Assembly: GCF_000331305.1 (NCBI RefSeq)
Contig: NZ_KB217478.1
Location: forward strand, 3,747,315-3,811,314
Reading direction: 5' to 3'
DNA from: Calothrix sp. PCC 7103
GTDB lineage: Bacteria > Cyanobacteriota > Cyanobacteriia > Cyanobacteriales > Nostocaceae
Length of the DNA: 64,000 bases
Below the pieces are notes generated by a model. The model saw nothing but the letters and a program-made list of their open reading frames with translations, ran no database searches and was not told where the DNA came from. This document shows positions 1 to 64,000 of the stretch, in pieces. A program made the position numbers and the translations under genes. Positions within the stretch are counted from its first letter, which is position 1; every line of letters begins with the position of its first letter.

Positions 1-1
1 T

Positions 2-58
2 ACTGTATTTACGCTTGTACTGTTAGGTGGAATTGCAGATATGAAAAAGGCGCCGTAA
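2..58 (+). CDS. C-terminal end of an unidentified, possibly membrane protein (partial)
   Basis: The window opens inside a reading frame that ends at a TAA at 56-58. The 18 visible codons read as a hydrophobic stretch (TVFTLVLLGGIADM) followed by KKAP, which looks like the end of a membrane protein. It contains a GGCGCC site typical of local coding DNA. Too little is visible to name a family, and a chance frame cannot be excluded. Confidence 0.3.
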   Translation, partial: TVFTLVLLGGIADMKKAP

Positions 59-561
59 CCGCTTGTGAATGTTAATAATCAAATTTGGATATAGTTCTAG
101 TTTACATAGTCAAATATAGACAGACTACTACACCTGGGTTTGAGCATATTGGAGCATATTGGACTATATTTTAAGTAAAATTTTATCATACGAAGTGAAG
201 CACCATCATAATTGAGAAGCGAACAACTCTACTGCTCCGGGGATGTGTTTCTCGAAAGTTAACGTGTTGGATACCAAGCTACAAATAGTCTAGCAATACT
301 TATGAACTATTTGCTAAGTTCTGGTGGTAAACATATCTATATATAAATATAGTATATAAAATTTGTGAGGAAGGCGCCTGAAATAAATTCTCTTAACTCT
401 CATCTCCATCTACTCTGTAGTCATAGAGTAATAATTTTTACTACAACTGTTTTATGAGTCTTGGTCAAACAATGTTCAAAAGCTGAAAATCTTGCTGGGT
501 AAGAATTTAGGCTTGTTTTTTAAGCTGGCTTACCCATAAAAAAAATTTTTTCCAAAAAAGC
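59..561. other. Intergenic region upstream of the rRNA operon
   Basis: AT-rich DNA without a convincing reading frame. It carries one GGCGCC site near 374. I see no RNA gene or strong hairpin here. It probably contains upstream regulatory sequence for the rRNA promoter that follows. Confidence 0.5.
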
Positions 562-590
562 TTGACATTCTCTAGTGGACTCGTTATCTT
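562..590 (+). promoter_or_regulatory. rRNA operon promoter (sigma-70 type)
   Basis: A perfect -35 box TTGACA (562-567) is followed after 17 bp by TATCTT (585-590), a reasonable -10. This is the only good promoter between the upstream gene and the 16S start. It leaves a leader of about 210 bases before the mature 16S. Confidence 0.65.
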
Positions 591-810
591 AAATAAGTCG
601 GCGGCGAGAAAGAAGCCGCAAACAACCGAACCGAGAAAAAGTAATAGTTTGAAAGCCAAGTAACAAGTCAATCCTCGTCAAAGCAATGCATTAAATGAGT
701 TTTGCTTAGGCAAAACAAGATGAGGGTTCCAAAAGGAATTTTCACAAAAGAGCTAAACAAACAAATGGCTGGAAATAAGCGATTCGTCGCGTTTCCGGAC
801 ATTAAATCCA

Positions 811-2296
<1,486 letters not shown>

Positions 2297-2420
2297 AGGG
2301 AGACCTACCGTTCCTTGTCGTAATACGTACTTCAGTACGTTAAAAAACAACAAGAAGGTCATCACCTAGGTCGGTTGTTAATGCAATGTGGCTATCAAAC
2401 TGTATTATTTGGTTCGTTAT

Positions 2421-2494
<74 letters not shown>

Positions 2495-2500
2495 CATTTT

Positions 2501-2573
2501 GGGGGTTTAGCTCAGTTGGTAGAGCGCCTGCTTTGCAAGCAGGATGTCAGCGGTTCGAGTCCGCTAACCTCCA
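2501..2573 (+). tRNA. trnA: tRNA-Ala (TGC anticodon)
   Basis: A 73-nt cloverleaf six bases after tRNA-Ile. The acceptor GGGGGTT pairs with AACCTCC, the anticodon TGC is at 2534-2536, and the T-arm is GCGGTTCGAGTCCGC. The pair Ile-Ala in the spacer marks a full-length type rRNA operon. Confidence 0.97.
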
Positions 2574-2815
2574 CATTTACATAGCATTTATTGAAAAAAT
2601 CAAAAATAAATGTTAGTATGTTAGTATTGTAAAGTTCAGCAACTTTGGTTATTAAGATAACTAAGCCTGCTGGATTTACATCCAGTAAGAACCTTGAAAA
2701 CTGCATAGTGACGCAAATTGTAGGCAGTAACCGTGTTGAGTTGAATTACTTTAGTAATGAGAACGAGAAGCACACGGGTATTGAATTACAGATAATCCTT
2801 TGAATTGATAGAATT

Positions 2816-5638
<2,823 letters not shown>

Positions 5639-5764
5639 AAACAATTCAAAAGCGTCACTGTGCAGTCTTCAGGGTTTTAGGAGTGGGGGACAAGGTGAGT
5701 GGGTGAGTGGGGGAGAAGAAAGTATATTTACCCCTATCTCCCCTTCCCCCCTCCTCCAGTTTTT

Positions 5765-5882
5765 CCTGGTGCTTCTTGCGTGGTGGAACCACTCTGATAC
5801 CATCCCGAACTCAGTTGTGAAACGCCGCAGCGGCTACGATAGTTGGAGAGTTGTCTCCTGCAACAATTGCTCGGTGCCAGGG
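5765..5882 (+). rRNA. rrf: 5S ribosomal RNA
   Basis: The terminal stem pairs TCCTGGTG with TGCCAGGG, and the internal segments GAACCACTCTGATACCATCCC and CGAACTCAG are typical of cyanobacterial 5S. It lies about 125 bases after the 23S, as last gene of the operon. Ends are uncertain by one or two bases. Confidence 0.93.
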
Positions 5883-5894
5883 TAATAATACAAA

Positions 5895-5936
5895 CAAAAG
5901 CCTTCTCTTGCATATCAGAGAAGGCTTTTGTTTTTG
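5895..5936 (+). terminator. rRNA operon terminator
   Basis: A strong hairpin with a 14-bp stem (CAAAAGCCTTCTCT pairing with AGAGAAGGCTTTTG) followed by TTTTT, right after the 5S gene. Confidence 0.9.
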
Positions 5937-6032
5937 GAAAACAATTCTTTGGGTACTTTCCCTACCTTAGTTGCAACTTTTGGCATGGTTGGATTGCCCT
6001 AATTTCTAATGTTTTTGTTACAGTACTAAATG

Positions 6033-6215
6033 CTATTCATCTTCATCTCCTGGCGGTCGTTGGCTGTCACTTTGTTGGGCATTCCACCCCAAAACAATAT
6101 GCTCTAGCATTTCAGCCTGCGTACAGTTATTTACAACTGCATATTGCCTAATTAGCTCTTTTACTTTAGGGCTAATGTCGCGTATATCTAGTGAATCATT
6201 TCTTGCCGTTTCCAT
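6033..6215 (-). CDS. Small hypothetical protein (60 aa)
   Basis: The frame encodes an acidic, mainly helical 60-residue protein (start METARNDSLDIRDISPKVKE, end GDEDE). The central part (VKELIRQYAVVNNCTQAEMLEHIVLGW) resembles the short helical DNA-binding or antitoxin-like proteins that cyanobacteria carry as singletons, but no family motif is clear. No partner toxin gene is next to it. It could be a real orphan gene; the C-terminal tail is low-complexity. Confidence 0.45.
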   Translation of the reverse strand: METARNDSLDIRDISPKVKELIRQYAVVNNCTQAEMLEHIVLGWNAQQSDSQRPPGDEDE

Positions 6216-6350
6216 TAGTTGCTAATACATACTACGTATATTTCATAATTTAATTATATAACTATTATTGCAAGGCAAAGGCATCTATATTTACAAAAAT
6301 TAGTTTATCAATAATGAAAAATTTTTTATTAAAATACATCAGTAATAGGG

Positions 6351-6572
6351 TGGAATGAAGCCTTTAAGGCTAACGCTAATATTGGACGAGTTAAAAATCA
6401 AAAATTCGTTCAAATGCCATTAGAAAAGTTAAAAGATAGATTAAAAAAATTGTGTGATTTGCATGGTATTAGATTCCAAAAAACCGAGGAATCTTACACG
6501 TCAAAAGCATGGCATGTTCCGCGTAAGGAGCCTCTGTTACAAGCTACTCTGTCCGCAGAATCTCAGCCCTGA
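6351..6572 (+). pseudogene. Remnant of an IS200/IS605-type TnpB (OrfB) gene
   Basis: The frame lacks a start and encodes a C-terminal TnpB segment: NIGRVKNQKFVQMPLEKLKD and, further on, EESYTSKA. These match the conserved 'N-G-KxNQKFVQIPF...EESYTSKA' region of the OrfB/TnpB family. The frame then diverges and stops at 6570. The N-terminal domains, most of the RuvC core and the zinc finger are missing. The remnant is inactive as a nuclease. Its end overlaps a hairpin typical of the element's right end. Confidence 0.75.
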
Positions 6573-6590
6573 AGGGTCTGAGAGTGTCAA
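6555..6590 (+). ncRNA. Right-end hairpin of the TnpB remnant (reRNA/omega-RNA scaffold-like)
   Basis: GCAGAATCTCAGCCCT-GA-AGGGTCTGAGAGTGTCAA forms a stem of CTCAGCCCT with AGGGTCTGAG. This hairpin ending in GTGTCAA is what commonly closes IS200/IS605 OrfB loci in cyanobacteria and corresponds to the 3' scaffold of the TnpB guide RNA. The bases after 6590 would be the guide. Expression is not known. Confidence 0.5.
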
Positions 6591-6607
6591 GTAGTGAGGC
6601 ATGACAA

Positions 6608-6982
6608 CTAACGTCGATTGGCGCCATTTGGAAAATATTGCGGGTAAAGATATATATTATTTGTTAAACCACCATTGGCGCCTGGTCTAAGATATGTTCC
6701 AGTTGGGTTAGTTTGAGTACCCTGTATAGTAATGTTAGTTCCGTTTGGATAATAATAAGTCGTAGTTCCATCACCGCGTGGTACTGTAACACTAGGGTAA
6801 GTTATACCACTTGGCGCCGAAATTGTGCCATTCGGAAGAATCCGCGTTCCTGTCGGATAATTAAGAGAATTACCACTTCCATTTGAAGCAGGTGGGTTAG
6901 TAATAACTTGTGCATTGGCTACTGTTGCAGCACTAATTCCACCAAATATTATGCCTAATAATCCTAATTTAAACCACTTCAT
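6608..6982 (-). CDS. Secreted Gly/Asn/Thr/Pro-rich small protein (124 aa)
   Basis: Residues 1-24 form a clear signal peptide (MKWFKLGLLGIIFGGISAATVANAQ, cleavage after ANA). The mature part is low-complexity and rich in Pro, Gly, Thr, Asn and Tyr, with recurring (Y)PNGT motifs (LPNGT, YPNGT). It is probably exported to the periplasm or beyond. It stands alone on its strand and holds three GGCGCC sites, as host genes here do. Function not recognised. Confidence 0.75.
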   Translation of the reverse strand: MKWFKLGLLGIIFGGISAATVANAQVITNPPASNGSGNSLNYPTGTRILPNGTISAPSGITYPSVTVPRGDGTTTYYYPNGTNITIQGTQTNPTGTYLRPGANGGLTNNIYLYPQYFPNGANRR

Positions 6983-7218
6983 ACCAAACCCCTAAATAAA
7001 TCTTAAATCTTGTGGTGTGGGCATCGCCCGCCCACATATACGTATATACATATATATTACAAGCTCCAAGAGCGTGGAGAGCGATAAATTTTGGGTTTAA
7101 ATTGGCGCCAATTTTCACGATTTTCGGCGTTTCTAGCTTATACTGGTGGTGGAAAAAGTTTCTCAGAAGATACCAATTTCAACTTCGCGCCGACGAGCTA
7201 GACCGCACAACTTCACCG

Positions 7219-7998
7219 TTAAGCTGTTGGGACAGTTCCTCCGTCAATCACATATTCTGTACCGGTAATAGACGCTGCGCGCGGTGATGCCAAAAACGCG
7301 ATCAGATTTGCCACTTCAGCAGGTGTTGATGGTCGTCCGAGTGGAATGCCACCCAGCGATTCCATAACGATCCGCTTGCCTCCTTCGTAATCGGTGCCTG
7401 CTTGTTGGGCAAGGCGTTCGGCTAAGGTCACCGATGCCTCGGTTTCTACCCATCCCGGAGATACACGCAAGACTCGTACACCTTTTGGCGTGACTTCTTT
7501 AGACAAGCTTTTGCTGTAGGTTGAAAGCGCGGCTTTAGCCGCAGCATAAGCAGTGGTTGAGTTCGGCAGGGGAAGCTGGTGTTGAATTGATGTGACATGG
7601 ATAATTACCCCCTCCCCTTGCGTCACCATTCCGGGCAGTAAGGCGCGGTCTAGGCGTACTGCGGGAAAAAGGTTGAGATTCAATTCCTGTTGCCATTCTT
7701 TATCGTCGAGTGCCGCAAAACCGCCAGCCGGTGCTGATGAACCACCCAACACATGAACGATGATATCTACGCCACCAAGACGTTCGTTAACGGCATCCAC
7801 CACCGCGTTACATCCCTCTAGTGTCGTCAGGTCAGCGGAGATAAACAGTTTTTCTGGAAAGGAGTTAGGGCGGGTTCGTGCCGCAGTAAGCACACTGGCT
7901 CCACAATCTTGAAAGAGCGTGACAACGGCTCCACCAATTCCTTTGGTGCCAGCAGTAACCAATACTCGTTTCCCGTTCAGTTCCAAGTTCATAGACAT
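7219..7998 (-). CDS. SDR-family oxidoreductase (259 aa)
   Basis: Short-chain dehydrogenase/reductase, an NAD(P)-dependent cytosolic oxidoreductase of unknown substrate. It has the TGxxxGxG-type cofactor loop (TAGTKGIG, residues 16-23), a catalytic Ser in HVTSI and the YxxxK pair in YAAAK. The ending [21 protein letters not shown]...[10 protein letters not shown] is typical of the family, and the length is normal. Its start overlaps the stop of the upstream SnoaL-like gene (TGATG), so the two are translationally coupled. The divergent HxlR gene next door is the likely regulator. The three genes are richer in GC than their surroundings and have no GGCGCC, which suggests transfer. Confidence 0.92.
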
Positions 7999-8324
7999 CA
8001 GTTAATCTCCAGAGATTGAATTTTGCCACTTCTAAGTTGAAAAGAGTGACGGAGCTGTATCGGGCTGCTGGGAAAATTCCCGGTGACTTTTGCAACGACT
8101 GTCAGATACTCTCCCTCTTGAAAGGTGCTGATTGGCTCTATATAATATTCAAACTTTTTCCGCGCCTCCTGAAGCCACGACTGGATAGTTCCATGCCCCC
8201 AATGAGTATTGCCTTCGTCAAATACTAGGGCATCTTGCGTGAAACAATCCGTTATACGGGTAGTGTCCGTGCCGTTACAGGCGACGAAATAGGTGCCGAT
8301 CGATTCAGCCAGTTGAAGATTCAT
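7998..8324 (-). CDS. SnoaL/NTF2-like protein (108 aa)
   Basis: A small single-domain protein of the NTF2-like cone fold. Its N-terminal helix with [28 protein letters not shown] and following [10 protein letters not shown] are typical of the SnoaL-like group (polyketide cyclase-like, or detoxification accessory proteins). It is the first gene of a two-gene operon with the SDR gene and overlaps its start. A companion role in converting a small carbonyl or aromatic compound is inference. Confidence 0.85.
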
Positions 8325-8417
8325 TTTTGTTTCTCCTGCTGGAAAGTTGCTGCATAAGAATTCTCTGCTTAGACTAACAAATAATCAAGAACGCACGAAA
8401 AAGTAAGTTGCACACCT

Positions 8418-8759
8418 ATGAGAAAGGTTTATACCCCCTCGACCGCAGCGGCAGATGTAGAAAAAGTGATAGGATTGCTGGAAGGGCGCTGGAAGCTGGT
8501 CATCCTCTTTCATTTGTTCGACGGCAAAGTGCAGCGCTATTCTGATTTTGAGAAACTTATTCCGGGCATCTCCCAAAAGATGCTGTCCCAGCAATTAAGG
8601 ACGCTGGAAGCTGACGGGATTGTGATCCGAAAGATATATCCGCAGGTACCGCCTAAGGTTGAATATAGGCTGACCGCGTGGGGACAGGCTTTGTGCCCTG
8701 CTCTGGATGCACTTCTGAATTGGGCGGAGCAGAAAGGCAGTTTCGATGACTCAGCTTAA
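8418..8759 (+). CDS. HxlR-family transcriptional regulator (113 aa)
   Basis: A winged-helix DNA-binding protein. The core IGLLEGRWKLVILFHLFDG...RYSDFEKLIPGISQKMLSQQLRTLEADGIVIRKIYPQVPPKVEYRLTAWG is the classic HxlR pattern. It is divergent from the SnoaL-SDR pair with about 93 bp between the starts, so it likely controls that operon from the shared region, as such regulators often respond to electrophiles. No conserved N-terminal cysteine of the redox-sensing type is present. GC-rich relative to neighbours. Confidence 0.93.
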   Translation: MRKVYTPSTAAADVEKVIGLLEGRWKLVILFHLFDGKVQRYSDFEKLIPGISQKMLSQQLRTLEADGIVIRKIYPQVPPKVEYRLTAWGQALCPALDALLNWAEQKGSFDDSA

Positions 8760-8812
8760 CAAAACGTTTTACCGGTTTACAGTATAATACAGTCTCTACG
8801 AAGATGGAGGAT

Positions 8813-10603
8813 TTAATTTCCTACGGCTTTTCCCTCGCGTCGAGGATCAACACCACCTATTAAAGCATCATTAGTAATAACAATAGCTTGAGAACCACTT
8901 GTTTGTTCTCTAATTGTAACTGTATGTCCTAATGCTTCTAATTGTGGTTTAAGATTTACTATACTTGTATTTGCTTCTAATTCAGTGGCGCCATTACGGT
9001 TGCCAAAATTAGGTAATGATAAAGCTTGTTGAGCATCAAGTTTCCAGTCGAGTACTCCTACAATTGCTTTGGCTACATAATTAATAATTAAAGGGCCACC
9101 AGCAGAACCAACGACCATTACTAACTTACCATTCCGGTCAAACACCATTGTTGGCGCCATTGAACTTCTCGGACGTTTGCGTGCTTGAACACGGTTGGCA
9201 ATTAATTTACCATCTGGTGTTGTTGGCAAAAAAGAAAAGTCCGTCAGTTGGTTGTTGAGTAAAAAACCACGCACCATTAAACGGGAACCGAAAGCTGTTT
9301 CAATACTAGTAGTCATTGATACGGTATTACCATTACTATCAACAATAGAGAAATGACTGGTAGAAGGTAGTTCTAGAGAATTATCGGCGCCCCAATTAAA
9401 TGCTTGCGTAGATAAAGGATTACCAGGTTTAGCTTCTCCTACGAATGCACGGTTAGGGTTAATAAGAGCAGCGCGCGTTGCTATATACTTTGGATTTATT
9501 AATTCTTTTGTAGGAACTTTAATAAAATCTGGGTCAGCTATATATAGTCCTCGGTCAGCATAAGCGAGTCTTCCAGCTTCCGCAAATAAGTGGACTGCTT
9601 GTACAGAGTCTGGTTTGAGCGAAGCAAGATTGAATTTTTGCAACATTCCCAAAATTTGCAATACTGTAATACCACCAGAAGTTGGAGGTCCCATACCGCA
9701 AACTTTGTATACTCTGTACATTCCACACACAGGTGGTCGTTCTGTAGAGTTATAACGAGCAAGGTCTGTAGTTGTTAAGTCTCCTGGTATAGAAGCATTT
9801 TTTACTGTATTAACAATATCTTGAGCAATTTTACCTTTATAGAAGGCGCCTGCACCCCTAGTAGCAATTTGTCGCAGTACTTCCGCATATTGCTGATTAA
9901 TTAGTTTGGCGCCAACAGGTTTTGGTGTACCATCAGGTTGATAAAAATAACTTTTTGCAGGTTCCGAACGACTTAAAAACTTTTCTTGACTTAAAAGAGC
10001 GTGCAAACGGGGTGAGATAGCAAAACCTGTTGTTGCTCGTTGTATAGCAGGTTGAAATAATTGTAACCAAGGTAACTTACCATATTGCTTATGTACCTGC
10101 TCTAACATCTTAACTACCCCAGGCACACCTACAGACTTACCCCCTAAAACAGCATCGTTAAATTCTAAAGGTTTACCATCTTGACCTAAAAAACGGTTGG
10201 GACGAGCATTTATCGGTGCAGTTTCCCGACCATCGAAGGTACGAAATCTTTTAGTTTTAGCATCATAATAAACCAAAAAAGCTCCCCCACCAATACCAGA
10301 AGACTGTGGTTCAACTAAACCGAGAGTCATTTGTACAGCAATAGCAGCATCAATAGCACTACCACCACGTCGTAAAATATCACTACCTACTGCTGCCGCT
10401 ATTGGGTTAGCCGCCGCTACCATATACTTTTGAGTACGGACAGCTTTACGTTCAACGCGCGAACTACCTGCTTCTGGTGCATCTTGGGTAAGTCCTATTA
10501 ATGGGCGCCAAACAATACTACCCAATGCAAGGGCAAGTAAACAAGAACGAAAAGCTAATCTACGAGCTAATACCATAGATTTTTGTAACCCTAATAATTT
10601 CAT
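8813..10603 (-). CDS. ggt: Gamma-glutamyltranspeptidase precursor
   Basis: Hydrolyses or transfers the gamma-glutamyl group of glutathione; an Ntn hydrolase working in the periplasm. An N-terminal hydrophobic segment (residues about 14-38) serves as export signal. The large-subunit part has AANPIAAAVGSDILRRGGSAIDAAIA and GIGGGAF. Autocleavage is expected before the nucleophilic Thr near residue 415 in LPSTSHFSIVD, and the small subunit shows NGNTVSMT and GSAGGP. The length (596) is normal. No operon partner is visible; the convergent HxlR gene ends about 55 bp away. Several GGCGCC sites mark it as resident. Confidence 0.95.
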   Translation of the reverse strand: MKLLGLQKSMVLARRLAFRSCLLALALGSIVWRPLIGLTQDAPEAGSSRVERKAVRTQKYMVAAANPIAAAVGSDILRRGGSAIDAAIAVQMTLGLVEPQSSGIGGGAFLVYYDAKTKRFRTFDGRETAPINARPNRFLGQDGKPLEFNDAVLGGKSVGVPGVVKMLEQVHKQYGKLPWLQLFQPAIQRATTGFAISPRLHALLSQEKFLSRSEPAKSYFYQPDGTPKPVGAKLINQQYAEVLRQIATRGAGAFYKGKIAQDIVNTVKNASIPGDLTTTDLARYNSTERPPVCGMYRVYKVCGMGPPTSGGITVLQILGMLQKFNLASLKPDSVQAVHLFAEAGRLAYADRGLYIADPDFIKVPTKELINPKYIATRAALINPNRAFVGEAKPGNPLSTQAFNWGADNSLELPSTSHFSIVDSNGNTVSMTTSIETAFGSRLMVRGFLLNNQLTDFSFLPTTPDGKLIANRVQARKRPRSSMAPTMVFDRNGKLVMVVGSAGGPLIINYVAKAIVGVLDWKLDAQQALSLPNFGNRNGATELEANTSIVNLKPQLEALGHTVTIREQTSGSQAIVITNDALIGGVDPRREGKAVGN

Positions 10604-10755
10604 AATAATTTATAAATTTTATAAATACAGTATGTTGGGTTCCACCCAACCTACTTTTCCGTAAACGCCCCAGTGGGACATGTATATAAAAGTATCAAGA
10701 CATTAAACAAATTTTGAGCTTATAACAGAGATAACACCTTTAATTCATCAATATT

Positions 10756-11178
10756 ATGAGAAGTTTATTAATTGCAGGCGCCTCTAGTCTACTACTTACA
10801 CTAGGAATGTCTTCTATACCTGCTCCCTCTTTTGCTCAAGCTACAAACATTCAAGGAATTTCTAGCTCTGTTGCTCGTTCGCGCGTTACCTTTGCTAAAG
10901 GAAAATCAAGCACTACGATTAATGGAGCAGAAAATCGCATATATGTACTCAGAGCTAACGCAGGACAAAAGTTAACTTTGAATGTTACCAATTTAGGCGC
11001 CCGTGCTGGTGTAGTTCTTTATAATAGTAAAGGTAAAATTGTAAAAGGTTTCAATGGCTACGGTCTTGGTGACGGTCAGAGGTTCACTTATAAGCTTCCT
11101 TCTAGTGGTGACTATTATATTCTTGGATATGGTGGTCCAACCTATCACTTATATGAATTTACAGTTTCTATAAAATAA
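10756..11178 (+). CDS. Secreted PPC-like domain protein (140 aa)
   Basis: A signal peptide covers residues 1-28 (ending APSFAQA). The mature part (YVLRANAGQKLTLNVTN...GVVLYNSKGKIVKGF...YKLPSSGDYYILGYGG...YEFTVSIK) has the beta-sandwich pattern of bacterial pre-peptidase C-terminal (PPC) or related domains that ride on secreted proteins. Here the domain stands alone. It is divergent from ggt and convergent with the efflux gene. Its role is unknown; extracytoplasmic binding is a guess. Confidence 0.8.
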   Translation: MRSLLIAGASSLLLTLGMSSIPAPSFAQATNIQGISSSVARSRVTFAKGKSSTTINGAENRIYVLRANAGQKLTLNVTNLGARAGVVLYNSKGKIVKGFNGYGLGDGQRFTYKLPSSGDYYILGYGGPTYHLYEFTVSIK

Positions 11179-11188
11179 TATTTTCGTA

Positions 11189-11208
11189 GGTTGGGTGATA
11201 ACCCAACC
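11189..11208. terminator. Bidirectional hairpin between convergent genes
   Basis: GGTTGGGT-GATA-ACCCAACC, an 8-bp perfect stem placed between the stop codons of the PPC-like gene and the convergent membrane-fusion gene. AT-rich flanks but no long T run. A similar GTTGGGT/ACCCAAC hairpin stands at 10634-10650, so it may be a dispersed repeat used as terminator. Confidence 0.55.
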
Positions 11209-11213
11209 ATAAT

Positions 11214-12548
11214 TTATAACTGTGGAAGAATTGTGTCTCCGTCTCTAAGGTTAAGTAAGCCGAAAGTTATAACTTTATCATTTGGTTGAAGTCCTTCTAG
11301 AACTTGATAGTTGTTACCTGTGGCATTACCTAATTTTACTTGCCTTTGCCTTGCAATATATTTCCCTGATTTATCTGGTAATAGTTCTGCTACAAAAACA
11401 AAAGTTCCTGCTCCAACACGCGATACTGCTGTACCTGGAACTAATGCTCCCTGACGTTGATTCCAAATTATTCTTGCGCGTACAAATTGGTCTGCTTTTA
11501 ACTCATTTTTGGAATTGTTGTAAGTAGCTTTTATTAGTGCGGACTGTGCGTTACCAGGGTTTGGCGCCACAAAAAACACATAACTTGTACCAATGGTGTT
11601 ACCTTGAAGGTTTAGTATATTAACTTGCGTTCCATTTTTAACTTTAGCCGCACGCTCGACTGGAACGATGATGTGTACTTCGAGAGGTTGGTCTTGAGTA
11701 ATTGTTAATAATTGTGCAGAAGGATTGACTAAATCACCAACTTTAATAGGAACTTCTCTAACTACGCCTGTAAAGGGAGCGGTGATGCGGTAGTTGGTTG
11801 GAGCTGGTTGAGGTGTAGGTTTTACAGCAGGGGTTTGCGCTTGTTGGATAACTTTTTGTGCTTGAGCTACGGCAGCTTGCTGTGTTTGAATTCTTGATTG
11901 GATAACTTTTAAGTTTGTTTTAGCTGCTGCGAGACGAGTTGCGTAGATATCTTTTGTTTGCCGTGGAACGGCGCCTTCAGATGCCAGAGTATTATATCGG
12001 TCGAATACTTGCTGGTTAGAATTGACTTCAGCTAAAAGACCTGCGCGTTCAGCTTCGAGAGAAGCAAGAGTGGAGCGGGCAATATCAAGCTGTGACTGTG
12101 CTGTTAAAGCTGCGCTGTTAACTGTTGGAGCGGGGAGTGCTACTGGTTGGGGTGGTGGTTCTATTTGCAGAATAGGCGCCCCTTCTTTAATTGTTTGACC
12201 AGGTTTGATAAAAATTTGAGTAATTTTTCCTTGAATTTTAGAACTAAGCGTTTCGGAACGACGCGATTGTAAGCTGGCAACAAAATCTGAGCTTTCTTGA
12301 ATAGTTCCTGATTGAATGGTTGATAGCTTGACTGGTACTGCTGGTGTTTGTGTCTGGATTGTGGTGGTAGTAGTTTGGGTTGTTCTTTGTGTAGGAATTA
12401 GAAAACGCCAAACAGCTACAGAAGTTCCAAGTACTGCGAGTAACGCGAACAAAGGCAAAAGCCACGGTCTAGTCCGACGCGGTTGAAGTACAGTAGGGTT
12501 TCCGCTTTCGTTTTCGTTACTATCGGTTTGCGGTTCTGAAGGGGTCAT
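11214..12548 (-). CDS. RND/HlyD-type efflux periplasmic adaptor (444 aa)
   Basis: Membrane fusion protein that would link an inner-membrane pump to an outer-membrane channel. A cytoplasmic N-terminus is followed by one membrane helix (about residues 28-50). Then come a first lipoyl half (SKIQGKITQIFIKPGQTIKEGAPILQIEPP), a coiled-coil hairpin rich in Ala/Gln (about 150-235), the second lipoyl half (YRITAPFTGVVREVPIKVGDLVNPSAQLLTI) and beta-barrel domains (PLEVHIIVPVERAAKVKNGTQVNI). No pump or TolC gene lies beside it, so the partner must be elsewhere. Carries several GGCGCC sites. Confidence 0.92.
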   Translation of the reverse strand: MTPSEPQTDSNENESGNPTVLQPRRTRPWLLPLFALLAVLGTSVAVWRFLIPTQRTTQTTTTTIQTQTPAVPVKLSTIQSGTIQESSDFVASLQSRRSETLSSKIQGKITQIFIKPGQTIKEGAPILQIEPPPQPVALPAPTVNSAALTAQSQLDIARSTLASLEAERAGLLAEVNSNQQVFDRYNTLASEGAVPRQTKDIYATRLAAAKTNLKVIQSRIQTQQAAVAQAQKVIQQAQTPAVKPTPQPAPTNYRITAPFTGVVREVPIKVGDLVNPSAQLLTITQDQPLEVHIIVPVERAAKVKNGTQVNILNLQGNTIGTSYVFFVAPNPGNAQSALIKATYNNSKNELKADQFVRARIIWNQRQGALVPGTAVSRVGAGTFVFVAELLPDKSGKYIARQRQVKLGNATGNNYQVLEGLQPNDKVITFGLLNLRDGDTILPQL

Positions 12549-12764
12549 GGCAAACTTTTACCTTATATAGTGAATGAGTAACTAGTAAGTTAAAATCAGG
12601 TGATTTATATTCGTAGGCTTTTCTATGTTCGTGAATGATAAGCTTAAGCTTACATATTTAATAGCTGTTTTGTCTTATTAGTATTTGCTGAATTTTTTAT
12701 TTTTGATGTGATAATTAGTTTTATTTTGATTTACGTGTAATAAAATAAACAATCATAATTAATT

Positions 12765-12791
12765 TAATCCCCCCAACCTAGGGGATTAAAA
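12765..12791 (-). terminator. Hairpin after the S41 protease gene
   Basis: TTTAATCCCC...GGGGATTAAA inverted repeat immediately past the stop of the minus-strand protease gene. The A-rich plus strand left of it gives U-rich RNA on the minus strand, consistent with a rho-independent terminator. Confidence 0.55.
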
Positions 12792-12797
12792 TATGTT

Positions 12798-14075
12798 TTA
12801 CTTTGTGACATCACGTAAAACAACTTCTATAGCTTTTTCTTTTTGGGGGTCGGCGCCTTGGGCGTATTCTAAAGTAAAGGGTACGGTGATATCTGGCGTA
12901 ACGCCTTTACCTTCGAGCCGAGTACCATTTACGAATACATTTGTTACTGCTACATATAATAAAGTACCATCTTGCATGATAAATGGGCGCCCTGCGACAA
13001 CGGCACCTAAAGTTTTAGTACCAATGACTGAGCCAATTTTATACTGTTGAAACCCATAAGCGATAATTTCTTTACTGCTTCTGCTACCTTCATTGATTAG
13101 CATAACGACAGGTTTTTTCCACTGAGCATCATAAGTTATGCGCGAACCATTACGGGCAATGCTAGTGACACTTGGACCTTGACCCGTAAACACAGTTAAG
13201 TAATTTGTATTTCCTCCACCCCAACCTGCACGCAAATCTAAAATTAATGCATCAGCATCTTTGAGACGGTCGTATAGCAAATCATATATAAGCTTTTCTT
13301 GAGATGGGTCAGCCGCATTCGCCCAAATATGAACGTAACCAATCTTTTTATTTTGACGCTCGATGATTTGGGTACTTACTCGTTGAGCATCAAGAAACAT
13401 CGTAGTTGCATCATATACTTTTGGTGTTACGACTATTTCTTGTTTACTATTAGTGTCGGCAGTACGCTGAATTTGTATTGTAACCTTTTGCCCTGCTTTA
13501 AGTGCAAATGATTGTACAGGTTGATATGGTTGATTATTTACGCTTAATATTTCATCACCAACTTTTATACCTGCTTTTATTGCTGGGCTTTCATCTAAAA
13601 TAGCACTGACAAATGTTTTACCGTTTATGGCTCTTGTAAAAATACCAATATCGGTGTATTCAAATTTGCCTTTAGAAAAAAATGGCTTGAGTCTATTTAG
13701 TGACTTTCTATCGCGTGGTTGAAAAATACCTATTAGTTGATAATAACTTTGCTCATCAGGAGTATAGAAGCGTGTATGTGAAGTTCGTAACTCAGCAAGC
13801 ATCTGGTTGACAACAGCAGCAAACTCTTGTGATGATTTAGACTTGATAGCTTGTGGTTTGTACTTATCGCGCATTGCTTGCCAATTAATTCCATTAAACT
13901 TAGGGTCGTAGAAGTTATCATTGATAGTCTGCCAAACTTCATCAAATATCCTTGCCTGTGGTTGTGCTAGCGTTGGAAGTAGTGGTGATGCCAACCACAG
14001 GGTTAGCATGACAACGATACTAAGGAGGAATGCAGCTAAATAATGCTTATTGGTAGAAAATTTAAATTGTTTCAT
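12798..14075 (-). CDS. S41-family (C-terminal processing type) peptidase (425 aa)
   Basis: Extracytoplasmic protease of the CtpA/Tsp superfamily. An N-terminal membrane anchor or signal (residues about 10-36) precedes a helical domain (IFDEVWQTINDNFYDPKFNGINW). A PDZ-like domain (ESPAIKAGIKVGDEILSVNNQP, about 160-215) and the protease core (ALILDLRAGWGGGN; NEGSRSSKEIIAYGFQ near 328-343) follow. The nucleophile Ser region is present. At the usual Lys position (TFGKG in CtpA) the sequence is TKTLGAVVAG, so the Lys is absent or displaced. It may use a different dyad or be weakly active. Divergent from the binding-protein gene. Confidence 0.85.
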   Translation of the reverse strand: MKQFKFSTNKHYLAAFLLSIVVMLTLWLASPLLPTLAQPQARIFDEVWQTINDNFYDPKFNGINWQAMRDKYKPQAIKSKSSQEFAAVVNQMLAELRTSHTRFYTPDEQSYYQLIGIFQPRDRKSLNRLKPFFSKGKFEYTDIGIFTRAINGKTFVSAILDESPAIKAGIKVGDEILSVNNQPYQPVQSFALKAGQKVTIQIQRTADTNSKQEIVVTPKVYDATTMFLDAQRVSTQIIERQNKKIGYVHIWANAADPSQEKLIYDLLYDRLKDADALILDLRAGWGGGNTNYLTVFTGQGPSVTSIARNGSRITYDAQWKKPVVMLINEGSRSSKEIIAYGFQQYKIGSVIGTKTLGAVVAGRPFIMQDGTLLYVAVTNVFVNGTRLEGKGVTPDITVPFTLEYAQGADPQKEKAIEVVLRDVTK

Positions 14076-14100
14076 TTAAATTACTTAGGGAGTAGTGTTA

Positions 14101-15012
14101 ATGTATCAACGTTGGATAATATCTAGTTTAAGCATTTTACTTAGTATCGTTGTGGCAGCTTGTTCTAACGTTGCGACATCTCAACCTCAACAAGTAGGTA
14201 CAACACCAACGGTGCCACAACAGACCGCGCCACAACAGACCGCGCAACGAGTAGTTGCACTTACGCCTCTATCGGCAGATATAATTTATAGACTTGATCA
14301 AAATAAGCTTGTGGGTATAGCTGGTAATTCGGTGTTAAATAAAGACTCGCGTTTTCAAGATATTACGAGTGTAGCTCAAGGAAGAACACAGCCAAACCTA
14401 GAAAAAATTGTAGCGCTCAAACCTGACTTAGTTATCGGCGCCTCTGGATTTTCTGACTCGACTCTTAAACGTCTACAGGAATTAAAAATTAGTACGTTAG
14501 CAACAAAAATAGATAGCTGGAAAGCACTAGAAGAACTGACGGCAACTTTAGGGCAGAAAATAGGCGCCAGTCCAAAACCATTATTAGATAAATACCAACA
14601 GCTTTTGGGACAAGGTACTAACACAAACAAAAATACTTCAGCTTTAGTATTAGTTAGCCGTCAACCAATTTTAACTCCAAATAAAAATAGTTGGGCAGGA
14701 GATATGCTCAACCAATTTCAAATCAAAAATATTGCCGCTGACTTACAGGGTAAAAGTCCATTTGGTGGATATGTGACTTTATCACCTGAAAAAATTTTAG
14801 AAGCAAACCCAGAAACAATTATTCTTGTTAATGCTCCACAAGGTAGTTCCGAGCAAGAAGTTATCGACGGATTTAGAAAAGAAACATTTTGGCAAAAACT
14901 ACAAGCGACAAAAAATAACAGAGTATATGTTTTTGATTATCTTGGCTTAGTAAACCCTGGAAGTATTGAGGCAATTGAAAAAGCCGCCGAAAAGCTCCAA
15001 GAAATTACGTAG
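14101..15012 (+). CDS. BtuF/FhuD-type ABC transporter substrate-binding lipoprotein
   Basis: Periplasmic binding protein for a cobalamin- or siderophore-type ligand. A lipobox VVAAC puts the lipidated Cys at about residue 21. The binding fold shows RVVALTPLSADIIYRL, PNLEKIVALKPDLVIGASGF and VTLSPEKILEANPETIILVN. I chose ATG 14101 because GGAG at 14088-14091 is 9 bp upstream, while the alternative GTG at 14095 is too close. No permease or ATPase gene is adjacent. The ligand cannot be set from sequence alone. Confidence 0.88.
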   Translation: MYQRWIISSLSILLSIVVAACSNVATSQPQQVGTTPTVPQQTAPQQTAQRVVALTPLSADIIYRLDQNKLVGIAGNSVLNKDSRFQDITSVAQGRTQPNLEKIVALKPDLVIGASGFSDSTLKRLQELKISTLATKIDSWKALEELTATLGQKIGASPKPLLDKYQQLLGQGTNTNKNTSALVLVSRQPILTPNKNSWAGDMLNQFQIKNIAADLQGKSPFGGYVTLSPEKILEANPETIILVNAPQGSSEQEVIDGFRKETFWQKLQATKNNRVYVFDYLGLVNPGSIEAIEKAAEKLQEIT

Positions 15013-15040
15013 CACAGGCATCCTGCTTGTGTTATTTTAA
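15012..15040 (+). terminator. Terminator after the binding-protein gene
   Basis: CACAGGCA-TCC-TGCTTGTG hairpin (15013-15031) with TTATTTT downstream, directly after the stop codon. Confidence 0.6.
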
Positions 15041-15057
15041 ACATTTTAACTGTGCAA

Positions 15058-15528
15058 TTATTGCCTAATACCAAACAAACTCAAAATTTTCCGAGACTCA
15101 GCCAACAAACGCTTCTCTTCGTTACGGTATTTAGGCAATGATACATTTATAGCAGGTGTATCCAGATTCCAGCCTGCAACTAATTTATTGTTTCGGAACC
15201 CATATCTTTGAAAATCGGCGCCAGATACTTGAATTAATTTACCATTTCTATATTCATATATAGCTACATCTAAAGAGCCACTTTCATCACCTTCTGATGC
15301 TTCCGTGCTACTTATCTGTATATATATTGGTTTTCCCTTAACTTGGCATAGAGTATATATAAAATAGCCTTGCTTTTTTGTTCGTTCAGGACAATTAGCT
15401 GGCGCCGCATCACCTTTAAATTCTTTAACTTTTTGGTTGTAATATTCCTTCTTGTTATTGGCTAAAGATGGGGATGTAATACCTAATACCAAAAAGGCAA
15501 TAGTTAGTAATCGAACTAAATTGGTCAT
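15058..15528 (-). CDS. Exported hypothetical protein (156 aa)
   Basis: Signal peptide in residues 1-23 (LLTIAFLVLGITSPSLA). The mature protein is small and rich in Lys and Tyr, with GYFIYTLCQVKGKPIYIQIS and DVAIYEYRNGKLIQVSGADFQRYGF. It has two Cys (NCPERT, TLCQ) that could form a disulfide. No family recognised. Monocistronic and convergent with the binding-protein gene. Confidence 0.75.
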   Translation of the reverse strand: MTNLVRLLTIAFLVLGITSPSLANNKKEYYNQKVKEFKGDAAPANCPERTKKQGYFIYTLCQVKGKPIYIQISSTEASEGDESGSLDVAIYEYRNGKLIQVSGADFQRYGFRNNKLVAGWNLDTPAINVSLPKYRNEEKRLLAESRKILSLFGIRQ

Positions 15529-16190
15529 ATTTCAAGGTTTACGCAAAAAATTTATTATATCAAAAATTTAACTTATAAAAAGAGACATAAAACACAGTGT
15601 TTTTACTGAATATTAGTCGAGAAACCTGGTTTCTTGGCGTATTGAACATGCATAAGTCTCAAACGTCAGAAATATATAGTTACAGATGGGGAAGTGAGGG
15701 TTCCACATTGATTTTTTAAATTCAAATGAGGTAGTTATGCCATTACACTTAACGGTTGTGGGGTTGTGGGGAGAGGTTTTAAACATACATTTAATATATT
15801 TTGTGTTTATATAAACACTATAGTAAACAGGCTAAATGTTTTTTTCGCTAATCTGATGTTGAGATTTTACCTTTAAACTTCAGTAATTTTTCGGTACTCT
15901 TAACCTAGCAGCAATCAAGTTGAGTTCTAAGCAATTATTTATGGATAAAAATAGAGACTTTAAAAACTCATTGAGTGATTTATTTATTATTTGAGCGCAA
16001 GAATTTTGGCAATGTGTATGTTATGCTTGTCGTAGAAAGGTTGAGAGCCACATTTATTTTATAAATAAGTATACCTTTTGACTAAAAGCAAATTAAAAAT
16101 AGGTATTTATAAAAACCTGAATTTAGTTGTTTCAATACGTTAACCTTCGTTTATCATAGTTTACTGCTACACATTTTCTTTTCAAAAACT
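15529..16190. other. Intergenic region with a palindromic repeat
   Basis: About 660 bp with no credible gene. It holds GAGAAACCTGGTTTCTT near 15619, a member of the AAACC[CG]GGTTT palindrome family also seen at 20132 and 23320. The stretch just before 16191 is very AT-rich and probably holds the promoter of the XRE-PBP regulator, whose start has no obvious Shine-Dalgarno sequence. Confidence 0.5.
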
Positions 16191-17351
16191 ATGAAGCAAG
16201 GTACAAACCTTTGTAACAATCTAAAATCTATCAGGACTCGTCTAGGCATGAGCCAGCAAGATTTAGCAAATATTGCGGGTGTCACTCGTCAGACTATAAG
16301 TGGCGTTGAATCTGGACAATATACTCCCAATGTTGCTATAACCTTACGGTTGGCTAAGGCACTTGGTTGTAAAGTCGAAGATTTGTTCTGGATGGAGGAA
16401 GATTTACCAACTGTTGAAGCAGTCGTTACTAAAACAGTTTTAACAAAAGGAAAGTTACGAGTTAGTTTGGCAAGGGTTGGAGGTCAATGGATAGCTCATC
16501 CTCTAATGGGAAAAGATGCATTTCGTACTGAAATGATACCAGTAGATGCCGAGACTATTTATTGTAACAACTTGGAGGAAGAAGCCTTTGACCAAATGCA
16601 TACAAGTAAAATCTTGGTGCGAGTGCTAGATGATACTGAAAAATTGCAAAATTCAGTTTCAATAGCAGGTTGTACACCTATAATTTCTCTCTGGGCTAAA
16701 GCTAGCGAACGTTGGCATCCGCAGTTACGAGTGCATTATACTTTTGCGAATAGCATGGATGCATTGCGCTCTTTAGCTAGAGGTGAGGTTCATATTGCTG
16801 GTATGCATTTATATGACCCAAAAACGCAGGAATACAATATCCCTTTTGTGAGGGAGGTTTTATCTGATAAAGAGGCTGTTTTAATTAGTATTGGTGTCTG
16901 GGAAGAAGGATTGTTGGTACCTTTAGGTAACCCAATGAAAATTAAAACGATTGCTGATTTGGTGGAAGCAAAAGCGACTATTGTTAACCGCGAAATTGGC
17001 GCCGGAAGTCGGATGATTTTAGAACGCCAAATGGAGCAAGAACAAGTATCACCATCAGCAGTCCAAGGATTTGATCATACTGTTCGTAGTCACCAAGATG
17101 TTGCAACAGTTGTTATTTCGGGAATTGCGGATGCAGGTATTAGTACAGCTTCTATTGCTGCTATGTTTGGATTGGGATTTGTGCCTTTGCATTCGTCACG
17201 GTATGACTTGGTAATTCTTAAATCATATCTCAATGAGGCGCCAGTTCAGCAATTGCTCGGTACTTTAGAACATCGGTTTGTAAAATCTCAATTAGAAATA
17301 CTTGGCGGTTATGATACTAGCTCTTTAGGAGAAGTGGTAGCAAGTATCTAG
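16191..17351 (+). CDS. XRE-type HTH regulator fused to a periplasmic-binding-protein-like domain
   Basis: Residues about 8-66 form an XRE helix-turn-helix (IRTRLGMSQQDLANIAGVTRQTISGVESGQYTPNVAITLRLAKALGCKVEDLF). The C-terminal 200 residues are a PBP-like ligand domain (HIAGMHLYDPKTQEYN, then IVNREIGAGSRMILERQM and GIADAGISTASIAAMFGLGFVPL). This is the architecture of molybdate/anion-sensing regulators, including VnfR-type repressors of alternative nitrogenase genes in Anabaena. It lies 148 bp upstream of nifH on the same strand, so control of nifH is plausible. The ligand and target are inference. Confidence 0.85.
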   Translation: MKQGTNLCNNLKSIRTRLGMSQQDLANIAGVTRQTISGVESGQYTPNVAITLRLAKALGCKVEDLFWMEEDLPTVEAVVTKTVLTKGKLRVSLARVGGQWIAHPLMGKDAFRTEMIPVDAETIYCNNLEEEAFDQMHTSKILVRVLDDTEKLQNSVSIAGCTPIISLWAKASERWHPQLRVHYTFANSMDALRSLARGEVHIAGMHLYDPKTQEYNIPFVREVLSDKEAVLISIGVWEEGLLVPLGNPMKIKTIADLVEAKATIVNREIGAGSRMILERQMEQEQVSPSAVQGFDHTVRSHQDVATVVISGIADAGISTASIAAMFGLGFVPLHSSRYDLVILKSYLNEAPVQQLLGTLEHRFVKSQLEILGGYDTSSLGEVVASI

Positions 17352-17472
17352 TAAATATACTCAATAAATATCAGTAAATATATGTTGTCAAACACTCATA
17401 CTTTTGTAGTGGGACGGGCGCCACCGGCTTTGGCTCTACATTGCGAACAATTCATAATTGTAGACCCACTAA

Positions 17473-18474
<1,002 letters not shown>

Positions 18475-18512
18475 GATTTTTACTCTTCTTTAAAGACGTA
18501 GTAAAAATTAAC

Positions 18513-18535
18513 AAGTGGGCTAAAATTGCCCACTT
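18513..18535 (+). terminator. Hairpin after nifH
   Basis: AAGTGGGC-TAAAATT-GCCCACTT, an 8-bp stem about 40 bp past the nifH stop. No long T run follows, so termination strength is uncertain. It isolates nifH as a single-gene unit. A second hairpin (GTAAGGTGGG/CCCACCCTAC, 18731-18753) lies before the next, convergent gene. Confidence 0.5.
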
Positions 18536-18757
18536 ACTCCCAAGCACAATAGTTTTTTTCAATTCGGAGGTTAAATAATGCTTTAATTAATAGTCAATTA
18601 TATTGACACTCAAAGATAATTATACGCGAAATACTAATATTGTTTTTCGTATTCTGCAATTGGTTGATTAATTCATAACTGGAATGGGAAATTATTTTTC
18701 CATTCTTTTTTATTTTATATAGTTTTATATAGTAAGGTGGGCATTACCCACCCTACT

Positions 18758-19852
18758 TTACTCTAAATCGCCATCAATTTGATTAATTTCTTCGTCTAGC
18801 AATATAGCATCGATTGAAATTACTTGGACTCCGGTTTCTGATGGTAAAATAAAAACTGCTTCAGAAGTAGTATCTTCGGGTTTCTCTGTTTCTACGGCAC
18901 TAATTATAAGTAGGTCTTCGTCTAAAATACTTGGAGTCTCTAATAACTCAGTATCAAAGGTGCTGTAATTTAATGTATTAGTAGCATATTCAATATCATC
19001 AGTATCTTTAGTATTATCAGTTTCTAAGACACTAATTATAAGTTGTTCTTCTAAAATACTTGGAGTCTCTAATAACTCAGTATCAAAGGCGCCATCATTT
19101 AATGTATTAGTAGCATATTCAATATCATCAGTATCTTTAACTTCCTCTGTTTCCGAAGCGTCTACAATCACTTGGTCTTCGTCTAAAATACTTGGAGTCT
19201 CTAATAACTCAGTATCAAAGGCGCCATCATTTAATGTATTAGTAGCATATTCAATATCATCAGTATCTTTAACTTCCTCTGTTTCCGAAGCGTCTATAAT
19301 TACTTGGTTTTCGTCTAAAATACTTGGAGTCTCTAATAATTCAGTATCAAAGGCGCCATCATTTAATGTATTAGTAGCATATTCAATATCATCAGTATAT
19401 TTAGCTTCCTCTGTTTGTAAGGTGCTTATTACCTGTTGGTTTTGGTGTTGAATGCTTGGAGTTTCTAATGGTTTAGTATTAGGGGCACCGTAATTTGATG
19501 TATCATTTTTATACTGAAATGACTGATTAGAATTAAAGGTATTATTTTGTACTGTATCAATTGTGTCACCGATAACAGCGTGAGTAGCTCCTTCAGCTAC
19601 AGTTTTGACTGCATCTCCTACACCTTTAGCTGTCTGGAATAGACCGTCACCTATTGTTTTGGCGGCGCCTCCTAGACCTTTGGTAGTATGATTAAAGCCC
19701 TGAGCAATTCTTCTTCCAGCGAAAGCAGCAGCTAATGAACCTAATGTACCGCCAATAAGTCCACCTATAAGCGCTCGATTTAATCCAGAATTTTTCTCTT
19801 TTTCATCTGGATTTTTGTGTGAGGTGTCGAATTCCTGCTTATTTTCAATCAT
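18758..19852 (-). CDS. Repeat-containing acidic protein with Gly-rich N-terminal region (364 aa)
   Basis: N-terminal part (about 22-110): a glycine-zipper-like segment (ALIGGLIGGTLGSLAAAFAGRRIAQGF) and an amphipathic stretch (GAAKTIGDGLFQTAKGVGDAVKTVAEGATHAVIGD). From about residue 135 a 44-residue unit recurs four times almost unchanged plus one degenerate copy (core: YATNTLNDGAFDTELLETPS then IL-DE-Q-I), all strongly acidic. No known family. The repeats suggest recent copy-number change. Possibly membrane-associated at the N-terminus with an exposed acidic rod. Confidence 0.75.
   Translation of the reverse strand: MIENKQEFDTSHKNPDEKEKNSGLNRALIGGLIGGTLGSLAAAFAGRRIAQGFNHTTKGLGGAAKTIGDGLFQTAKGVGDAVKTVAEGATHAVIGDTIDTVQNNTFNSNQSFQYKNDTSNYGAPNTKPLETPSIQHQNQQVISTLQTEEAKYTDDIEYATNTLNDGAFDTELLETPSILDENQVIIDASETEEVKDTDDIEYATNTLNDGAFDTELLETPSILDEDQVIVDASETEEVKDTDDIEYATNTLNDGAFDTELLETPSILEEQLIISVLETDNTKDTDDIEYATNTLNYSTFDTELLETPSILDEDLLIISAVETEKPEDTTSEAVFILPSETGVQVISIDAILLDEEINQIDGDLE
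18925..19460 (-). repeat. 132-bp in-frame tandem repeat
   Basis: Within the acidic repeat protein, a 132-bp (44-codon) unit starts near 18929, 19058, 19190 and 19322, with a decayed copy near 19453. One step is 129 bp, a one-codon deletion. The central copies are nearly identical in DNA, and three carry a GGCGCC at the same place, so expansion was recent. Confidence 0.9.
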
Positions 19853-20020
19853 AATTTTTTAGCTTCTTAAATAAAATAGATTATTTCTGTTGTTAATTTA
19901 ACTACTAAAAATAATACTTTAACCCTTCTTTTGATAGAGAATATAGTTTTTTTAATACCGCTTTAGTTGTAACATATAGTAGTTCTTATTGGTTCATAAA
20001 TATTAATAAAAATTCAGAAA

Positions 20021-20046
20021 ATAAAAAAGCCTCTTCTATGAGAGGC
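20021..20046 (-). terminator. Minus-strand terminator
   Basis: On the minus strand GCCTCT-catag-AGAGGC is followed by a run of six T. It lies past the end of the large repeat membrane protein gene (stop at 20152). The 19853-20151 gap otherwise holds only AAACCCGG-type palindromes near 20060 and 20132. Confidence 0.7.
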
Positions 20047-20151
20047 ATTACGATAAACTCAAAGAAACCGAGTTACTACGCAATTCATTGTCGCAGACAA
20101 ATCTTCGTTTTTATTACAATATCCTAATGAAGAAACCCGGTTTCTAAAATT

Positions 20152-23100
20152 TTATATTGCTATTGCTCCGGCGATTGCGGAAGCTACTAGAGAAACAAAA
20201 GCGGTGTTAAATACCCACCAAGCGGCGTCTGCAACAGCTTTTTTCGTTTCTACTGCTTGCTTTTGTGCTTGTTCTTTAATCACTTTGAGACGTTTTTGTG
20301 TTTCCTGTTGAATGCGTTCGGCTCGATGCAATACGCTATCGCGTGAGGCTTCAATTTGATCAATAATTTTGTTAGCTTGCGCTTCGGAAATATCAGAGCG
20401 CGAACTGAGAACTGCTACTAAAGTATCACGGTCGAATTGACTAAGGCGCCCGCGTAAGGCTTCAAATCCTGCTTGCGGGTCGTCAAACAATTTGGCAAAG
20501 TCTTGTTGTATACCTTCGTAGTTAAGTTCGGGACGCTCAAGTGAGTTGAGATATTCGCGAACCTTACCAAAAACGCCATCAATGACTGATTGGACTCTTT
20601 GCTGAATTTGTTGGAATTGTTCTACAACTGAGTTGCGAACAGATTCGATTTGTTCCACAATTCGGTTTGCTTCTTCTTCTGAAATATCTTCACGTTGGGA
20701 CAATAAAGCTACAATTGTCGAACGGTCGATTTTAGAAGCACGCTCACCCAAAGATGATACTCCTGCACGGGGGGAAGATAGCAATAACTGTAAATCGCGC
20801 TTAATACCTTCGGGGTTGAGTTCTTCTTTGTTGGTATTACGTAGGTATTTTTCTAGACTCTGTTCAAAGTCGAAAGCTCCTTTAGTTGCGCGGTTTGCTA
20901 GGCGCCGTGGTGCTTTGATGATATTATCGATGGCTTCTTGTGTAGTGTCAATGGTGCGATTAACTTGCTCTTCGCTTAATCCCGCTTGAGACAATAGCTT
21001 AACTAGCGTTTCTCTATCAACTTGAGATAGTCGATCGCTTAGTGCATTGGCGCCAGCTTTGGGGTCTTCAAATAGTTTTTGCAAGTCTTGTTGAATACCT
21101 TCTGGGTTGAGTTCCTCTAAGTTAGTATTGCGAAGATACTCAGCAATGGTAGTAGTGGTTTTTTCATACTGTTGTTTGGCTTTATCCGCTACTTGTTGAG
21201 GAGCTTGCAAAACTCTATCGCGGACTGACAATAAATTATCGATGGTTTTGTTGACCTGTTCTTCGCTCAAATCTTGGCGTTGACTTAGTAATTTTACCAA
21301 AGTCTCGCGGTCAAACTGCGATAATCTTCCACGTAAAGCAGATAATCCAGCTTGGGGGTCAGAGAGTAATTTTCCAAAATCGCGCTCGACATCTTCTGGG
21401 TTGAGTTCTTTAAGGTTCGTATTCCGCAAATAATCTTCGACACTTTGACGCAGTTGTGAAGCTTTTTGTTTAGCTTGTTCTTGAAGTTCGTTGGCTTGAT
21501 TTAAGACATTATCGCGGGTGCGTTCGAGTTGGCTAACAATATTATTAACTTCTTCTTCGCTAATGTCTTCGCGTACAGCAAGTAATTTCACCAAGGTATC
21601 GCGGTCAAATTGTTTAAAACGCGCGCTTAATTCATCAAACCCAACTTCTGGGTCTTCAAGCAACTTGCTTAAATCTCGCTCAATACCTTCTGGGCTAAGT
21701 TCGACTTTTCCGGTTGAACGTAGATAATCTTCAACTTTGCTACGAATGTCTTGGGATTTTTCTCGTGCTGCTGCTTTTTGCACCGTTTCATAAACGGACG
21801 CACGGATACTTTCCATTTCTTGCGCTATTTCTTTAACCTTTGCTTCACTCAAATCACCTCGTTGGTTTAGCAAGTTAATAAAATAGTCTTGGTTAAGGTC
21901 TTCTAACTGGCGCCGAACGGTTGCGGGGTTTGCGTTGGGGTCGTAGATGACTTCTTGGAATTCATCTCTTATAGTAATGCGGTTAAAATGCCAAGGCAAA
22001 GAATCGAGAATATATTCTTCGACATCTGCTTTAATGGTATTACTTGGTGATGCAGGTAATTTTTGAGCTACAGTACTACCTAGTTGACTTGCCTGTTGAG
22101 TGGCTTGGTCTTTTAGTTTTTGTAGTTGTGAGGTAATTTTCTCAATATCTACATTTTGAGCTTTTCCTACTACCTGCTGCAACTGACTTGTAACTTTATC
22201 TATATCTACATTAGAAAAATCTACATTAGAAAAGTCTACTTTTTTGAGGACTGCTGGTAAAGCATTACCTACACCAACTTCAATCGCTTGCTTTAGTAAA
22301 CCATTACCTTGCTTACCATTACCAACTCCTGCTGTCACCAATTCTTGAAGACGTTGACCTAATTTCTCAGGTTGTAAATCTTGCGGTGTGGTGGAGGACA
22401 GTAATTTAATAACTTGGTCTGTGGGATTTTGTTGTTGATTGGAAGACTGCTTCCAGGCGCCTTCAAGTTGGTCAGCAATGCGATTAATATCATATGACGA
22501 GAAATCTGTGCCACTGCTGATTAAATCAACAAACGTTTGACGATTAATATTTTTCAGTAAGTCACTATCTGCAATAGACCCTAAATCCACATCTTTAAGA
22601 AGTTTATCAAATTGATTGCGAATTTCTTTAACGTCTAGTGAAGGTACTTGTAAAGAGCTTAAGGAACTAGAAAGTGTATTTTTAATACTCGAAGCGTCAA
22701 AACCCGAAGTTAATTCGCGTCGAACAGCATCTGTAATTTCCTCAGTTGTGGAGACCATTTGCTGTTTTGCAGTATTGGCGCCAATTGCAGCAGTAGCTGT
22801 ACCCATAATTCCTTGCATACCGCTAGTTGCAGTACTAACAAGTGAGCCAATTAAAGAACCTACAGCATTTGAACCTAACCACATAATCACCGTAAAATAC
22901 GCAGACCAAATGACTACACCAATAGTTGCCCCTAAAAATGCGTTTTCAATTAAGCTGAGTTTTACCGCTAAAAAACTAGCAGCAAATAAAGCAATACTTG
23001 CAGTGATAAGCGCCCATAAGCCCACAGTCGATTCAACTTTACGAACTGTACTGCCCAAGCTTTCCGACTCATCAGAATCTGAACCTGAGCCTGTTCCTAT

Positions 23101-23292
23101 AGCCGAAATACCTATAGCTACCGAGAGGTTGGTCAAAAGTAATTGAAAGGCAAATGCCATCAATATACCCGCAAACAAAGCTACTAAAAATTTAGGACCA
23201 GAAAAAACTAATGAAGCTTCTTCTGCTGTTAAAACTTCACCTCTAACCGGGATTTGTATTAATTGCAAAGCAGTTAATGCATTTTGGAACAT
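20152..23292 (-). CDS. Large membrane protein with six ~100-residue repeats (1,046 aa)
   Basis: Start set at ATG 23292: GAGG lies 8 bp upstream, while the longer frame to 23358 only reads through a palindromic repeat. N-terminal third: four hydrophobic segments (VALFAGILMAFAFQLLL, GLWALITASIALFAASFLA, FLGATIGVVIWSAYFTVIMW and a Gly-rich one). The rest has about six units of YLRNT-ELNPEGI-DL-KLL-DP-AG---L--RLSQ-DRETLVKLLSQR-DLSEEQVN-I, joined by coiled-coil linkers, and ends with a membrane helix (AWWVFNTAFVSLVASAIAGAI). Follows the PRC-barrel gene by 65 bp, so likely co-transcribed. Function unknown; the repeats resemble helical scaffolds rather than enzymes. Confidence 0.85.
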   Translation of the reverse strand: MFQNALTALQLIQIPVRGEVLTAEEASLVFSGPKFLVALFAGILMAFAFQLLLTNLSVAIGISAIGTGSGSDSDESESLGSTVRKVESTVGLWALITASIALFAASFLAVKLSLIENAFLGATIGVVIWSAYFTVIMWLGSNAVGSLIGSLVSTATSGMQGIMGTATAAIGANTAKQQMVSTTEEITDAVRRELTSGFDASSIKNTLSSSLSSLQVPSLDVKEIRNQFDKLLKDVDLGSIADSDLLKNINRQTFVDLISSGTDFSSYDINRIADQLEGAWKQSSNQQQNPTDQVIKLLSSTTPQDLQPEKLGQRLQELVTAGVGNGKQGNGLLKQAIEVGVGNALPAVLKKVDFSNVDFSNVDIDKVTSQLQQVVGKAQNVDIEKITSQLQKLKDQATQQASQLGSTVAQKLPASPSNTIKADVEEYILDSLPWHFNRITIRDEFQEVIYDPNANPATVRRQLEDLNQDYFINLLNQRGDLSEAKVKEIAQEMESIRASVYETVQKAAAREKSQDIRSKVEDYLRSTGKVELSPEGIERDLSKLLEDPEVGFDELSARFKQFDRDTLVKLLAVREDISEEEVNNIVSQLERTRDNVLNQANELQEQAKQKASQLRQSVEDYLRNTNLKELNPEDVERDFGKLLSDPQAGLSALRGRLSQFDRETLVKLLSQRQDLSEEQVNKTIDNLLSVRDRVLQAPQQVADKAKQQYEKTTTTIAEYLRNTNLEELNPEGIQQDLQKLFEDPKAGANALSDRLSQVDRETLVKLLSQAGLSEEQVNRTIDTTQEAIDNIIKAPRRLANRATKGAFDFEQSLEKYLRNTNKEELNPEGIKRDLQLLLSSPRAGVSSLGERASKIDRSTIVALLSQREDISEEEANRIVEQIESVRNSVVEQFQQIQQRVQSVIDGVFGKVREYLNSLERPELNYEGIQQDFAKLFDDPQAGFEALRGRLSQFDRDTLVAVLSSRSDISEAQANKIIDQIEASRDSVLHRAERIQQETQKRLKVIKEQAQKQAVETKKAVADAAWWVFNTAFVSLVASAIAGAIAI

Positions 23293-23315
23293 ACTATTTT
23301 CCTCAGTTTTAATTT

Positions 23316-23355
23316 TAATGAAACCGGGTTTCTTCGTGAAACCGGGTTTATGCAG
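23316..23355. repeat. Tandem AAACCGGGTTT palindromes
   Basis: GAAACCGGGTTTCTTC (from 23320) and GTGAAACCGGGTTTA follow each other between two minus-strand genes. The same family occurs near 15619, 20060 and 20132, with a looser match near 44630. They are short dispersed palindromes, not part of the reading frame of the large membrane protein if the start at 23292 is right. Confidence 0.7.
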
Positions 23356-23357
23356 CA

Positions 23358-24254
23358 TTACATGCGGTCATTTTTTTTGACAGTAGGGCGCCCGTCAGTA
23401 TCAATATCTAATTCTTCACGGCGAATTGTTTCACTTGCTTGTACTGTTTCGTGGTCTACAACTTTTGAAACTCGGACTTCTTCCCGCACAAAAGCTTCTT
23501 TTTGGATATTAGGAACTTCTTCGTAAATTTCCATATGGGCAACTTCACCTTCACGGAAAGTCGCGACATCAGCAGAAACTACTCTGCCTGCATCAGTAGG
23601 AGTTACTCGCTCAACAATAACTCGCTCTTTGTCAACTGATACAGAAACCCGTGCAGTCTCAGTTTCGACGTGCTTACCAATTGCTACTTCCCCAGATTTA
23701 CGACGCTGTGTGCTTGCAACTAGCCGTTCTTCATAAAGTTTAAAGGTTTGGTCATCATGCACGCTGGTATCGTATAAGTCTGCATCTTGCGTATAGTCGT
23801 AAGTATCACGGCTATAAGTAGGAGTGTTATTTGCAACAGCCGCAGTTTTAACAACAGGCGCCACAGGAGCCGCGTCAAGAGGTGCTGATGCTTCTAGTGC
23901 TGCTGGACGATATGCTCCACGTACCCGCTCTTCGTAGTCGAAATCAAGCGCCATACCTTCTTTATATTCAGGTAAATCTTCTGCTTGCTGCTTTGTCATC
24001 TGAACATATACGCGGTCGGCTTTAGAATCAATTTTCCCACGACCGATAGGTAGTAATACTTTCTTACCAAAAACCCAGAAACCTACATCTACGATAAGGT
24101 AACGAAACTTTCCTTGGTCATCTACCAATGCATCACTAACTGTGCCAATTTTGTCATCACTTTCCTGAGTATAAATACTCATTCCTTTAATGTCGTTACC
24201 TTGAATAGCATCGCGGTAATCTGGATCATAATCACTAATTTTATGAAGAGCCAT
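23358..24254 (-). CDS. PRC-barrel plus DUF2382 (YsnF/AvaK-type) protein (298 aa)
   Basis: Residues about 15-110 form a PRC-barrel (GNDIKGMSIYTQESDDKIGTVSDALVDDQGKFRYLIVDVGFWVFGKKVLLPIG). The C-terminal half (about 170-285) is a DUF2382 domain (LYEERLVASTQRRKSGEVAIGKHVETETARVSVSVDKERVIVER...EEVRVSKVVDHETVQASETIRREELDI). This architecture is that of AvaK, an akinete marker of Anabaena variabilis, and of stress-linked YsnF proteins. It is cytosolic and likely first gene of an operon with the large repeat membrane protein. Akinete involvement is inference. Confidence 0.9.
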   Translation of the reverse strand: MALHKISDYDPDYRDAIQGNDIKGMSIYTQESDDKIGTVSDALVDDQGKFRYLIVDVGFWVFGKKVLLPIGRGKIDSKADRVYVQMTKQQAEDLPEYKEGMALDFDYEERVRGAYRPAALEASAPLDAAPVAPVVKTAAVANNTPTYSRDTYDYTQDADLYDTSVHDDQTFKLYEERLVASTQRRKSGEVAIGKHVETETARVSVSVDKERVIVERVTPTDAGRVVSADVATFREGEVAHMEIYEEVPNIQKEAFVREEVRVSKVVDHETVQASETIRREELDIDTDGRPTVKKNDRM

Positions 24255-24677
24255 TTTTTTATTACTTTTTCTTTACTTCACTTACAAAGCTAAGAAAATA
24301 GCTGGTTATAAACATCTTTCTAAAGAATGAGTTAATTAGCTTATTTAGTTATGAATTTCTTTGATTAATCAATATAATTTATGTGGTTATAGAACTATGT
24401 AAGGTAAAAATAAAATCTAGTTATGATTTGGTTATGAAGATTTTAATTGGCAAAGTTGTGACTCGATTCTAGCAATATATGTGACTATTTTCTAGCATTA
24501 AATGTAAGTTATAAACTCGTCTAGATAGTAATAACATACTAAATCAAATCTAAGTACTCAAATATCTCTATAACTTTTGAAAGACAAGACTTCATACAAA
24601 TGGTTGATGTAAAACTAATTTATAAATGTGGGAATGGTGTTAACAACAACAAAATGTTTGTATAAAGGAGTAAAATT
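24255..24677. other. AT-rich divergent intergenic region
   Basis: About 420 bp between divergent genes (PRC-barrel and CAAD proteins), so it must hold both promoters. I see no RNA gene and no clear GTA-N8-TAC NtcA box. A Shine-Dalgarno AAAGGAG stands at 24665-24671 before the CAAD gene. Confidence 0.5.
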
Positions 24678-25079
24678 ATGGAAACTCAAATTAAAAAAGA
24701 ATATAGTACCGATTTAAAATTAGCAGAACAGGCGCCTGCTGAACTTAATTATAAAGCGCAAAAAATGGGCAAACAAGTTTCTAATTTTTTAGCAGAGCTA
24801 CCAGATAAAATAAATAAGTTTTATCAAGAATATAAACTACCTATTTTAAGCTTTGCATTATTAGTATTAACAATTATTTCGCTTAAAATAGTGTTAGCAA
24901 TTGTAGGTGCAGTTAATGGCATTCCTTTAGTAAGACCATTTTTTCAATTAATTGGTATGTGTTACACATTTTGGTTTATTAGTCGCTATTTACTCAAAAA
25001 CTCGACTCGTAAAGAATTAGCCGCAGAATTGGACGTAGCTAAACAAGAGGTTGTGGAAAACACTGGCTTGGAATCTTAG
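24678..25079 (+). CDS. CAAD-domain thylakoid membrane protein (133 aa)
   Basis: Cyanobacterial aminoacyl-tRNA-synthetase-appended domain (CAAD, CURT1-like fold) as a stand-alone protein. The pattern is an amphipathic N-terminal helix (KAQKMGKQVSNFLAELPDKINKFYQEYKLPI), a membrane helix (LSFALLVLTIISLKIVLAIVGAVNGIPLV), a second one (PFFQLIGMCYTFWFISRYLL) and a charged tail (RKELAAELDVAKQEV). Such proteins sit in thylakoid membranes and relate to plant CURT1 grana-curvature proteins. Strong AAAGGAG upstream. Confidence 0.88.
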   Translation: METQIKKEYSTDLKLAEQAPAELNYKAQKMGKQVSNFLAELPDKINKFYQEYKLPILSFALLVLTIISLKIVLAIVGAVNGIPLVRPFFQLIGMCYTFWFISRYLLKNSTRKELAAELDVAKQEVVENTGLES

Positions 25080-25205
25080 ATTTAGGGGCTTCCAAAGAAT
25101 TAATTATCCATCTAAAAGTGGAACGGGCATCCCTGCCCGTTTTTAGCATGAAGGGCATAAGGGACTAAAAGTGTGAATCTAAAAAATAAAAAAGGACAGC
25201 AAATA

Positions 25206-26354
25206 ATGGAAAGTAATCCACTGTTGGCAATTAAAGACTACGGTCAGAGTATCTGGATGGATAATTTGACTCGTGATTTGATACAATCGGGTGAACTTCA
25301 ACGCATGATTAAAAGTCGCGGTCTTCGTGGTCTAACTACAAACCCGGCTATTTTTGAAAAAGCAATTATGGGGAATGCACTTTATGATGCTGATGTTGAA
25401 GCAGGAATTAGAGCAGGTTTACCAGTTTACAAAATTTACGAATCACTCATCTTTGAGGATATTCGTCATGCCTGTGATATTTTCCAAGGTATTTATGAAG
25501 AGTCAGGAGGGTTAGACGGTTATGTTAGCATCGAAGTCCCTCCAACTATTGCTCACGATACACAAGCCATAATTGAGGAAGCACGCCGTTATTATTATGA
25601 AATTGGGCGCCAAAATGTGATGATTAAAATTCCTGGTACTACTAGTGGATTACCTGCTGTAGAACAGGTGATAAGTGAAGGAATAAATGTTAACGTCACC
25701 CTATTGTTTTCACTCTCTAGCTATGAAGAAGCAGCTTGGGCATACATTCGTGGTTTGGAGTCTCGTGTAAATAAAGGTGAAGATATTAGTAAAATTGCTT
25801 CGGTTGCGAGTTTCTTCCTTAGTCGCATTGACATAAAAGTTGACCAGATGATTGAGGACAGAATCAGAACAATTGGCTCTGATGATTTAGCCGCTCAAGC
25901 TCGTTTGTTAGCGGTTAAAGGTAAAGTGGCTATTGCTAACGCCAAAATAGCTTACCAAAATTTCCAAGAAATTACCCACAGCGAGCGTTGGCAAGCATTA
26001 GCAGAAAAAGGCGCCAATGTACAGCGATTGTTATGGGCTTCAACTGGTACTAAAGACCCTACTTACAGTGATGTGATGTATGTTGATGAGTTAGTGGGAC
26101 GCGATACCGTTAACACTCTACCTCCGGCAACGATAGAAGCTTGTGCTGACCACTGTGATGTTAGTGATAGACTTGAGACTGGGATTAAGGAAGCATACAA
26201 CTTAATGGACAGTCTCAAAAACCCAGATATAAATATCAATCTCGACCAAGTAATGGTTGAAGTATTAGATGAAGGAATTGACAAGTTTATCCAACCATTT
26301 CAATCACTGATGGAATCAATGGAAGAAAAAGTTAAACAATTGGCGCCAGCTTGA
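25206..26354 (+). CDS. tal: Transaldolase
   Basis: Transfers a dihydroxyacetone unit between sugar phosphates in the pentose-phosphate pathway, which supplies reductant to heterocysts in relatives. The Schiff-base Lys lies in MIKIPGT. The entry WMDNLTRDLIQSGELQRMI and LRGLTTNPAIFEKAI are family signatures, as is VTLLFSLSSYEEAAWAYIRGLE. I chose ATG 25206 with AGGA 9 bp upstream over the GTG at 25173, giving 382 aa, usual for the long bacterial form. Single gene. Confidence 0.95.
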   Translation: MESNPLLAIKDYGQSIWMDNLTRDLIQSGELQRMIKSRGLRGLTTNPAIFEKAIMGNALYDADVEAGIRAGLPVYKIYESLIFEDIRHACDIFQGIYEESGGLDGYVSIEVPPTIAHDTQAIIEEARRYYYEIGRQNVMIKIPGTTSGLPAVEQVISEGINVNVTLLFSLSSYEEAAWAYIRGLESRVNKGEDISKIASVASFFLSRIDIKVDQMIEDRIRTIGSDDLAAQARLLAVKGKVAIANAKIAYQNFQEITHSERWQALAEKGANVQRLLWASTGTKDPTYSDVMYVDELVGRDTVNTLPPATIEACADHCDVSDRLETGIKEAYNLMDSLKNPDININLDQVMVEVLDEGIDKFIQPFQSLMESMEEKVKQLAPA

Positions 26355-26476
26355 TTATTTAAAATTGGCGCAAAAAAAGCCTTTGTATCTAAAAGCGCCA
26401 ATCCTACTTTAATGTAAGTTGGCGCCTTATAATCATTGTATTGCTAAAGTAATATTGATAAGCAAAAACTTGAACT

Positions 26477-27103
26477 CTATTGGTATACACGGGCTTTGCG
26501 AGTTCCGGTGACAGCTCCCATTATTGATGCGAGTAAACCCAGCAAAGAACCTAAAACAAACCACCACAAACCACTACGTACATTCGCAGCAGCTTCACGG
26601 GTTTGTTGAGCGCTTACATTCGGTGCATTTGCAGGTAAATTCAAGTTACCTTGCTGCTGAACTTGGTTGATAACCTCACCTGCATTAGAAGCGGCAACAC
26701 CAAAAGCACCAGATACTCCACTTGCTATTAACCAAGAACTAAGTGCTAAAGTAGTTGCCCACAAAATTGCACCGTTAAGAATAGCTGTACTGCGGCTCAT
26801 TGGACCACAAGCACGAGCAGTCACCCAACCACCTGTGAATAGAGAAATTAATAAACCAATAATTGACCCAATGCCTACATTCGAGGCAACACCGGACGAA
26901 ATTGTTCTGGGGGCGCCTGAATTTTCAACGCTACCTGCCCCAATTGCTCCAAATAAAGCACTCAAAACGAGTTGAGTAGCTAGAGCAACTACCAAACCTG
27001 AAATAATTGGACCCCATCGAACACGGTCATGATAATCGCCAACTCTATCTGCAACTACAGGGTTAGCAACATAATCACCTGTAGGCTGATTAACGTATGC
27101 CAT
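26477..27103 (-). CDS. Four-helix membrane protein of unknown function (208 aa)
   Basis: Hydrophobic segments at about residues 28-58 (RWGPIISGLVVALATQLVLSALFGAIGAG), 77-99, 105-135 and 178-203. There is a Gln/Asn-rich extramembrane loop around 140-175 (VINQVQQQGNLNLPANAPNVSAQQ). The first helix block (RVRWGPIISGLVVALATQLVL) is a pattern found in many small cyanobacterial membrane proteins annotated as hypothetical. It lies downstream of, and convergent with, transaldolase. No function assigned. Confidence 0.8.
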   Translation of the reverse strand: MAYVNQPTGDYVANPVVADRVGDYHDRVRWGPIISGLVVALATQLVLSALFGAIGAGSVENSGAPRTISSGVASNVGIGSIIGLLISLFTGGWVTARACGPMSRSTAILNGAILWATTLALSSWLIASGVSGAFGVAASNAGEVINQVQQQGNLNLPANAPNVSAQQTREAAANVRSGLWWFVLGSLLGLLASIMGAVTGTRKARVYQ

Positions 27104-27275
27104 TAGTTTATTTTTCCTCTGAATTTTTGAATTAAATCTGAGTGTAAAAAGCTATTCTTTGCAAATTAGCCTTAGACTTAAAATTATATTAAAATGTATA
27201 ATTTAACTATCTCTCAACAGGAGTAATTAGTATATCCGTTTGGCGTAATATTTATTAATAGTTTGCAAAAATATA

Positions 27276-27302
27276 GTAGGACAGGTTATAAGCCTATCCT
27301 AC
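27276..27302 (-). terminator. Terminator of the oxidase operon
   Basis: GTAGGACAGG-ttataag-CCTATCCTAC, a 10-bp stem with one mismatch directly after the ctaE stop codon. On the minus strand it is followed by TATATTTTTG. Confidence 0.65.
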
Positions 27303-27308
27303 GGTTAT

Positions 27309-27905
27309 TTATTGCCAGACGTAAATTAGGATAAATAAGATAATCCAAATTACATCGACAAAGTGCCAAAAAAGTGATGTTGCGTATACTCCGTAGTGAC
27401 CGTTATCAAAGTTACCTGGTATGAATGAGCGTGCGAGAATTATTGTTTGTAATATAATACCTGTCAGAACGTGTAATCCGTGGAAACCTGTTAGTAGGTA
27501 AAATAAACCACCGAATACGCCTGTGGTAAAACCAAATTCTAAGCCACCCCATTCTACTGCTTGACCGTATAAAAAGTAGCTACCCATGAGCATTGTTAAT
27601 AGCAGAAATATCCGGTATCCCCAGAGGTTATGGCGTAGTAATGCGCGTTCTGCAAAGTAGATAACAAAGCTACTTGAAACTAGGATAACTGTGTTGATTA
27701 TTGGTTCTTTTATTTCTAGACCTGATACACCAGCAGGTAGCCAGGTTGGTGTAGAGAGTTTGGTGACGATGTATGCTGCGAAGAAGCTTAGAAAGATTAC
27801 ACTTTCTGAAAGTAGAAATACTACGAAGCCGTATTGTTTATTTCCTTCTTCGTCGTGTTCGTGGGCATCTGGCGCCTGTATATGAGTTTTTATTGAACTT
27901 TCCAT
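27309..27905 (-). CDS. ctaE: Heme-copper oxidase subunit III
   Basis: Integral membrane subunit of an aa3-type terminal oxidase (198 aa, short bacterial form). It shows NKQYGFVVFLLSESVIFLSFFAAYI, WGGLEFGFTTGVFGGLFYLLTGFHGLHVLTGIILQ and HYGVYATSLFWHFVDVIWIILFILIYVW; the last is the family signature (WHFVDxVW). It starts 66 bp after the stop of the split subunit I gene and is the last gene of the operon, followed by a hairpin. Confidence 0.95.
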   Translation of the reverse strand: MESSIKTHIQAPDAHEHDEEGNKQYGFVVFLLSESVIFLSFFAAYIVTKLSTPTWLPAGVSGLEIKEPIINTVILVSSSFVIYFAERALLRHNLWGYRIFLLLTMLMGSYFLYGQAVEWGGLEFGFTTGVFGGLFYLLTGFHGLHVLTGIILQTIILARSFIPGNFDNGHYGVYATSLFWHFVDVIWIILFILIYVWQ

Positions 27906-27971
27906 GATTGGTAGTGGTTGATGGGGCGGTATTGGTTGATGGGGGCGGGTGAACGTTAACCCACCCCTACA

Positions 27972-28899
27972 TTATTCTTGGTGTGCGGCGCCTGCGACTA
28001 AGGGTTCGTTCATGCCGTAACCGTAGGGTGGTGATACTACTACGGGGATTTCTTCAAAGTTTTCAACGGGTGGTGGGGAGGATACTAACCACTCTAGACC
28101 TATTGCACGCCAAGGATTATCTGGCGCCTTGTCTCCGTTTATCCAGGAACTAATCATGTTTAAGATAAACGGTAATGTTGACATACCGAGTATGAAACCG
28201 CCGATACTAGCGATAACGTTCCAAAATGTGTATTCGGGGTCGTATGATGCGACTCGGCGTAACATTCCGTGTAAACCTAGGGGATGCATTGGGAAGAAGT
28301 TGAGGTTGGTACCAATGAAGGCTAACCAGAAGTGCAGTTTACCTAAGCCTTCGTAGTACATACGTCCGGTCATTTTAGGGAACCAGTGGTAGATGGCAGC
28401 AAATAAGCCCATCGTGACGGTTCCGTAAAGAACATAATGGAAGTGACCGACAACGAAATAAGTGTTATTAACATGGATGTCGATGGGAACTGAGGAGAGC
28501 ATAATTCCCACTACACCAGCAAACACGAACATTATTAAGCCACCCAAGGCAAATAACATTGGTGTGTTGAGTCGAATTTTACCACCCCAAATTGTTGCTA
28601 ACCAAGCAAAGACTTTAATACCAGTTGGTACTGATACAAACATTGTCGATATCATGAACACCATTCGCATCCAATTTGGTGTGCCACTAGCGTACATGTG
28701 GTGGATCCAAACTAAGCCACTCACTGCCGCTATCATTAGTGAGGAAATGGCAACTACCTTGTATCCAAATAACGGCTTACGCGAGTAAACTGGAAAAATT
28801 TCCGAGAAAATACCGAAAATTGGCAGTATTATCACGTAAACTGCTGGATGCGAATAGAACCAGAATAAATGTTGAAATAGTACTGGGTTTCCACCTTTA
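27972..28899 (-). CDS. ctaD: Heme-copper oxidase subunit I, C-terminal part of an interrupted gene
   Basis: Carries the binuclear-centre half of subunit I: YSHPAVY (CuB His and cross-linked Tyr, A2-type without the Glu), WIHHMYASG (two CuB His) and VVGHFHYVLYG (heme a3 and heme a His). Translation of the minus strand from 28899 reads KGGNPVLFQHLFWFYSHPAVYVIILP, in frame with the N-terminal part at 49693-50449. Upstream of KGG the frame turns into element DNA. A GTG near 28835 is open but cannot give a functional oxidase. After excision the two parts give about 556 residues, normal for the family. Confidence 0.96.
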
Positions 28900-28912
28900 C
28901 CACTATCCGGCT
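28886..28912. other. Left attachment site of the ctaD element
   Basis: The direct repeat GGTTTCCACCTTTA (28886-28899) is identical to 49693-49706. It overlaps the arm TTTACCACTATCCGGCT (28896-28912), which recurs inverted at 49672-49688. Left of the repeat is ctaD coding sequence; right of it is element DNA. Confidence 0.9.
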
Positions 28913-28943
28913 ATTATTAGAGAATTGAGTTACCCGACGAGAA

Positions 28944-30515
28944 ATGAACGTTGCAGGTCAAATTATTGGTTATGCCCGCGTTAGTACGGAAGAACAAAGC
29001 GACGACGAAGGTGCATTGGTCAAGCAATTACGCAGATTAAGAGAGAATGGTGCGACACAATTATTTTACGATGTTGGTCAGCGTACCAATGATAAGCGAT
29101 TAGGTATTAATCAAATAATTGAGTACATAGCTGCAAGTCGTGACGGCGCCGTGGCTAAGTTGATATTTACACGGTTGGACAGACTATCAGCGTCACCAAT
29201 ACTTTTTTATCGTTTGGTCGATGTATGTAGGAATAAACGGGTTGAGCTACAAGCCCTAGACGATTCGTTTGATGTTTCAACAGTTGGGGGGGAGTTCTCA
29301 GCTGACGTTCGTATAGCTGTGGCAAAGCACGAAGTCAGGATGATATCGTTGCGCGTTCGTAAAGATTTGGAGGTTAGGGCTAAATTGAATAAACCGCATT
29401 ATTTTGCACCTTTTGGGTATCGCGTAGTAGGCGAAAATTACGACCGCTACGAGAAAGACGATACCCCCTTAGTTTGTTTACTGAATGGTAAACGAGAAAT
29501 GACGGTAGCGGATGTAGCACGTCTTAGAATTGATATTTTCTTTGAGGTGGGAACTGTTCGTGGTGCTGCTAAACGATTAAACGAAATTTTTGGAATTGCC
29601 CGCATAAGCCCAATTCAACGTAATGCAGAAGTAAAAACTAATTCAATCACTGACGAAGAAATCAGTAATGACCTATGGGCACCTAGCAAGCAGTCAAGAA
29701 TGGTTTTTTCTAATCGACTATCAATTACTTCCACGGGTTTACAAAATTGGCTAGTTAACCCCATCCTTGCTGGAGGGGTGCCAAGGAATAAAACAAAGTC
29801 ATCTGAAGGTAAAAAATCTAACAGACCTCGTAACCAATGGTCTGTTACTTGGAATGTGCATCCATCAGAAGCAATAATATCACTGGCAGAACGTAACAAG
29901 ATTCTAGAAATATTTGCCCACAACAAAGAAAACAGATGGGTATCTGATACCCCAAAAGTTTGTAATGTTTTTTCTGGTTTGGTTCGTTGTAGTCAGTGTG
30001 GCAGTTCTTGCTCAATTCAAGGTACTAGGTTTCGCAAGCGTATAAACCGTAATATTTCTTATTTTCAATGTAACTACTACCGAAATGATGGATTGTGTAA
30101 GAACAAAACCATGATTTCTGATATTGAAATCGAGAAGCAGCTAATACCTTTATTAATAAAGGAAGCTGAACGGTTATCAGTATTGGGAGAAGAAATATCA
30201 CCCACTCAAGAAGATTATGAGGTAACAGAATTAAGGTGCCAGTTATCTCAGTTAAAAGCAATCTCCAAGCCCAATTTTGCAATACTAAAAGCAATAGAGG
30301 ATTTAGAGTCTCAAATAAATAGTGCGGTAGCTCAAAAGTCTAACCATAATAGGCAAATGATTATTGCTAAAGAGCGGATTGTTGCTGCATTTTCAAACCC
30401 TACATTTTGGGAATCGATTGACAGTCCCGCCGATAAAAAGCGCTTACTCGGCGAGGTTCTCTTAGAAATTCGAGTAGATGCCAAACAATTACAGAGTATC
30501 AAGTATAGAAGTTAA
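28944..30515 (+). CDS. xisF: Large serine recombinase, XisF-type excisase
   Basis: 523 aa, close to XisF of the Anabaena fdxN element. The catalytic domain begins IIGYARVSTEEQSDDEGALVKQL with the nucleophile Ser in RVST, and later has FTRLDRLSASP. A recombinase DNA-binding domain (ARLRIDIFFEVGTVRGAAKRLNE), a zinc ribbon (LVRCSQCGSSCS...YFQCNYYRNDGLCKN) and a coiled-coil C-terminus (about 415-465) follow. It probably excises the element that splits ctaD by recombining the 14-bp repeats. It starts 45 bp inside the left site. Contains one GGCGCC, so it belongs compositionally to the host. Confidence 0.93.
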   Translation: MNVAGQIIGYARVSTEEQSDDEGALVKQLRRLRENGATQLFYDVGQRTNDKRLGINQIIEYIAASRDGAVAKLIFTRLDRLSASPILFYRLVDVCRNKRVELQALDDSFDVSTVGGEFSADVRIAVAKHEVRMISLRVRKDLEVRAKLNKPHYFAPFGYRVVGENYDRYEKDDTPLVCLLNGKREMTVADVARLRIDIFFEVGTVRGAAKRLNEIFGIARISPIQRNAEVKTNSITDEEISNDLWAPSKQSRMVFSNRLSITSTGLQNWLVNPILAGGVPRNKTKSSEGKKSNRPRNQWSVTWNVHPSEAIISLAERNKILEIFAHNKENRWVSDTPKVCNVFSGLVRCSQCGSSCSIQGTRFRKRINRNISYFQCNYYRNDGLCKNKTMISDIEIEKQLIPLLIKEAERLSVLGEEISPTQEDYEVTELRCQLSQLKAISKPNFAILKAIEDLESQINSAVAQKSNHNRQMIIAKERIVAAFSNPTFWESIDSPADKKRLLGEVLLEIRVDAKQLQSIKYRS

Positions 30516-30930
30516 GCTACATCATCTTTACTTGATTTTTGGACACCTGCTTTTTGCTTCTCTTCAAAAGCTATAACCAGTCTCGCAATAAGTTGCGCTA
30601 GCGTTTCTTGATGAAGTGGTTTCGCTGTTTGCATATCAATAAACTGTTCGCTACTTCAAAATTACTCGAAAAACGAAAAATTTCTGTTCGCCGTTAACTC
30701 TTCAGAGGTAGCGGCTTTTTTATGTGGCACCTGTTCTAACCAGTTATTTCACTAATCTTACAAGGTCTTTTGCAATAGCTTCGCGGAAGCCGCGTTAATT
30801 CATAACCCATTATCGAAGCTGCAATGCGTAACGGAAGGTAATGTTGACCGGGAGCAACTGAAGCTACGTAGGCGTCTCCCATATTGCTCTTCAAGAATTG
30901 CCAGGGGAAACGCATCTAATTCCGAAAAAG
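30512..30930 (-). pseudogene. Decayed gene convergent with the recombinase
   Basis: Two fragments read on the minus strand. The first (about 30735-30930) gives ELDAFPLAILEEQYG and, after a frame change, VASVAPGQHYLPLRIAASIMGYELT. The second (30512-30634) gives a 40-residue end (MQTAKPLHQETLAQLIARLV...). Stops and a frameshift separate them. The two stop codons of this frame and xisF overlap. It could be a lost element gene, but it does not look like XisH or XisI. Origin unknown. Confidence 0.4.
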
Positions 30931-31640
30931 GCCTATCTGTAATGATTAGAAGCTGTCATTATTCTCAAAATATAAGGTTTTAATAAGGCAGAAAAAATTC
31001 TTAATGCAAATTTAGCTACGTAATTTATAAATACTTGCAAATACTGAAAAAATGTAGCACAAAATATCACAACCATATTATAAAAGATTGTGCATGTATC
31101 AAATATTAATATTACGATAAAAAGCAGCTTCCCCAATACTCAGTATAAATTGAAGATGCTTCTATTGGTGGCGCCTGATTCCATATCGTAAATCAAGTAT
31201 AACTATGTATAAAAATTACGCTTATTTTACATATTAGCCTGTCAAAAAGCGCTTTTTTTGCGAATAATACTTATTATTTCAATCTTTCAGTAAATATAAT
31301 GACTTACTCGCTTCGGTATGCAGATATTATATTTTATTGCTTTCAAACCTAATTTTTTGATTATTTTTGATTTTTGATGTACTTACTGCCACCCATTGCT
31401 TCTATTTTACCACGTCTTAATCAAGCGTCATGCTTATGGAGTAAGGTTAAGAGACTACGAACTTTAAAAGAACGGCGCCCAAACTATCCTACGTATATCT
31501 GGCATGACCATGATTTCAATGAGTTAAATATATCACTTTTATATAACCGTACAAACGAATTTTTAGTATTTAAATACTAAAAATTTATTGTAAAAATAAA
31601 CTTTTCGCTTCAAAACACCACTTAATACAACAAAAACTGA
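30931..31640. other. Non-coding segment with the last GGCGCC sites before the cargo
   Basis: AT-rich DNA with GGCGCC at 31168 and 31474, the last ones until 49422. A 68-codon frame at 31374-31580 has no ribosome site or family and is probably chance. The switch to cargo composition falls between 31,480 and the terminator at 31,641. Confidence 0.5.
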
Positions 31641-31677
31641 ATTCTTAAAACCATTGCTATACAAAGGTTTTAAGAAT
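31641..31677 (-). terminator. Terminator of the glycan operon
   Basis: ATTCTTAAAACC pairs perfectly with GGTTTTAAGAAT (12 bp). On the minus strand it is followed by TCAGTTTTTG. It lies about 40 bp beyond the stop of the cellulose-synthase-like gene. Confidence 0.7.
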
Positions 31678-31716
31678 ATTTGCCTTTTTTACATACTTAC
31701 TGGAGTTTATTTTATT

Positions 31717-33708
31717 TTAGTTTTTCGTTTGGGGTTTCCAGAATGCAGCACGAATTATTGACCACATTAAAGACAAATTATAAATTGACCAAAAACCGTT
31801 AACTAGATAGTTCTCAGGGTATTCTAAACGACCTATAGCAAATTGATAAAGACTCCATAGTATTCCCAAAATTGTCAGAGCAAAAATTGTAATTTGAGGA
31901 AGTATGAGTTGATAATAAGTTCCTGATTGTCGTTGTTTAGGTGTAACCTGAAAATTAATTGATTTGCGTGTAAATACGCTAGTAACTGCTTGGATTAATA
32001 GTGGAAATAACGCAAATGCATATTGTTCACACCGCCATACTTCTTTTGCAGGTATCCCCCATGTGACAACCATAAAAGTCAGACGGTTGAGAATGAATGT
32101 AGGTAAAAAGTGGAGTGTAAAATCGAAGCCTAAAGTTTTGACAGGTGAGATTCCTGTAAAGAAAAATATGATGGGACAACTAAGAAAAATTAATGTGATA
32201 AATCCACAAAAATAGCTATACATTGTTTGGAAATAATGTAAGCGTTGCCAAAATGTTAATCCTGATTTGGTTAAGGGGTTTTCGCGTACTAAAACTTGAA
32301 TAGTACCCTGTGCCCAACGTAATCTTTGTTTGAGGGTAGAACTAAGGTCATCGGGTGCTAAACCTTCTGCTAAGAGTTCATGATGGTAAATAGATTGCCA
32401 ACCTGCTGCGTGAAGTCGCATCGCAGTGTTCATGTCTTCGGTAATACTATTACTAGACATTCCACCTACTAATTGAAATTCGTTGAGACGATTTTCATCT
32501 TGGGCAAATTCATCGGAGAAATATTGTAAACCAACATTCACTAATGCTTCCCGTCGAAGAATTGCATTTGTTCCCGTATAGAAAGCCGAATTCATCCCGT
32601 CTTTGCCTTGCTGGATCGGTCCGTAGAATAAATGCGCCTTATGTGCAAAAGGATCGTCGTCAGGAAGGTTATAGAAGTCTTGCGGAGTCTGGACAAATGC
32701 GATTTTATTTGCCTCGTATTTACCTGTAAATAGGTTGTAATTGTAAAAATGAGGTAAGACACGCTTGAGAAATTGAGGTTTGGGAATGTGATCAGCATCT
32801 AGGGTCAGGATAAATTCTCCAGATGTTTCACCGGAGAAGATTGCATAATTGAGATTTCCAGCTTTGGCATGATGTGCTACTCCTTTGGGTTTAGGACGAG
32901 CAATATAATGCAAGCGAGCAAGGTTAACTAGTTCAAGTTCTTGTTGATGAATTGCTTGTTGAAGATTCTGACGTTCGGATGCAAGAGCATCCTCAATATT
33001 TTGACTCTCTGGATTTAACCACAATAATAACTGTCGGAGATTTTTGACAAAACTAGTTGCTTGAGTATCCGCTGTGGTGATTTTGCCTGAAGATAATTCA
33101 TTGAGCCAAGTTTCAGTATTTTGACTACTTAATGCTAAATTATCTAATTCTTCTAGTCTGGAAACAAGTTGAAAATGTTTTTTGTCGATTTTGTCTGCTG
33201 CTGCTTGCAATGATGGGGACTGTAAATCTTCTAAAGATAAATTTTCAGTCATCATCCGCATATCAGGAGAATTTCCGTCGTCTAGAACGTAGACACGGAG
33301 TTTTGTTGGTGGATAATCAACTTCTAATGCTGCCCTTGCAGTCTGTTCTACGAGTTCCGGTGCTTCGTTATAACAAGTAATAAAAATATCAACTTGGGGA
33401 TAATTATCTTGAGGAAAAATTGGTGTTAATTGGTGAAGCGATTTGATTCTGCGCTCAATCGGTCGCCATAATCCAATGGTGAACATCACACCACCGATGT
33501 AGCTATAAATTTCTGCAAATAATAGAGGAATTGACAGCCATAATGCATCCACATTGATGGAGTTATGAATTCGCCAGTATAAATACCAAGCACCAAAAAT
33601 TAAGTTGATTTCAGCGATAAAGCGAAATAATAAGGTTCTTTTTTTCAGAGATGAGCGACTATTCTCATGAAAGTTATTTGTTGCTTCAGATAAGTAAAAT
33701 GATGTCAT
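31717..33708 (-). CDS. Cellulose-synthase-like family 2 glycosyltransferase (663 aa)
   Basis: Processive membrane beta-glycosyltransferase polymerising a UDP-sugar into an exported glycan. Two N-terminal helices (about 27-80), then the catalytic domain: FITCYNEAPELVEQT and VLDDGNSPD (first Asp), TLDADHIP (about 299-306, DxD), ITEDMNT (about 422) and QRLRWAQG (about 460, the Q-x-x-R-W). C-terminal membrane helices follow from about residue 485. A ~100-residue helical insertion separates the first Asp from the DxD. No PilZ domain, so cyclic-di-GMP control is not built in. Last gene of a four-gene operon. Confidence 0.9.
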   Translation of the reverse strand: MTSFYLSEATNNFHENSRSSLKKRTLLFRFIAEINLIFGAWYLYWRIHNSINVDALWLSIPLLFAEIYSYIGGVMFTIGLWRPIERRIKSLHQLTPIFPQDNYPQVDIFITCYNEAPELVEQTARAALEVDYPPTKLRVYVLDDGNSPDMRMMTENLSLEDLQSPSLQAAADKIDKKHFQLVSRLEELDNLALSSQNTETWLNELSSGKITTADTQATSFVKNLRQLLLWLNPESQNIEDALASERQNLQQAIHQQELELVNLARLHYIARPKPKGVAHHAKAGNLNYAIFSGETSGEFILTLDADHIPKPQFLKRVLPHFYNYNLFTGKYEANKIAFVQTPQDFYNLPDDDPFAHKAHLFYGPIQQGKDGMNSAFYTGTNAILRREALVNVGLQYFSDEFAQDENRLNEFQLVGGMSSNSITEDMNTAMRLHAAGWQSIYHHELLAEGLAPDDLSSTLKQRLRWAQGTIQVLVRENPLTKSGLTFWQRLHYFQTMYSYFCGFITLIFLSCPIIFFFTGISPVKTLGFDFTLHFLPTFILNRLTFMVVTWGIPAKEVWRCEQYAFALFPLLIQAVTSVFTRKSINFQVTPKQRQSGTYYQLILPQITIFALTILGILWSLYQFAIGRLEYPENYLVNGFWSIYNLSLMWSIIRAAFWKPQTKN

Positions 33709-33854
33709 ATAGATGGTTCCTTTGTTCTAAATAAATGTCGATTTTTGTATTGATTACTGAAGAAAGATAGAAAAACAATTAATTGTCTTGTTTTACATCA
33801 ATTTTTTATTTAATAAAATGAGATATTTTAAATAATATTGTGATGTCATTTTAA

Positions 33855-35414
33855 CTAAAATTTTATTTGAATTTGACCGGATAAATTGCGATTATTGTAA
33901 GGAGTATTACCTGTTTCTAATTCACGAGAACTACTAAAGTTATAGCCCAAATTTAAATTAAAATTTGGTAAAATTTTGGCATTACAACGAGCTTCATAAG
34001 TAGTTCCATTAGTTGTACTTCCATTGAGTATTTGTTGTCCTAGGTTAGCACTTAATCGACAGCTGAGAAAATCAAATATTTTTCTTTCCCAACCAGCTTC
34101 GAGATTATATACGAGAAAATCTTTAGGTGAAAAATAGCCAGCACCTTCTTGGCGATCGCGGTTGAATGTCCAAGCAAAAAGGTTTCCCGCAAGATAAAAT
34201 TCTCCAAATTTATGTTCGAGACGACTAAAGGATTGTTGCTCAAAGTTACCATCATTATAAAAACCAATTCGATAGAGGGTAAAAAAGCTCATATCCGGTT
34301 TTATTTGCCAATAAGCATTCAAGCCAGTACGAGTTGATGTAATGAATTTTTCCAGAGTTTGAGCGCTACTTTTATAAGGACCATGCTCTACTACCGCTGC
34401 TAGAAATAAAGCCGAATCGAGCTTGTAATCAGGGCTTAAGTTTACAAAAATTGGTCGATCTACTTGTAGGTTAAAATTTGCTGCAATCGGTAAGCGATTA
34501 AATATATCGATACCAGCTGCTGTTTGAATCGTAAATTTCTCAATTTTTGTTTGCCATCCAAACTTAAGGGGAATATTTGTAACTCCATCAAACTTAGGTT
34601 GCTCAAAGGTATTAAATCCTGTTTTAACACTTATCTTTTGTCCATTTATTAAACGAAACTGGAAGGTTGGCTCAATAATTTGGTTACGCTGATTAAATTT
34701 ATTGTAATCATTGCGAAAATTGATCTGCATACTTTCTAAAACTAATGGTGGTTTGGTAGGTGAATTTTTATTTTCTGGAGGTTTAATTGGCTTGGGTGGT
34801 GGAGGTGGCGGTAATTTTTTACCAGGGTTAAAGTTATTTGGTGCAGAAATTAATATTCCACCTAATTTATTATATCTATGTTTTTCTGATTCAGTGTCTA
34901 ATATTAAGGATTGTACTGATTCAGATTCTAATTTTTTTTGTAATAAAGTTATGTTGTTATTGTCAGTTTTTTGTATATTAGTTGTATGTTTTGTTTGATT
35001 GAGATGATTCTCTATATCCGTTACTGAAGTTATACGTTGTTTTGACTCTTCCAAGAAATCGAATCTATTGTTTTCTGCTTGGGGAATAGATATAAATGTT
35101 TGTTTTAAGTTGGGAAAATTATTTGGAGATACTTCTAAGTAGGATTCTGAGCTTGATTCTAGATTTTCTTCCAGGTTTTCAACAGAAGTAATGGCTTGAG
35201 AATTTTCCTCTCCATAAAATAAATTTAGTGATTTGCTGTCGTTAAGTTCTAATGCATGAACATTGGTTGTCAATAAACTCCAAGTGCAGGAGTAAAAAAA
35301 TATTTTAATAGCTATACAATCTGCTTTGGGTCTTAAAGAAAGGCTGAATTTTCGCGATACATAGCTATTATCTACATCTTTCACCAGCCTATATTTACTC
35401 AATTTTTTTACCAT
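33855..35414 (-). CDS. Probable outer-membrane beta-barrel protein with Pro-rich linker (519 aa)
   Basis: The N-terminus has a hydrophobic segment at about 33-55 (IAIKIFFYSCTWSLLTTNVHA) that could act as a late signal. A disordered region, a KKLPPPPPPKPIKPPE linker (about 198-213) and then alternating polar/aromatic beta strands to the end follow (for example YNLEAGWERKIFDFLSCRLSANLGQQIL and NLNLGYNFSSSRELETG, closing LSGQIQIKF). The last strand ends in Phe, typical of outer-membrane barrels. Placed between DUF3131 genes and the glycosyltransferase, it may be the glycan export pore. That role is inference. Confidence 0.7.
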   Translation of the reverse strand: MVKKLSKYRLVKDVDNSYVSRKFSLSLRPKADCIAIKIFFYSCTWSLLTTNVHALELNDSKSLNLFYGEENSQAITSVENLEENLESSSESYLEVSPNNFPNLKQTFISIPQAENNRFDFLEESKQRITSVTDIENHLNQTKHTTNIQKTDNNNITLLQKKLESESVQSLILDTESEKHRYNKLGGILISAPNNFNPGKKLPPPPPPKPIKPPENKNSPTKPPLVLESMQINFRNDYNKFNQRNQIIEPTFQFRLINGQKISVKTGFNTFEQPKFDGVTNIPLKFGWQTKIEKFTIQTAAGIDIFNRLPIAANFNLQVDRPIFVNLSPDYKLDSALFLAAVVEHGPYKSSAQTLEKFITSTRTGLNAYWQIKPDMSFFTLYRIGFYNDGNFEQQSFSRLEHKFGEFYLAGNLFAWTFNRDRQEGAGYFSPKDFLVYNLEAGWERKIFDFLSCRLSANLGQQILNGSTTNGTTYEARCNAKILPNFNLNLGYNFSSSRELETGNTPYNNRNLSGQIQIKF

Positions 35415-35469
35415 TTACCTAAAATGATGATTGACGTTCTAATATATCAAAAAATTAAAACCAAAAGCA

Positions 35470-38412
35470 TTATCTTGTACTAGTAGTTAACCAGTAAGCA
35501 GAATTGCGATCGCTCACATATCTGATTCGTGGTGCTGACTCCATCGGTAATCCCCGTCCAGAATCACTTTTATCGATAGCTTTCCACCAAGGAGAATTGC
35601 TATTGCTATTGGGACGAATCAATGGTTGATGTTGGGTAAGCTGATAAAGAAGAGATTCTAAAATCATGCTGTTGGTACTGCTGGTAAAACCGATCGCACT
35701 TTTGCCATCGGATTCATAAAACCCCTCGTAATAACCAATTGTGGGATTATATAAATCGGTTATCCCCTGCATCAAATCTTTTCCATAAGCATCTTCGGGG
35801 AATAATGCATGGTAAGCATAAGCAACAGCTGTACTCACCAAACGTTTTTCGGTGACAGGAGTTCCATCATCGGTTAAAGTTGCCCAAGGTTCTCCCCGTC
35901 CTACAATCGAGTTATGGATTGTATAGGGTTGACGATTGATTAATGTAGTACCGGAAGCTGTGAGTTTACCTGTACGACGGTATCGTTCTGCTTGTGCTTG
36001 CATGATTGGTGCGACAATTGCTCTCATTTGCGGGTCAAATCCAAATTCAAGTCCGTATAGTAAAAATGGATTACTAACCGTATACTGATTAACCTTCAAC
36101 TTAGTATCTTTGCGACGACGCTGAACTGGAATATCCACCCCTTCAATTGTTGCTTTTTCATAATCTCCACCCACAGCAGAACGATCTGCATTAAATCCCC
36201 AGACTTGAAATCCCCGTGCTGCATATTCTTCGTATCCTAGTCTGGTTTCTGGGAGAACGCGAGGTACGGAGCGTCCAATTTGGTCTTTAATTAAAGTCGC
36301 GCTAGAAAGAATCCCATCTCGGACAACTCGTAAGTACGACCAATCCAAAGCTATATTATCTACTGCATCCGTATATTCTGGGTGACAAGTTTTTAACATA
36401 TGTAGGGCTGCCATTACACGTCCTGTATCAAGACTAGACCAACCTGTGCCTTCAGGGACAGGGTTTCCGGCATAATCGACTGGTTGCAGTGTCCTAATAT
36501 CGTAACCTCGATTCGGTAATTCTCCTGTGAATAATTGTATTTTTGACAATGCACCGAGTAAATAACGAGTGCGGCGATCGAAGTCTTTAACAGAAATGAT
36601 ATCTAGGGTGCGTGCAGCATGGAGTGCGGCAAGGTAATCACCTAATCCCCACAGGGTAGCTCCTTTGAGGTCACTACGATCGCTAATTAATCCTGTATCT
36701 CGGTCAGAATTTGCTTGGAAATATGCCCAAGCAGCTCTAGCATACCTCTGTTGAACTACAGTAGCTCCTTTTTCTGGCACGGGACACAGTGATGCTTTCG
36801 GTTCCCCCACTGGAGGAATTGGTTCGATTTTGCTTGCAGTTGATTGATTATTTGCTGGAGGAGGGGGAGGAGGATTATTTGCTGGAGGAGGGGGAGAAGG
36901 ATTATTTGCTGGAGGAGGAGGAGGAGGAGGATTATTTGCTGGAGGAGGGGGAGAAGGATTATTTGCTGGAGGAGGAGGAGGATTATTTGCTGGAGGAGGA
37001 GGAGGAGGATTATTTGCTGGAGGAGGGGGAGAAGGATTATTTGCTGGGGTATTATTGGCTATTTGTGTTTGCTTATCGTTGCTAGGAAAAGGTGCAAAAC
37101 CAACGCGATCTCCACCAATCAAGGGTTTATTTCCACGGGCTTTATAATACAACATTTCCATAATTAAACCATTGGTGTTACCCGTCAGAGATTTATTTGG
37201 TTGTTTTGTCTCTTCATACAAACCCGCATAAAAACCACCACCATCTGGACTGCGTAGGTCTTTGACAGCATCAAATACTTTCTGTGCGTAGGGATTATCA
37301 GGGTATAAATATTTCCACCCAAATGCAGCTTTTGTACTAATACTACGTAACTGAGGATAATCCTCATTTTTTTCCGTAATTGTTGCCCAGGTTTTCCCGT
37401 TCGAGTACAGGGTATTGTAAAGAAAATATGGTTCGCGATCTATATTGTCTTCTGTAACTGCGGTGAGTTGTCCGGTGGTTTCAAATCGGCGTTTTTGTGC
37501 CTCCAATACCCTAGCAGTGTATTCTTTTAAATAACCACCTAAGCCAAATTCAAGACCATCCAGAATATAGGATTCGCTCACTACATAATTATTGGCATTT
37601 GTACTTTTATAGTCGCGCTTATCCACTGGCAATTTAACACCATTGACATCAACAAGTTCAAATGGCTCTAAAGCTGCTGCTTTTGGTGCTTTAAATCCCC
37701 ATAGTTCGTATCCCCGAACAGCATATTCTTCGTAACCCAAACGTCCTTCCTGAACCAACATTGTTGATTTGTCAGGAGCTATAGTTGCACCAAATAACTG
37801 CTCATCCTTGAGAGATCGTGCAATTTGCCACTTAGCTAAAATACCTTTAATCCAATCTCCATATCCGGGATGACAGGTACGGACAATATCAAATGCAGCA
37901 AGCATTCTACCAATATCTAAAGCTGACCAACCAATACCCCTTTCGATCGGGTTATTACCATAGTCAACCATTGCTCCGTTAGCAGCATGGTATACCTTAT
38001 TTGGTAAGGCATCTTCAAATAGCTTCAAACCTCCCAAACCTGTCAAAAACTTATTAAATCGTTGGTCAAATTCCGATTGGGGAATTAAATCCAACCAACG
38101 AGCTGCATTTAAAGCCATGAGATAATTACCCATATCCCACAGTGTTCCAGAAGGATAACCACCAGTAGAATTGGTAAATCCCGTGCTTTCTTGGTAGTTA
38201 TTGACAAAATACTGCCATGCGGCTTTTGCATAGGTTTGCTCCTCTGCTGTCAAAGGAGTGGTAATGATACTACAGCTATTATTGTTATTAGGTGGGTTTT
38301 GCGCTTGTGCAAGTTCTCCAGTGGGAATGCATAGCACAAATTGTAGCCATATTCCCACAAGAAATAGCGCAAACCGTTGCATCCACCTATCTTTTCGATT
38401 TTGCTGTAGCAT
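35470..38412 (-). CDS. Tandem DUF3131 exported protein (980 aa)
   Basis: Signal peptide about residues 11-38 (MQRFALFLVGIWLQFVLCIPTGELAQAQ). Two DUF3131 (glucoamylase-like alpha/alpha barrel) copies at about 60-440 and 565-940 share AWQYF/AWAYF, LWDMGNYLMALNAARWLDLI versus LWGLGDYLAALHAARTLDII, GWSALDIGRM versus GWSSLDTGRV, GRLGYEEYAVRGYELWGF versus TRLGYEEYAARGFQVWGF, and EPYFLYNTLY versus QPYTIHNSIV. They are joined by a Pro/Asn repeat linker. The domain is thought to act on polysaccharide but its reaction is not established. Located in the periplasm or outside; operon with a third DUF3131 protein. Confidence 0.88.
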   Translation of the reverse strand: MLQQNRKDRWMQRFALFLVGIWLQFVLCIPTGELAQAQNPPNNNNSCSIITTPLTAEEQTYAKAAWQYFVNNYQESTGFTNSTGGYPSGTLWDMGNYLMALNAARWLDLIPQSEFDQRFNKFLTGLGGLKLFEDALPNKVYHAANGAMVDYGNNPIERGIGWSALDIGRMLAAFDIVRTCHPGYGDWIKGILAKWQIARSLKDEQLFGATIAPDKSTMLVQEGRLGYEEYAVRGYELWGFKAPKAAALEPFELVDVNGVKLPVDKRDYKSTNANNYVVSESYILDGLEFGLGGYLKEYTARVLEAQKRRFETTGQLTAVTEDNIDREPYFLYNTLYSNGKTWATITEKNEDYPQLRSISTKAAFGWKYLYPDNPYAQKVFDAVKDLRSPDGGGFYAGLYEETKQPNKSLTGNTNGLIMEMLYYKARGNKPLIGGDRVGFAPFPSNDKQTQIANNTPANNPSPPPPANNPPPPPPANNPPPPPANNPSPPPPANNPPPPPPPANNPSPPPPANNPPPPPPANNQSTASKIEPIPPVGEPKASLCPVPEKGATVVQQRYARAAWAYFQANSDRDTGLISDRSDLKGATLWGLGDYLAALHAARTLDIISVKDFDRRTRYLLGALSKIQLFTGELPNRGYDIRTLQPVDYAGNPVPEGTGWSSLDTGRVMAALHMLKTCHPEYTDAVDNIALDWSYLRVVRDGILSSATLIKDQIGRSVPRVLPETRLGYEEYAARGFQVWGFNADRSAVGGDYEKATIEGVDIPVQRRRKDTKLKVNQYTVSNPFLLYGLEFGFDPQMRAIVAPIMQAQAERYRRTGKLTASGTTLINRQPYTIHNSIVGRGEPWATLTDDGTPVTEKRLVSTAVAYAYHALFPEDAYGKDLMQGITDLYNPTIGYYEGFYESDGKSAIGFTSSTNSMILESLLYQLTQHQPLIRPNSNSNSPWWKAIDKSDSGRGLPMESAPRIRYVSDRNSAYWLTTSTR
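36845..37056 (-). repeat. Coding repeat of the (P)nANN linker
   Basis: The linker of the tandem DUF3131 protein is built of about nine near-identical 24-30-bp units encoding NNPPPPPPA or NNPSPPPPA. DNA identity between units is high and unit length varies by whole Pro codons, the mark of slippage. The antisense frames rich in LEEE or ICWRR are shadows. Confidence 0.9.
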
Positions 38413-38448
38413 TTTCTAATTACGCTCAATAATGAATGCAAATATCAT

Positions 38449-39903
38449 TTATTTTGGTTGTTTAACTCCTGCCCAATTGACAAGTGGCTGCCCAACTTTT
38501 TTGTAGAGTAAACTTTGTAGAATTACACCATTATTGTTTGCAGTGAAAGCACGATTCGGTTCCTTCAAAACTTCGTAATAACCGTTATATAGACCTTTAT
38601 CTGTTTTGAGATTACTATTCACAAAATCAAACAGTTTACGAGTATATTCTGTGTCATTCAAAACATACCATCCAATTGCGGCTTTGGCACTGACAAAACG
38701 TAAATTATTATGCTTTTCACGGGTATCGGTAATAGTTGCCCAGGGTTCCCCATTCACATACAAACTGTTATACACAAAATAGGGAGCGCGGTCTAAATTA
38801 TCTTCCGTTACTGCAGTGAGTTGATTTGTTTTTTTGTAGCGAGCTTCTTGAGCAGCTAAAATTCTGTCTGAATAGACTTTCGGCAATGATTTAAATCCGG
38901 TTTCTATCCCATCAAGAATATATGGTTCACTCAGAACATAATTATTAGCACCAGAATTATTAAATTCCCGGCGATCGTAGGGAATACCTTGTCCGTAAAG
39001 ATTCACAAATTCAGCTTTAGATTTAGAATCTAGAGCTTTTTCAACATTCAATCCCCATAATTTTAATCCGTAAGCAGCATAGTTTTCGTAACCTAAACGC
39101 CCTTCTTGATTGTATTGTTCTTTATTGTCAATTACACTCGTACCATACATGTTTCCATTTTTTGTGAGCCGGTCTATTTTCCAAGATTTCCAAACATTTT
39201 CAGTTTGAGTTTGGAATTTAGGATATTTTGCACCAACTATTTTTAACCAAATAGCCATCCGTCCCAAATCAATTGCTGACCAACCAACCTCTTCCCTTTG
39301 ATCTAATTTTCCATAATTAACAGGAAGTAGTGTTTTACTGTTATAAACCTTATTGGGTAATTCCCCTTTATATAAAGGTAATGATGCTAAAGTTTTCAGC
39401 ATACTTCCCATTTTACTTTCAAACTCTACTTTGCTCACAAGATTTAATTCTCTCGCGCTTACCAAAGCTGCAATAGCTGCTGCTTGGTCCCACATTGTCA
39501 CTGACTGAAAATTATCTGTGGAATTAACTAATCCTGTTTTGTCATTCCAATTCCGTTGGAAATAAGACCAAGCTTGACGAGCTACTTCTATTTCATCTAA
39601 ACTTAGACTTGTAACCTTTGGTGTCACATTGGCAAGTGTAGTTTCTGTCATTTGGCTGGTAACGATTGGTTCTCCTGGCTTAAATATTGATTTTGCATCC
39701 AATATACCTATAGTGTCGTTGGCAGATATTGCGGGTTTTTCTAGAGATTTACTGACTTTAGTTTGTTGTTCTTTACCAGCATTTTCTCTCATATTTTTTG
39801 ACCAAAAATTTAAAGCTGTAATTGCTGCAAATGCAGTGACAATTCCTCCTAATGATACAATTATTAATAAACTTTTTAGTGGTGACTGAAAATCTGAATT
39901 CAT
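38449..39903 (-). CDS. Membrane-anchored DUF3131 protein (484 aa)
   Basis: One N-terminal membrane helix (about 11-32, LLIIVSLGGIVTAFAAITALNFW) anchors a single DUF3131 domain (about 100-470). It has ARQAWSYFQRNWNDKTGLVNSTDNFQSVTMWDQAAAIAAL, VGWSAIDLGRMAIWL, GRLGYENYAAYGLKLWGLN, NYVLSEPYILDGIETG and APYFVYNSLYVNGEPWATI. First gene of the minus-strand operon DUF3131 - tandem DUF3131 - outer-membrane protein - glycosyltransferase, with gaps of 36, 55 and 146 bp. It probably helps process or export the glycan made by the last gene. Confidence 0.88.
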   Translation of the reverse strand: MNSDFQSPLKSLLIIVSLGGIVTAFAAITALNFWSKNMRENAGKEQQTKVSKSLEKPAISANDTIGILDAKSIFKPGEPIVTSQMTETTLANVTPKVTSLSLDEIEVARQAWSYFQRNWNDKTGLVNSTDNFQSVTMWDQAAAIAALVSARELNLVSKVEFESKMGSMLKTLASLPLYKGELPNKVYNSKTLLPVNYGKLDQREEVGWSAIDLGRMAIWLKIVGAKYPKFQTQTENVWKSWKIDRLTKNGNMYGTSVIDNKEQYNQEGRLGYENYAAYGLKLWGLNVEKALDSKSKAEFVNLYGQGIPYDRREFNNSGANNYVLSEPYILDGIETGFKSLPKVYSDRILAAQEARYKKTNQLTAVTEDNLDRAPYFVYNSLYVNGEPWATITDTREKHNNLRFVSAKAAIGWYVLNDTEYTRKLFDFVNSNLKTDKGLYNGYYEVLKEPNRAFTANNNGVILQSLLYKKVGQPLVNWAGVKQPK

Positions 39904-40099
39904 AAGGCTACAACATTATTTAACAACATTATTAATCTCGATATGAGGCAATTGATGAGAATAATTTAACTTGTATCCATTTATCTTTAGTGAATTATAT
40001 AAAATAATTTATTCACAACAGATATAAAAAATACGAAATAATCAGTTATTTTATTTATTACAAGTCCATCAGTCTTTAATAGTGGGTATAATCATATAA

Positions 40100-40221
40100 G
40101 TAGGTAGACGTGAAAAAGTGCCGCTAGATTAAGAAATGTAAATCGCTTAAAACCTTATTTTTAAAGCCTTTATGGCACTTTACACAAGTTTAGATAGTTG
40201 ACTTTAATTGTACCCACCTAC
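40100..40221. repeat. Small inverted-repeat element (about 122 bp)
   Basis: GTAGGTAGACGTGAAAAAGTGCC at the left is loosely matched, inverted, by GGCACTTTACACAA and ACCCACCTAC at the right. The first seven bases (GTAGGT-G) and AAAGTGCC agree. Flanks ATAA/TTAT are mirror images. No coding capacity. Probably a degenerate MITE. Confidence 0.4.
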
Positions 40222-40272
40222 TTATTCATTGTCAACAATCAATTCATAAATATAAGCTCATTCTTGTAAATA

Positions 40273-40455
40273 AATATCTATAGATGAATGCCACTAAGTT
40301 AAAACATAGCCCTTGCCCTGGCTGGTTTTCAGCATCAAGGCTGGGAACCAATTCTGGGAGGCTCTGCATCTCGAAATACATTCCTAGCCTCCAGGCTGGA
40401 AAGCAGGAGAAGAAAGACTTTCGGCTTATCTTCGTGCCATTCATCTATAGATATT
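40273..40455. repeat. MITE-like element with ~20-bp terminal inverted repeats
   Basis: ATATCTATAGATGAATG at the left (40275-40290) is repeated inverted at the right end (near 40439-40454), followed inward by CCA/GGCA. The 180-bp interior contains direct and inverted GC-rich pieces (GCCTCCAGGCTGG, AGGCTCTGCATCTCGA), and reads through in several frames without a real gene. Same size class as non-autonomous transposons of cyanobacteria. Confidence 0.6.
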
Positions 40456-40700
40456 ATTCCCAGTAAAATTTAGAAACTAACATTAAATATTTTTTAATTT
40501 GTTTCAATGGGGGCATCCCAAATGTGTAAAAGCATATTTTGTCAACAGCTTGAGAAAAGCCTACAAACAATAACATTAAATTACTAATAATTATTTACTT
40601 TTATAGCTCAAATCAACTCAGCTTGTCCTAAACTCATTAATATCGACTTTTGTCAATACCTCTAAAAATTTTTTAGATGCGTTTGCCCTGGTTTTAATGA

Positions 40701-41855
40701 TTAAAATTTTATTCTGAGTAAAGACAAATCATCATCAAAATTAACTAATGAGTTTATCGACTTAATATTATCTAAAATATCTTCCAGAGAATGTTGATGA
40801 AAATTTAATAATAAATCAACGAAAGCATTAATACTCCAAAGTTGACCATTGGGTTGCAATATTTCATAAGTTCCATCGCTCAATATATATAAACTACTAT
40901 TTTCTACAATATCAACTTTCATTTCCTCGAAACAGATGTCTGGTACAAAACCAATTGGTAAATCTAGAGAACCTAAATGTGTTGCTTCAAATTGATGAGA
41001 AGTTTGATGCAATAAAATACCAGATGGATGTCCTGCACTTGCATAAATAAGTTGTTGCTTTGAATAACTATAAACCCCATACCAAATAGTGAAGTATTTA
41101 TGACCATGATCTCTCATTTGAAAATTCTGATTTAGTGCTTTTAAAACTTCACCAGGTTGGCGAAAATCGGTGTTGGCCAATGATTGAGATCGCAGTAAAT
41201 TTAATACTGATACCGAAAGTAAAGCTGAACCTACCCCATGTCCAGAAACATCAAGCAAATAAATGACTAAATTATCATCATCAATCCAATAATAATCAAA
41301 ACAGTCCCCTCCCAATTGAGCAGAGGGAATAAATAATGTGTCAGTCTTGACTTTTCCTGTTAGGGGTGAAGGTAAGAGTGACTGCACATAATCCGCAGCT
41401 TCCGCTAGTTCCTCTTGTAAGTTTTGGTTTAATACTTCTAAAGTTTGTTTTTGACGTTTTAAATCCTCATGTAATTGGTATAGTCTTAACCCTGCACGCA
41501 CTCGTGCTTTCAGTTCCTTCATTTCAATTGGTTTGGAAATAAACTCATCTGCTCCTGCATCTAATCCACGTATTCTGTCTTCCTCTTCTCCGCGTTGTGC
41601 CCCTTTTGCAGTCAATAATATAAAAAAAGTCGTTGCTAATTCTGGTTCTCTTTTAATCCGACGGCAAACTTCCAAACCATCTATGCAAGACATCATCCAG
41701 TCGCAGATAATTAATGCTGGTTGAATTTCTTTAGCATATTGAATTCCTTCTTGTCCATTGTTTGCGATCGTGACTTGATAACCTTGATTTTCTAAGGTTC
41801 GTTTCAATACAGTTCTGACAATTGGATCGTCATCAATAATCAAAATTTTTAACAT
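40701..41855 (-). CDS. Response regulator with RsbU/SpoIIE-type PP2C phosphatase (384 aa)
   Basis: N-terminal receiver domain (1-122) with acidic pocket IIDDDP, phospho-acceptor Asp in IICDWMM (about residue 52), LLTAKG and ISKP. A short coiled coil (about 125-155) leads to a SpoIIE-type serine phosphatase: DCFDYYWIDDDNLVIYLLDVSGHGVGSALLSVSVLNLLRSQ, SAGHPSGILL, YILSDGTYE and DDDLSLLRI. The metal-binding Asp residues (DVSGHG, DGTYE, DDDLS) are present. It should dephosphorylate an anti-sigma-antagonist such as the STAS protein encoded at 43359. Similar to HmpU/IcfG-type phosphatases of cyanobacteria. Confidence 0.92.
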   Translation of the reverse strand: MLKILIIDDDPIVRTVLKRTLENQGYQVTIANNGQEGIQYAKEIQPALIICDWMMSCIDGLEVCRRIKREPELATTFFILLTAKGAQRGEEEDRIRGLDAGADEFISKPIEMKELKARVRAGLRLYQLHEDLKRQKQTLEVLNQNLQEELAEAADYVQSLLPSPLTGKVKTDTLFIPSAQLGGDCFDYYWIDDDNLVIYLLDVSGHGVGSALLSVSVLNLLRSQSLANTDFRQPGEVLKALNQNFQMRDHGHKYFTIWYGVYSYSKQQLIYASAGHPSGILLHQTSHQFEATHLGSLDLPIGFVPDICFEEMKVDIVENSSLYILSDGTYEILQPNGQLWSINAFVDLLLNFHQHSLEDILDNIKSINSLVNFDDDLSLLRIKF

Positions 41856-43358
41856 CTATACAACTACTTAATTTTATTTAATTTATATAAATGAAGGAAA
41901 AAGCAAGGAAGAAGGAATAACTAATAACTAATAAAACTTTAGTTCTGAGTTTCAACCTCAGTCAAAAAAAGATGTTTTTTGAGGTTGCATAGCACGAAAA
42001 AAAACAGTTTCCTTCTTACAAACTAAGGGGGAAGCAAAATGACATCCCTTGTTTGCGCTTGTTCAATCTCACCCCTTTTAAGGGTGGGTACTTCTCAATA
42101 CGGTTCGGTTAATAGCCGTGAAATAAATTTCCGACTCACAGCACAAACCCATTTTAATGGGTTAAAAGACCCAGCCCTTTCAACGCAAACTAAAATACTA
42201 CTTTTTCTTGATAACCAAACAACGGGCTTTTAAACTGTCGTCTGATTCCAAAGTCAGTATGCTTAGTCTAAAAAAGTATATTTTTTAGCTTTTGATTAGA
42301 AGATACTCGTTAATTAAGTTCTAATTTCTTCTAAGTTCTAATTTCTTCTAATTTATAATGTCTGCTAAAAAGTTAGCTATAGGTTAAAATATAGACAGAG
42401 CAAGACTTTTAAGCATTTTGATAAAGTAGTTCATGAGTTCGCGTTGATAGGGCTGGTTAAAAGACCCCCCAGTCAGCTTTTAGCTTACTTTAGTTATTAG
42501 CCCGCAATTTATTGCAGGGCGGGATTTTGGGCTTAACCGAACAGTATTGGGGTACTTGTTACAAATTTCTTCCTCCTTCTTTCTTCGTGAAAGCGTACAA
42601 TCGACGAGAAGGTCTATCCCTTGAAGGAAGCAGCTTTCTCGCAGAGTAGTGCCTACACAAAATTATAGCTTGCTACTCGCAAAGTAGGTATTGCGAATTG
42701 TTTCAATATCCCACTATCCAATCATTATGCAACAAGACTATTTGTTTTAACGTATACGCAAAAAATAATTTTGTTTGTTTTGTTGATATATTTTTATTTT
42801 TTTAAGACACTTGACCCGATGAAATGATATATGCGACGAATTTAACTTATTTTTCTTGTTGAATTAAAAGTTATTAGTAAAATTCCTGTATCCAGGATGA
42901 ACAAATAGTTGTTACTAATTTAGAAGATTAATATTAATTAATAAACAAAAACTGAGATTCCTAAGCCTCTCCCCGTAGACAGAGAGAGGTTGGAGAGGGT
43001 TTATATACTTAGTCAATCTTTAATGTATTCGCAGTATATAAATAGGCATAGGAGTATGTGCGGAAGGTTTTATTAGACTTAAAATTTAAATAAAAATTCT
43101 ATTTATTGTAAAACAATGATAAATTGCGATTATGAATATATACAAAACAAACAAAAAGAACATTGCGTCTTCTCGCAAATTAGTGCAAAATAATAATATC
43201 TATATCTTGAAAAACGTGAATTTATTAATCGACAATTTTTATTGTCAAAATACTTTATGTTTAATTGTTTTAAACTAAGTACTCCATTTGATTAAATCCA
43301 CGTTTTTGAGTAAGATTTGTACAAAAAAACAGTATTAGCTACTCATTACAAATATTTT
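41856..43358. other. 1.5-kb non-coding region between phosphatase and STAS genes
   Basis: No credible gene. It includes AACCCATTTTAATGGGTT (42147-42164), a perfect palindrome, and an inverted-repeat unit described separately (42096-42549). The divergent promoters of the phosphatase and STAS genes must lie here. A 64-codon frame at 42039-42233 has no supporting features. Confidence 0.5.
42096..42549. repeat. Transposase-less element bounded by CAATAC-GTTCGGTTAA inverted repeats
   Basis: CAATACGGTTCGGTTAA (42097-42113) reappears inverted as TTAACCGAACAGTATTG (42533-42549), one mismatch in 17, and GGTAC follows outward on both sides. The 420 bp in between has no gene. It looks like the shell of an insertion sequence or a MITE. 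Confidence 0.5.
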
Positions 43359-43688
43359 ATGTCCACAAATACAAAAATTATTCAACCATCAGGAATATTG
43401 AATTCAATTAGCGGCAATCAACTACGTCGATATATTAATGATTGTGTTGCCGCAGGAGCTAAGATAGTATTGGTTGACTTGCAAGAAGTTGATTTTATAG
43501 ATAGTTCTGGTCTCGGTGCGTTAGTTGCCGCAATGCAAACCGTCAAATCATCAGATGGGCAAATGTTTATTTGCTCGCTTAATGAGCAAGTAAAAATGTT
43601 ATTTGAATTAACCAAGATGGAAAGAATATTTAAAGTTTTTGCCAATCAAGAGAAATTTAAAAATCATTTTTTAGCAATTGAAAAATAG
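43359..43688 (+). CDS. STAS-domain anti-sigma-factor antagonist (109 aa)
   Basis: SpoIIAA/RsbV-type protein: LNSISGNQLRRYINDCVAAGAKIVLVDLQEVDFIDSSGLGALVAAMQTVKSSDGQMFICSLNEQVKMLFELTKMERIFKVF. The phosphorylatable Ser is in DSSGLG. It should be phosphorylated by the kinase at 44002 and dephosphorylated by the phosphatase at 40701. ATG 43359 (MSTNTKIIQPSG) fits the family start; an upstream TTG at 43317 would add 14 atypical residues. The domain covers the whole protein. Confidence 0.93.
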   Translation: MSTNTKIIQPSGILNSISGNQLRRYINDCVAAGAKIVLVDLQEVDFIDSSGLGALVAAMQTVKSSDGQMFICSLNEQVKMLFELTKMERIFKVFANQEKFKNHFLAIEK

Positions 43689-43699
43689 TATATAAATAG

Positions 43700-43935
43700 C
43701 TGAGGGGGGTGACAATCTAGCTCAAAAGACTTATGTAGCAAGGATTACATAAGAGTGAGCCAAAAAAGATACAAGCGATTTTAGAACCGTACCCAACGAA
43801 AAAACAAGACTTTCGGTCTTATACTTATTGATAATAAAATCAATAAAACTAAAAAACTGAGTTTATCTTTTTATGTCATACTAGTTTAAAATCCTTGCTG
43901 TGTCTTTGGTCTAGGGGTTTTCGTCACCCCCTCAG
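43700..43935. repeat. MITE with 10-bp target duplication
   Basis: Ends CTGAGGGGGGTGAC (43700-43713) and GTCACCCCCTCAG (43923-43935) are inverted, with further imperfect pairing inward (AGCAAGGATT on both sides). ATATAAATAG flanks both ends (43690-43699, 43936-43945), a 10-bp target-site duplication. The 236 bp carry no gene. TSD length fits an IS4-like helper. It inserted 11 bp after the STAS stop codon. Confidence 0.85.
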
Positions 43936-44001
43936 ATATAAATAGTCAATTCTAGTATTGCTTTTTCTGAAAGTAGATGGATTTATACACTTGCGGAGAA
44001 A

Positions 44002-44439
44002 ATGAATATAGATTTCATCAACATCAATCAAAGAATATATCTGCAAGCACCCTCAGATATTACTGCTTCTGAGGAAGTTTTATCTTGGTTCGAGCAGATT
44101 AACCAGCCAGCGATCGCAGACAAAAAAGTATGGTGGCAATGCCAGACGCTTTTAATTGAAGGATTTATCAATATCGTTGAACATGCTCATGGTAGCTTAT
44201 CACCTGACACACTCATAGACCTAGAAGCAATTCGGTTTAATGAACATATCGAGATTCGGATTTGGTCTTACGGTCAAGCATTTGACTTGGAAAAAAATCT
44301 AAATGAGACACCCGAGCTTGATGCTAATTTTGATGCGCGAGGTCGTGGCTTGAAAATAATGTCCGCAATTGCAGATCGGCTCAGTTATGATGTGCAATCA
44401 GATAATCAATGCTGTTTATTTATAAGTAAGAATATTTAA
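44002..44439 (+). CDS. RsbW-like anti-sigma/serine kinase (HATPase) (145 aa)
   Basis: GHKL ATPase of the SpoIIAB/RsbW group. The N box is CQTLLIEGFINIVEHAH (Glu and Asn for Mg-ATP), and a G box follows with NFDARGRGLKIMSAIADRLSYD. Its length is the family norm. It should phosphorylate the STAS protein and, through that, release a target. Same strand as the STAS gene and originally close to it; the gap is now filled by a MITE. No sigma factor is nearby, as usual for cyanobacterial partner-switching sets such as HmpUVW. Confidence 0.9.
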   Translation: MNIDFININQRIYLQAPSDITASEEVLSWFEQINQPAIADKKVWWQCQTLLIEGFINIVEHAHGSLSPDTLIDLEAIRFNEHIEIRIWSYGQAFDLEKNLNETPELDANFDARGRGLKIMSAIADRLSYDVQSDNQCCLFISKNI

Positions 44440-45208
44440 AAGCAAAATCAAATTATCAATAAAGTACAGAAATTGAATCAATAAAATTACAAAAAGTTAT
44501 ATTGGCTTTCTTGATGACGATCTATACGAGCTACTAACCTTACGCATGTTAGACTGTACTTCAATTTCGAGTGGTAACCTCACCGGAAACATAGTATCTT
44601 CACCTAAGCTCCACTTTATCCAAAATTAAGAACTGGGTTTCCTTTATCCGGCAAAAAGTTATTGCCTGTCACTAATTATCGATGAAATCTAAAAAGTAAA
44701 ACAGCTATCACACAAGGGTTTTAGCCTCAGCTTTCACGCTTCGGAAAAATGGATAAAGTCGAGCTAATTGACTAGTAACCATCACATCACCTCGATGTAA
44801 ATCAACACGGATCTTCAGTATTTGTTATGCCAAATTAACAATTTGCGCTATAAATATTTAACCCTAACCGAATCCGCAAACAGGGAAGGAACTCTTAACC
44901 GCATTTTATTATACAAATTAGACCCGTCGCAGTTACAATATCTTATTTTTGCGGATTCTACATAGTTATTATTAACGTATATTTTGATGTTTTAAGTATC
45001 GTCCATATTAAAAAATAGAGTTTGTTGAATAACTTGATTTATATCTGTACCTATTCTTGTCGTGTAAATACGGTAACTGTATCAACTATTCTATTTAACT
45101 TTATAATTTTTCCGTATTGCTCAAATAAATGTTATTCAGTATTTTAACTATTTCTTGCATCTATAACTAATTTTATATTGGGTTAATAAATCTCACAACA
45201 TCGATAAA
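44440..45208. other. Intergenic region upstream of the RTX gene
   Basis: About 770 bp without a gene. Only short AT-rich and direct-repeat traces, including an AACTGGGTTTCC piece near 44630. The RTX promoter should lie in its right part. Confidence 0.5.
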
Positions 45209-47896
45209 ATGCTTAAACAAGAAAAATTAGCAATGAATAAAGATACCAACACTCTCAGTGGCACTAATGGAGATGACGTTATCTTCGGTGGTACAACTAA
45301 CGATGTTATTTATGGTGGCAATGGAAATGATGTAATTGTAGGTAACAAAGGTGATGATATTATCGCTGGTAACAGAGGTAACGATTCTTGGTTAGAGGGC
45401 AATGATGGCAATGACATCATCGAAGGGGGTACTGGGGACGATAAACTCTCTGGTGGAGACGGTAATGACTGGATGCATGGCGATGAAGGTGATCAATCCT
45501 GGGGATTAGATGCTAACGGAAGCTATATCTATCTTGGAACAGTTGATTATACAGGAGCAGGTTTTGTCAGTGATGCAGACTCTACAAATGCTACTGATGA
45601 CAGTTCAGAAACGCATAACGATTATTTAACAGGTGGCTCTGGAAACGACATTCTCATTGGTGGCAAGGGTAGAGATGCCATTGATGGGGGTACTGGAGAT
45701 GACATCATCAATGGTGGTGAAGGTGATGACTACTGGTTAGCTGGTAAGGAAGGTAACGACACCATTAACGGTGATGCTGGCAATGATGTTCTTGAAGGTG
45801 GTGCAGGCAACGATACCCTGAATGGTGGTACCGAAGACGATAAATTAATGGGCGAAACTGGACAAGATGTCCTGCAAGCAGGTTCAGGAAATGACTACCT
45901 TGATGGTGGTGATGATAATGACTATCTCGATGGTGGTAGTGGTCATGATCATCTCAAAGGCGAAAGTGGCAACGATATATTAATTGCCAGAGAAGGTAAT
46001 GATATTCTCGAAGGTGAAGAAGGTAACGACCTACTTGTCGGTGGTGAAGGTGATGACTACTGGATGAGTGGTGGTGCTGGAAATGATGCGCTTTACGGCG
46101 AAAGTGGTAGCGATGTCATGGATGGCGGTGAAGGTGATGATGTGATGGATGGTGGTGAGGATAATGATATTCTCATTGGCGGTACAGGCAATGACAAAAT
46201 CAACGGTGCCCAAGGTGCAGATATTATCGATGGTGGTACTGGTGAAGATTTGATTACGGGTGGAGAAGGCGATGACAACATCCACGGGGGTGCAGATGCT
46301 GATACCATTTGGGGCGATTCTGGAAATGATGCTCTTTACGGAGATGCTGGAAATGATACCGTTGGCGGTGGTGATGGTGACGACTACATCAACGGTGGTG
46401 ATGGCGACGATATATTAATGGGTGGCGCTGGTGCCGATGCCATTGAAGGTGGCAACGGTAACGACAAAATTGCTGGTGGAGAAGGTGATGACCGTTGGCT
46501 TTCAGGTGGTGCTGGTAATGACAACATCGACGGGGAAGCCGGAAACGACATCATCAATGGTGGTGATGGTAACGATATTTTAGTAGGAGGTAATGGCAAT
46601 GATGTGATTATGGGCGGAGCTAGTAGTGATGTTCTAGTTGGTGAGGCTGGTGATGATTATTGGATGGATGGCGGCGAAGGGGATGATTTTGTATACGGTG
46701 GTGCTGGTAATGATGTTGTCGCAGGTGGTGCAGGAAATGACTTAGTAACTGGCGATGATGGCAATGATATTGTTCTCGGCAATGAAGGTAATGATACTCT
46801 CTACGGTGGCGCAGGTGCTGACATCATCGATGGTGGCGCAGGTGACGATATAATTAATGGTGGCACTGGTGACGATATAATTAATGGTGCTCAGGGAGAC
46901 GACATACTTAATGGTGCTCAGGGTAACGACATAATTGATGGTGGTACTGGGAATGATACCCTGATTGGTGGAAATGGCAATGACACCATATTAGGTGGTG
47001 CAGATGATGACGTTCTCTATGGAGAAGAAGGTAACGATATTCTTGATGGTGGTACAGGTGACGATACCCTGTATGGTGGTGCAGAGAACGATATTCTCAA
47101 AGGTGGCGCTGGTAACGATATCCTCAATGCTGGTACAGGTGACGACACAATCGAAGCTGGTGAGGGTAATGATCTCTTAATTGCTAGTGATGGTAAAGAT
47201 GCTCTCTTTGGAGAAGCTGGTGATGATAAAATCTACGGCGAACTCGGTAACGATTACCTGAATGGTGGTGACGGTAATGATCTACTAGAAGGTGGTGACG
47301 GTAATGATGTACTAGAAGGTGGTGCTGGCAATGATGTCCTAGAAGGCGGTGCTGGTAATGATGCTTGGCTTTCAGGTAATGAAGGCAATGATGTTATTTC
47401 TGGTGGCGACGGCAATGATGTTCTTTCTGGTGATGCTGGTGACGATATCCTCAATGGTGGTGAGGGTAATGACCAGTTACTAGGCAACATTGGAAATGAC
47501 CAACTTGTTGGAGGTGCTGGTAATGATTACTTACTAGGTGCAGATACCGCCACTGCTTTTGGTAAGGGTAGTGTTGATATTATGACTGGTGGTAGTGGTT
47601 ATGACTACTTTGTGTTGGGCGACAAAAAAGCCTTTTACAATGATGGTGATAATACCTCAGCAGGGTTACAAGATTATGCCCTGATCACCGATTTCAACGC
47701 TGTAGAAGACAAAATTCAGTTGGTGGGAAGTGCTGACAATTATGTCTTAGGTCAAGTTGAAGGTATGAAAAAAGGCGTAGGTATTTTCTTAGATACCAAC
47801 GCAGATGGTCAATTTAACTCGAAATATGAGTTAGTAGGTGTTGTTGAAGGTTCTTCTGAGTTGAACCTAAAAGACTCATCATTCGTCTACATTTAA
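45209..47896 (+). CDS. Giant RTX calcium-binding repeat protein (895 aa)
   Basis: Almost the whole protein from residue 18 to 770 consists of GGxGxDxUx nonapeptides (for example [20 protein letters not shown]), more than sixty of them, which fold as Ca2+-stabilised beta rolls. The last ~110 residues ([15 protein letters not shown]...[16 protein letters not shown]...[20 protein letters not shown]) are the usual C-terminal cap carrying the type I secretion signal. No enzyme domain. No ABC/HlyD exporter lies nearby. Start either ATG 45209 or ATG 45233. Probably a secreted surface or sheath protein. High internal DNA repetition. Confidence 0.93.
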
Positions 47897-48516
47897 TTTT
47901 GTTTTGGCGATCGCAGTTTTTCAGAATTTCGGTTTGCCAGATGTGACAAAGAGATAAATAACATGGAGATGTGGTAGATTTATTTGATGAATCTTTCCAC
48001 TTCTCCACTTTTTGGTTCTTTTCAGATTCCGAAAAAATACTTAAATATTTTTAGATATGGCTAAAAATCCAATATTGTAGAATATTATACCAGCATTTTA
48101 ATCTTTAGATAATTCTTATGGCTGTTTTACAAACAAAACAATCAATTCAAACATTATCAACGAAAAAAAGATAAAACAAACATTGATGAAGTAAAAATAT
48201 TATTTATAGCTCAATTTACAACGATAAATTGTAAATCGTAGGATTACTTATATTGCTATTGTTAATCTCAAAAAAATAAGTAGAGATAAGGTAGCTTCTA
48301 AGTAATTAGTAAGTTATCATTATAAATTAAGTTACAGTAAATTTAAGCTTTGTGAAGTACATAAAGACCACACCCGTTATGCGAACCTTTCGCGCAAAAT
48401 GCAGGGAGGAATTTTTGTATAATCCACTTAAATGAAAAACGCTGTATTTTTTGAATGATATTCAAAATGTCATAAATAATTTATTATTTTTTATTAGTAA
48501 TGTAATTTTTCCTGCA
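47897..48516. other. Intergenic region between RTX and parvulin genes
   Basis: About 620 bp, AT-rich. It begins with a HIP1 octamer GCGATCGC (47907-47914). No gene visible. A possible promoter region for the parvulin gene. Confidence 0.5.
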
Positions 48517-49233
48517 ATGGCTCACTCGATTCAAATTGGCAATCGTAGCGTTACTGCTACAGAAATTATTCCATTGTTAATCAAGCATCAAATGTTGCCG
48601 CAGTTGCGACGCATTTTAATTCTTGATGAAGCAATAGCTTCTATTGAAATAACCCAAGAAGAACAAGAAGATGCGATTAAGCAATTTTTGAATCACATGA
48701 CAACACCTGTGGCACGTTCTGCTGTGATGAAGCATTACGGAATGACAGAGGAACAGTTGCAAGAAGTAGCAATCAACGAATTCAAATTAGAAAAATTTAA
48801 GCAAAAAACTGTTGGTTCAAAAGTTGAATCTAGTTTTTTAACTCAAAAATCCCAATTTGATAAAGTGATTTATTCTCTGATTCGTACAGAAAATGCTGAA
48901 ATAACTCAAGAACTTTACTATCGGATTAAAGCAGGTGAACAATCCTTTGCTGAATGTGCGAAAAGTTATTCAGCTGGAGTAGAAGCACAAACAGGAGGAT
49001 TAATTGGACCAGTACCCCTAAGTCAACCCCATCCAGCACTTGCTCAAAAGCTCATATCCTCGCAACCAGGGCAATTATGGCAACCAATGCGTTTAGAAAA
49101 TTGGTTTATTATTCTCAGACTAGAAAAGTTAATTCCTGCCCAGTTAGATGATACGATGCGAAGTCAACTTCAAAATCGCTTGTTTGAAACGTGGTTAACG
49201 CAGGAAATGAGTAAGGTACAAATAACAGTCTAA
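48517..49233 (+). CDS. Parvulin-type peptidyl-prolyl isomerase (238 aa)
   Basis: Foldase of the SurA/PrsA/parvulin group without a signal peptide from this start. N-terminal helical chaperone domain (IGNRSVTATEIIPLLIKHQMLPQLRRILILDEAIASIEITQEEQEDAIKQF). The parvulin domain (about residues 115-220) has RIKAGEQSFAECAKSYSAGVEAQTGGLIGPVPLSQPHPALAQKL. A TTG at 48451 would add 22 residues. Such isomerases accompany type I secretion genes in cyanobacteria, which fits the adjacent RTX protein. Confidence 0.88.
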   Translation: MAHSIQIGNRSVTATEIIPLLIKHQMLPQLRRILILDEAIASIEITQEEQEDAIKQFLNHMTTPVARSAVMKHYGMTEEQLQEVAINEFKLEKFKQKTVGSKVESSFLTQKSQFDKVIYSLIRTENAEITQELYYRIKAGEQSFAECAKSYSAGVEAQTGGLIGPVPLSQPHPALAQKLISSQPGQLWQPMRLENWFIILRLEKLIPAQLDDTMRSQLQNRLFETWLTQEMSKVQITV

Positions 49234-49660
49234 ACTTGACAGGAAAAAGAAGTTAATAATTCCGCAGCCATAACATCAAATTTAGTAATCTCATGACTGC
49301 TCATAACGCTACGGTTACAGATTTTCTTACGGGCATCTCACCCTTTAACGCAGGGAAAACTTGCCTTAAAATGTAACAATAAATACTATTTTTAGACTAA
49401 AAATATGCATCAAAGTTTGACGGCGCCACCAATTGTAACATCTGCCACATCACCTAACCTCACCCTGAAATTCGCTGGTGCCACTATGATCGTGTCCTGC
49501 ACCTGCTAGTACAATTATATAGACATTAAATAGAAGCATCAACATTGCACTATCTGAGACTCACGGCAACCATAGACTATGATTTGAAAAAACTTGTGCA
49601 GATAAACATGCTTGGAACCGCCAAATAACACTATTTTAGCTGCATCGGCAAGTACCACTC
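49234..49660. other. Right-hand end region of the element
   Basis: About 430 bp. It contains GGCGCC at 49422, the first since 31474, so host-like composition resumes here, still inside the element. A 34-codon frame lies at 49405-49509. Confidence 0.5.
49405..49509 (+). CDS. Tiny open frame (34 aa), doubtful
   Basis: ATG...TAG frame beginning MHQSLTAPPIVTSATS and ending SCTC. It contains the GGCGCC that marks the return of host-like DNA. It could be the remaining start of a truncated element gene. No ribosome site and no family match that I recognise. Confidence 0.2.
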   Translation: MHQSLTAPPIVTSATSPNLTLKFAGATMIVSCTC

Positions 49661-50449
49661 CTAATTTAAAAAGCCGGATAGTGGTAAAACATGGTTTCCA
49701 CCTTTATCTGGATTGAAAAATGCTGTACCAACGCTTAAATCAAACAGTAGCATTATGGCGCCTGCTGTTAATGCTGGTAATCCAAATAACTGGATAATTT
49801 GCGCGCTGAAAACTGCCCAAACGAATAGTGGCATACGAAAGAACGTCATTCCCGGCGCCCGCATTTTGACGATGGTAGTAACAAAATTTACACCACCCAT
49901 AATGGAGGAGACACCAGATACAGCTACAGCAAGCAGCCAAATAAATTCACCGTTGATTAAGTTTCCTGTAGGGTTTTGGGTACTAACTGGGGGATAAGAC
50001 CACCAGCCAGCTTGAGCCGGTCCACCCGGTACAAAGAAGCTCACCATTAATAATAGACCCGCAACAGGTACCATCCAGAAAGCTGCTGCGTTTAGGCGAG
50101 GAAATGCCATATCGCGGGCGCCTATCATTAAGGGTACGAGATAATTCGCAAATCCTACAAGCGATGGAAATGTCCAACCAAAAAGCATCACAGTCCCGTG
50201 CATGGTGAATAAACCATTGTACACAGTACGGTCAACAAGGTCGGCTTCTGGAGTGAGTAATTCACCCCTCATAATCATTGCGAAAATGCCACCAACGAGT
50301 AGAAATATAAAGGAAGTAACAAGGTATTGAATACCTATTACCTTGTGGTCGTGGCTGAAGCTAAAGTAAGTTTTCCAGGTTGTGGGAGGAAGATGGTGAT
50401 GTTTTTCAATCACAACGCTGGAACTTTTCTCAACGTTGATGTGTGTCAT
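49661..50449 (-). CDS. ctaD: Heme-copper oxidase subunit I, N-terminal part of an interrupted gene
   Basis: First about 251 residues of subunit I. They include helix I (HKVIGIQYLVTSFIFLLVGGIFAMIMR), the low-spin heme His in LFTMHGTVMLFGW and NYLVPLMIGARDMAFPRLNAAAFW. The frame leaves ctaD at KGG (49693) and reads 11 element codons (NHVLPLSGFLN) to a stop at 49661. Without excision the product lacks every CuB ligand. It starts 44 bp after the subunit II stop. The remaining protein is encoded at 27972-28899. Confidence 0.96.
   Translation of the reverse strand: MTHINVEKSSSVVIEKHHHLPPTTWKTYFSFSHDHKVIGIQYLVTSFIFLLVGGIFAMIMRGELLTPEADLVDRTVYNGLFTMHGTVMLFGWTFPSLVGFANYLVPLMIGARDMAFPRLNAAAFWMVPVAGLLLMVSFFVPGGPAQAGWWSYPPVSTQNPTGNLINGEFIWLLAVAVSGVSSIMGGVNFVTTIVKMRAPGMTFFRMPLFVWAVFSAQIIQLFGLPALTAGAIMLLFDLSVGTAFFNPDKGGNHVLPLSGFLN
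49672..49706. other. Right attachment site of the ctaD element
   Basis: AGCCGGATAGTGGTAAA (49672-49688), the inverted copy of the left arm, is followed four bases later by the direct repeat GGTTTCCACCTTTA (49693-49706). Right of it is ctaD coding sequence (minus-strand ...FFNPDKGG). Confidence 0.9.
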
Positions 50450-50493
50450 AGTTAGTTAGGTATTTGTTCGTTGTAAGAACTTTAGTCCTTATC

Positions 50494-51465
50494 TCAATCA
50501 CGACCTGTGTAATTAACAACGGGAGGCGCCGCAGGTTCAACACTTTGCCAACCAGTTTTGAAGGGACTATCTTTTGTCAGTGCATATTCGGTAGCAGCTT
50601 GGTTAATAGCAGGCGCCGGTTTTTGGTTAGCAGCATGTTTTAACCAGTTTTTGTAATCTTCAAGGGAATCAACTACTACATTTGCTTCCATTGTGGCGAA
50701 ATAAGTACCGCTAAATTGTGAGTCCATTAAACGGTAAGTACCTTCGCGTGTGGGAGTAAATTCAAAGTCGATTTTGTTTTTGGGGATAATATCCTGTTTG
50801 ACTCGGAAAGCTGGAACGAAAAAGCCGTGGAGAACATCTTCAGATTCTAAGGCGAGATGAACTCGTTCGTTTACAGGTATATGTAGTTCTGTACTGGAAA
50901 CATTTTTGTAGGGATAGTGAAACTCCCAAGACCATTGTCTAGCTATAACGCTGATAGGTTGAGTTGTATCAATATTGATATCTGATGCTGATGCTGGTTC
51001 AGAAGTTTCAGATTGTTTGTTTTTGTTTTTGTTCCAAAGTCCATCCCAAGGCGCCGCTTCTGCTGACTCCATACCCATTGGCATGTGGAAGTGGTGTTCC
51101 ATTGGGCCGCGAATAGACATTTGGTCATAAATTTGGTAACTGTAACCAGCAATCCAAATTACTAGTACAATAGGAATGGCTGTCCAAACGACTTCGAGAG
51201 TTATATTACCTTCGATTGGTGGACCATCGCTAGTATCATGTTCTGCCACACGATGAAAAGCAACGGCATATAGTAATGCGGCAGTTACAGCAAAGAAAAT
51301 AAATGAAGCGAGTACTACAAGAAAACTAAATAAATCGTCAATGAGTTGCGCTTCGACTGTAGCTTGAACAGGGAACCAAGAATAAGCTTGCTGTCCCATC
51401 CAAAGACTTGCCGCAGTCACTACAACTGTACCAACGGTCAGTGCTAAAAGGTTCCGGATGTTCAT
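50494..51465 (-). CDS. ctaC: Heme-copper oxidase subunit II lacking the CuA site
   Basis: Three hydrophobic helices at about 6-25, 42-70 and 92-112, then a cupredoxin domain (PISVIARQWSWEFHYPY...ELHIPVNERVHLALESEDVLHGFFVPAFRVKQDIIP). Where CuA oxidases have C-x-E-x-C-G-x-x-H-x-x-M, this one has DSQFSGTYFATM, so both Cys and the His are gone. It therefore cannot take electrons from cytochrome c or plastocyanin at CuA and is expected to be a quinol-type (ARTO/Cox3) oxidase. A Gln/Asn/Lys linker (about 150-175) is family-variable. Operon with ctaD and ctaE. Confidence 0.93.
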   Translation of the reverse strand: MNIRNLLALTVGTVVVTAASLWMGQQAYSWFPVQATVEAQLIDDLFSFLVVLASFIFFAVTAALLYAVAFHRVAEHDTSDGPPIEGNITLEVVWTAIPIVLVIWIAGYSYQIYDQMSIRGPMEHHFHMPMGMESAEAAPWDGLWNKNKNKQSETSEPASASDINIDTTQPISVIARQWSWEFHYPYKNVSSTELHIPVNERVHLALESEDVLHGFFVPAFRVKQDIIPKNKIDFEFTPTREGTYRLMDSQFSGTYFATMEANVVVDSLEDYKNWLKHAANQKPAPAINQAATEYALTKDSPFKTGWQSVEPAAPPVVNYTGRD

Positions 51466-51489
51466 GGTTAATGGGCAATCGTCTATCTA

Positions 51490-52098
51490 TTACTTCAACA
51501 ACAATTTATGAATATTTCCACCCGAACGTAATATCGAGTCAGCGGTATTATGCACACCAAATTCTGCGGCAAGTTGGGCGCCTAATGTACCATGTAGATA
51601 CAAGACAAACATAATTGCCATACCAGCTAATAAGTAAGTCCACTGAACTTGACGGTCTTCGTCTTTACGCCAGTTAAACCGCTGTAAAGCTCTCCATATG
51701 GTCATGCCAACCATAATAGCGAGTAGTAAAACACCACCAACTCCATGCCAAAGCATAGTTTCCATTGCGTGGAGTCCCCATGCGCTGGTTACATCCATAT
51801 TTGGTTCTGCGAGCATCATTTCGTAGAAACCTGCTGCAACTGTGAAGAATGTAATGATGGATGAACCGAGCATGTTATACCAGCCAACATCGAAGAAGTT
51901 TGACTGCTTTGCTGGTAGTGCTAAAAATTTGAATACTGGTTGTTGATATGGAAAGAGTACACCAACAAAATCAAACGTTATGCCAATAATAAACAACCCT
52001 AGCGTTAAGTGTACCAAGTTTGGGTGAATTGGAATAATATACGGCAAACCATTGGCGCCGAGATGTGCGCGTAATTGTTCAATGAGTCCTGTTTCCAT
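51490..52098 (-). CDS. DUF2231 membrane protein (202 aa)
   Basis: Four-helix membrane protein of the DUF2231 family. Helices lie at about 25-48 (NLVHLTLGLFIIGITFDFVGVLF), 72-95, 112-134 and 152-172, with conserved HP near the first helix (IPIHPNLVHLTLG). It begins one base into the stop of the upstream DUF2231 gene (translational coupling) and ends 24 bp before ctaC. In Anabaena the Cox3/ARTO operon also begins with such small membrane proteins, which supports the assignment of this operon. Its reaction is unknown; a role in quinone or heme handling is a guess. Confidence 0.85.
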   Translation of the reverse strand: METGLIEQLRAHLGANGLPYIIPIHPNLVHLTLGLFIIGITFDFVGVLFPYQQPVFKFLALPAKQSNFFDVGWYNMLGSSIITFFTVAAGFYEMMLAEPNMDVTSAWGLHAMETMLWHGVGGVLLLAIMVGMTIWRALQRFNWRKDEDRQVQWTYLLAGMAIMFVLYLHGTLGAQLAAEFGVHNTADSILRSGGNIHKLLLK

Positions 52099-52595
52099 TA
52101 CAGTAATCCTTCTTTGAGTGCTTCAACAACAGGGACAGTATGCAAGCCATATATCCAAACGAGTTCGTCACCGAGGAAGACTTGCAAAAACACCAAACCA
52201 GTTAATACGATTCCTAGACCTAAGTAAGGAACAGGCAATTTATCAGGAGTTTTTAAACGAATTACATATCGCCAACCTGTAATTGCAGCAATAATTCCAG
52301 ATAATGACCAACCAATTAGTGTGTGTACACTTAACACAGGTTGTGCCATATCATATGGATGTGCTAACCCAGCTTCAAACTGACCAAAAATGATAGCCAC
52401 GAACACAGCAACGGTGGCAAGACACATATTCCACCAACTGACCTCGAACAAACGCGCGTTCTTAGTAAAGTAGCCAATAATGTCGCATACAAAGGCAAAC
52501 AGCACCATTGCGATTACAAAGTGAACAATGATGGGGTGAATAGTGTCGGGATATGGTAGACCGTGGTCATTCAACTTTTGCAGAAGCTCAAACAT
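52098..52595 (-). CDS. DUF2231 membrane protein (165 aa)
   Basis: Paralogue of the next gene, with the same LPYPDTIHPIIVHFVIAMVLFAFVCDIIGYF start motif and four helices (about 20-42, 52-74, 88-108, 126-145). First gene of the oxidase operon. It overlaps the second DUF2231 gene by one base. The conserved HP..VHF pattern is the DUF2231 hallmark. Transcription would start in the 52.6-52.8 kb region, where I see no clear NtcA box. Confidence 0.85.
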   Translation of the reverse strand: MFELLQKLNDHGLPYPDTIHPIIVHFVIAMVLFAFVCDIIGYFTKNARLFEVSWWNMCLATVAVFVAIIFGQFEAGLAHPYDMAQPVLSVHTLIGWSLSGIIAAITGWRYVIRLKTPDKLPVPYLGLGIVLTGLVFLQVFLGDELVWIYGLHTVPVVEALKEGLL

Positions 52596-52780
52596 AGTAT
52601 TCTCCTGGGTACACCTCTGAAAGAAACAAAACTTTACAGTTAATACAATTGTTAAGGAATTGAAAAATTAAAAAAGTTCAAATGGTGACTTTTAGAAGTA
52701 ATTTTTAATGTTCGGCATGAGATTCTTTGTTCGATGTTTAGTTCGATGTTTAATATTGACAGGCACGATAAACCTATGTA

Positions 52781-52802
52781 GAGACGTGATATATCACGTC
52801 TC
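52781..52802. repeat. 22-bp perfect palindrome
   Basis: GAGACGTGATA followed by its exact complement TATCACGTCTC, extended outward by GTA and CCAC. I recognise this as a motif common in filamentous cyanobacterial genomes (dispersed GAGACGTGATATATC palindromes). It could cap a transcript on either strand. Confidence 0.75.
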
Positions 52803-53079
52803 CACAATCATGAAATAATAACGCGCTATTTATTTATACATATATACTGATATTTGCGTAAGTTCGACAGCCAGTAAGACTTAAGCAGTATTGCATTGAC
52901 TTTTATATGCTAGTAGCCATAATAAATAACTCCACATATAGATGACAGTTACAACCTATTTATTCAATTATAGCTTTATATTTTTTTAATCATAATTAAT
53001 TGAATCAAATTATGTGTCTGATAATAACAGTAAAAATTTGATAAATGTTATTAGAGAACTCCATGAAAAAAATGCCCAA

Positions 53080-53178
53080 TGTCATTCTGAACGCAGTGAA
53101 GAATCTCACAGAGGTGTGACCTTGCGGAAAAATTATGTTTACGTTACGCCCCAAGATGCTTCGTTCCTCAGCATGACA
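53080..53178. repeat. TGTCATTCTGAACG...CTCAGCATGACA inverted-repeat element
   Basis: A 99-bp unit with imperfect terminal inverted repeats (TGTCATTCTGA / TCAGCATGACA). It belongs to the widely distributed TGTCATxCTGAGCGAAG-type family of dispersed repeats. A truncated second copy is at 54547-54594. Confidence 0.7.
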
Positions 53179-53516
53179 CAACAGGATCATTCATTTTTTG
53201 GCTCACTCTTACTAAACAAAATAATGCCGCATATTCATTTTTGGAAATACAGTAGGATTGCAATCTGCAAATAAGTGTTTATACGTAGAAAAAATAGTAA
53301 TAAATTTACTATTTTTTATTATTTCTAGGCAAATAATATGCGGAAACTTTACCTGAAATAGCCCCAAGTTACTTAAACTTAAGATGTAGCCAAAGCTACT
53401 AGATTAAGTTAAAAAATTTTTGATTGCCCCTTGAAGCAGTTGCATAGTCCAAACCGACTAAATGTAATCGCAGTGTATCTATAACATTTAAACCTTAAAT
53501 TTCCGGAGACTTAAAC

Positions 53517-54437
53517 GTGAAAAATACTTTCAAAAAACTTTTAATCGGCGCCTCAATGGTTGTTGGTGCAAGTGCGATTGCTTCAGCTCCTGCTCATGCT
53601 GCTAGCCTGACTGGCGCTAGTATCGGTGGCAGCAATCAGAACGACTACTTCGTTTATGATGTCGTTAATGGCAAAACTCAAACAGTAGACAAAAATCCGG
53701 CGAATATACAAAAAGTTTTAGGTGGTAGCGTCGCTAGTCCGACTGGAAACGTGGAGTTAGCAGCAAGCAGTGAAACATCAGGTTTTAATTTCAACAACAA
53801 TACTACATTAACAGGACAAATTGGTGGCAAAAATATTACCCTTAGCAGTTTGACGGCATCTGACTGGAATAGCACCGTTACTGGTGGACTGACTTTTGCT
53901 CAAAAATGGTTCAATGATGCTTTAACTGCAAACGGCTTTGGTAGTATTGTCGGCAGCAGTAACGTTCTAGCACAAGGAATATATAATGCTGCCTTGGTTA
54001 AGTTTAATACTACTGGTGGGCGCCAAAGATTTAGCGACCCCAATATCTCTTATGTCAACCAAGATGATAGCACTGGTGAAATCAAGATTGGGCTAGCAGG
54101 TCACTTGGATGCGACCTCTCTGTTATTTGCTGGTCTGAGTACTCAACAGCAAGGACTCGTAAATACGTTTAGAACCAAAACAGGTCCAATACAAGCAAGT
54201 GAAATTGTTAAAGTTTCTTATAATGGTGGACCATCTCAACTTCTCTATAGTTTCAGTGCTACCGAGTCTGGGCTAGTTGCTGCGGATGATAATAGATCAC
54301 ATAATGGCAACTACGAAGTTAAATTCCAAGGCATAGTGCCACCACAAGCAGTGCCAGAACCTTCAGTAATGCTCGGTGTGTTCGGTGTTGCTAGTGTCTT
54401 TGGAGTGCGACGTAAGCTGAAAAAAGCACAAGCATAG
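53517..54437 (+). CDS. PEP-CTERM secreted protein (306 aa)
   Basis: Signal peptide at residues 1-28 (LIGASMVVGASAIASAPAHA). The C-terminal sorting tail is VPEPSVMLGVFGVASVFGVRRKLKKAQA: a PEP motif, a hydrophobic helix and a basic end, recognised by an exosortase system. The middle is Ser/Thr/Asn/Gly-rich (for example LTGQIGGKNITLSSLTASDWNSTVTGGL) and contains no enzyme motif. Similar in layout to a cyanobacterial PEP-CTERM family with unknown role. ATTTCCGGAGAC gives a ribosome site. Confidence 0.9.
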   Translation: MKNTFKKLLIGASMVVGASAIASAPAHAASLTGASIGGSNQNDYFVYDVVNGKTQTVDKNPANIQKVLGGSVASPTGNVELAASSETSGFNFNNNTTLTGQIGGKNITLSSLTASDWNSTVTGGLTFAQKWFNDALTANGFGSIVGSSNVLAQGIYNAALVKFNTTGGRQRFSDPNISYVNQDDSTGEIKIGLAGHLDATSLLFAGLSTQQQGLVNTFRTKTGPIQASEIVKVSYNGGPSQLLYSFSATESGLVAADDNRSHNGNYEVKFQGIVPPQAVPEPSVMLGVFGVASVFGVRRKLKKAQA

Positions 54438-54546
54438 CTCAAGAGTTCTATTTACAACGAATCAAAATTGATGTGGCGGGAAATTGGTTATCCAACTAAC
54501 CAATTTCCCGCTACATTTTTTGGGAGCATCCCAATTTGGAAAAAAG

Positions 54547-54594
54547 ATGTCATGCTGAGGAACGTTAACGCAGTTTTCCCGCAGAGTAGCATCT
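54547..54594. repeat. Truncated TGTCATGCTGAGG repeat copy
   Basis: GATGTCATGCTGAGGAACG...GCAGAGTAGCATCT, an incomplete copy of the family seen at 53080, inverted relative to it and lying just before the IS630 remnant. Confidence 0.55.
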
Positions 54595-54605
54595 AAAAAA
54601 GCCTA

Positions 54606-54999
54606 AATTTCATTAATGGTTGGGCAGAAAAAAATACTCGTCCTCAAGTACCAAGTAATGAAAAGGGACGAAGAAATAAATTGAATGGTATGCTTGCCGT
54701 TGATGCATTAACAGGAGAAGAATATCTTGAATTAAAATCTAAATCAAAAACGGAAGACGTTTCTGAGTATTTTGCATCGCTTGTGAGCGACTGTGTTCAA
54801 GAGGGATATAATAAGCTAAGTATAATTTTAGATAATAATTCCACACATAAAATGAAAATGCAACTTCAACTACAAACTCATCTATCTAATTTAAATATCC
54901 AAGATAAAATTATTGTATAATTCATTTACACTCCACCTTACTCACCAAACTTTAATGAGCGTTGAGTATCTTATTCATCTTTTACGACTTAAATTTTTA
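54606..54999 (+). pseudogene. IS630-family transposase remnant
   Basis: Reading from about 54606: INGWAEKNTRPQVPSNEKGRRNKLNGMLAVDALTGEEYLE..., then SIILDNNSTHKM (second catalytic Asp region of the DDE enzyme), then after an in-frame stop TPPYSPNFNE and, in another frame, VEYLIHLLRLKFL. Both N-terminal start and C-terminus are missing, with one stop and one frameshift. IS66 has inserted at the end of this remnant (55000). Confidence 0.8.
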
Positions 55000-55638
55000 G
55001 TAACCGTTCACAGGATTTTTCTAGTTACCGCAGAAAATAAGTACACATTGATGGTAGATTGAGAGGCATGGATGTACAGTGCCTCTTTTTCGGGATTGAA
55101 GTCCCCAACTCAGATTGGGAAAAAACTCCCCCCAGTGTCAAGGAACTGGTGGCGCGACGTGAAAGTCGTATGAGTAGGATTCCTACGAACTGAACTGGTC
55201 AGCCGTCTGACCTCAGAGAGCAGAAATCTGGTTCCCAAGTAAAAGGGTCATCGACCCCGGTCACGATAAAGCTGGTAACGGCAATATTGGAATGCAGACC
55301 ACTGAAGCCACACGGTGATATTTATCACCTAACCGAAGTCACGGAAACCAAGTGAGGGCAAGGGAAAGATATGAAGGGTTAAGGCAACTGAACCATCGTC
55401 AGCTTCGTAATCTTTGATACATGGGTGAAAATCGCACCCTGACGATATATGACTTGACTACACCCATAACCAAAAAGGTAGAAGGACGGATTTTTAAATC
55501 GCTCGTTAAAAATCAACTGCCAAAAAGCTTCTTCCGGAGTACAGATGGAACCCATAATATCGCAGGTTCAGGATACGAAACACGGTAAACCTCAACTGGT
55601 CTGGGTGTAACCCAGTATCAATGTCGTAAGACAAAGAG

Positions 55639-57612
55639 ATGCCAAGGGAGGTAAGGGAGGGTGAAAAAAGCGAAAGCCTTTTCGTAATCAAAAGGATAAA
55701 GGTTGAGGAAACAATATTACCTGACGTTGAAAATACGGCAAACTTTCACCTGGTCTCGGACGAAATTGAATCATCAGTAAGAAGTAAATGTACTTTTATG
55801 AGCAATAGACTTGGTAACAAGATTGCACAAGAAGGCGTTATTAAATCATGGGCTGACATTAACTGGAAGTCCGTGACTCGTAACGTAAAGAAACTGAGAA
55901 TGAGAATTTTTCGTGCTACCCAACAAGGTAAATTGCGTAAAGCAAAGAGCCTGATAAAACTGATGCTAAGGAGTACCTCTAATATTCTTCTTGCTATCAG
56001 AAAAGTGACACAACTTAATCAAGGTAAAAAGACCGCTGGGGTTGATGGTTATGTTGCCACTACGCCTACGGATAGAGTCAAATTAATTGACCTAGTTATA
56101 GCGCATAAACCAAAGGATATATTACCCGCAAAACGAGTTTATATTCCCAAGGGAAATGGTAAAAAAAAGAGACCACTTTCAATTCCCACCATTGTCGATA
56201 GGGTCAAACAAGCGGTTGTTCTTAATGCTTGGGAACCATACTTTGAAACAACCTTCGAGCCAAACAGCTATGGATTTAGACCTCGAAGGTCTACTCATGA
56301 TGCAATTGAACAAGTATTTATTAGATTTGCTTGTAGCAAAGATATATGGATACTTGATGCTGATATAAAAGGAGCATTCGACAACATTAGTCATAATTTT
56401 CTATTAGAAAAAGTCAAAATGTTGCCGGGAGTAGAATTCATTAAAGGATGGCTAAAAGCTGGGTATCTCGAAAGAGAAGTGTTTAACTACACGGAATCTG
56501 GAACACCACAAGGTGGTATAATTTCTCCACTTCTATCTAACATAGTTTTAGATGGAATCGAGAAACATATAAGCGGATTATCCTATAAAGTTGAGCGCTA
56601 CAAAAAGGACAAAGATGGCAACGTAGTCATTAACAGACAAGGTAAAAATCAAGGCAAACCGCAGGTAAAAAAAGTTGAAGATAAATGTCCATTTGGTTTC
56701 ATTAGATACGCCGACGACTTTATTGTGACAGCACCTAATGCCAAATGTATGGAGGTAGTTATATCTCATATAACCACCCTACTTCAAGAAAGAGGTCTGG
56801 AACTTAATATCGAAAAAACTAAGATAAGACATACTGAACAAGGTATTGATTATCTAGGTTTTAATATCAGGAAATACAATGGTAAAACTATCATTAAACC
56901 TGAAAAACAAAAAGTTCTCCGCAAAATCCAAGAAATCAAGACATGGCTGAAGAATAACAATAATATATCCGTTTCAGCCCTCATCAACTACTTAAACCCT
57001 ATTATAAGAGGATTTGCATATTACTACCGAACTGTTTGCTCCAAAGAAGTTCTCAGCTACTTTGATTGTGAAATATGGAAGGCACTTTATAAGTGGGCAC
57101 GCAAAAAGCACGGAGGCTTAAGTCGTAAAGAAGTAGTAAAAAAATACTTCAATGTTGGCATAAAACACCCAGATTATAATAAATGGGACTTCCTAACAAT
57201 AACTAAAGACCGAAGAGGAAAAGAAAAAGTACTCGCTTTATTTAAAGCCTCTTCCGTCGAGATAGTTAGACACGTTAAAGTCGCGGGTAGAAATTCTTCG
57301 GATGACCCTAACCTGATTAAATACTGGGAAAACAGAGCCACAAAATATGGCAAAACTATTTTTGCAGCTAATAGCAAAAGTGAAAAAATAGCCAAAAGAC
57401 AAGGCAATAAATGTCCGGTATGTGGCGAACACATCCACAACGGAGAACCGCTTCATTTACATCATCTTATTCATGTAAATAAAGGCGGTACGGATAAAGT
57501 GGAAAACTTAGTTTGGATGCATGAAGCCTGTCACAAAATAACTCATACTAAGGGGTCTAAAAAGGATAAACCTGAGTTAACAGATAATGATTGGGTAGTC
57601 ACTGAGGCTTGA
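55639..57612 (+). CDS. Group II intron reverse transcriptase/maturase with HNH endonuclease
   Basis: Multifunctional intron-encoded protein, up to 657 aa. Reverse transcriptase domain: GKKTAGVDGY, KKRPLSIPTIVDRVKQ, SYGFRPRRSTHDAIEQ, DADIKGAFDNI, GTPQGGIISPLLSN and the active-site box RYADDF. Maturase domain X (about 420-500) contains YLGFNIRKYNGK and FAYYYRTVCSKEVLSYFD. HNH endonuclease: CPVCGEHIHNGEPLHLHHLIHVNKGGTDKVENLVWMHEACHKITH. All key residues are intact, so mobility is possible. The true start may be ATG 55798 (MSNRLGNK); the preceding 53 codons lie in ribozyme sequence. Confidence 0.93.
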   Translation: MPREVREGEKSESLFVIKRIKVEETILPDVENTANFHLVSDEIESSVRSKCTFMSNRLGNKIAQEGVIKSWADINWKSVTRNVKKLRMRIFRATQQGKLRKAKSLIKLMLRSTSNILLAIRKVTQLNQGKKTAGVDGYVATTPTDRVKLIDLVIAHKPKDILPAKRVYIPKGNGKKKRPLSIPTIVDRVKQAVVLNAWEPYFETTFEPNSYGFRPRRSTHDAIEQVFIRFACSKDIWILDADIKGAFDNISHNFLLEKVKMLPGVEFIKGWLKAGYLEREVFNYTESGTPQGGIISPLLSNIVLDGIEKHISGLSYKVERYKKDKDGNVVINRQGKNQGKPQVKKVEDKCPFGFIRYADDFIVTAPNAKCMEVVISHITTLLQERGLELNIEKTKIRHTEQGIDYLGFNIRKYNGKTIIKPEKQKVLRKIQEIKTWLKNNNNISVSALINYLNPIIRGFAYYYRTVCSKEVLSYFDCEIWKALYKWARKKHGGLSRKEVVKKYFNVGIKHPDYNKWDFLTITKDRRGKEKVLALFKASSVEIVRHVKVAGRNSSDDPNLIKYWENRATKYGKTIFAANSKSEKIAKRQGNKCPVCGEHIHNGEPLHLHHLIHVNKGGTDKVENLVWMHEACHKITHTKGSKKDKPELTDNDWVVTEA

Positions 57613-57644
57613 GCCGGATGATGGGTAACTGTCACGTCCGGTTC
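57611..57644 (+). ncRNA. Group II intron domain V
   Basis: A 34-nt hairpin, GAGCCGGATGATGGG/TCACGTCCGGTTC with the two-base bulge region and a GTAA-type loop. It is the catalytic core of the ribozyme, overlapping the maturase stop codon by two bases. Domain VI follows at 57645-57680 (GGCAGGGCGACCTGCC) with a 3' bulged A candidate. Confidence 0.85.
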
Positions 57645-57681
57645 TTAGGGGAGTGCGGCAGGGCGACCTGCCAATCTTACC

Positions 57682-59112
57682 CGACGAAAAGTTGGGACAG
57701 CTCGTAAAACAGTCAGAAAAAGAATTAGCGGAATCTGAGTCTAAAAATCAGGAGCTTTTAGAAAAAATAAACCGTACATCAAATAATTCTTCGTCTTCGC
57801 CATCAAGCGACCCACCAGGCACTCCTAAACCTCAAAAGAAAAAGAAGAGTGGTAAAAAACGCGGTGGACAACCAGGACATAAGAAACACAGCAGATTTTT
57901 GTATGAACCATCTGAATGTGAATCCGTATTAAACCACCACCCTATTACTTGTAGCTGTTGTGGCGAGAAATTAAGCGGGGAAGATGAAAACCCTTACCGT
58001 CACCAAATAGTAGAAATTCCTCCCATTAAACCAATAGTCGTAGAACATCGCTTACACCAACTGGTGTGTGATATTTGTGGAACTTCCACACGTGCGGCAT
58101 TACCTCTTGATGTAAACCCAAGTGGATATGGAACTCGTGTAGTAGCTCTGGTTGCTGTTTTGAGTGGATTATACCGCCATAGCCAGAGAATGGTACAAAG
58201 TGCGATGAGTAACGTGTTTGGAATTCCAATGTCACTGGGTACAGTTAATAAACTCAGGTTTGAAGCAAGCTCGGCACTCGAAAGCATAGTTGAAGAAGCC
58301 AAAACCTACGTACAAAACTCAAGGGTGGTAGGTGCGCTCCGTTACAAGCTTCTCTCAAGGCAATGTCGATGGGTGCAATCAGAAAAATAGTAAGGCTTGG
58401 CTCTGGGTGGCGGTTACACCCCTAGTGGCATTTTTTCAGATCACACTTTCTCGTTGTACTGAAACCGCTAAAGACTTGTTAGGTGAGAAGTTTAGCGGCT
58501 TTTTAAATTCAGATCGCTACGCTTCATACAATTGGGTTAGCTTGGAGCAACGTCAATTGTGCTGGGCACACTTAAAGCGTGAATTTATAAAAATCTCAGA
58601 GCGTACAGGAGTTTCAAAGCAAATCGGAGAAACTCTTTTACAGCAACAAGAAGAATTATTTAATCTGTGGTACCAAGTTCGAGACGGAACCTTGAAACGT
58701 AGTGAGTTCAAGCTTTTAGTTCAACCGATTCGTAATTCTCTAAAGTCCTGCTTGGAAGAATCCGCAAACTATGAGGTTGGAACTCGCGAGAAAACTCCGT
58801 TTGCCAAAACTGTCCGTACTTGTCGGCAACTTTTAAAAGTTGAACCAGCTTTATGGCTGTTTGTCGATGTTGAAGGTGTAGAACCAACTAATAATGCTGC
58901 TGAGAGAGCCATACGCCCTGCTGTTATATGGCGCCGAACCAGTTTTGGCTCTCAAACACTCTTCTGGTAGTAATTTTGTTGCTCGAATGCTTACCGTTGT
59001 AACTTCTTTAAAGTGTCAACGTCGCAACGTATTGGAGTTTATGACCAACGCAATAGGCGCCCGACGCAATGGCACGTCTGCTCCTTCTTTGCTACCCGAA
59101 GTAAAAGTATAA
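57682..59112 (+). pseudogene. IS66-type transposase (tnpC), broken by two frameshifts
   Basis: N-terminal coiled coil (EKLGQLVKQSEKELAESESKNQELLEKINRTSNNSS), basic linker KKKKKSGKKRGGQPGH, zinc-finger region CSCCGEKL...CDICGTSTRAALP and SGYGTRVVALVAVLSGLYRHSQRMVQ. Frame changes near 58335, before DDE-domain sequence SKAWLWVAVTP and SDRYASYNWV, then WLFVDVEGVEPTNNAAERAIRPAVIWRRTSFGSQT. A second change near 58955 precedes GSNFVARMLTVVTSLKCQRRNVLEF. Similarity spans all of tnpC, so damage is recent; one GGCGCC is present in the C-terminal part. Confidence 0.9.
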
Positions 59113-59587
59113 TCACTCTGCTAGTAATAAATGTTGCTTAATTGCAATAACTCATACCCGTTAATTTACTTTGCTCCCATGTGGAGAGCGGGTAGGAACT
59201 TCATGGTTGGAAACCTTATAATTATTGGAATGCGTTGTATTTAAACCAATTTAAAACCTGTGGTCGATTACGATTATTCAGCTATAATTTATAATTAGAT
59301 ATTGTCTGATTAGTAAATATTCGCTCTCTGTACTCTGCATCTAAGACGAGGGCGCATTTACTTGGCGTTATTCTTAACAAGCGCTAATTTTGAGGTAAGT
59401 TTGGAGAGGCGCCTGTATTTAAGTCGAATCTTTATATAGATTATTACCAGGCGTATGATTGTATTTTTTTGTAGTAATCTATCATACATTATTAGTGATT
59501 TTCCAGCGGGAAGGGAGTAAGACGGAATCACTGGTGTCAGGTCGGTTTTGTGGATTGTAAGTGCGATAATAGGGGCTAGTTTTATTT
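59113..59587. other. Intergenic region between IS66 and the glycan cluster
   Basis: About 475 bp, no gene. One GGCGCC at 59409. It should include the terminator of the minus-strand glycan cluster, but I see no strong hairpin. Confidence 0.5.
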
Positions 59588-60745
59588 CTAAACTTTATTG
59601 AGCAAGAATTTGTCTACTTCTATACCTAAATCTTTTTGATAAAAATCCAGTAAACCTGTTAAAACTATATCTCTAGAAAATTCATCTTCTGCTCGCTTTC
59701 TAGCATTTTCACCCAGGCGTAAGCGTAAAGCAGGGTCTGAAGCTAATTGAATAATTGTCTCTGCAAGAGCTTCTTCATTGTTAAAAGGAACTAATAAGCC
59801 TGTTTGATTATGTTTGATTATACAGCGAATACCTGGAATATCTGTACCAATTAAAGCTTTTCCTGCTGCTGCGGCTTCTAGTAGAGAGTAGGGAAACCCT
59901 TCATGTTTGCTTGGTAAAGTTAGTACATCGCAAGCTGCGTAGAATTCACGTAAGTCTGCTAAATAACCTAGTCCTTTAACTCCTGGAACTGAATGTTTTA
60001 ATGCATTATCACACTCAGTTGCTGTACAGCCCGCAATGAGAAGATAATTGTTTTTTAGACCTAAACCAGACTTTTCCCATGCTTTTAATAGTAGATGGAA
60101 GCCTTTTCGCTTAACTGGTCTTCCTACATAAGCTAAAACAAAATTTGCTTCAGTTACATCAAATTTTTCTTTTGCTTTTTGAATAAAATTCTCACTAAAT
60201 TTAAAATCATTTATATTTATTCCCACAGCAGAACCATGAGCAATTACTGAACCTTTACCTTTCGGTAGAAGACCATCAGTTTGTGCTGCCTCCAAATTAG
60301 AATTGCTGACTAGCAAAACATGAGTCGCCAGTTCTATATTTAACTTTTCTAAACTTTGTAATAGCCAGCGCAAAATTCCTTGGTATCCCAAATATGGCAA
60401 ACCATGATTGTGATAAATTCGTACAGGTACTTTTTCAAGGTAAGCAGCTAGAAGCGGAATAACAGATGCACGGCTTTGATGGGCATGAAGAATTTGAGGT
60501 TTGGTAGCTCTTAATTGATAGCGAAATTCAATTAATCTACTGTAAAAAACAAAAGGATTTTTAGCTAAATCGCTAGCCACTAATTGTTTGGGTACATTCA
60601 GTTGTTCGATTACTGTGGTGTGTTTAAGGTTGTTTTCAACCCACAGTTCTGTTTCAATGCCATTTTGATTTAAAAAAGCAACAAGCGGCATTACAAAAGA
60701 ACGAGCGCTGAATGGGAAATGAATATTATGAATAACTTTAACCAT
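59588..60745 (-). CDS. GT4-family glycosyltransferase (385 aa)
   Basis: Retaining glycosyltransferase with two Rossmann-like halves (GT-B). N-half: PFSARSFVMPLVAFLNQNGIETELWVE, QILHAHQSRASVIPLLAA, RIYHNHGLPYLG. C-half: FVLAYVGRPVKRKGFHLLLKAWEKSG and the nucleotide-sugar E-x7-E motif region VLTLPSKHEGFPYSLLEAAAAGKALIGTDIPG. It probably adds one sugar to a surface glycan or lipid-linked oligosaccharide. Six bases separate it from the next gene upstream, so co-transcribed. Confidence 0.9.
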   Translation of the reverse strand: MVKVIHNIHFPFSARSFVMPLVAFLNQNGIETELWVENNLKHTTVIEQLNVPKQLVASDLAKNPFVFYSRLIEFRYQLRATKPQILHAHQSRASVIPLLAAYLEKVPVRIYHNHGLPYLGYQGILRWLLQSLEKLNIELATHVLLVSNSNLEAAQTDGLLPKGKGSVIAHGSAVGININDFKFSENFIQKAKEKFDVTEANFVLAYVGRPVKRKGFHLLLKAWEKSGLGLKNNYLLIAGCTATECDNALKHSVPGVKGLGYLADLREFYAACDVLTLPSKHEGFPYSLLEAAAAGKALIGTDIPGIRCIIKHNQTGLLVPFNNEEALAETIIQLASDPALRLRLGENARKRAEDEFSRDIVLTGLLDFYQKDLGIEVDKFLLNKV

Positions 60746-60751
60746 GATTGC

Positions 60752-61624
60752 TCACTCTAGAGGTAATTTTTGTTGCTGAATAATTTCTAATCCTGCATGT
60801 GCTATTTGTAATTCTTCGGGTTTCAAACCTTTATATCTTCTAGCCACGAGATAATTAGTCATACCGAAAGAATCAAGAATCAAAACAATCCATAATTTAA
60901 GTATTTCTTTTGATAATTGGTAAACATATTTGTGACTAAGTTTATTAAAATTATCATGAATAATATTTAGTAACCCAAGACTAGTACCTAAGTAATTACA
61001 AAAGGAAAAATTTCCGCTTTCCCGGTAATAAAATAAAGGTTCGGATAAATTCAAAAACTTAGTTTTTTCAGATGTTCTACACCATAGTTCTGCATCTTCT
61101 GAACGCATAAAAATAAAGTTTTCAGAATAGGGATTTTGACGAAACCATTTGGTTGAAGCTGCTACAGTTGGATGCCAAAAACTATGCCGTGCAGCATAGC
61201 CAAATTTTTGTTTCTGTGGGCTAGCTCTGAAACCAACTACATGAGAATTTACATCTATTGAATAGGCAGCAGTTCCAATAACTGTATTTTCGTCATGTTG
61301 AAGCAATGCTTGATATTGCTTTTCCAAACGTTGAGGATGCATGATATCATCTGCATCCATTCGGAAAAAATAAGGAGCATTAGCAAGTTGAATCATTTGG
61401 TTTAGCCGCACGTTTAAACCAAATGATTTCCCATCACCATAAACCCGCACTCGTTTATCTTTAGTACTTTTAGCAAGTGTAAGAGAGTCATCTGTAGAAC
61501 CATCATCAATTAAAATCAGTTCCCAATCACCAAAAGTTTGAGCGAATATAGATTTTAGTGCTAGTTGGAAATATGAGCCTGGATTTTTGAATGATATACC
61601 GATAGAAATTTTAGGGCTAGTCAT
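60752..61624 (-). CDS. GT2-family glycosyltransferase (290 aa)
   Basis: Inverting glycosyltransferase (GT-A): ISIGISFKNPGSYFQLALKSIFAQTFGDWELILIDDGSTDDSL at the N-terminus, the DxD as RMDADDIM (about residue 91-98) and a later HPTVAASTKWF with MRSEDAELWCR. Single-domain, without membrane helices. Part of the minus-strand glycan cluster. Sugar specificity unknown. Confidence 0.92.
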   Translation of the reverse strand: MTSPKISIGISFKNPGSYFQLALKSIFAQTFGDWELILIDDGSTDDSLTLAKSTKDKRVRVYGDGKSFGLNVRLNQMIQLANAPYFFRMDADDIMHPQRLEKQYQALLQHDENTVIGTAAYSIDVNSHVVGFRASPQKQKFGYAARHSFWHPTVAASTKWFRQNPYSENFIFMRSEDAELWCRTSEKTKFLNLSEPLFYYRESGNFSFCNYLGTSLGLLNIIHDNFNKLSHKYVYQLSKEILKLWIVLILDSFGMTNYLVARRYKGLKPEELQIAHAGLEIIQQQKLPLE

Positions 61625-61690
61625 AAATACAAAATATACATATTGTATATAAAGCAGATTAATAATAGGCGCAACAATAACGAACTCAAA

Positions 61691-62884
61691 TTATTGATAG
61701 GGAAATAATCTTCCAGGTAAACCCGAAGCTGTAAATATTTCTTTTCCAAACAAGCGCCAACTGGCTTCAAAAAGTATTCTCCTGGCTGCTCGAACACCGC
61801 GTTTACGACCATAAATCAAATTGCAAGTAAAGACTAAAACTATTCTGAAAATTTTTACTAAAAAGTTTTCGCGATATTTTGCCAATACTGACTCAAATGA
61901 AGTATTTTTTGACGTATCATTATTATTGAAAAATTGATCGCGAGATTTAATTGCAAATTCTAACAGTTCTTTCATCCGTATATCATAAGTATGTTCAGAT
62001 GTAGTTCTAATAAAACCAGCTTGAGCTATACTGTCTCGCTCTTGTGGATGAGCAAGAAAATACTTAATTTTATCTGCTAAATCTTCTGTTGAATGAAAAG
62101 CAACTATCTCTTCATTTAAAACATACGAACGTTCTAACTCAGAAGCATATTCTGTGATAAGAAAGCCACCAGCACCTGGAACTTCAAAAGTTCTTGCTTT
62201 TACTTGATTGGGACCCTTGTAAGCATTAGCAAAATTCAAACTAATAACAGACTCTCGCATAATGCGCGGTATTTCTTCTGCTGCTACCGAACCATTATCC
62301 CAACCATGACCAAAACAAGTTACTTCAATACCCAGTGATTTCAGTTCGCTAATTCGTTGTTTCCTATCACCATGTGCTGCACCGACAAATGAGACTTGAT
62401 AACGGCATTGTGATGCAGGTATAGGTTCTTGAAGCATTTGTGAGTTAGCTGCCCACTGTGTTAATAATACATTTTGAATACCATCTTGGTGATACTTAGA
62501 AACAGATTCGGCATAAGTTGTGGTCATCGAATGGTATTTAGTGCCAATAAACCGAGATACTTCCCGATATTTCCAGGAGTCATCAGTTGTCCAGGAAATA
62601 GTTGCTACATCTCCTCGTGATTGAATAATTTGCAATGTTTCCAACCAAATTTCGTAATCTCTCTGAATTGTGAGCATGACATCTGGTCTTTCTTGTTCAA
62701 CCATCTGCAACAGTGATTGATTCAGTTCTGCATAGTTAGCAAATTTAGTTTTTTCCCAAGAATCAAAATGAATAACTTTATGTCCTAGTCTTTCCAGAGC
62801 AGGGACAAAAGCAGCATACTCAGTACCGATTCCACGAGTTGGATCGCCATATTGATATTTACCAAAGACACATAATACTTTCAT
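61691..62884 (-). CDS. CgeB-type glycosyltransferase-like protein (397 aa)
   Basis: N-terminal GT-B-like half (MKVLCVFGKYQYGDPTRGIGTEYAAFVPALERLGHKVIHFDSW; ATISWTTDDSWKYRE). C-terminal glycosyltransferase-1 region of the spore-maturation CgeB type (VSFVGAAHGDRKQRISELKSLGIEVTCFGHGWDNG; SLNFANAYKGPNQVKARTFEVPGAGGFLITEYASELE; HPQERDSIAQAGFIRTTSEHTYDIRM). Likely a sugar transferase for the same surface polymer. Eight bases separate it from the methyltransferase gene upstream. Confidence 0.87.
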   Translation of the reverse strand: MKVLCVFGKYQYGDPTRGIGTEYAAFVPALERLGHKVIHFDSWEKTKFANYAELNQSLLQMVEQERPDVMLTIQRDYEIWLETLQIIQSRGDVATISWTTDDSWKYREVSRFIGTKYHSMTTTYAESVSKYHQDGIQNVLLTQWAANSQMLQEPIPASQCRYQVSFVGAAHGDRKQRISELKSLGIEVTCFGHGWDNGSVAAEEIPRIMRESVISLNFANAYKGPNQVKARTFEVPGAGGFLITEYASELERSYVLNEEIVAFHSTEDLADKIKYFLAHPQERDSIAQAGFIRTTSEHTYDIRMKELLEFAIKSRDQFFNNNDTSKNTSFESVLAKYRENFLVKIFRIVLVFTCNLIYGRKRGVRAARRILFEASWRLFGKEIFTASGLPGRLFPYQ

Positions 62885-62891
62885 ATAGTAA

Positions 62892-63635
62892 TTAAGCAGT
62901 TTTTTTTATCGCGGTTACATGATACCCAATTGTGAAACCTTTATTTTTATCAAGGTTATCAAGAAAATGACACGTAATAGGGAGAATAAATGTAAACCAA
63001 GGTAAGAGGAATAACCATAGAGGAAGCCAGAGTAAACACAAAACTATATTGATATTCAATTTCCAAGGAATGGTAGTTTGAGCAAAACGGATGCTTTCCT
63101 GACCATAATGTTTAAAGAATCCTCCATTCGGTTCTATAAAAATATCTGAGAAACCAGCTTCAGTCAAGAATTTTTCATACCAATAGGGGGTATAACCACC
63201 ATAAAAATGGTACGGTTCTTGGTGGATACCTGAGCCAAGGGGAGCAGTCAGCAGGAGCTTACCACCAGGCTTAAGTATTCGAGAAAATTCATATATAACT
63301 TTAATCGGTTCAGGTACATGTTCTAATACTTCAGTGCATAAAATAGCATCAAAGTTGGCATCAGGAATTGGAATATTAGTTGCATCGCATACATAATTTA
63401 TTTTACCATATCCACTATGACCTCGTAGTTGTTCTGGTGATAGTGGTGTAAAATCCTGGGTTTTATAATCACAATGGAGAAAATATTCGCGGTAAGGACA
63501 AGAACCTGCTCCTACATCTAGAATAGAATTGTTCACTGGAATTAGAGAAGCTTGTTTGGCAACCCACTTATCTCTTTCTACTAAGTTAAAGTTGAGAATT
63601 TTACTTGTTTGAAAGTATTGTTTTAATAAATTCAT
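62892..63635 (-). CDS. Class I SAM-dependent methyltransferase (247 aa)
   Basis: Methyltransf_11-type fold: motif I SILDVGAGSCPYREYF, FDAILCTEVLEHVPEPIKVIYEFSRILKPGGKLLLTAPLG for motifs IV-V. A C-terminal hydrophobic segment (about 195-228, IVLCLLWLPLWLFLLPWFTFILPI) suggests membrane attachment, as in enzymes acting on lipid-linked glycans. Located inside the glycosyltransferase cluster; may O-methylate a sugar. 23 bp after the preceding gene. Confidence 0.9.
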   Translation of the reverse strand: MNLLKQYFQTSKILNFNLVERDKWVAKQASLIPVNNSILDVGAGSCPYREYFLHCDYKTQDFTPLSPEQLRGHSGYGKINYVCDATNIPIPDANFDAILCTEVLEHVPEPIKVIYEFSRILKPGGKLLLTAPLGSGIHQEPYHFYGGYTPYWYEKFLTEAGFSDIFIEPNGGFFKHYGQESIRFAQTTIPWKLNINIVLCLLWLPLWLFLLPWFTFILPITCHFLDNLDKNKGFTIGYHVTAIKKTA

Positions 63636-63658
63636 AAACTTTTTAGATTGATAAAAAA

Positions 63659-64000
63659 CTAGTTGATTTTATTTTTGGTAAATACAAACATTCCGCAAGC
63701 ATATTCTGAATTTATTGCTGAATCTAAATTTACTTCATCAAGATAATTTTTGTTATCATCAGCAAAAGAAAAATCAACTAAACTTAAAGCACTAAACATT
63801 TCAATAACTGTGTTTGGCGAGAACACTCGATGTGCATTGAAGCATATTCGCTCTCTACCAATTGGAACTGAAATATATAAATAACCATTTGGCTTTAGTA
63901 TCCTACTGAGTTCTTTAGCAGCTTTAATACTTCCATCTGGGTCAAGAGGGTCTCCGTAGCGTCCTAAACCAATATGTTCAATGACATGCAAACAAGAGAG
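63659..64000 (-). CDS. DUF268/methyltransferase-like protein, N-terminus beyond the window
   Basis: The frame is open to the right-hand edge (minus-strand codons run through 64000). Visible: HVIEHIGLGRYGDPLDPDGSIKAAKELSRILKPNGYLYISVPIGRERICFNAHRVFSPNTVIEMFSALSLVDFSFADD. This is the conserved C-terminal part of DUF268 proteins, a SAM-methyltransferase-like group found in glycan clusters. About 113 codons are seen; the start lies outside. Confidence 0.85.
   Translation of the reverse strand, partial: LSCLHVIEHIGLGRYGDPLDPDGSIKAAKELSRILKPNGYLYISVPIGRERICFNAHRVFSPNTVIEMFSALSLVDFSFADDNKNYLDEVNLDSAINSEYACGMFVFTKNKIN

Follow-up and report, generated by a model that had tools for sequence, protein, structure and literature searches.

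A putative XisF-type programmed excision element in the oxidase gene coxA3 of Calothrix sp. PCC 7103

We are highly confident that a programmed excision element of the XisF type sits in coxA3 of Calothrix sp. PCC 7103, which encodes subunit I of a CuA-less oxidase of the heterocyst type (ARTO/Cox3). The window, a stretch of 64,000 nucleotides from this genome (11.58 Mb in 12 contigs), holds the two coxA halves 20.8 kb apart, and along the minus strand the order is two DUF2231 genes, coxB, the coxA N-terminal half, the element, the C-terminal half and coxC:

27309..27905, minus strand: coxC3, oxidase subunit III (Pfam COX3, 9.6e-35)
27972..28885, minus strand: coxA3 C-terminal half, which spans residues 248 (approximately) to 556 when the repeat is counted in (joined frame; C-part of PCC 7716 at 98% identity)
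49693..50449, minus strand: coxA3 N-terminal part, from the first residue to approximately residue 252 (joined frame and alignment)
50494..51465, minus strand: coxB3, subunit II without CuA cysteines (alignment of the four CoxB of the genome)
51490..52098, minus strand: DUF2231 membrane protein of the cox3 operon
52098..52595, minus strand: DUF2231 membrane protein of the cox3 operon

The direct repeat GGTTTCCACCTTTA lies at both edges of the element, starting at 28886 and 49693; the two copies are identical over 14 bp, and no third copy occurs on the plus strand of the window. Removal of 20,807 bp (one repeat copy plus the interior) joins ...FFNPDKGG to NPVLFQHLFW in frame, and the product is a single frame of 556 aa plus a stop. 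Taken singly, the halves are not complete genes: the N-terminal frame ends after 262 aa, having read through some 10 codons of the element, and in the C-terminal frame a start codon first appears some 50 bases beyond the junction. Coordinates and frames thus bear out an earlier sequence-only reading, which had described same-strand halves in operon order, a direct repeat at both ends, an exact in-frame join giving about 556 residues and an XisF-type serine recombinase beginning 45 bp inside; its proposal, that an oxidase gene holds an XisF-type element able to be excised, is supported by the sequence and by the relatives described below.

The recombinase gene and the attachment sites occupy the two ends of the element:

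28886..28899: left direct repeat GGTTTCCACCTTTA, attachment core (14-bp identity)
28886..30922: left shell, comprising repeat, arm, xis and following DNA (95.8% nucleotide identity to PCC 7716 over 27973-30922)
28896..28912: left inner arm TTTACCACTATCCGGCT (forms, over the circle junction, an exact inverted repeat of 17 bp with the right inner arm)
28944..30515, plus strand: xis, XisF-family serine recombinase, 523 aa (NCBIfam, Pfam, alignment)
49610..49706: right shell (93.4% identity to PCC 7716 over 49610-50167)
49672..49688: right inner arm AGCCGGATAGTGGTAAA (inverted match to the left arm)
49693..49706: right direct repeat GGTTTCCACCTTTA (14-bp identity)

The ATG of xis is at 28944, 45 bp past the left repeat. 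Its product scores 454 bits against the XisF equivalog model NF041201 of NCBIfam (cut-off 375) and has the Pfam Resolvase and zinc ribbon domains; its YARVST and RLDRL stretches, resolvase N-terminal motifs, align with gamma-delta resolvase and a DNA invertase of solved structure. It also matches the integrase family phrog_95. When the junction of the circle is reconstructed, AGCCGGATAGTGGTAAA, 14 bp and TTTACCACTATCCGGCT form an exact 17-bp inverted repeat with the centre GGT^TTCC, which falls inside the direct repeat and makes an attP-like site of about 48 bp. As a single strand this junction folds 9 standard deviations better than shuffled sequences, an excess that the restored gene site does not have. 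With 20.8 kb between the arms, a repeat search run on each element end by itself did not detect the pair.

We propose that in vegetative cells coxA3 would be split and the element inherited with the chromosome. During heterocyst formation, the probable time of the event, the element's serine recombinase would pair both edges and cut within the 14-bp repeat, most likely, judging from the symmetry of the palindrome, at the TT of GG-TT-TCC; a circle of 20,807 bp would then be released and the 556-aa CoxA3 restored. The anatomy suits such a course, with a same-strand split rejoined in frame through exact repeats, a recombinase inside at one end and unbroken genes in close relatives.

The palindrome centre, our candidate for the crossover point, recurs at other residue-250 sites. 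Its best position is in the same register in four of the five genomes split there, namely the window genome, PCC 7716 (G138), G095 and G068, and elsewhere in G022, with scores out of 33 of 21 (window), 23 (G138), 20 (G068), 15 (G095) and 15 (G022). The five residue-101 sites of the same gene score 8-15 of 33, their longest shared edge word is 6-8 bp in all five genomes, and the attP symmetry does not carry over to this site. Scores above that range are confined to the window, G138 and G068, two of which are close kin; G095, whose 15 of 33 lies within the residue-101 range, lends support through its register alone. The C-part of G022 contains a TAG, and its coxA3 may be decaying. In G138 the two edges differ from each other on both sides of the palindrome centre but have the central dinucleotide in common, as well as 11 bp beside the centre.

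The oxidase itself could be assigned from subunit II. The genome has four CoxB adjoining four coxA loci; two keep CAELCG, while the window CoxB and that of locus L159 have DSQFSGTYFATM or a close equivalent in its place, without cysteines. With this subunit II and the two small DUF2231 genes upstream, the order is the alr2729-alr2730-coxB3-coxA3-coxC3 layout, which PMC6616624 describes as a quinol oxidase lacking CuA whose expression in Anabaena 7120 is confined to heterocysts. These features identify the split operon as the CuA-less quinol oxidase type (ARTO, Cox3); the subunit I gene is split, as had been supposed, but it does not belong to a cytochrome c oxidase. By likeness to the Anabaena 7120 counterpart in gene order and CuA loss, the interrupted gene would act in heterocysts. 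L159 is a second, intact ARTO-type operon, with a CoxA 79.5% identical to that of the window and a CoxB likewise CuA-less, and its CoxA clusters with the G138 and G127 copies, outside the split-gene clade. In principle, this intact operon could cover the function of the split gene.

The assignment bears on when the element would leave. That the element leaves in cells or conditions unrelated to heterocysts, or randomly in a small number of cells, seems to us unlikely, though it is the strongest of the competing explanations: triggers outside heterocysts are discussed in the available text of Hilton et al. (PMC4874684), and no regulatory motif was found in the window, where NtcA-type sites (GTA-N8-TAC) are not enriched (16 found, against a mean of 13.6 in shuffles). 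Since these sites occur at chance level, we make no regulatory claim. Against such a trigger stand the heterocyst-only expression described for the Anabaena 7120 operon and the interruption of nifD in the same genome. There nifD lies in four pieces (model positions 1-70, 63-288, 264-434 and 427-466), and its breaks near model positions 70, 288 and 434 correspond roughly, model and gene positions being offset by some 6-18 residues, to variants 227, 895 and 1355 (in nucleotides) of Hilton et al., whose text, as far as available, reports two strains with variant 227, namely Rivularia PCC 7116 and Calothrix PCC 7103 (PMC4874684).

We searched the joined CoxA3 protein against 192 genomes of the family, seven of them of the same genus. 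Unbroken same-genus orthologues were found in G076 (99% identical), G030 (98%) and G101 (96%), and because each alignment spans residues 1-556, the join is the form of the gene found in relatives; the empty site was examined as DNA in G076 and G030. Among the seven same-genus genomes the residue-250 element occurs in the window genome and PCC 7716, and in G115 and G127 coxA3 is continuous through this site.

Selection was gauged by dN/dS (Nei-Gojobori). Between the window and PCC 7716 the ratio is 0.038 for the C-half and 0.063 for the middle of coxA3, and against the unbroken genes of G076, G030 and G101 it is 0.034-0.049 for each half; an intact paralogue gives 0.069 and 0.064 against same-genus counterparts at similar distance. 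Against G049 (L061) the N-half gives 0.058, and the C-half has no usable dS. On these ratios the split gene is constrained as strongly as intact ones, which points to strong purifying selection and speaks against a relic. A first-piece value against PCC 7716 (0.308) was discarded, as the comparison overran the junction into element sequence, and those of L003 against L088 (0.030) and L058 (0.068) were set aside for saturated dS. For xis the ratio against PCC 7716 is 0.221. Its dS in the same comparison (0.077) is lower than those of coxA3 (0.149 and 0.333), which could reflect recent exchange of the shell.

It is therefore quite improbable, in our view, that the insertion is dead, the element no longer leaving and the intact ARTO paralogue doing the work. 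The presence of L159 favours that explanation, and the sequence-only reading had named a second intact copy as the sign of a dead relic; such a copy exists, but it belongs to another clade, and both parts of the split gene, like xis, have open frames and the low ratios given above, and PCC 7716 shows conservation of the inner arms and of the ends of the shell. Purifying selection on both halves would also be expected if they were made as separate polypeptides that assemble without DNA excision; however, the frames of the two halves neither start nor stop at the junction, and one chain is encoded in the three same-genus genomes, which makes this very improbable. An assembly artefact, for which we found nothing in favour, has a negligible chance, given that the split and the element ends recur in PCC 7716, a record titled complete genome.

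Programmed excision remains the preferred explanation. A search of the genome contigs with the recombinase returned one locus, in PCC 7716, 96% identical. Its coxA3 is in three pieces (residues 246-556, 91-262 and 1-102); the residue-250 edges share 11 bp, and the exact 14-mer repeat of the window is not at these edges. The residue-250 element of PCC 7716 is about 200 kb long, and no megablast match over 150 bp links it to the window between 30922 and 49610. By tblastn xis matches the PCC 7716 element at 96%, whereas for the nine cargo ORFs (low-complexity filter on) the sole hit was partial, that of the response regulator at 36%. These ORFs are:

31717..33708, minus strand: cellulose-synthase-like glycosyltransferase (Pfam; 69% identical to the copies in three same-genus genomes but 90% to that in G009, which is from another genus)
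33855..35414, minus strand: 519-aa protein without a Pfam match
35470..38412, minus strand: protein with two DUF3131 stretches (Pfam)
38449..39903, minus strand: DUF3131 protein (Pfam)
40701..41855, minus strand: response regulator with a SpoIIE phosphatase domain (Pfam)
43317..43688, plus strand: STAS-domain (anti-anti-sigma-like) protein (Pfam)
44002..44439, plus strand: HATPase_c_2 (anti-sigma-kinase-like) protein (Pfam)
45209..47896, plus strand: RTX calcium-binding repeat protein (Pfam)
48451..49233, plus strand: PpiC-type peptidyl-prolyl isomerase (Pfam)

The sequence tags and base composition of the element depart from those of its flanks. The palindromic tag of the genus, GGCGCC, occurs 158 times in 79,990 bases of other loci of the same genome, some of which overlap each other, and GCGATCGC once; here GGCGCC has 60 copies in the flanks and 4 in the element (binomial p 7e-7), with none between the copies at 31474 and 49422, and GCGATCGC has 0 and 4 (p 0.011). 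The G+C content is 37.0% in the element and 40.3% in the flanks; a scan for over-represented k-mers was uninformative. Other listed matches of the cellulose-synthase-like protein among the 192 genomes are 64-72% identical. A 40-kb stretch of G009, tagged with GCGATCGC (38 against 0 GGCGCC), holds relatives of seven of the nine cargo ORFs, with 82-87% DNA identity to window positions 31718-41862 where aligned; the STAS and HATPase genes show 74% DNA identity and in G009 occupy a different side of the cluster, and the stretch gave no match to the RTX and PpiC genes (filter on). The simplest reading is that the cargo is largely foreign within a native shell. The PCC 7716 interior carries the host tag GGCGCC over most of its length and five GCGATCGC in the last 40 kb; to see whether this interior is chromosomal DNA that in the window genome (G000) lies elsewhere, one 20-kb piece of about ten was compared with G000, which gave 37 scattered matches, the longest of about 1.5 kb at 83%, and no contiguous counterpart of this piece.

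Splits of coxA3 were re-searched in 20 of the 192 genomes, chosen as same-genus, as having close recombinases or as having weaker best matches. The gene is split near residue 250 in four (G138, G095, G068 and G022), near residue 101 in ten (G138, G115, G127, G095, G068, G019, G022, G056, G108 and G122) and near residue 316 in two (G033 and G191), where parts on different contigs led us to infer the split for G068 at residue 250 and for G127, G019, G056 and G122 at residue 101. The counts leave out the abutting parts in G143 and G179, which look like frameshifts, and unclear partial rows of G007. Residue-101 edges were read in six genomes: G138, G115, G095, G127 and G019 each have a resolvase-type gene at one edge, and none was seen at the one edge read in G022; domains were checked in three of the five, and one reaches 537 bits for XisF. 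With the window Xis as query, the residue-101 recombinase of G138 stayed short of the 1e-60 threshold, and the recombinase at this site therefore differs from that of the window. The residue-316 insert of G033 encodes an integrase (PHROGs 1.2e-13; no Pfam or NCBIfam match) that appears, from motifs read by eye, to be tyrosine-type, and G191 has a similar ORF, again judged by eye. Three different recombinases have thus entered this one gene; the main text of Hilton et al., as far as accessible, counts two coxA3 variants (PMC4874684).

Taken together, we lean towards a view of this element as an exchangeable cargo bay: a long-lived XisF shell of about 2 kb, sitting in coxA3 of at least two strains of the genus, would have had its contents swapped wholesale. 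In the window these would be about 18 kb of foreign-looking DNA, with a polysaccharide and Rsb-like cluster whose best match is in a GCGATCGC-tagged genus, and in PCC 7716 about 200 kb, largely host-tagged; coxA3 would be a hot spot with three sites for three different recombinases. If this holds, the cargo would be germ-line-only DNA, lost in terminal cells. The selection tests, the unbroken orthologues and the sister genome support an oxygen-consuming heterocyst oxidase in the same cut-to-activate arrangement as nitrogenase genes, and the window strain and PCC 7716 form a pair with the same shell and different contents. Their comparison bears on what excision elements carry and why they persist, matters discussed and left unsettled in the available text of Hilton et al. 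(PMC4874684).

Among the closest known systems, the fdxN element of Anabaena sp. PCC 7120 with XisF shares the XisF-family serine recombinase, direct repeats and in-frame repair. In that element xisH and xisI assist; the window element differs in its oxidase target and in having no XisH or XisI within it, none of the 17 XisH and 25 XisI matches in the genome (E <= 0.001) falling in the window, so it is no fdxN element proper. Beyond these absent families, no directionality factor was identified in the window. The nifD and hupL elements likewise interrupt a gene and carry their own recombinase, but XisA and XisC belong to the tyrosine superfamily, unlike the serine recombinase here. Phages with large serine integrases and the skin/sigK element share the attP-like site of about 48 bp, a usual size for such integrases, with inverted arms and a short core; unlike those phages, the window element has no phage structural gene among its nine cargo ORFs by a Pfam scan in which eight gave a match and one gave none. 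Hilton, Meeks and Zehr (2016; PMC4874684), in the text accessible to us, surveyed 38 genomes, 28 of them with elements, and described 101 elements; cytochrome oxidase subunit I is among the targets, and for Calothrix sp. PCC 7103 a coxA3 element is presented as Fig. 1. This answers whether the element had been listed before, a question raised by the sequence-only reading; literature searches found no further papers on coxA3 elements. Gene, xis orientation opposite to the gene and xis position near an element end agree with the window, and judged from that text we found no difference; the nifD breaks described above also fit roughly with those reported for PCC 7103, and the two are very probably the same element. 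The present analysis adds to this known element the attP-like palindrome, the PCC 7716 shell with different DNA and the foreign-looking cargo.

Within coxA3, the subunit I gene that the 20.8-kb element splits near residue 250, a break near residue 101 is found in Calothrix sp. PCC 7716 (loci L124 and L125), in G115 and G127, genomes of the same genus, and in G095 and G019; the element at this position carries another resolvase-type recombinase than the residue-250 element, and in PCC 7716 the gene lies in three pieces. Residue 316 is a third entry site, seen in two genomes of the family set:

L132:5648-7880, G033, break near residue 316, insert of roughly 2 kb with an integrase gene
L133:6900-8715, G191, break near residue 316, insert of roughly 2 kb with an integrase gene

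By eye, the integrase of these inserts is of the tyrosine type.

The host tag GGCGCC is absent across ~18 kb of the residue-250 element (31474-49422), a stretch holding four copies of GCGATCGC, the tag of G009, a genome of another genus that also provides the best match to the cellulose-synthase-like cargo gene. Judged from sequence, the cargo in this interval looks foreign in origin.

The window additionally contains:

810-5882, rRNA operon (16S, tRNA-Ile, tRNA-Ala, 23S, 5S)
55639-58970, group II intron directly before two transposase-like ORFs
55639-57612, reverse-transcriptase-like ORF of the intron (labelled by eye)
57609-57685, Rfam match of the intron

The two ORFs, also labelled by eye, resemble IS66-like transposase pieces.

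Elsewhere in the window's genome, an intact second ARTO-type operon (L159, C7:1225000-1234000) encodes a CuA-less CoxB and relatives of both DUF2231 genes. In G115, a different coxA, 56% identical to coxA3, is apparently broken near residue 186 (C1:3663103-3696874), its parts lying on the same strand with ~32 kb between them. The nifD gene of the window's genome is in four pieces (C7:2184913-2257052), and nearby XisF relatives (C7:2186827 and C7:2153118) adjoin what appear by eye to be parts of nifK and hupS.
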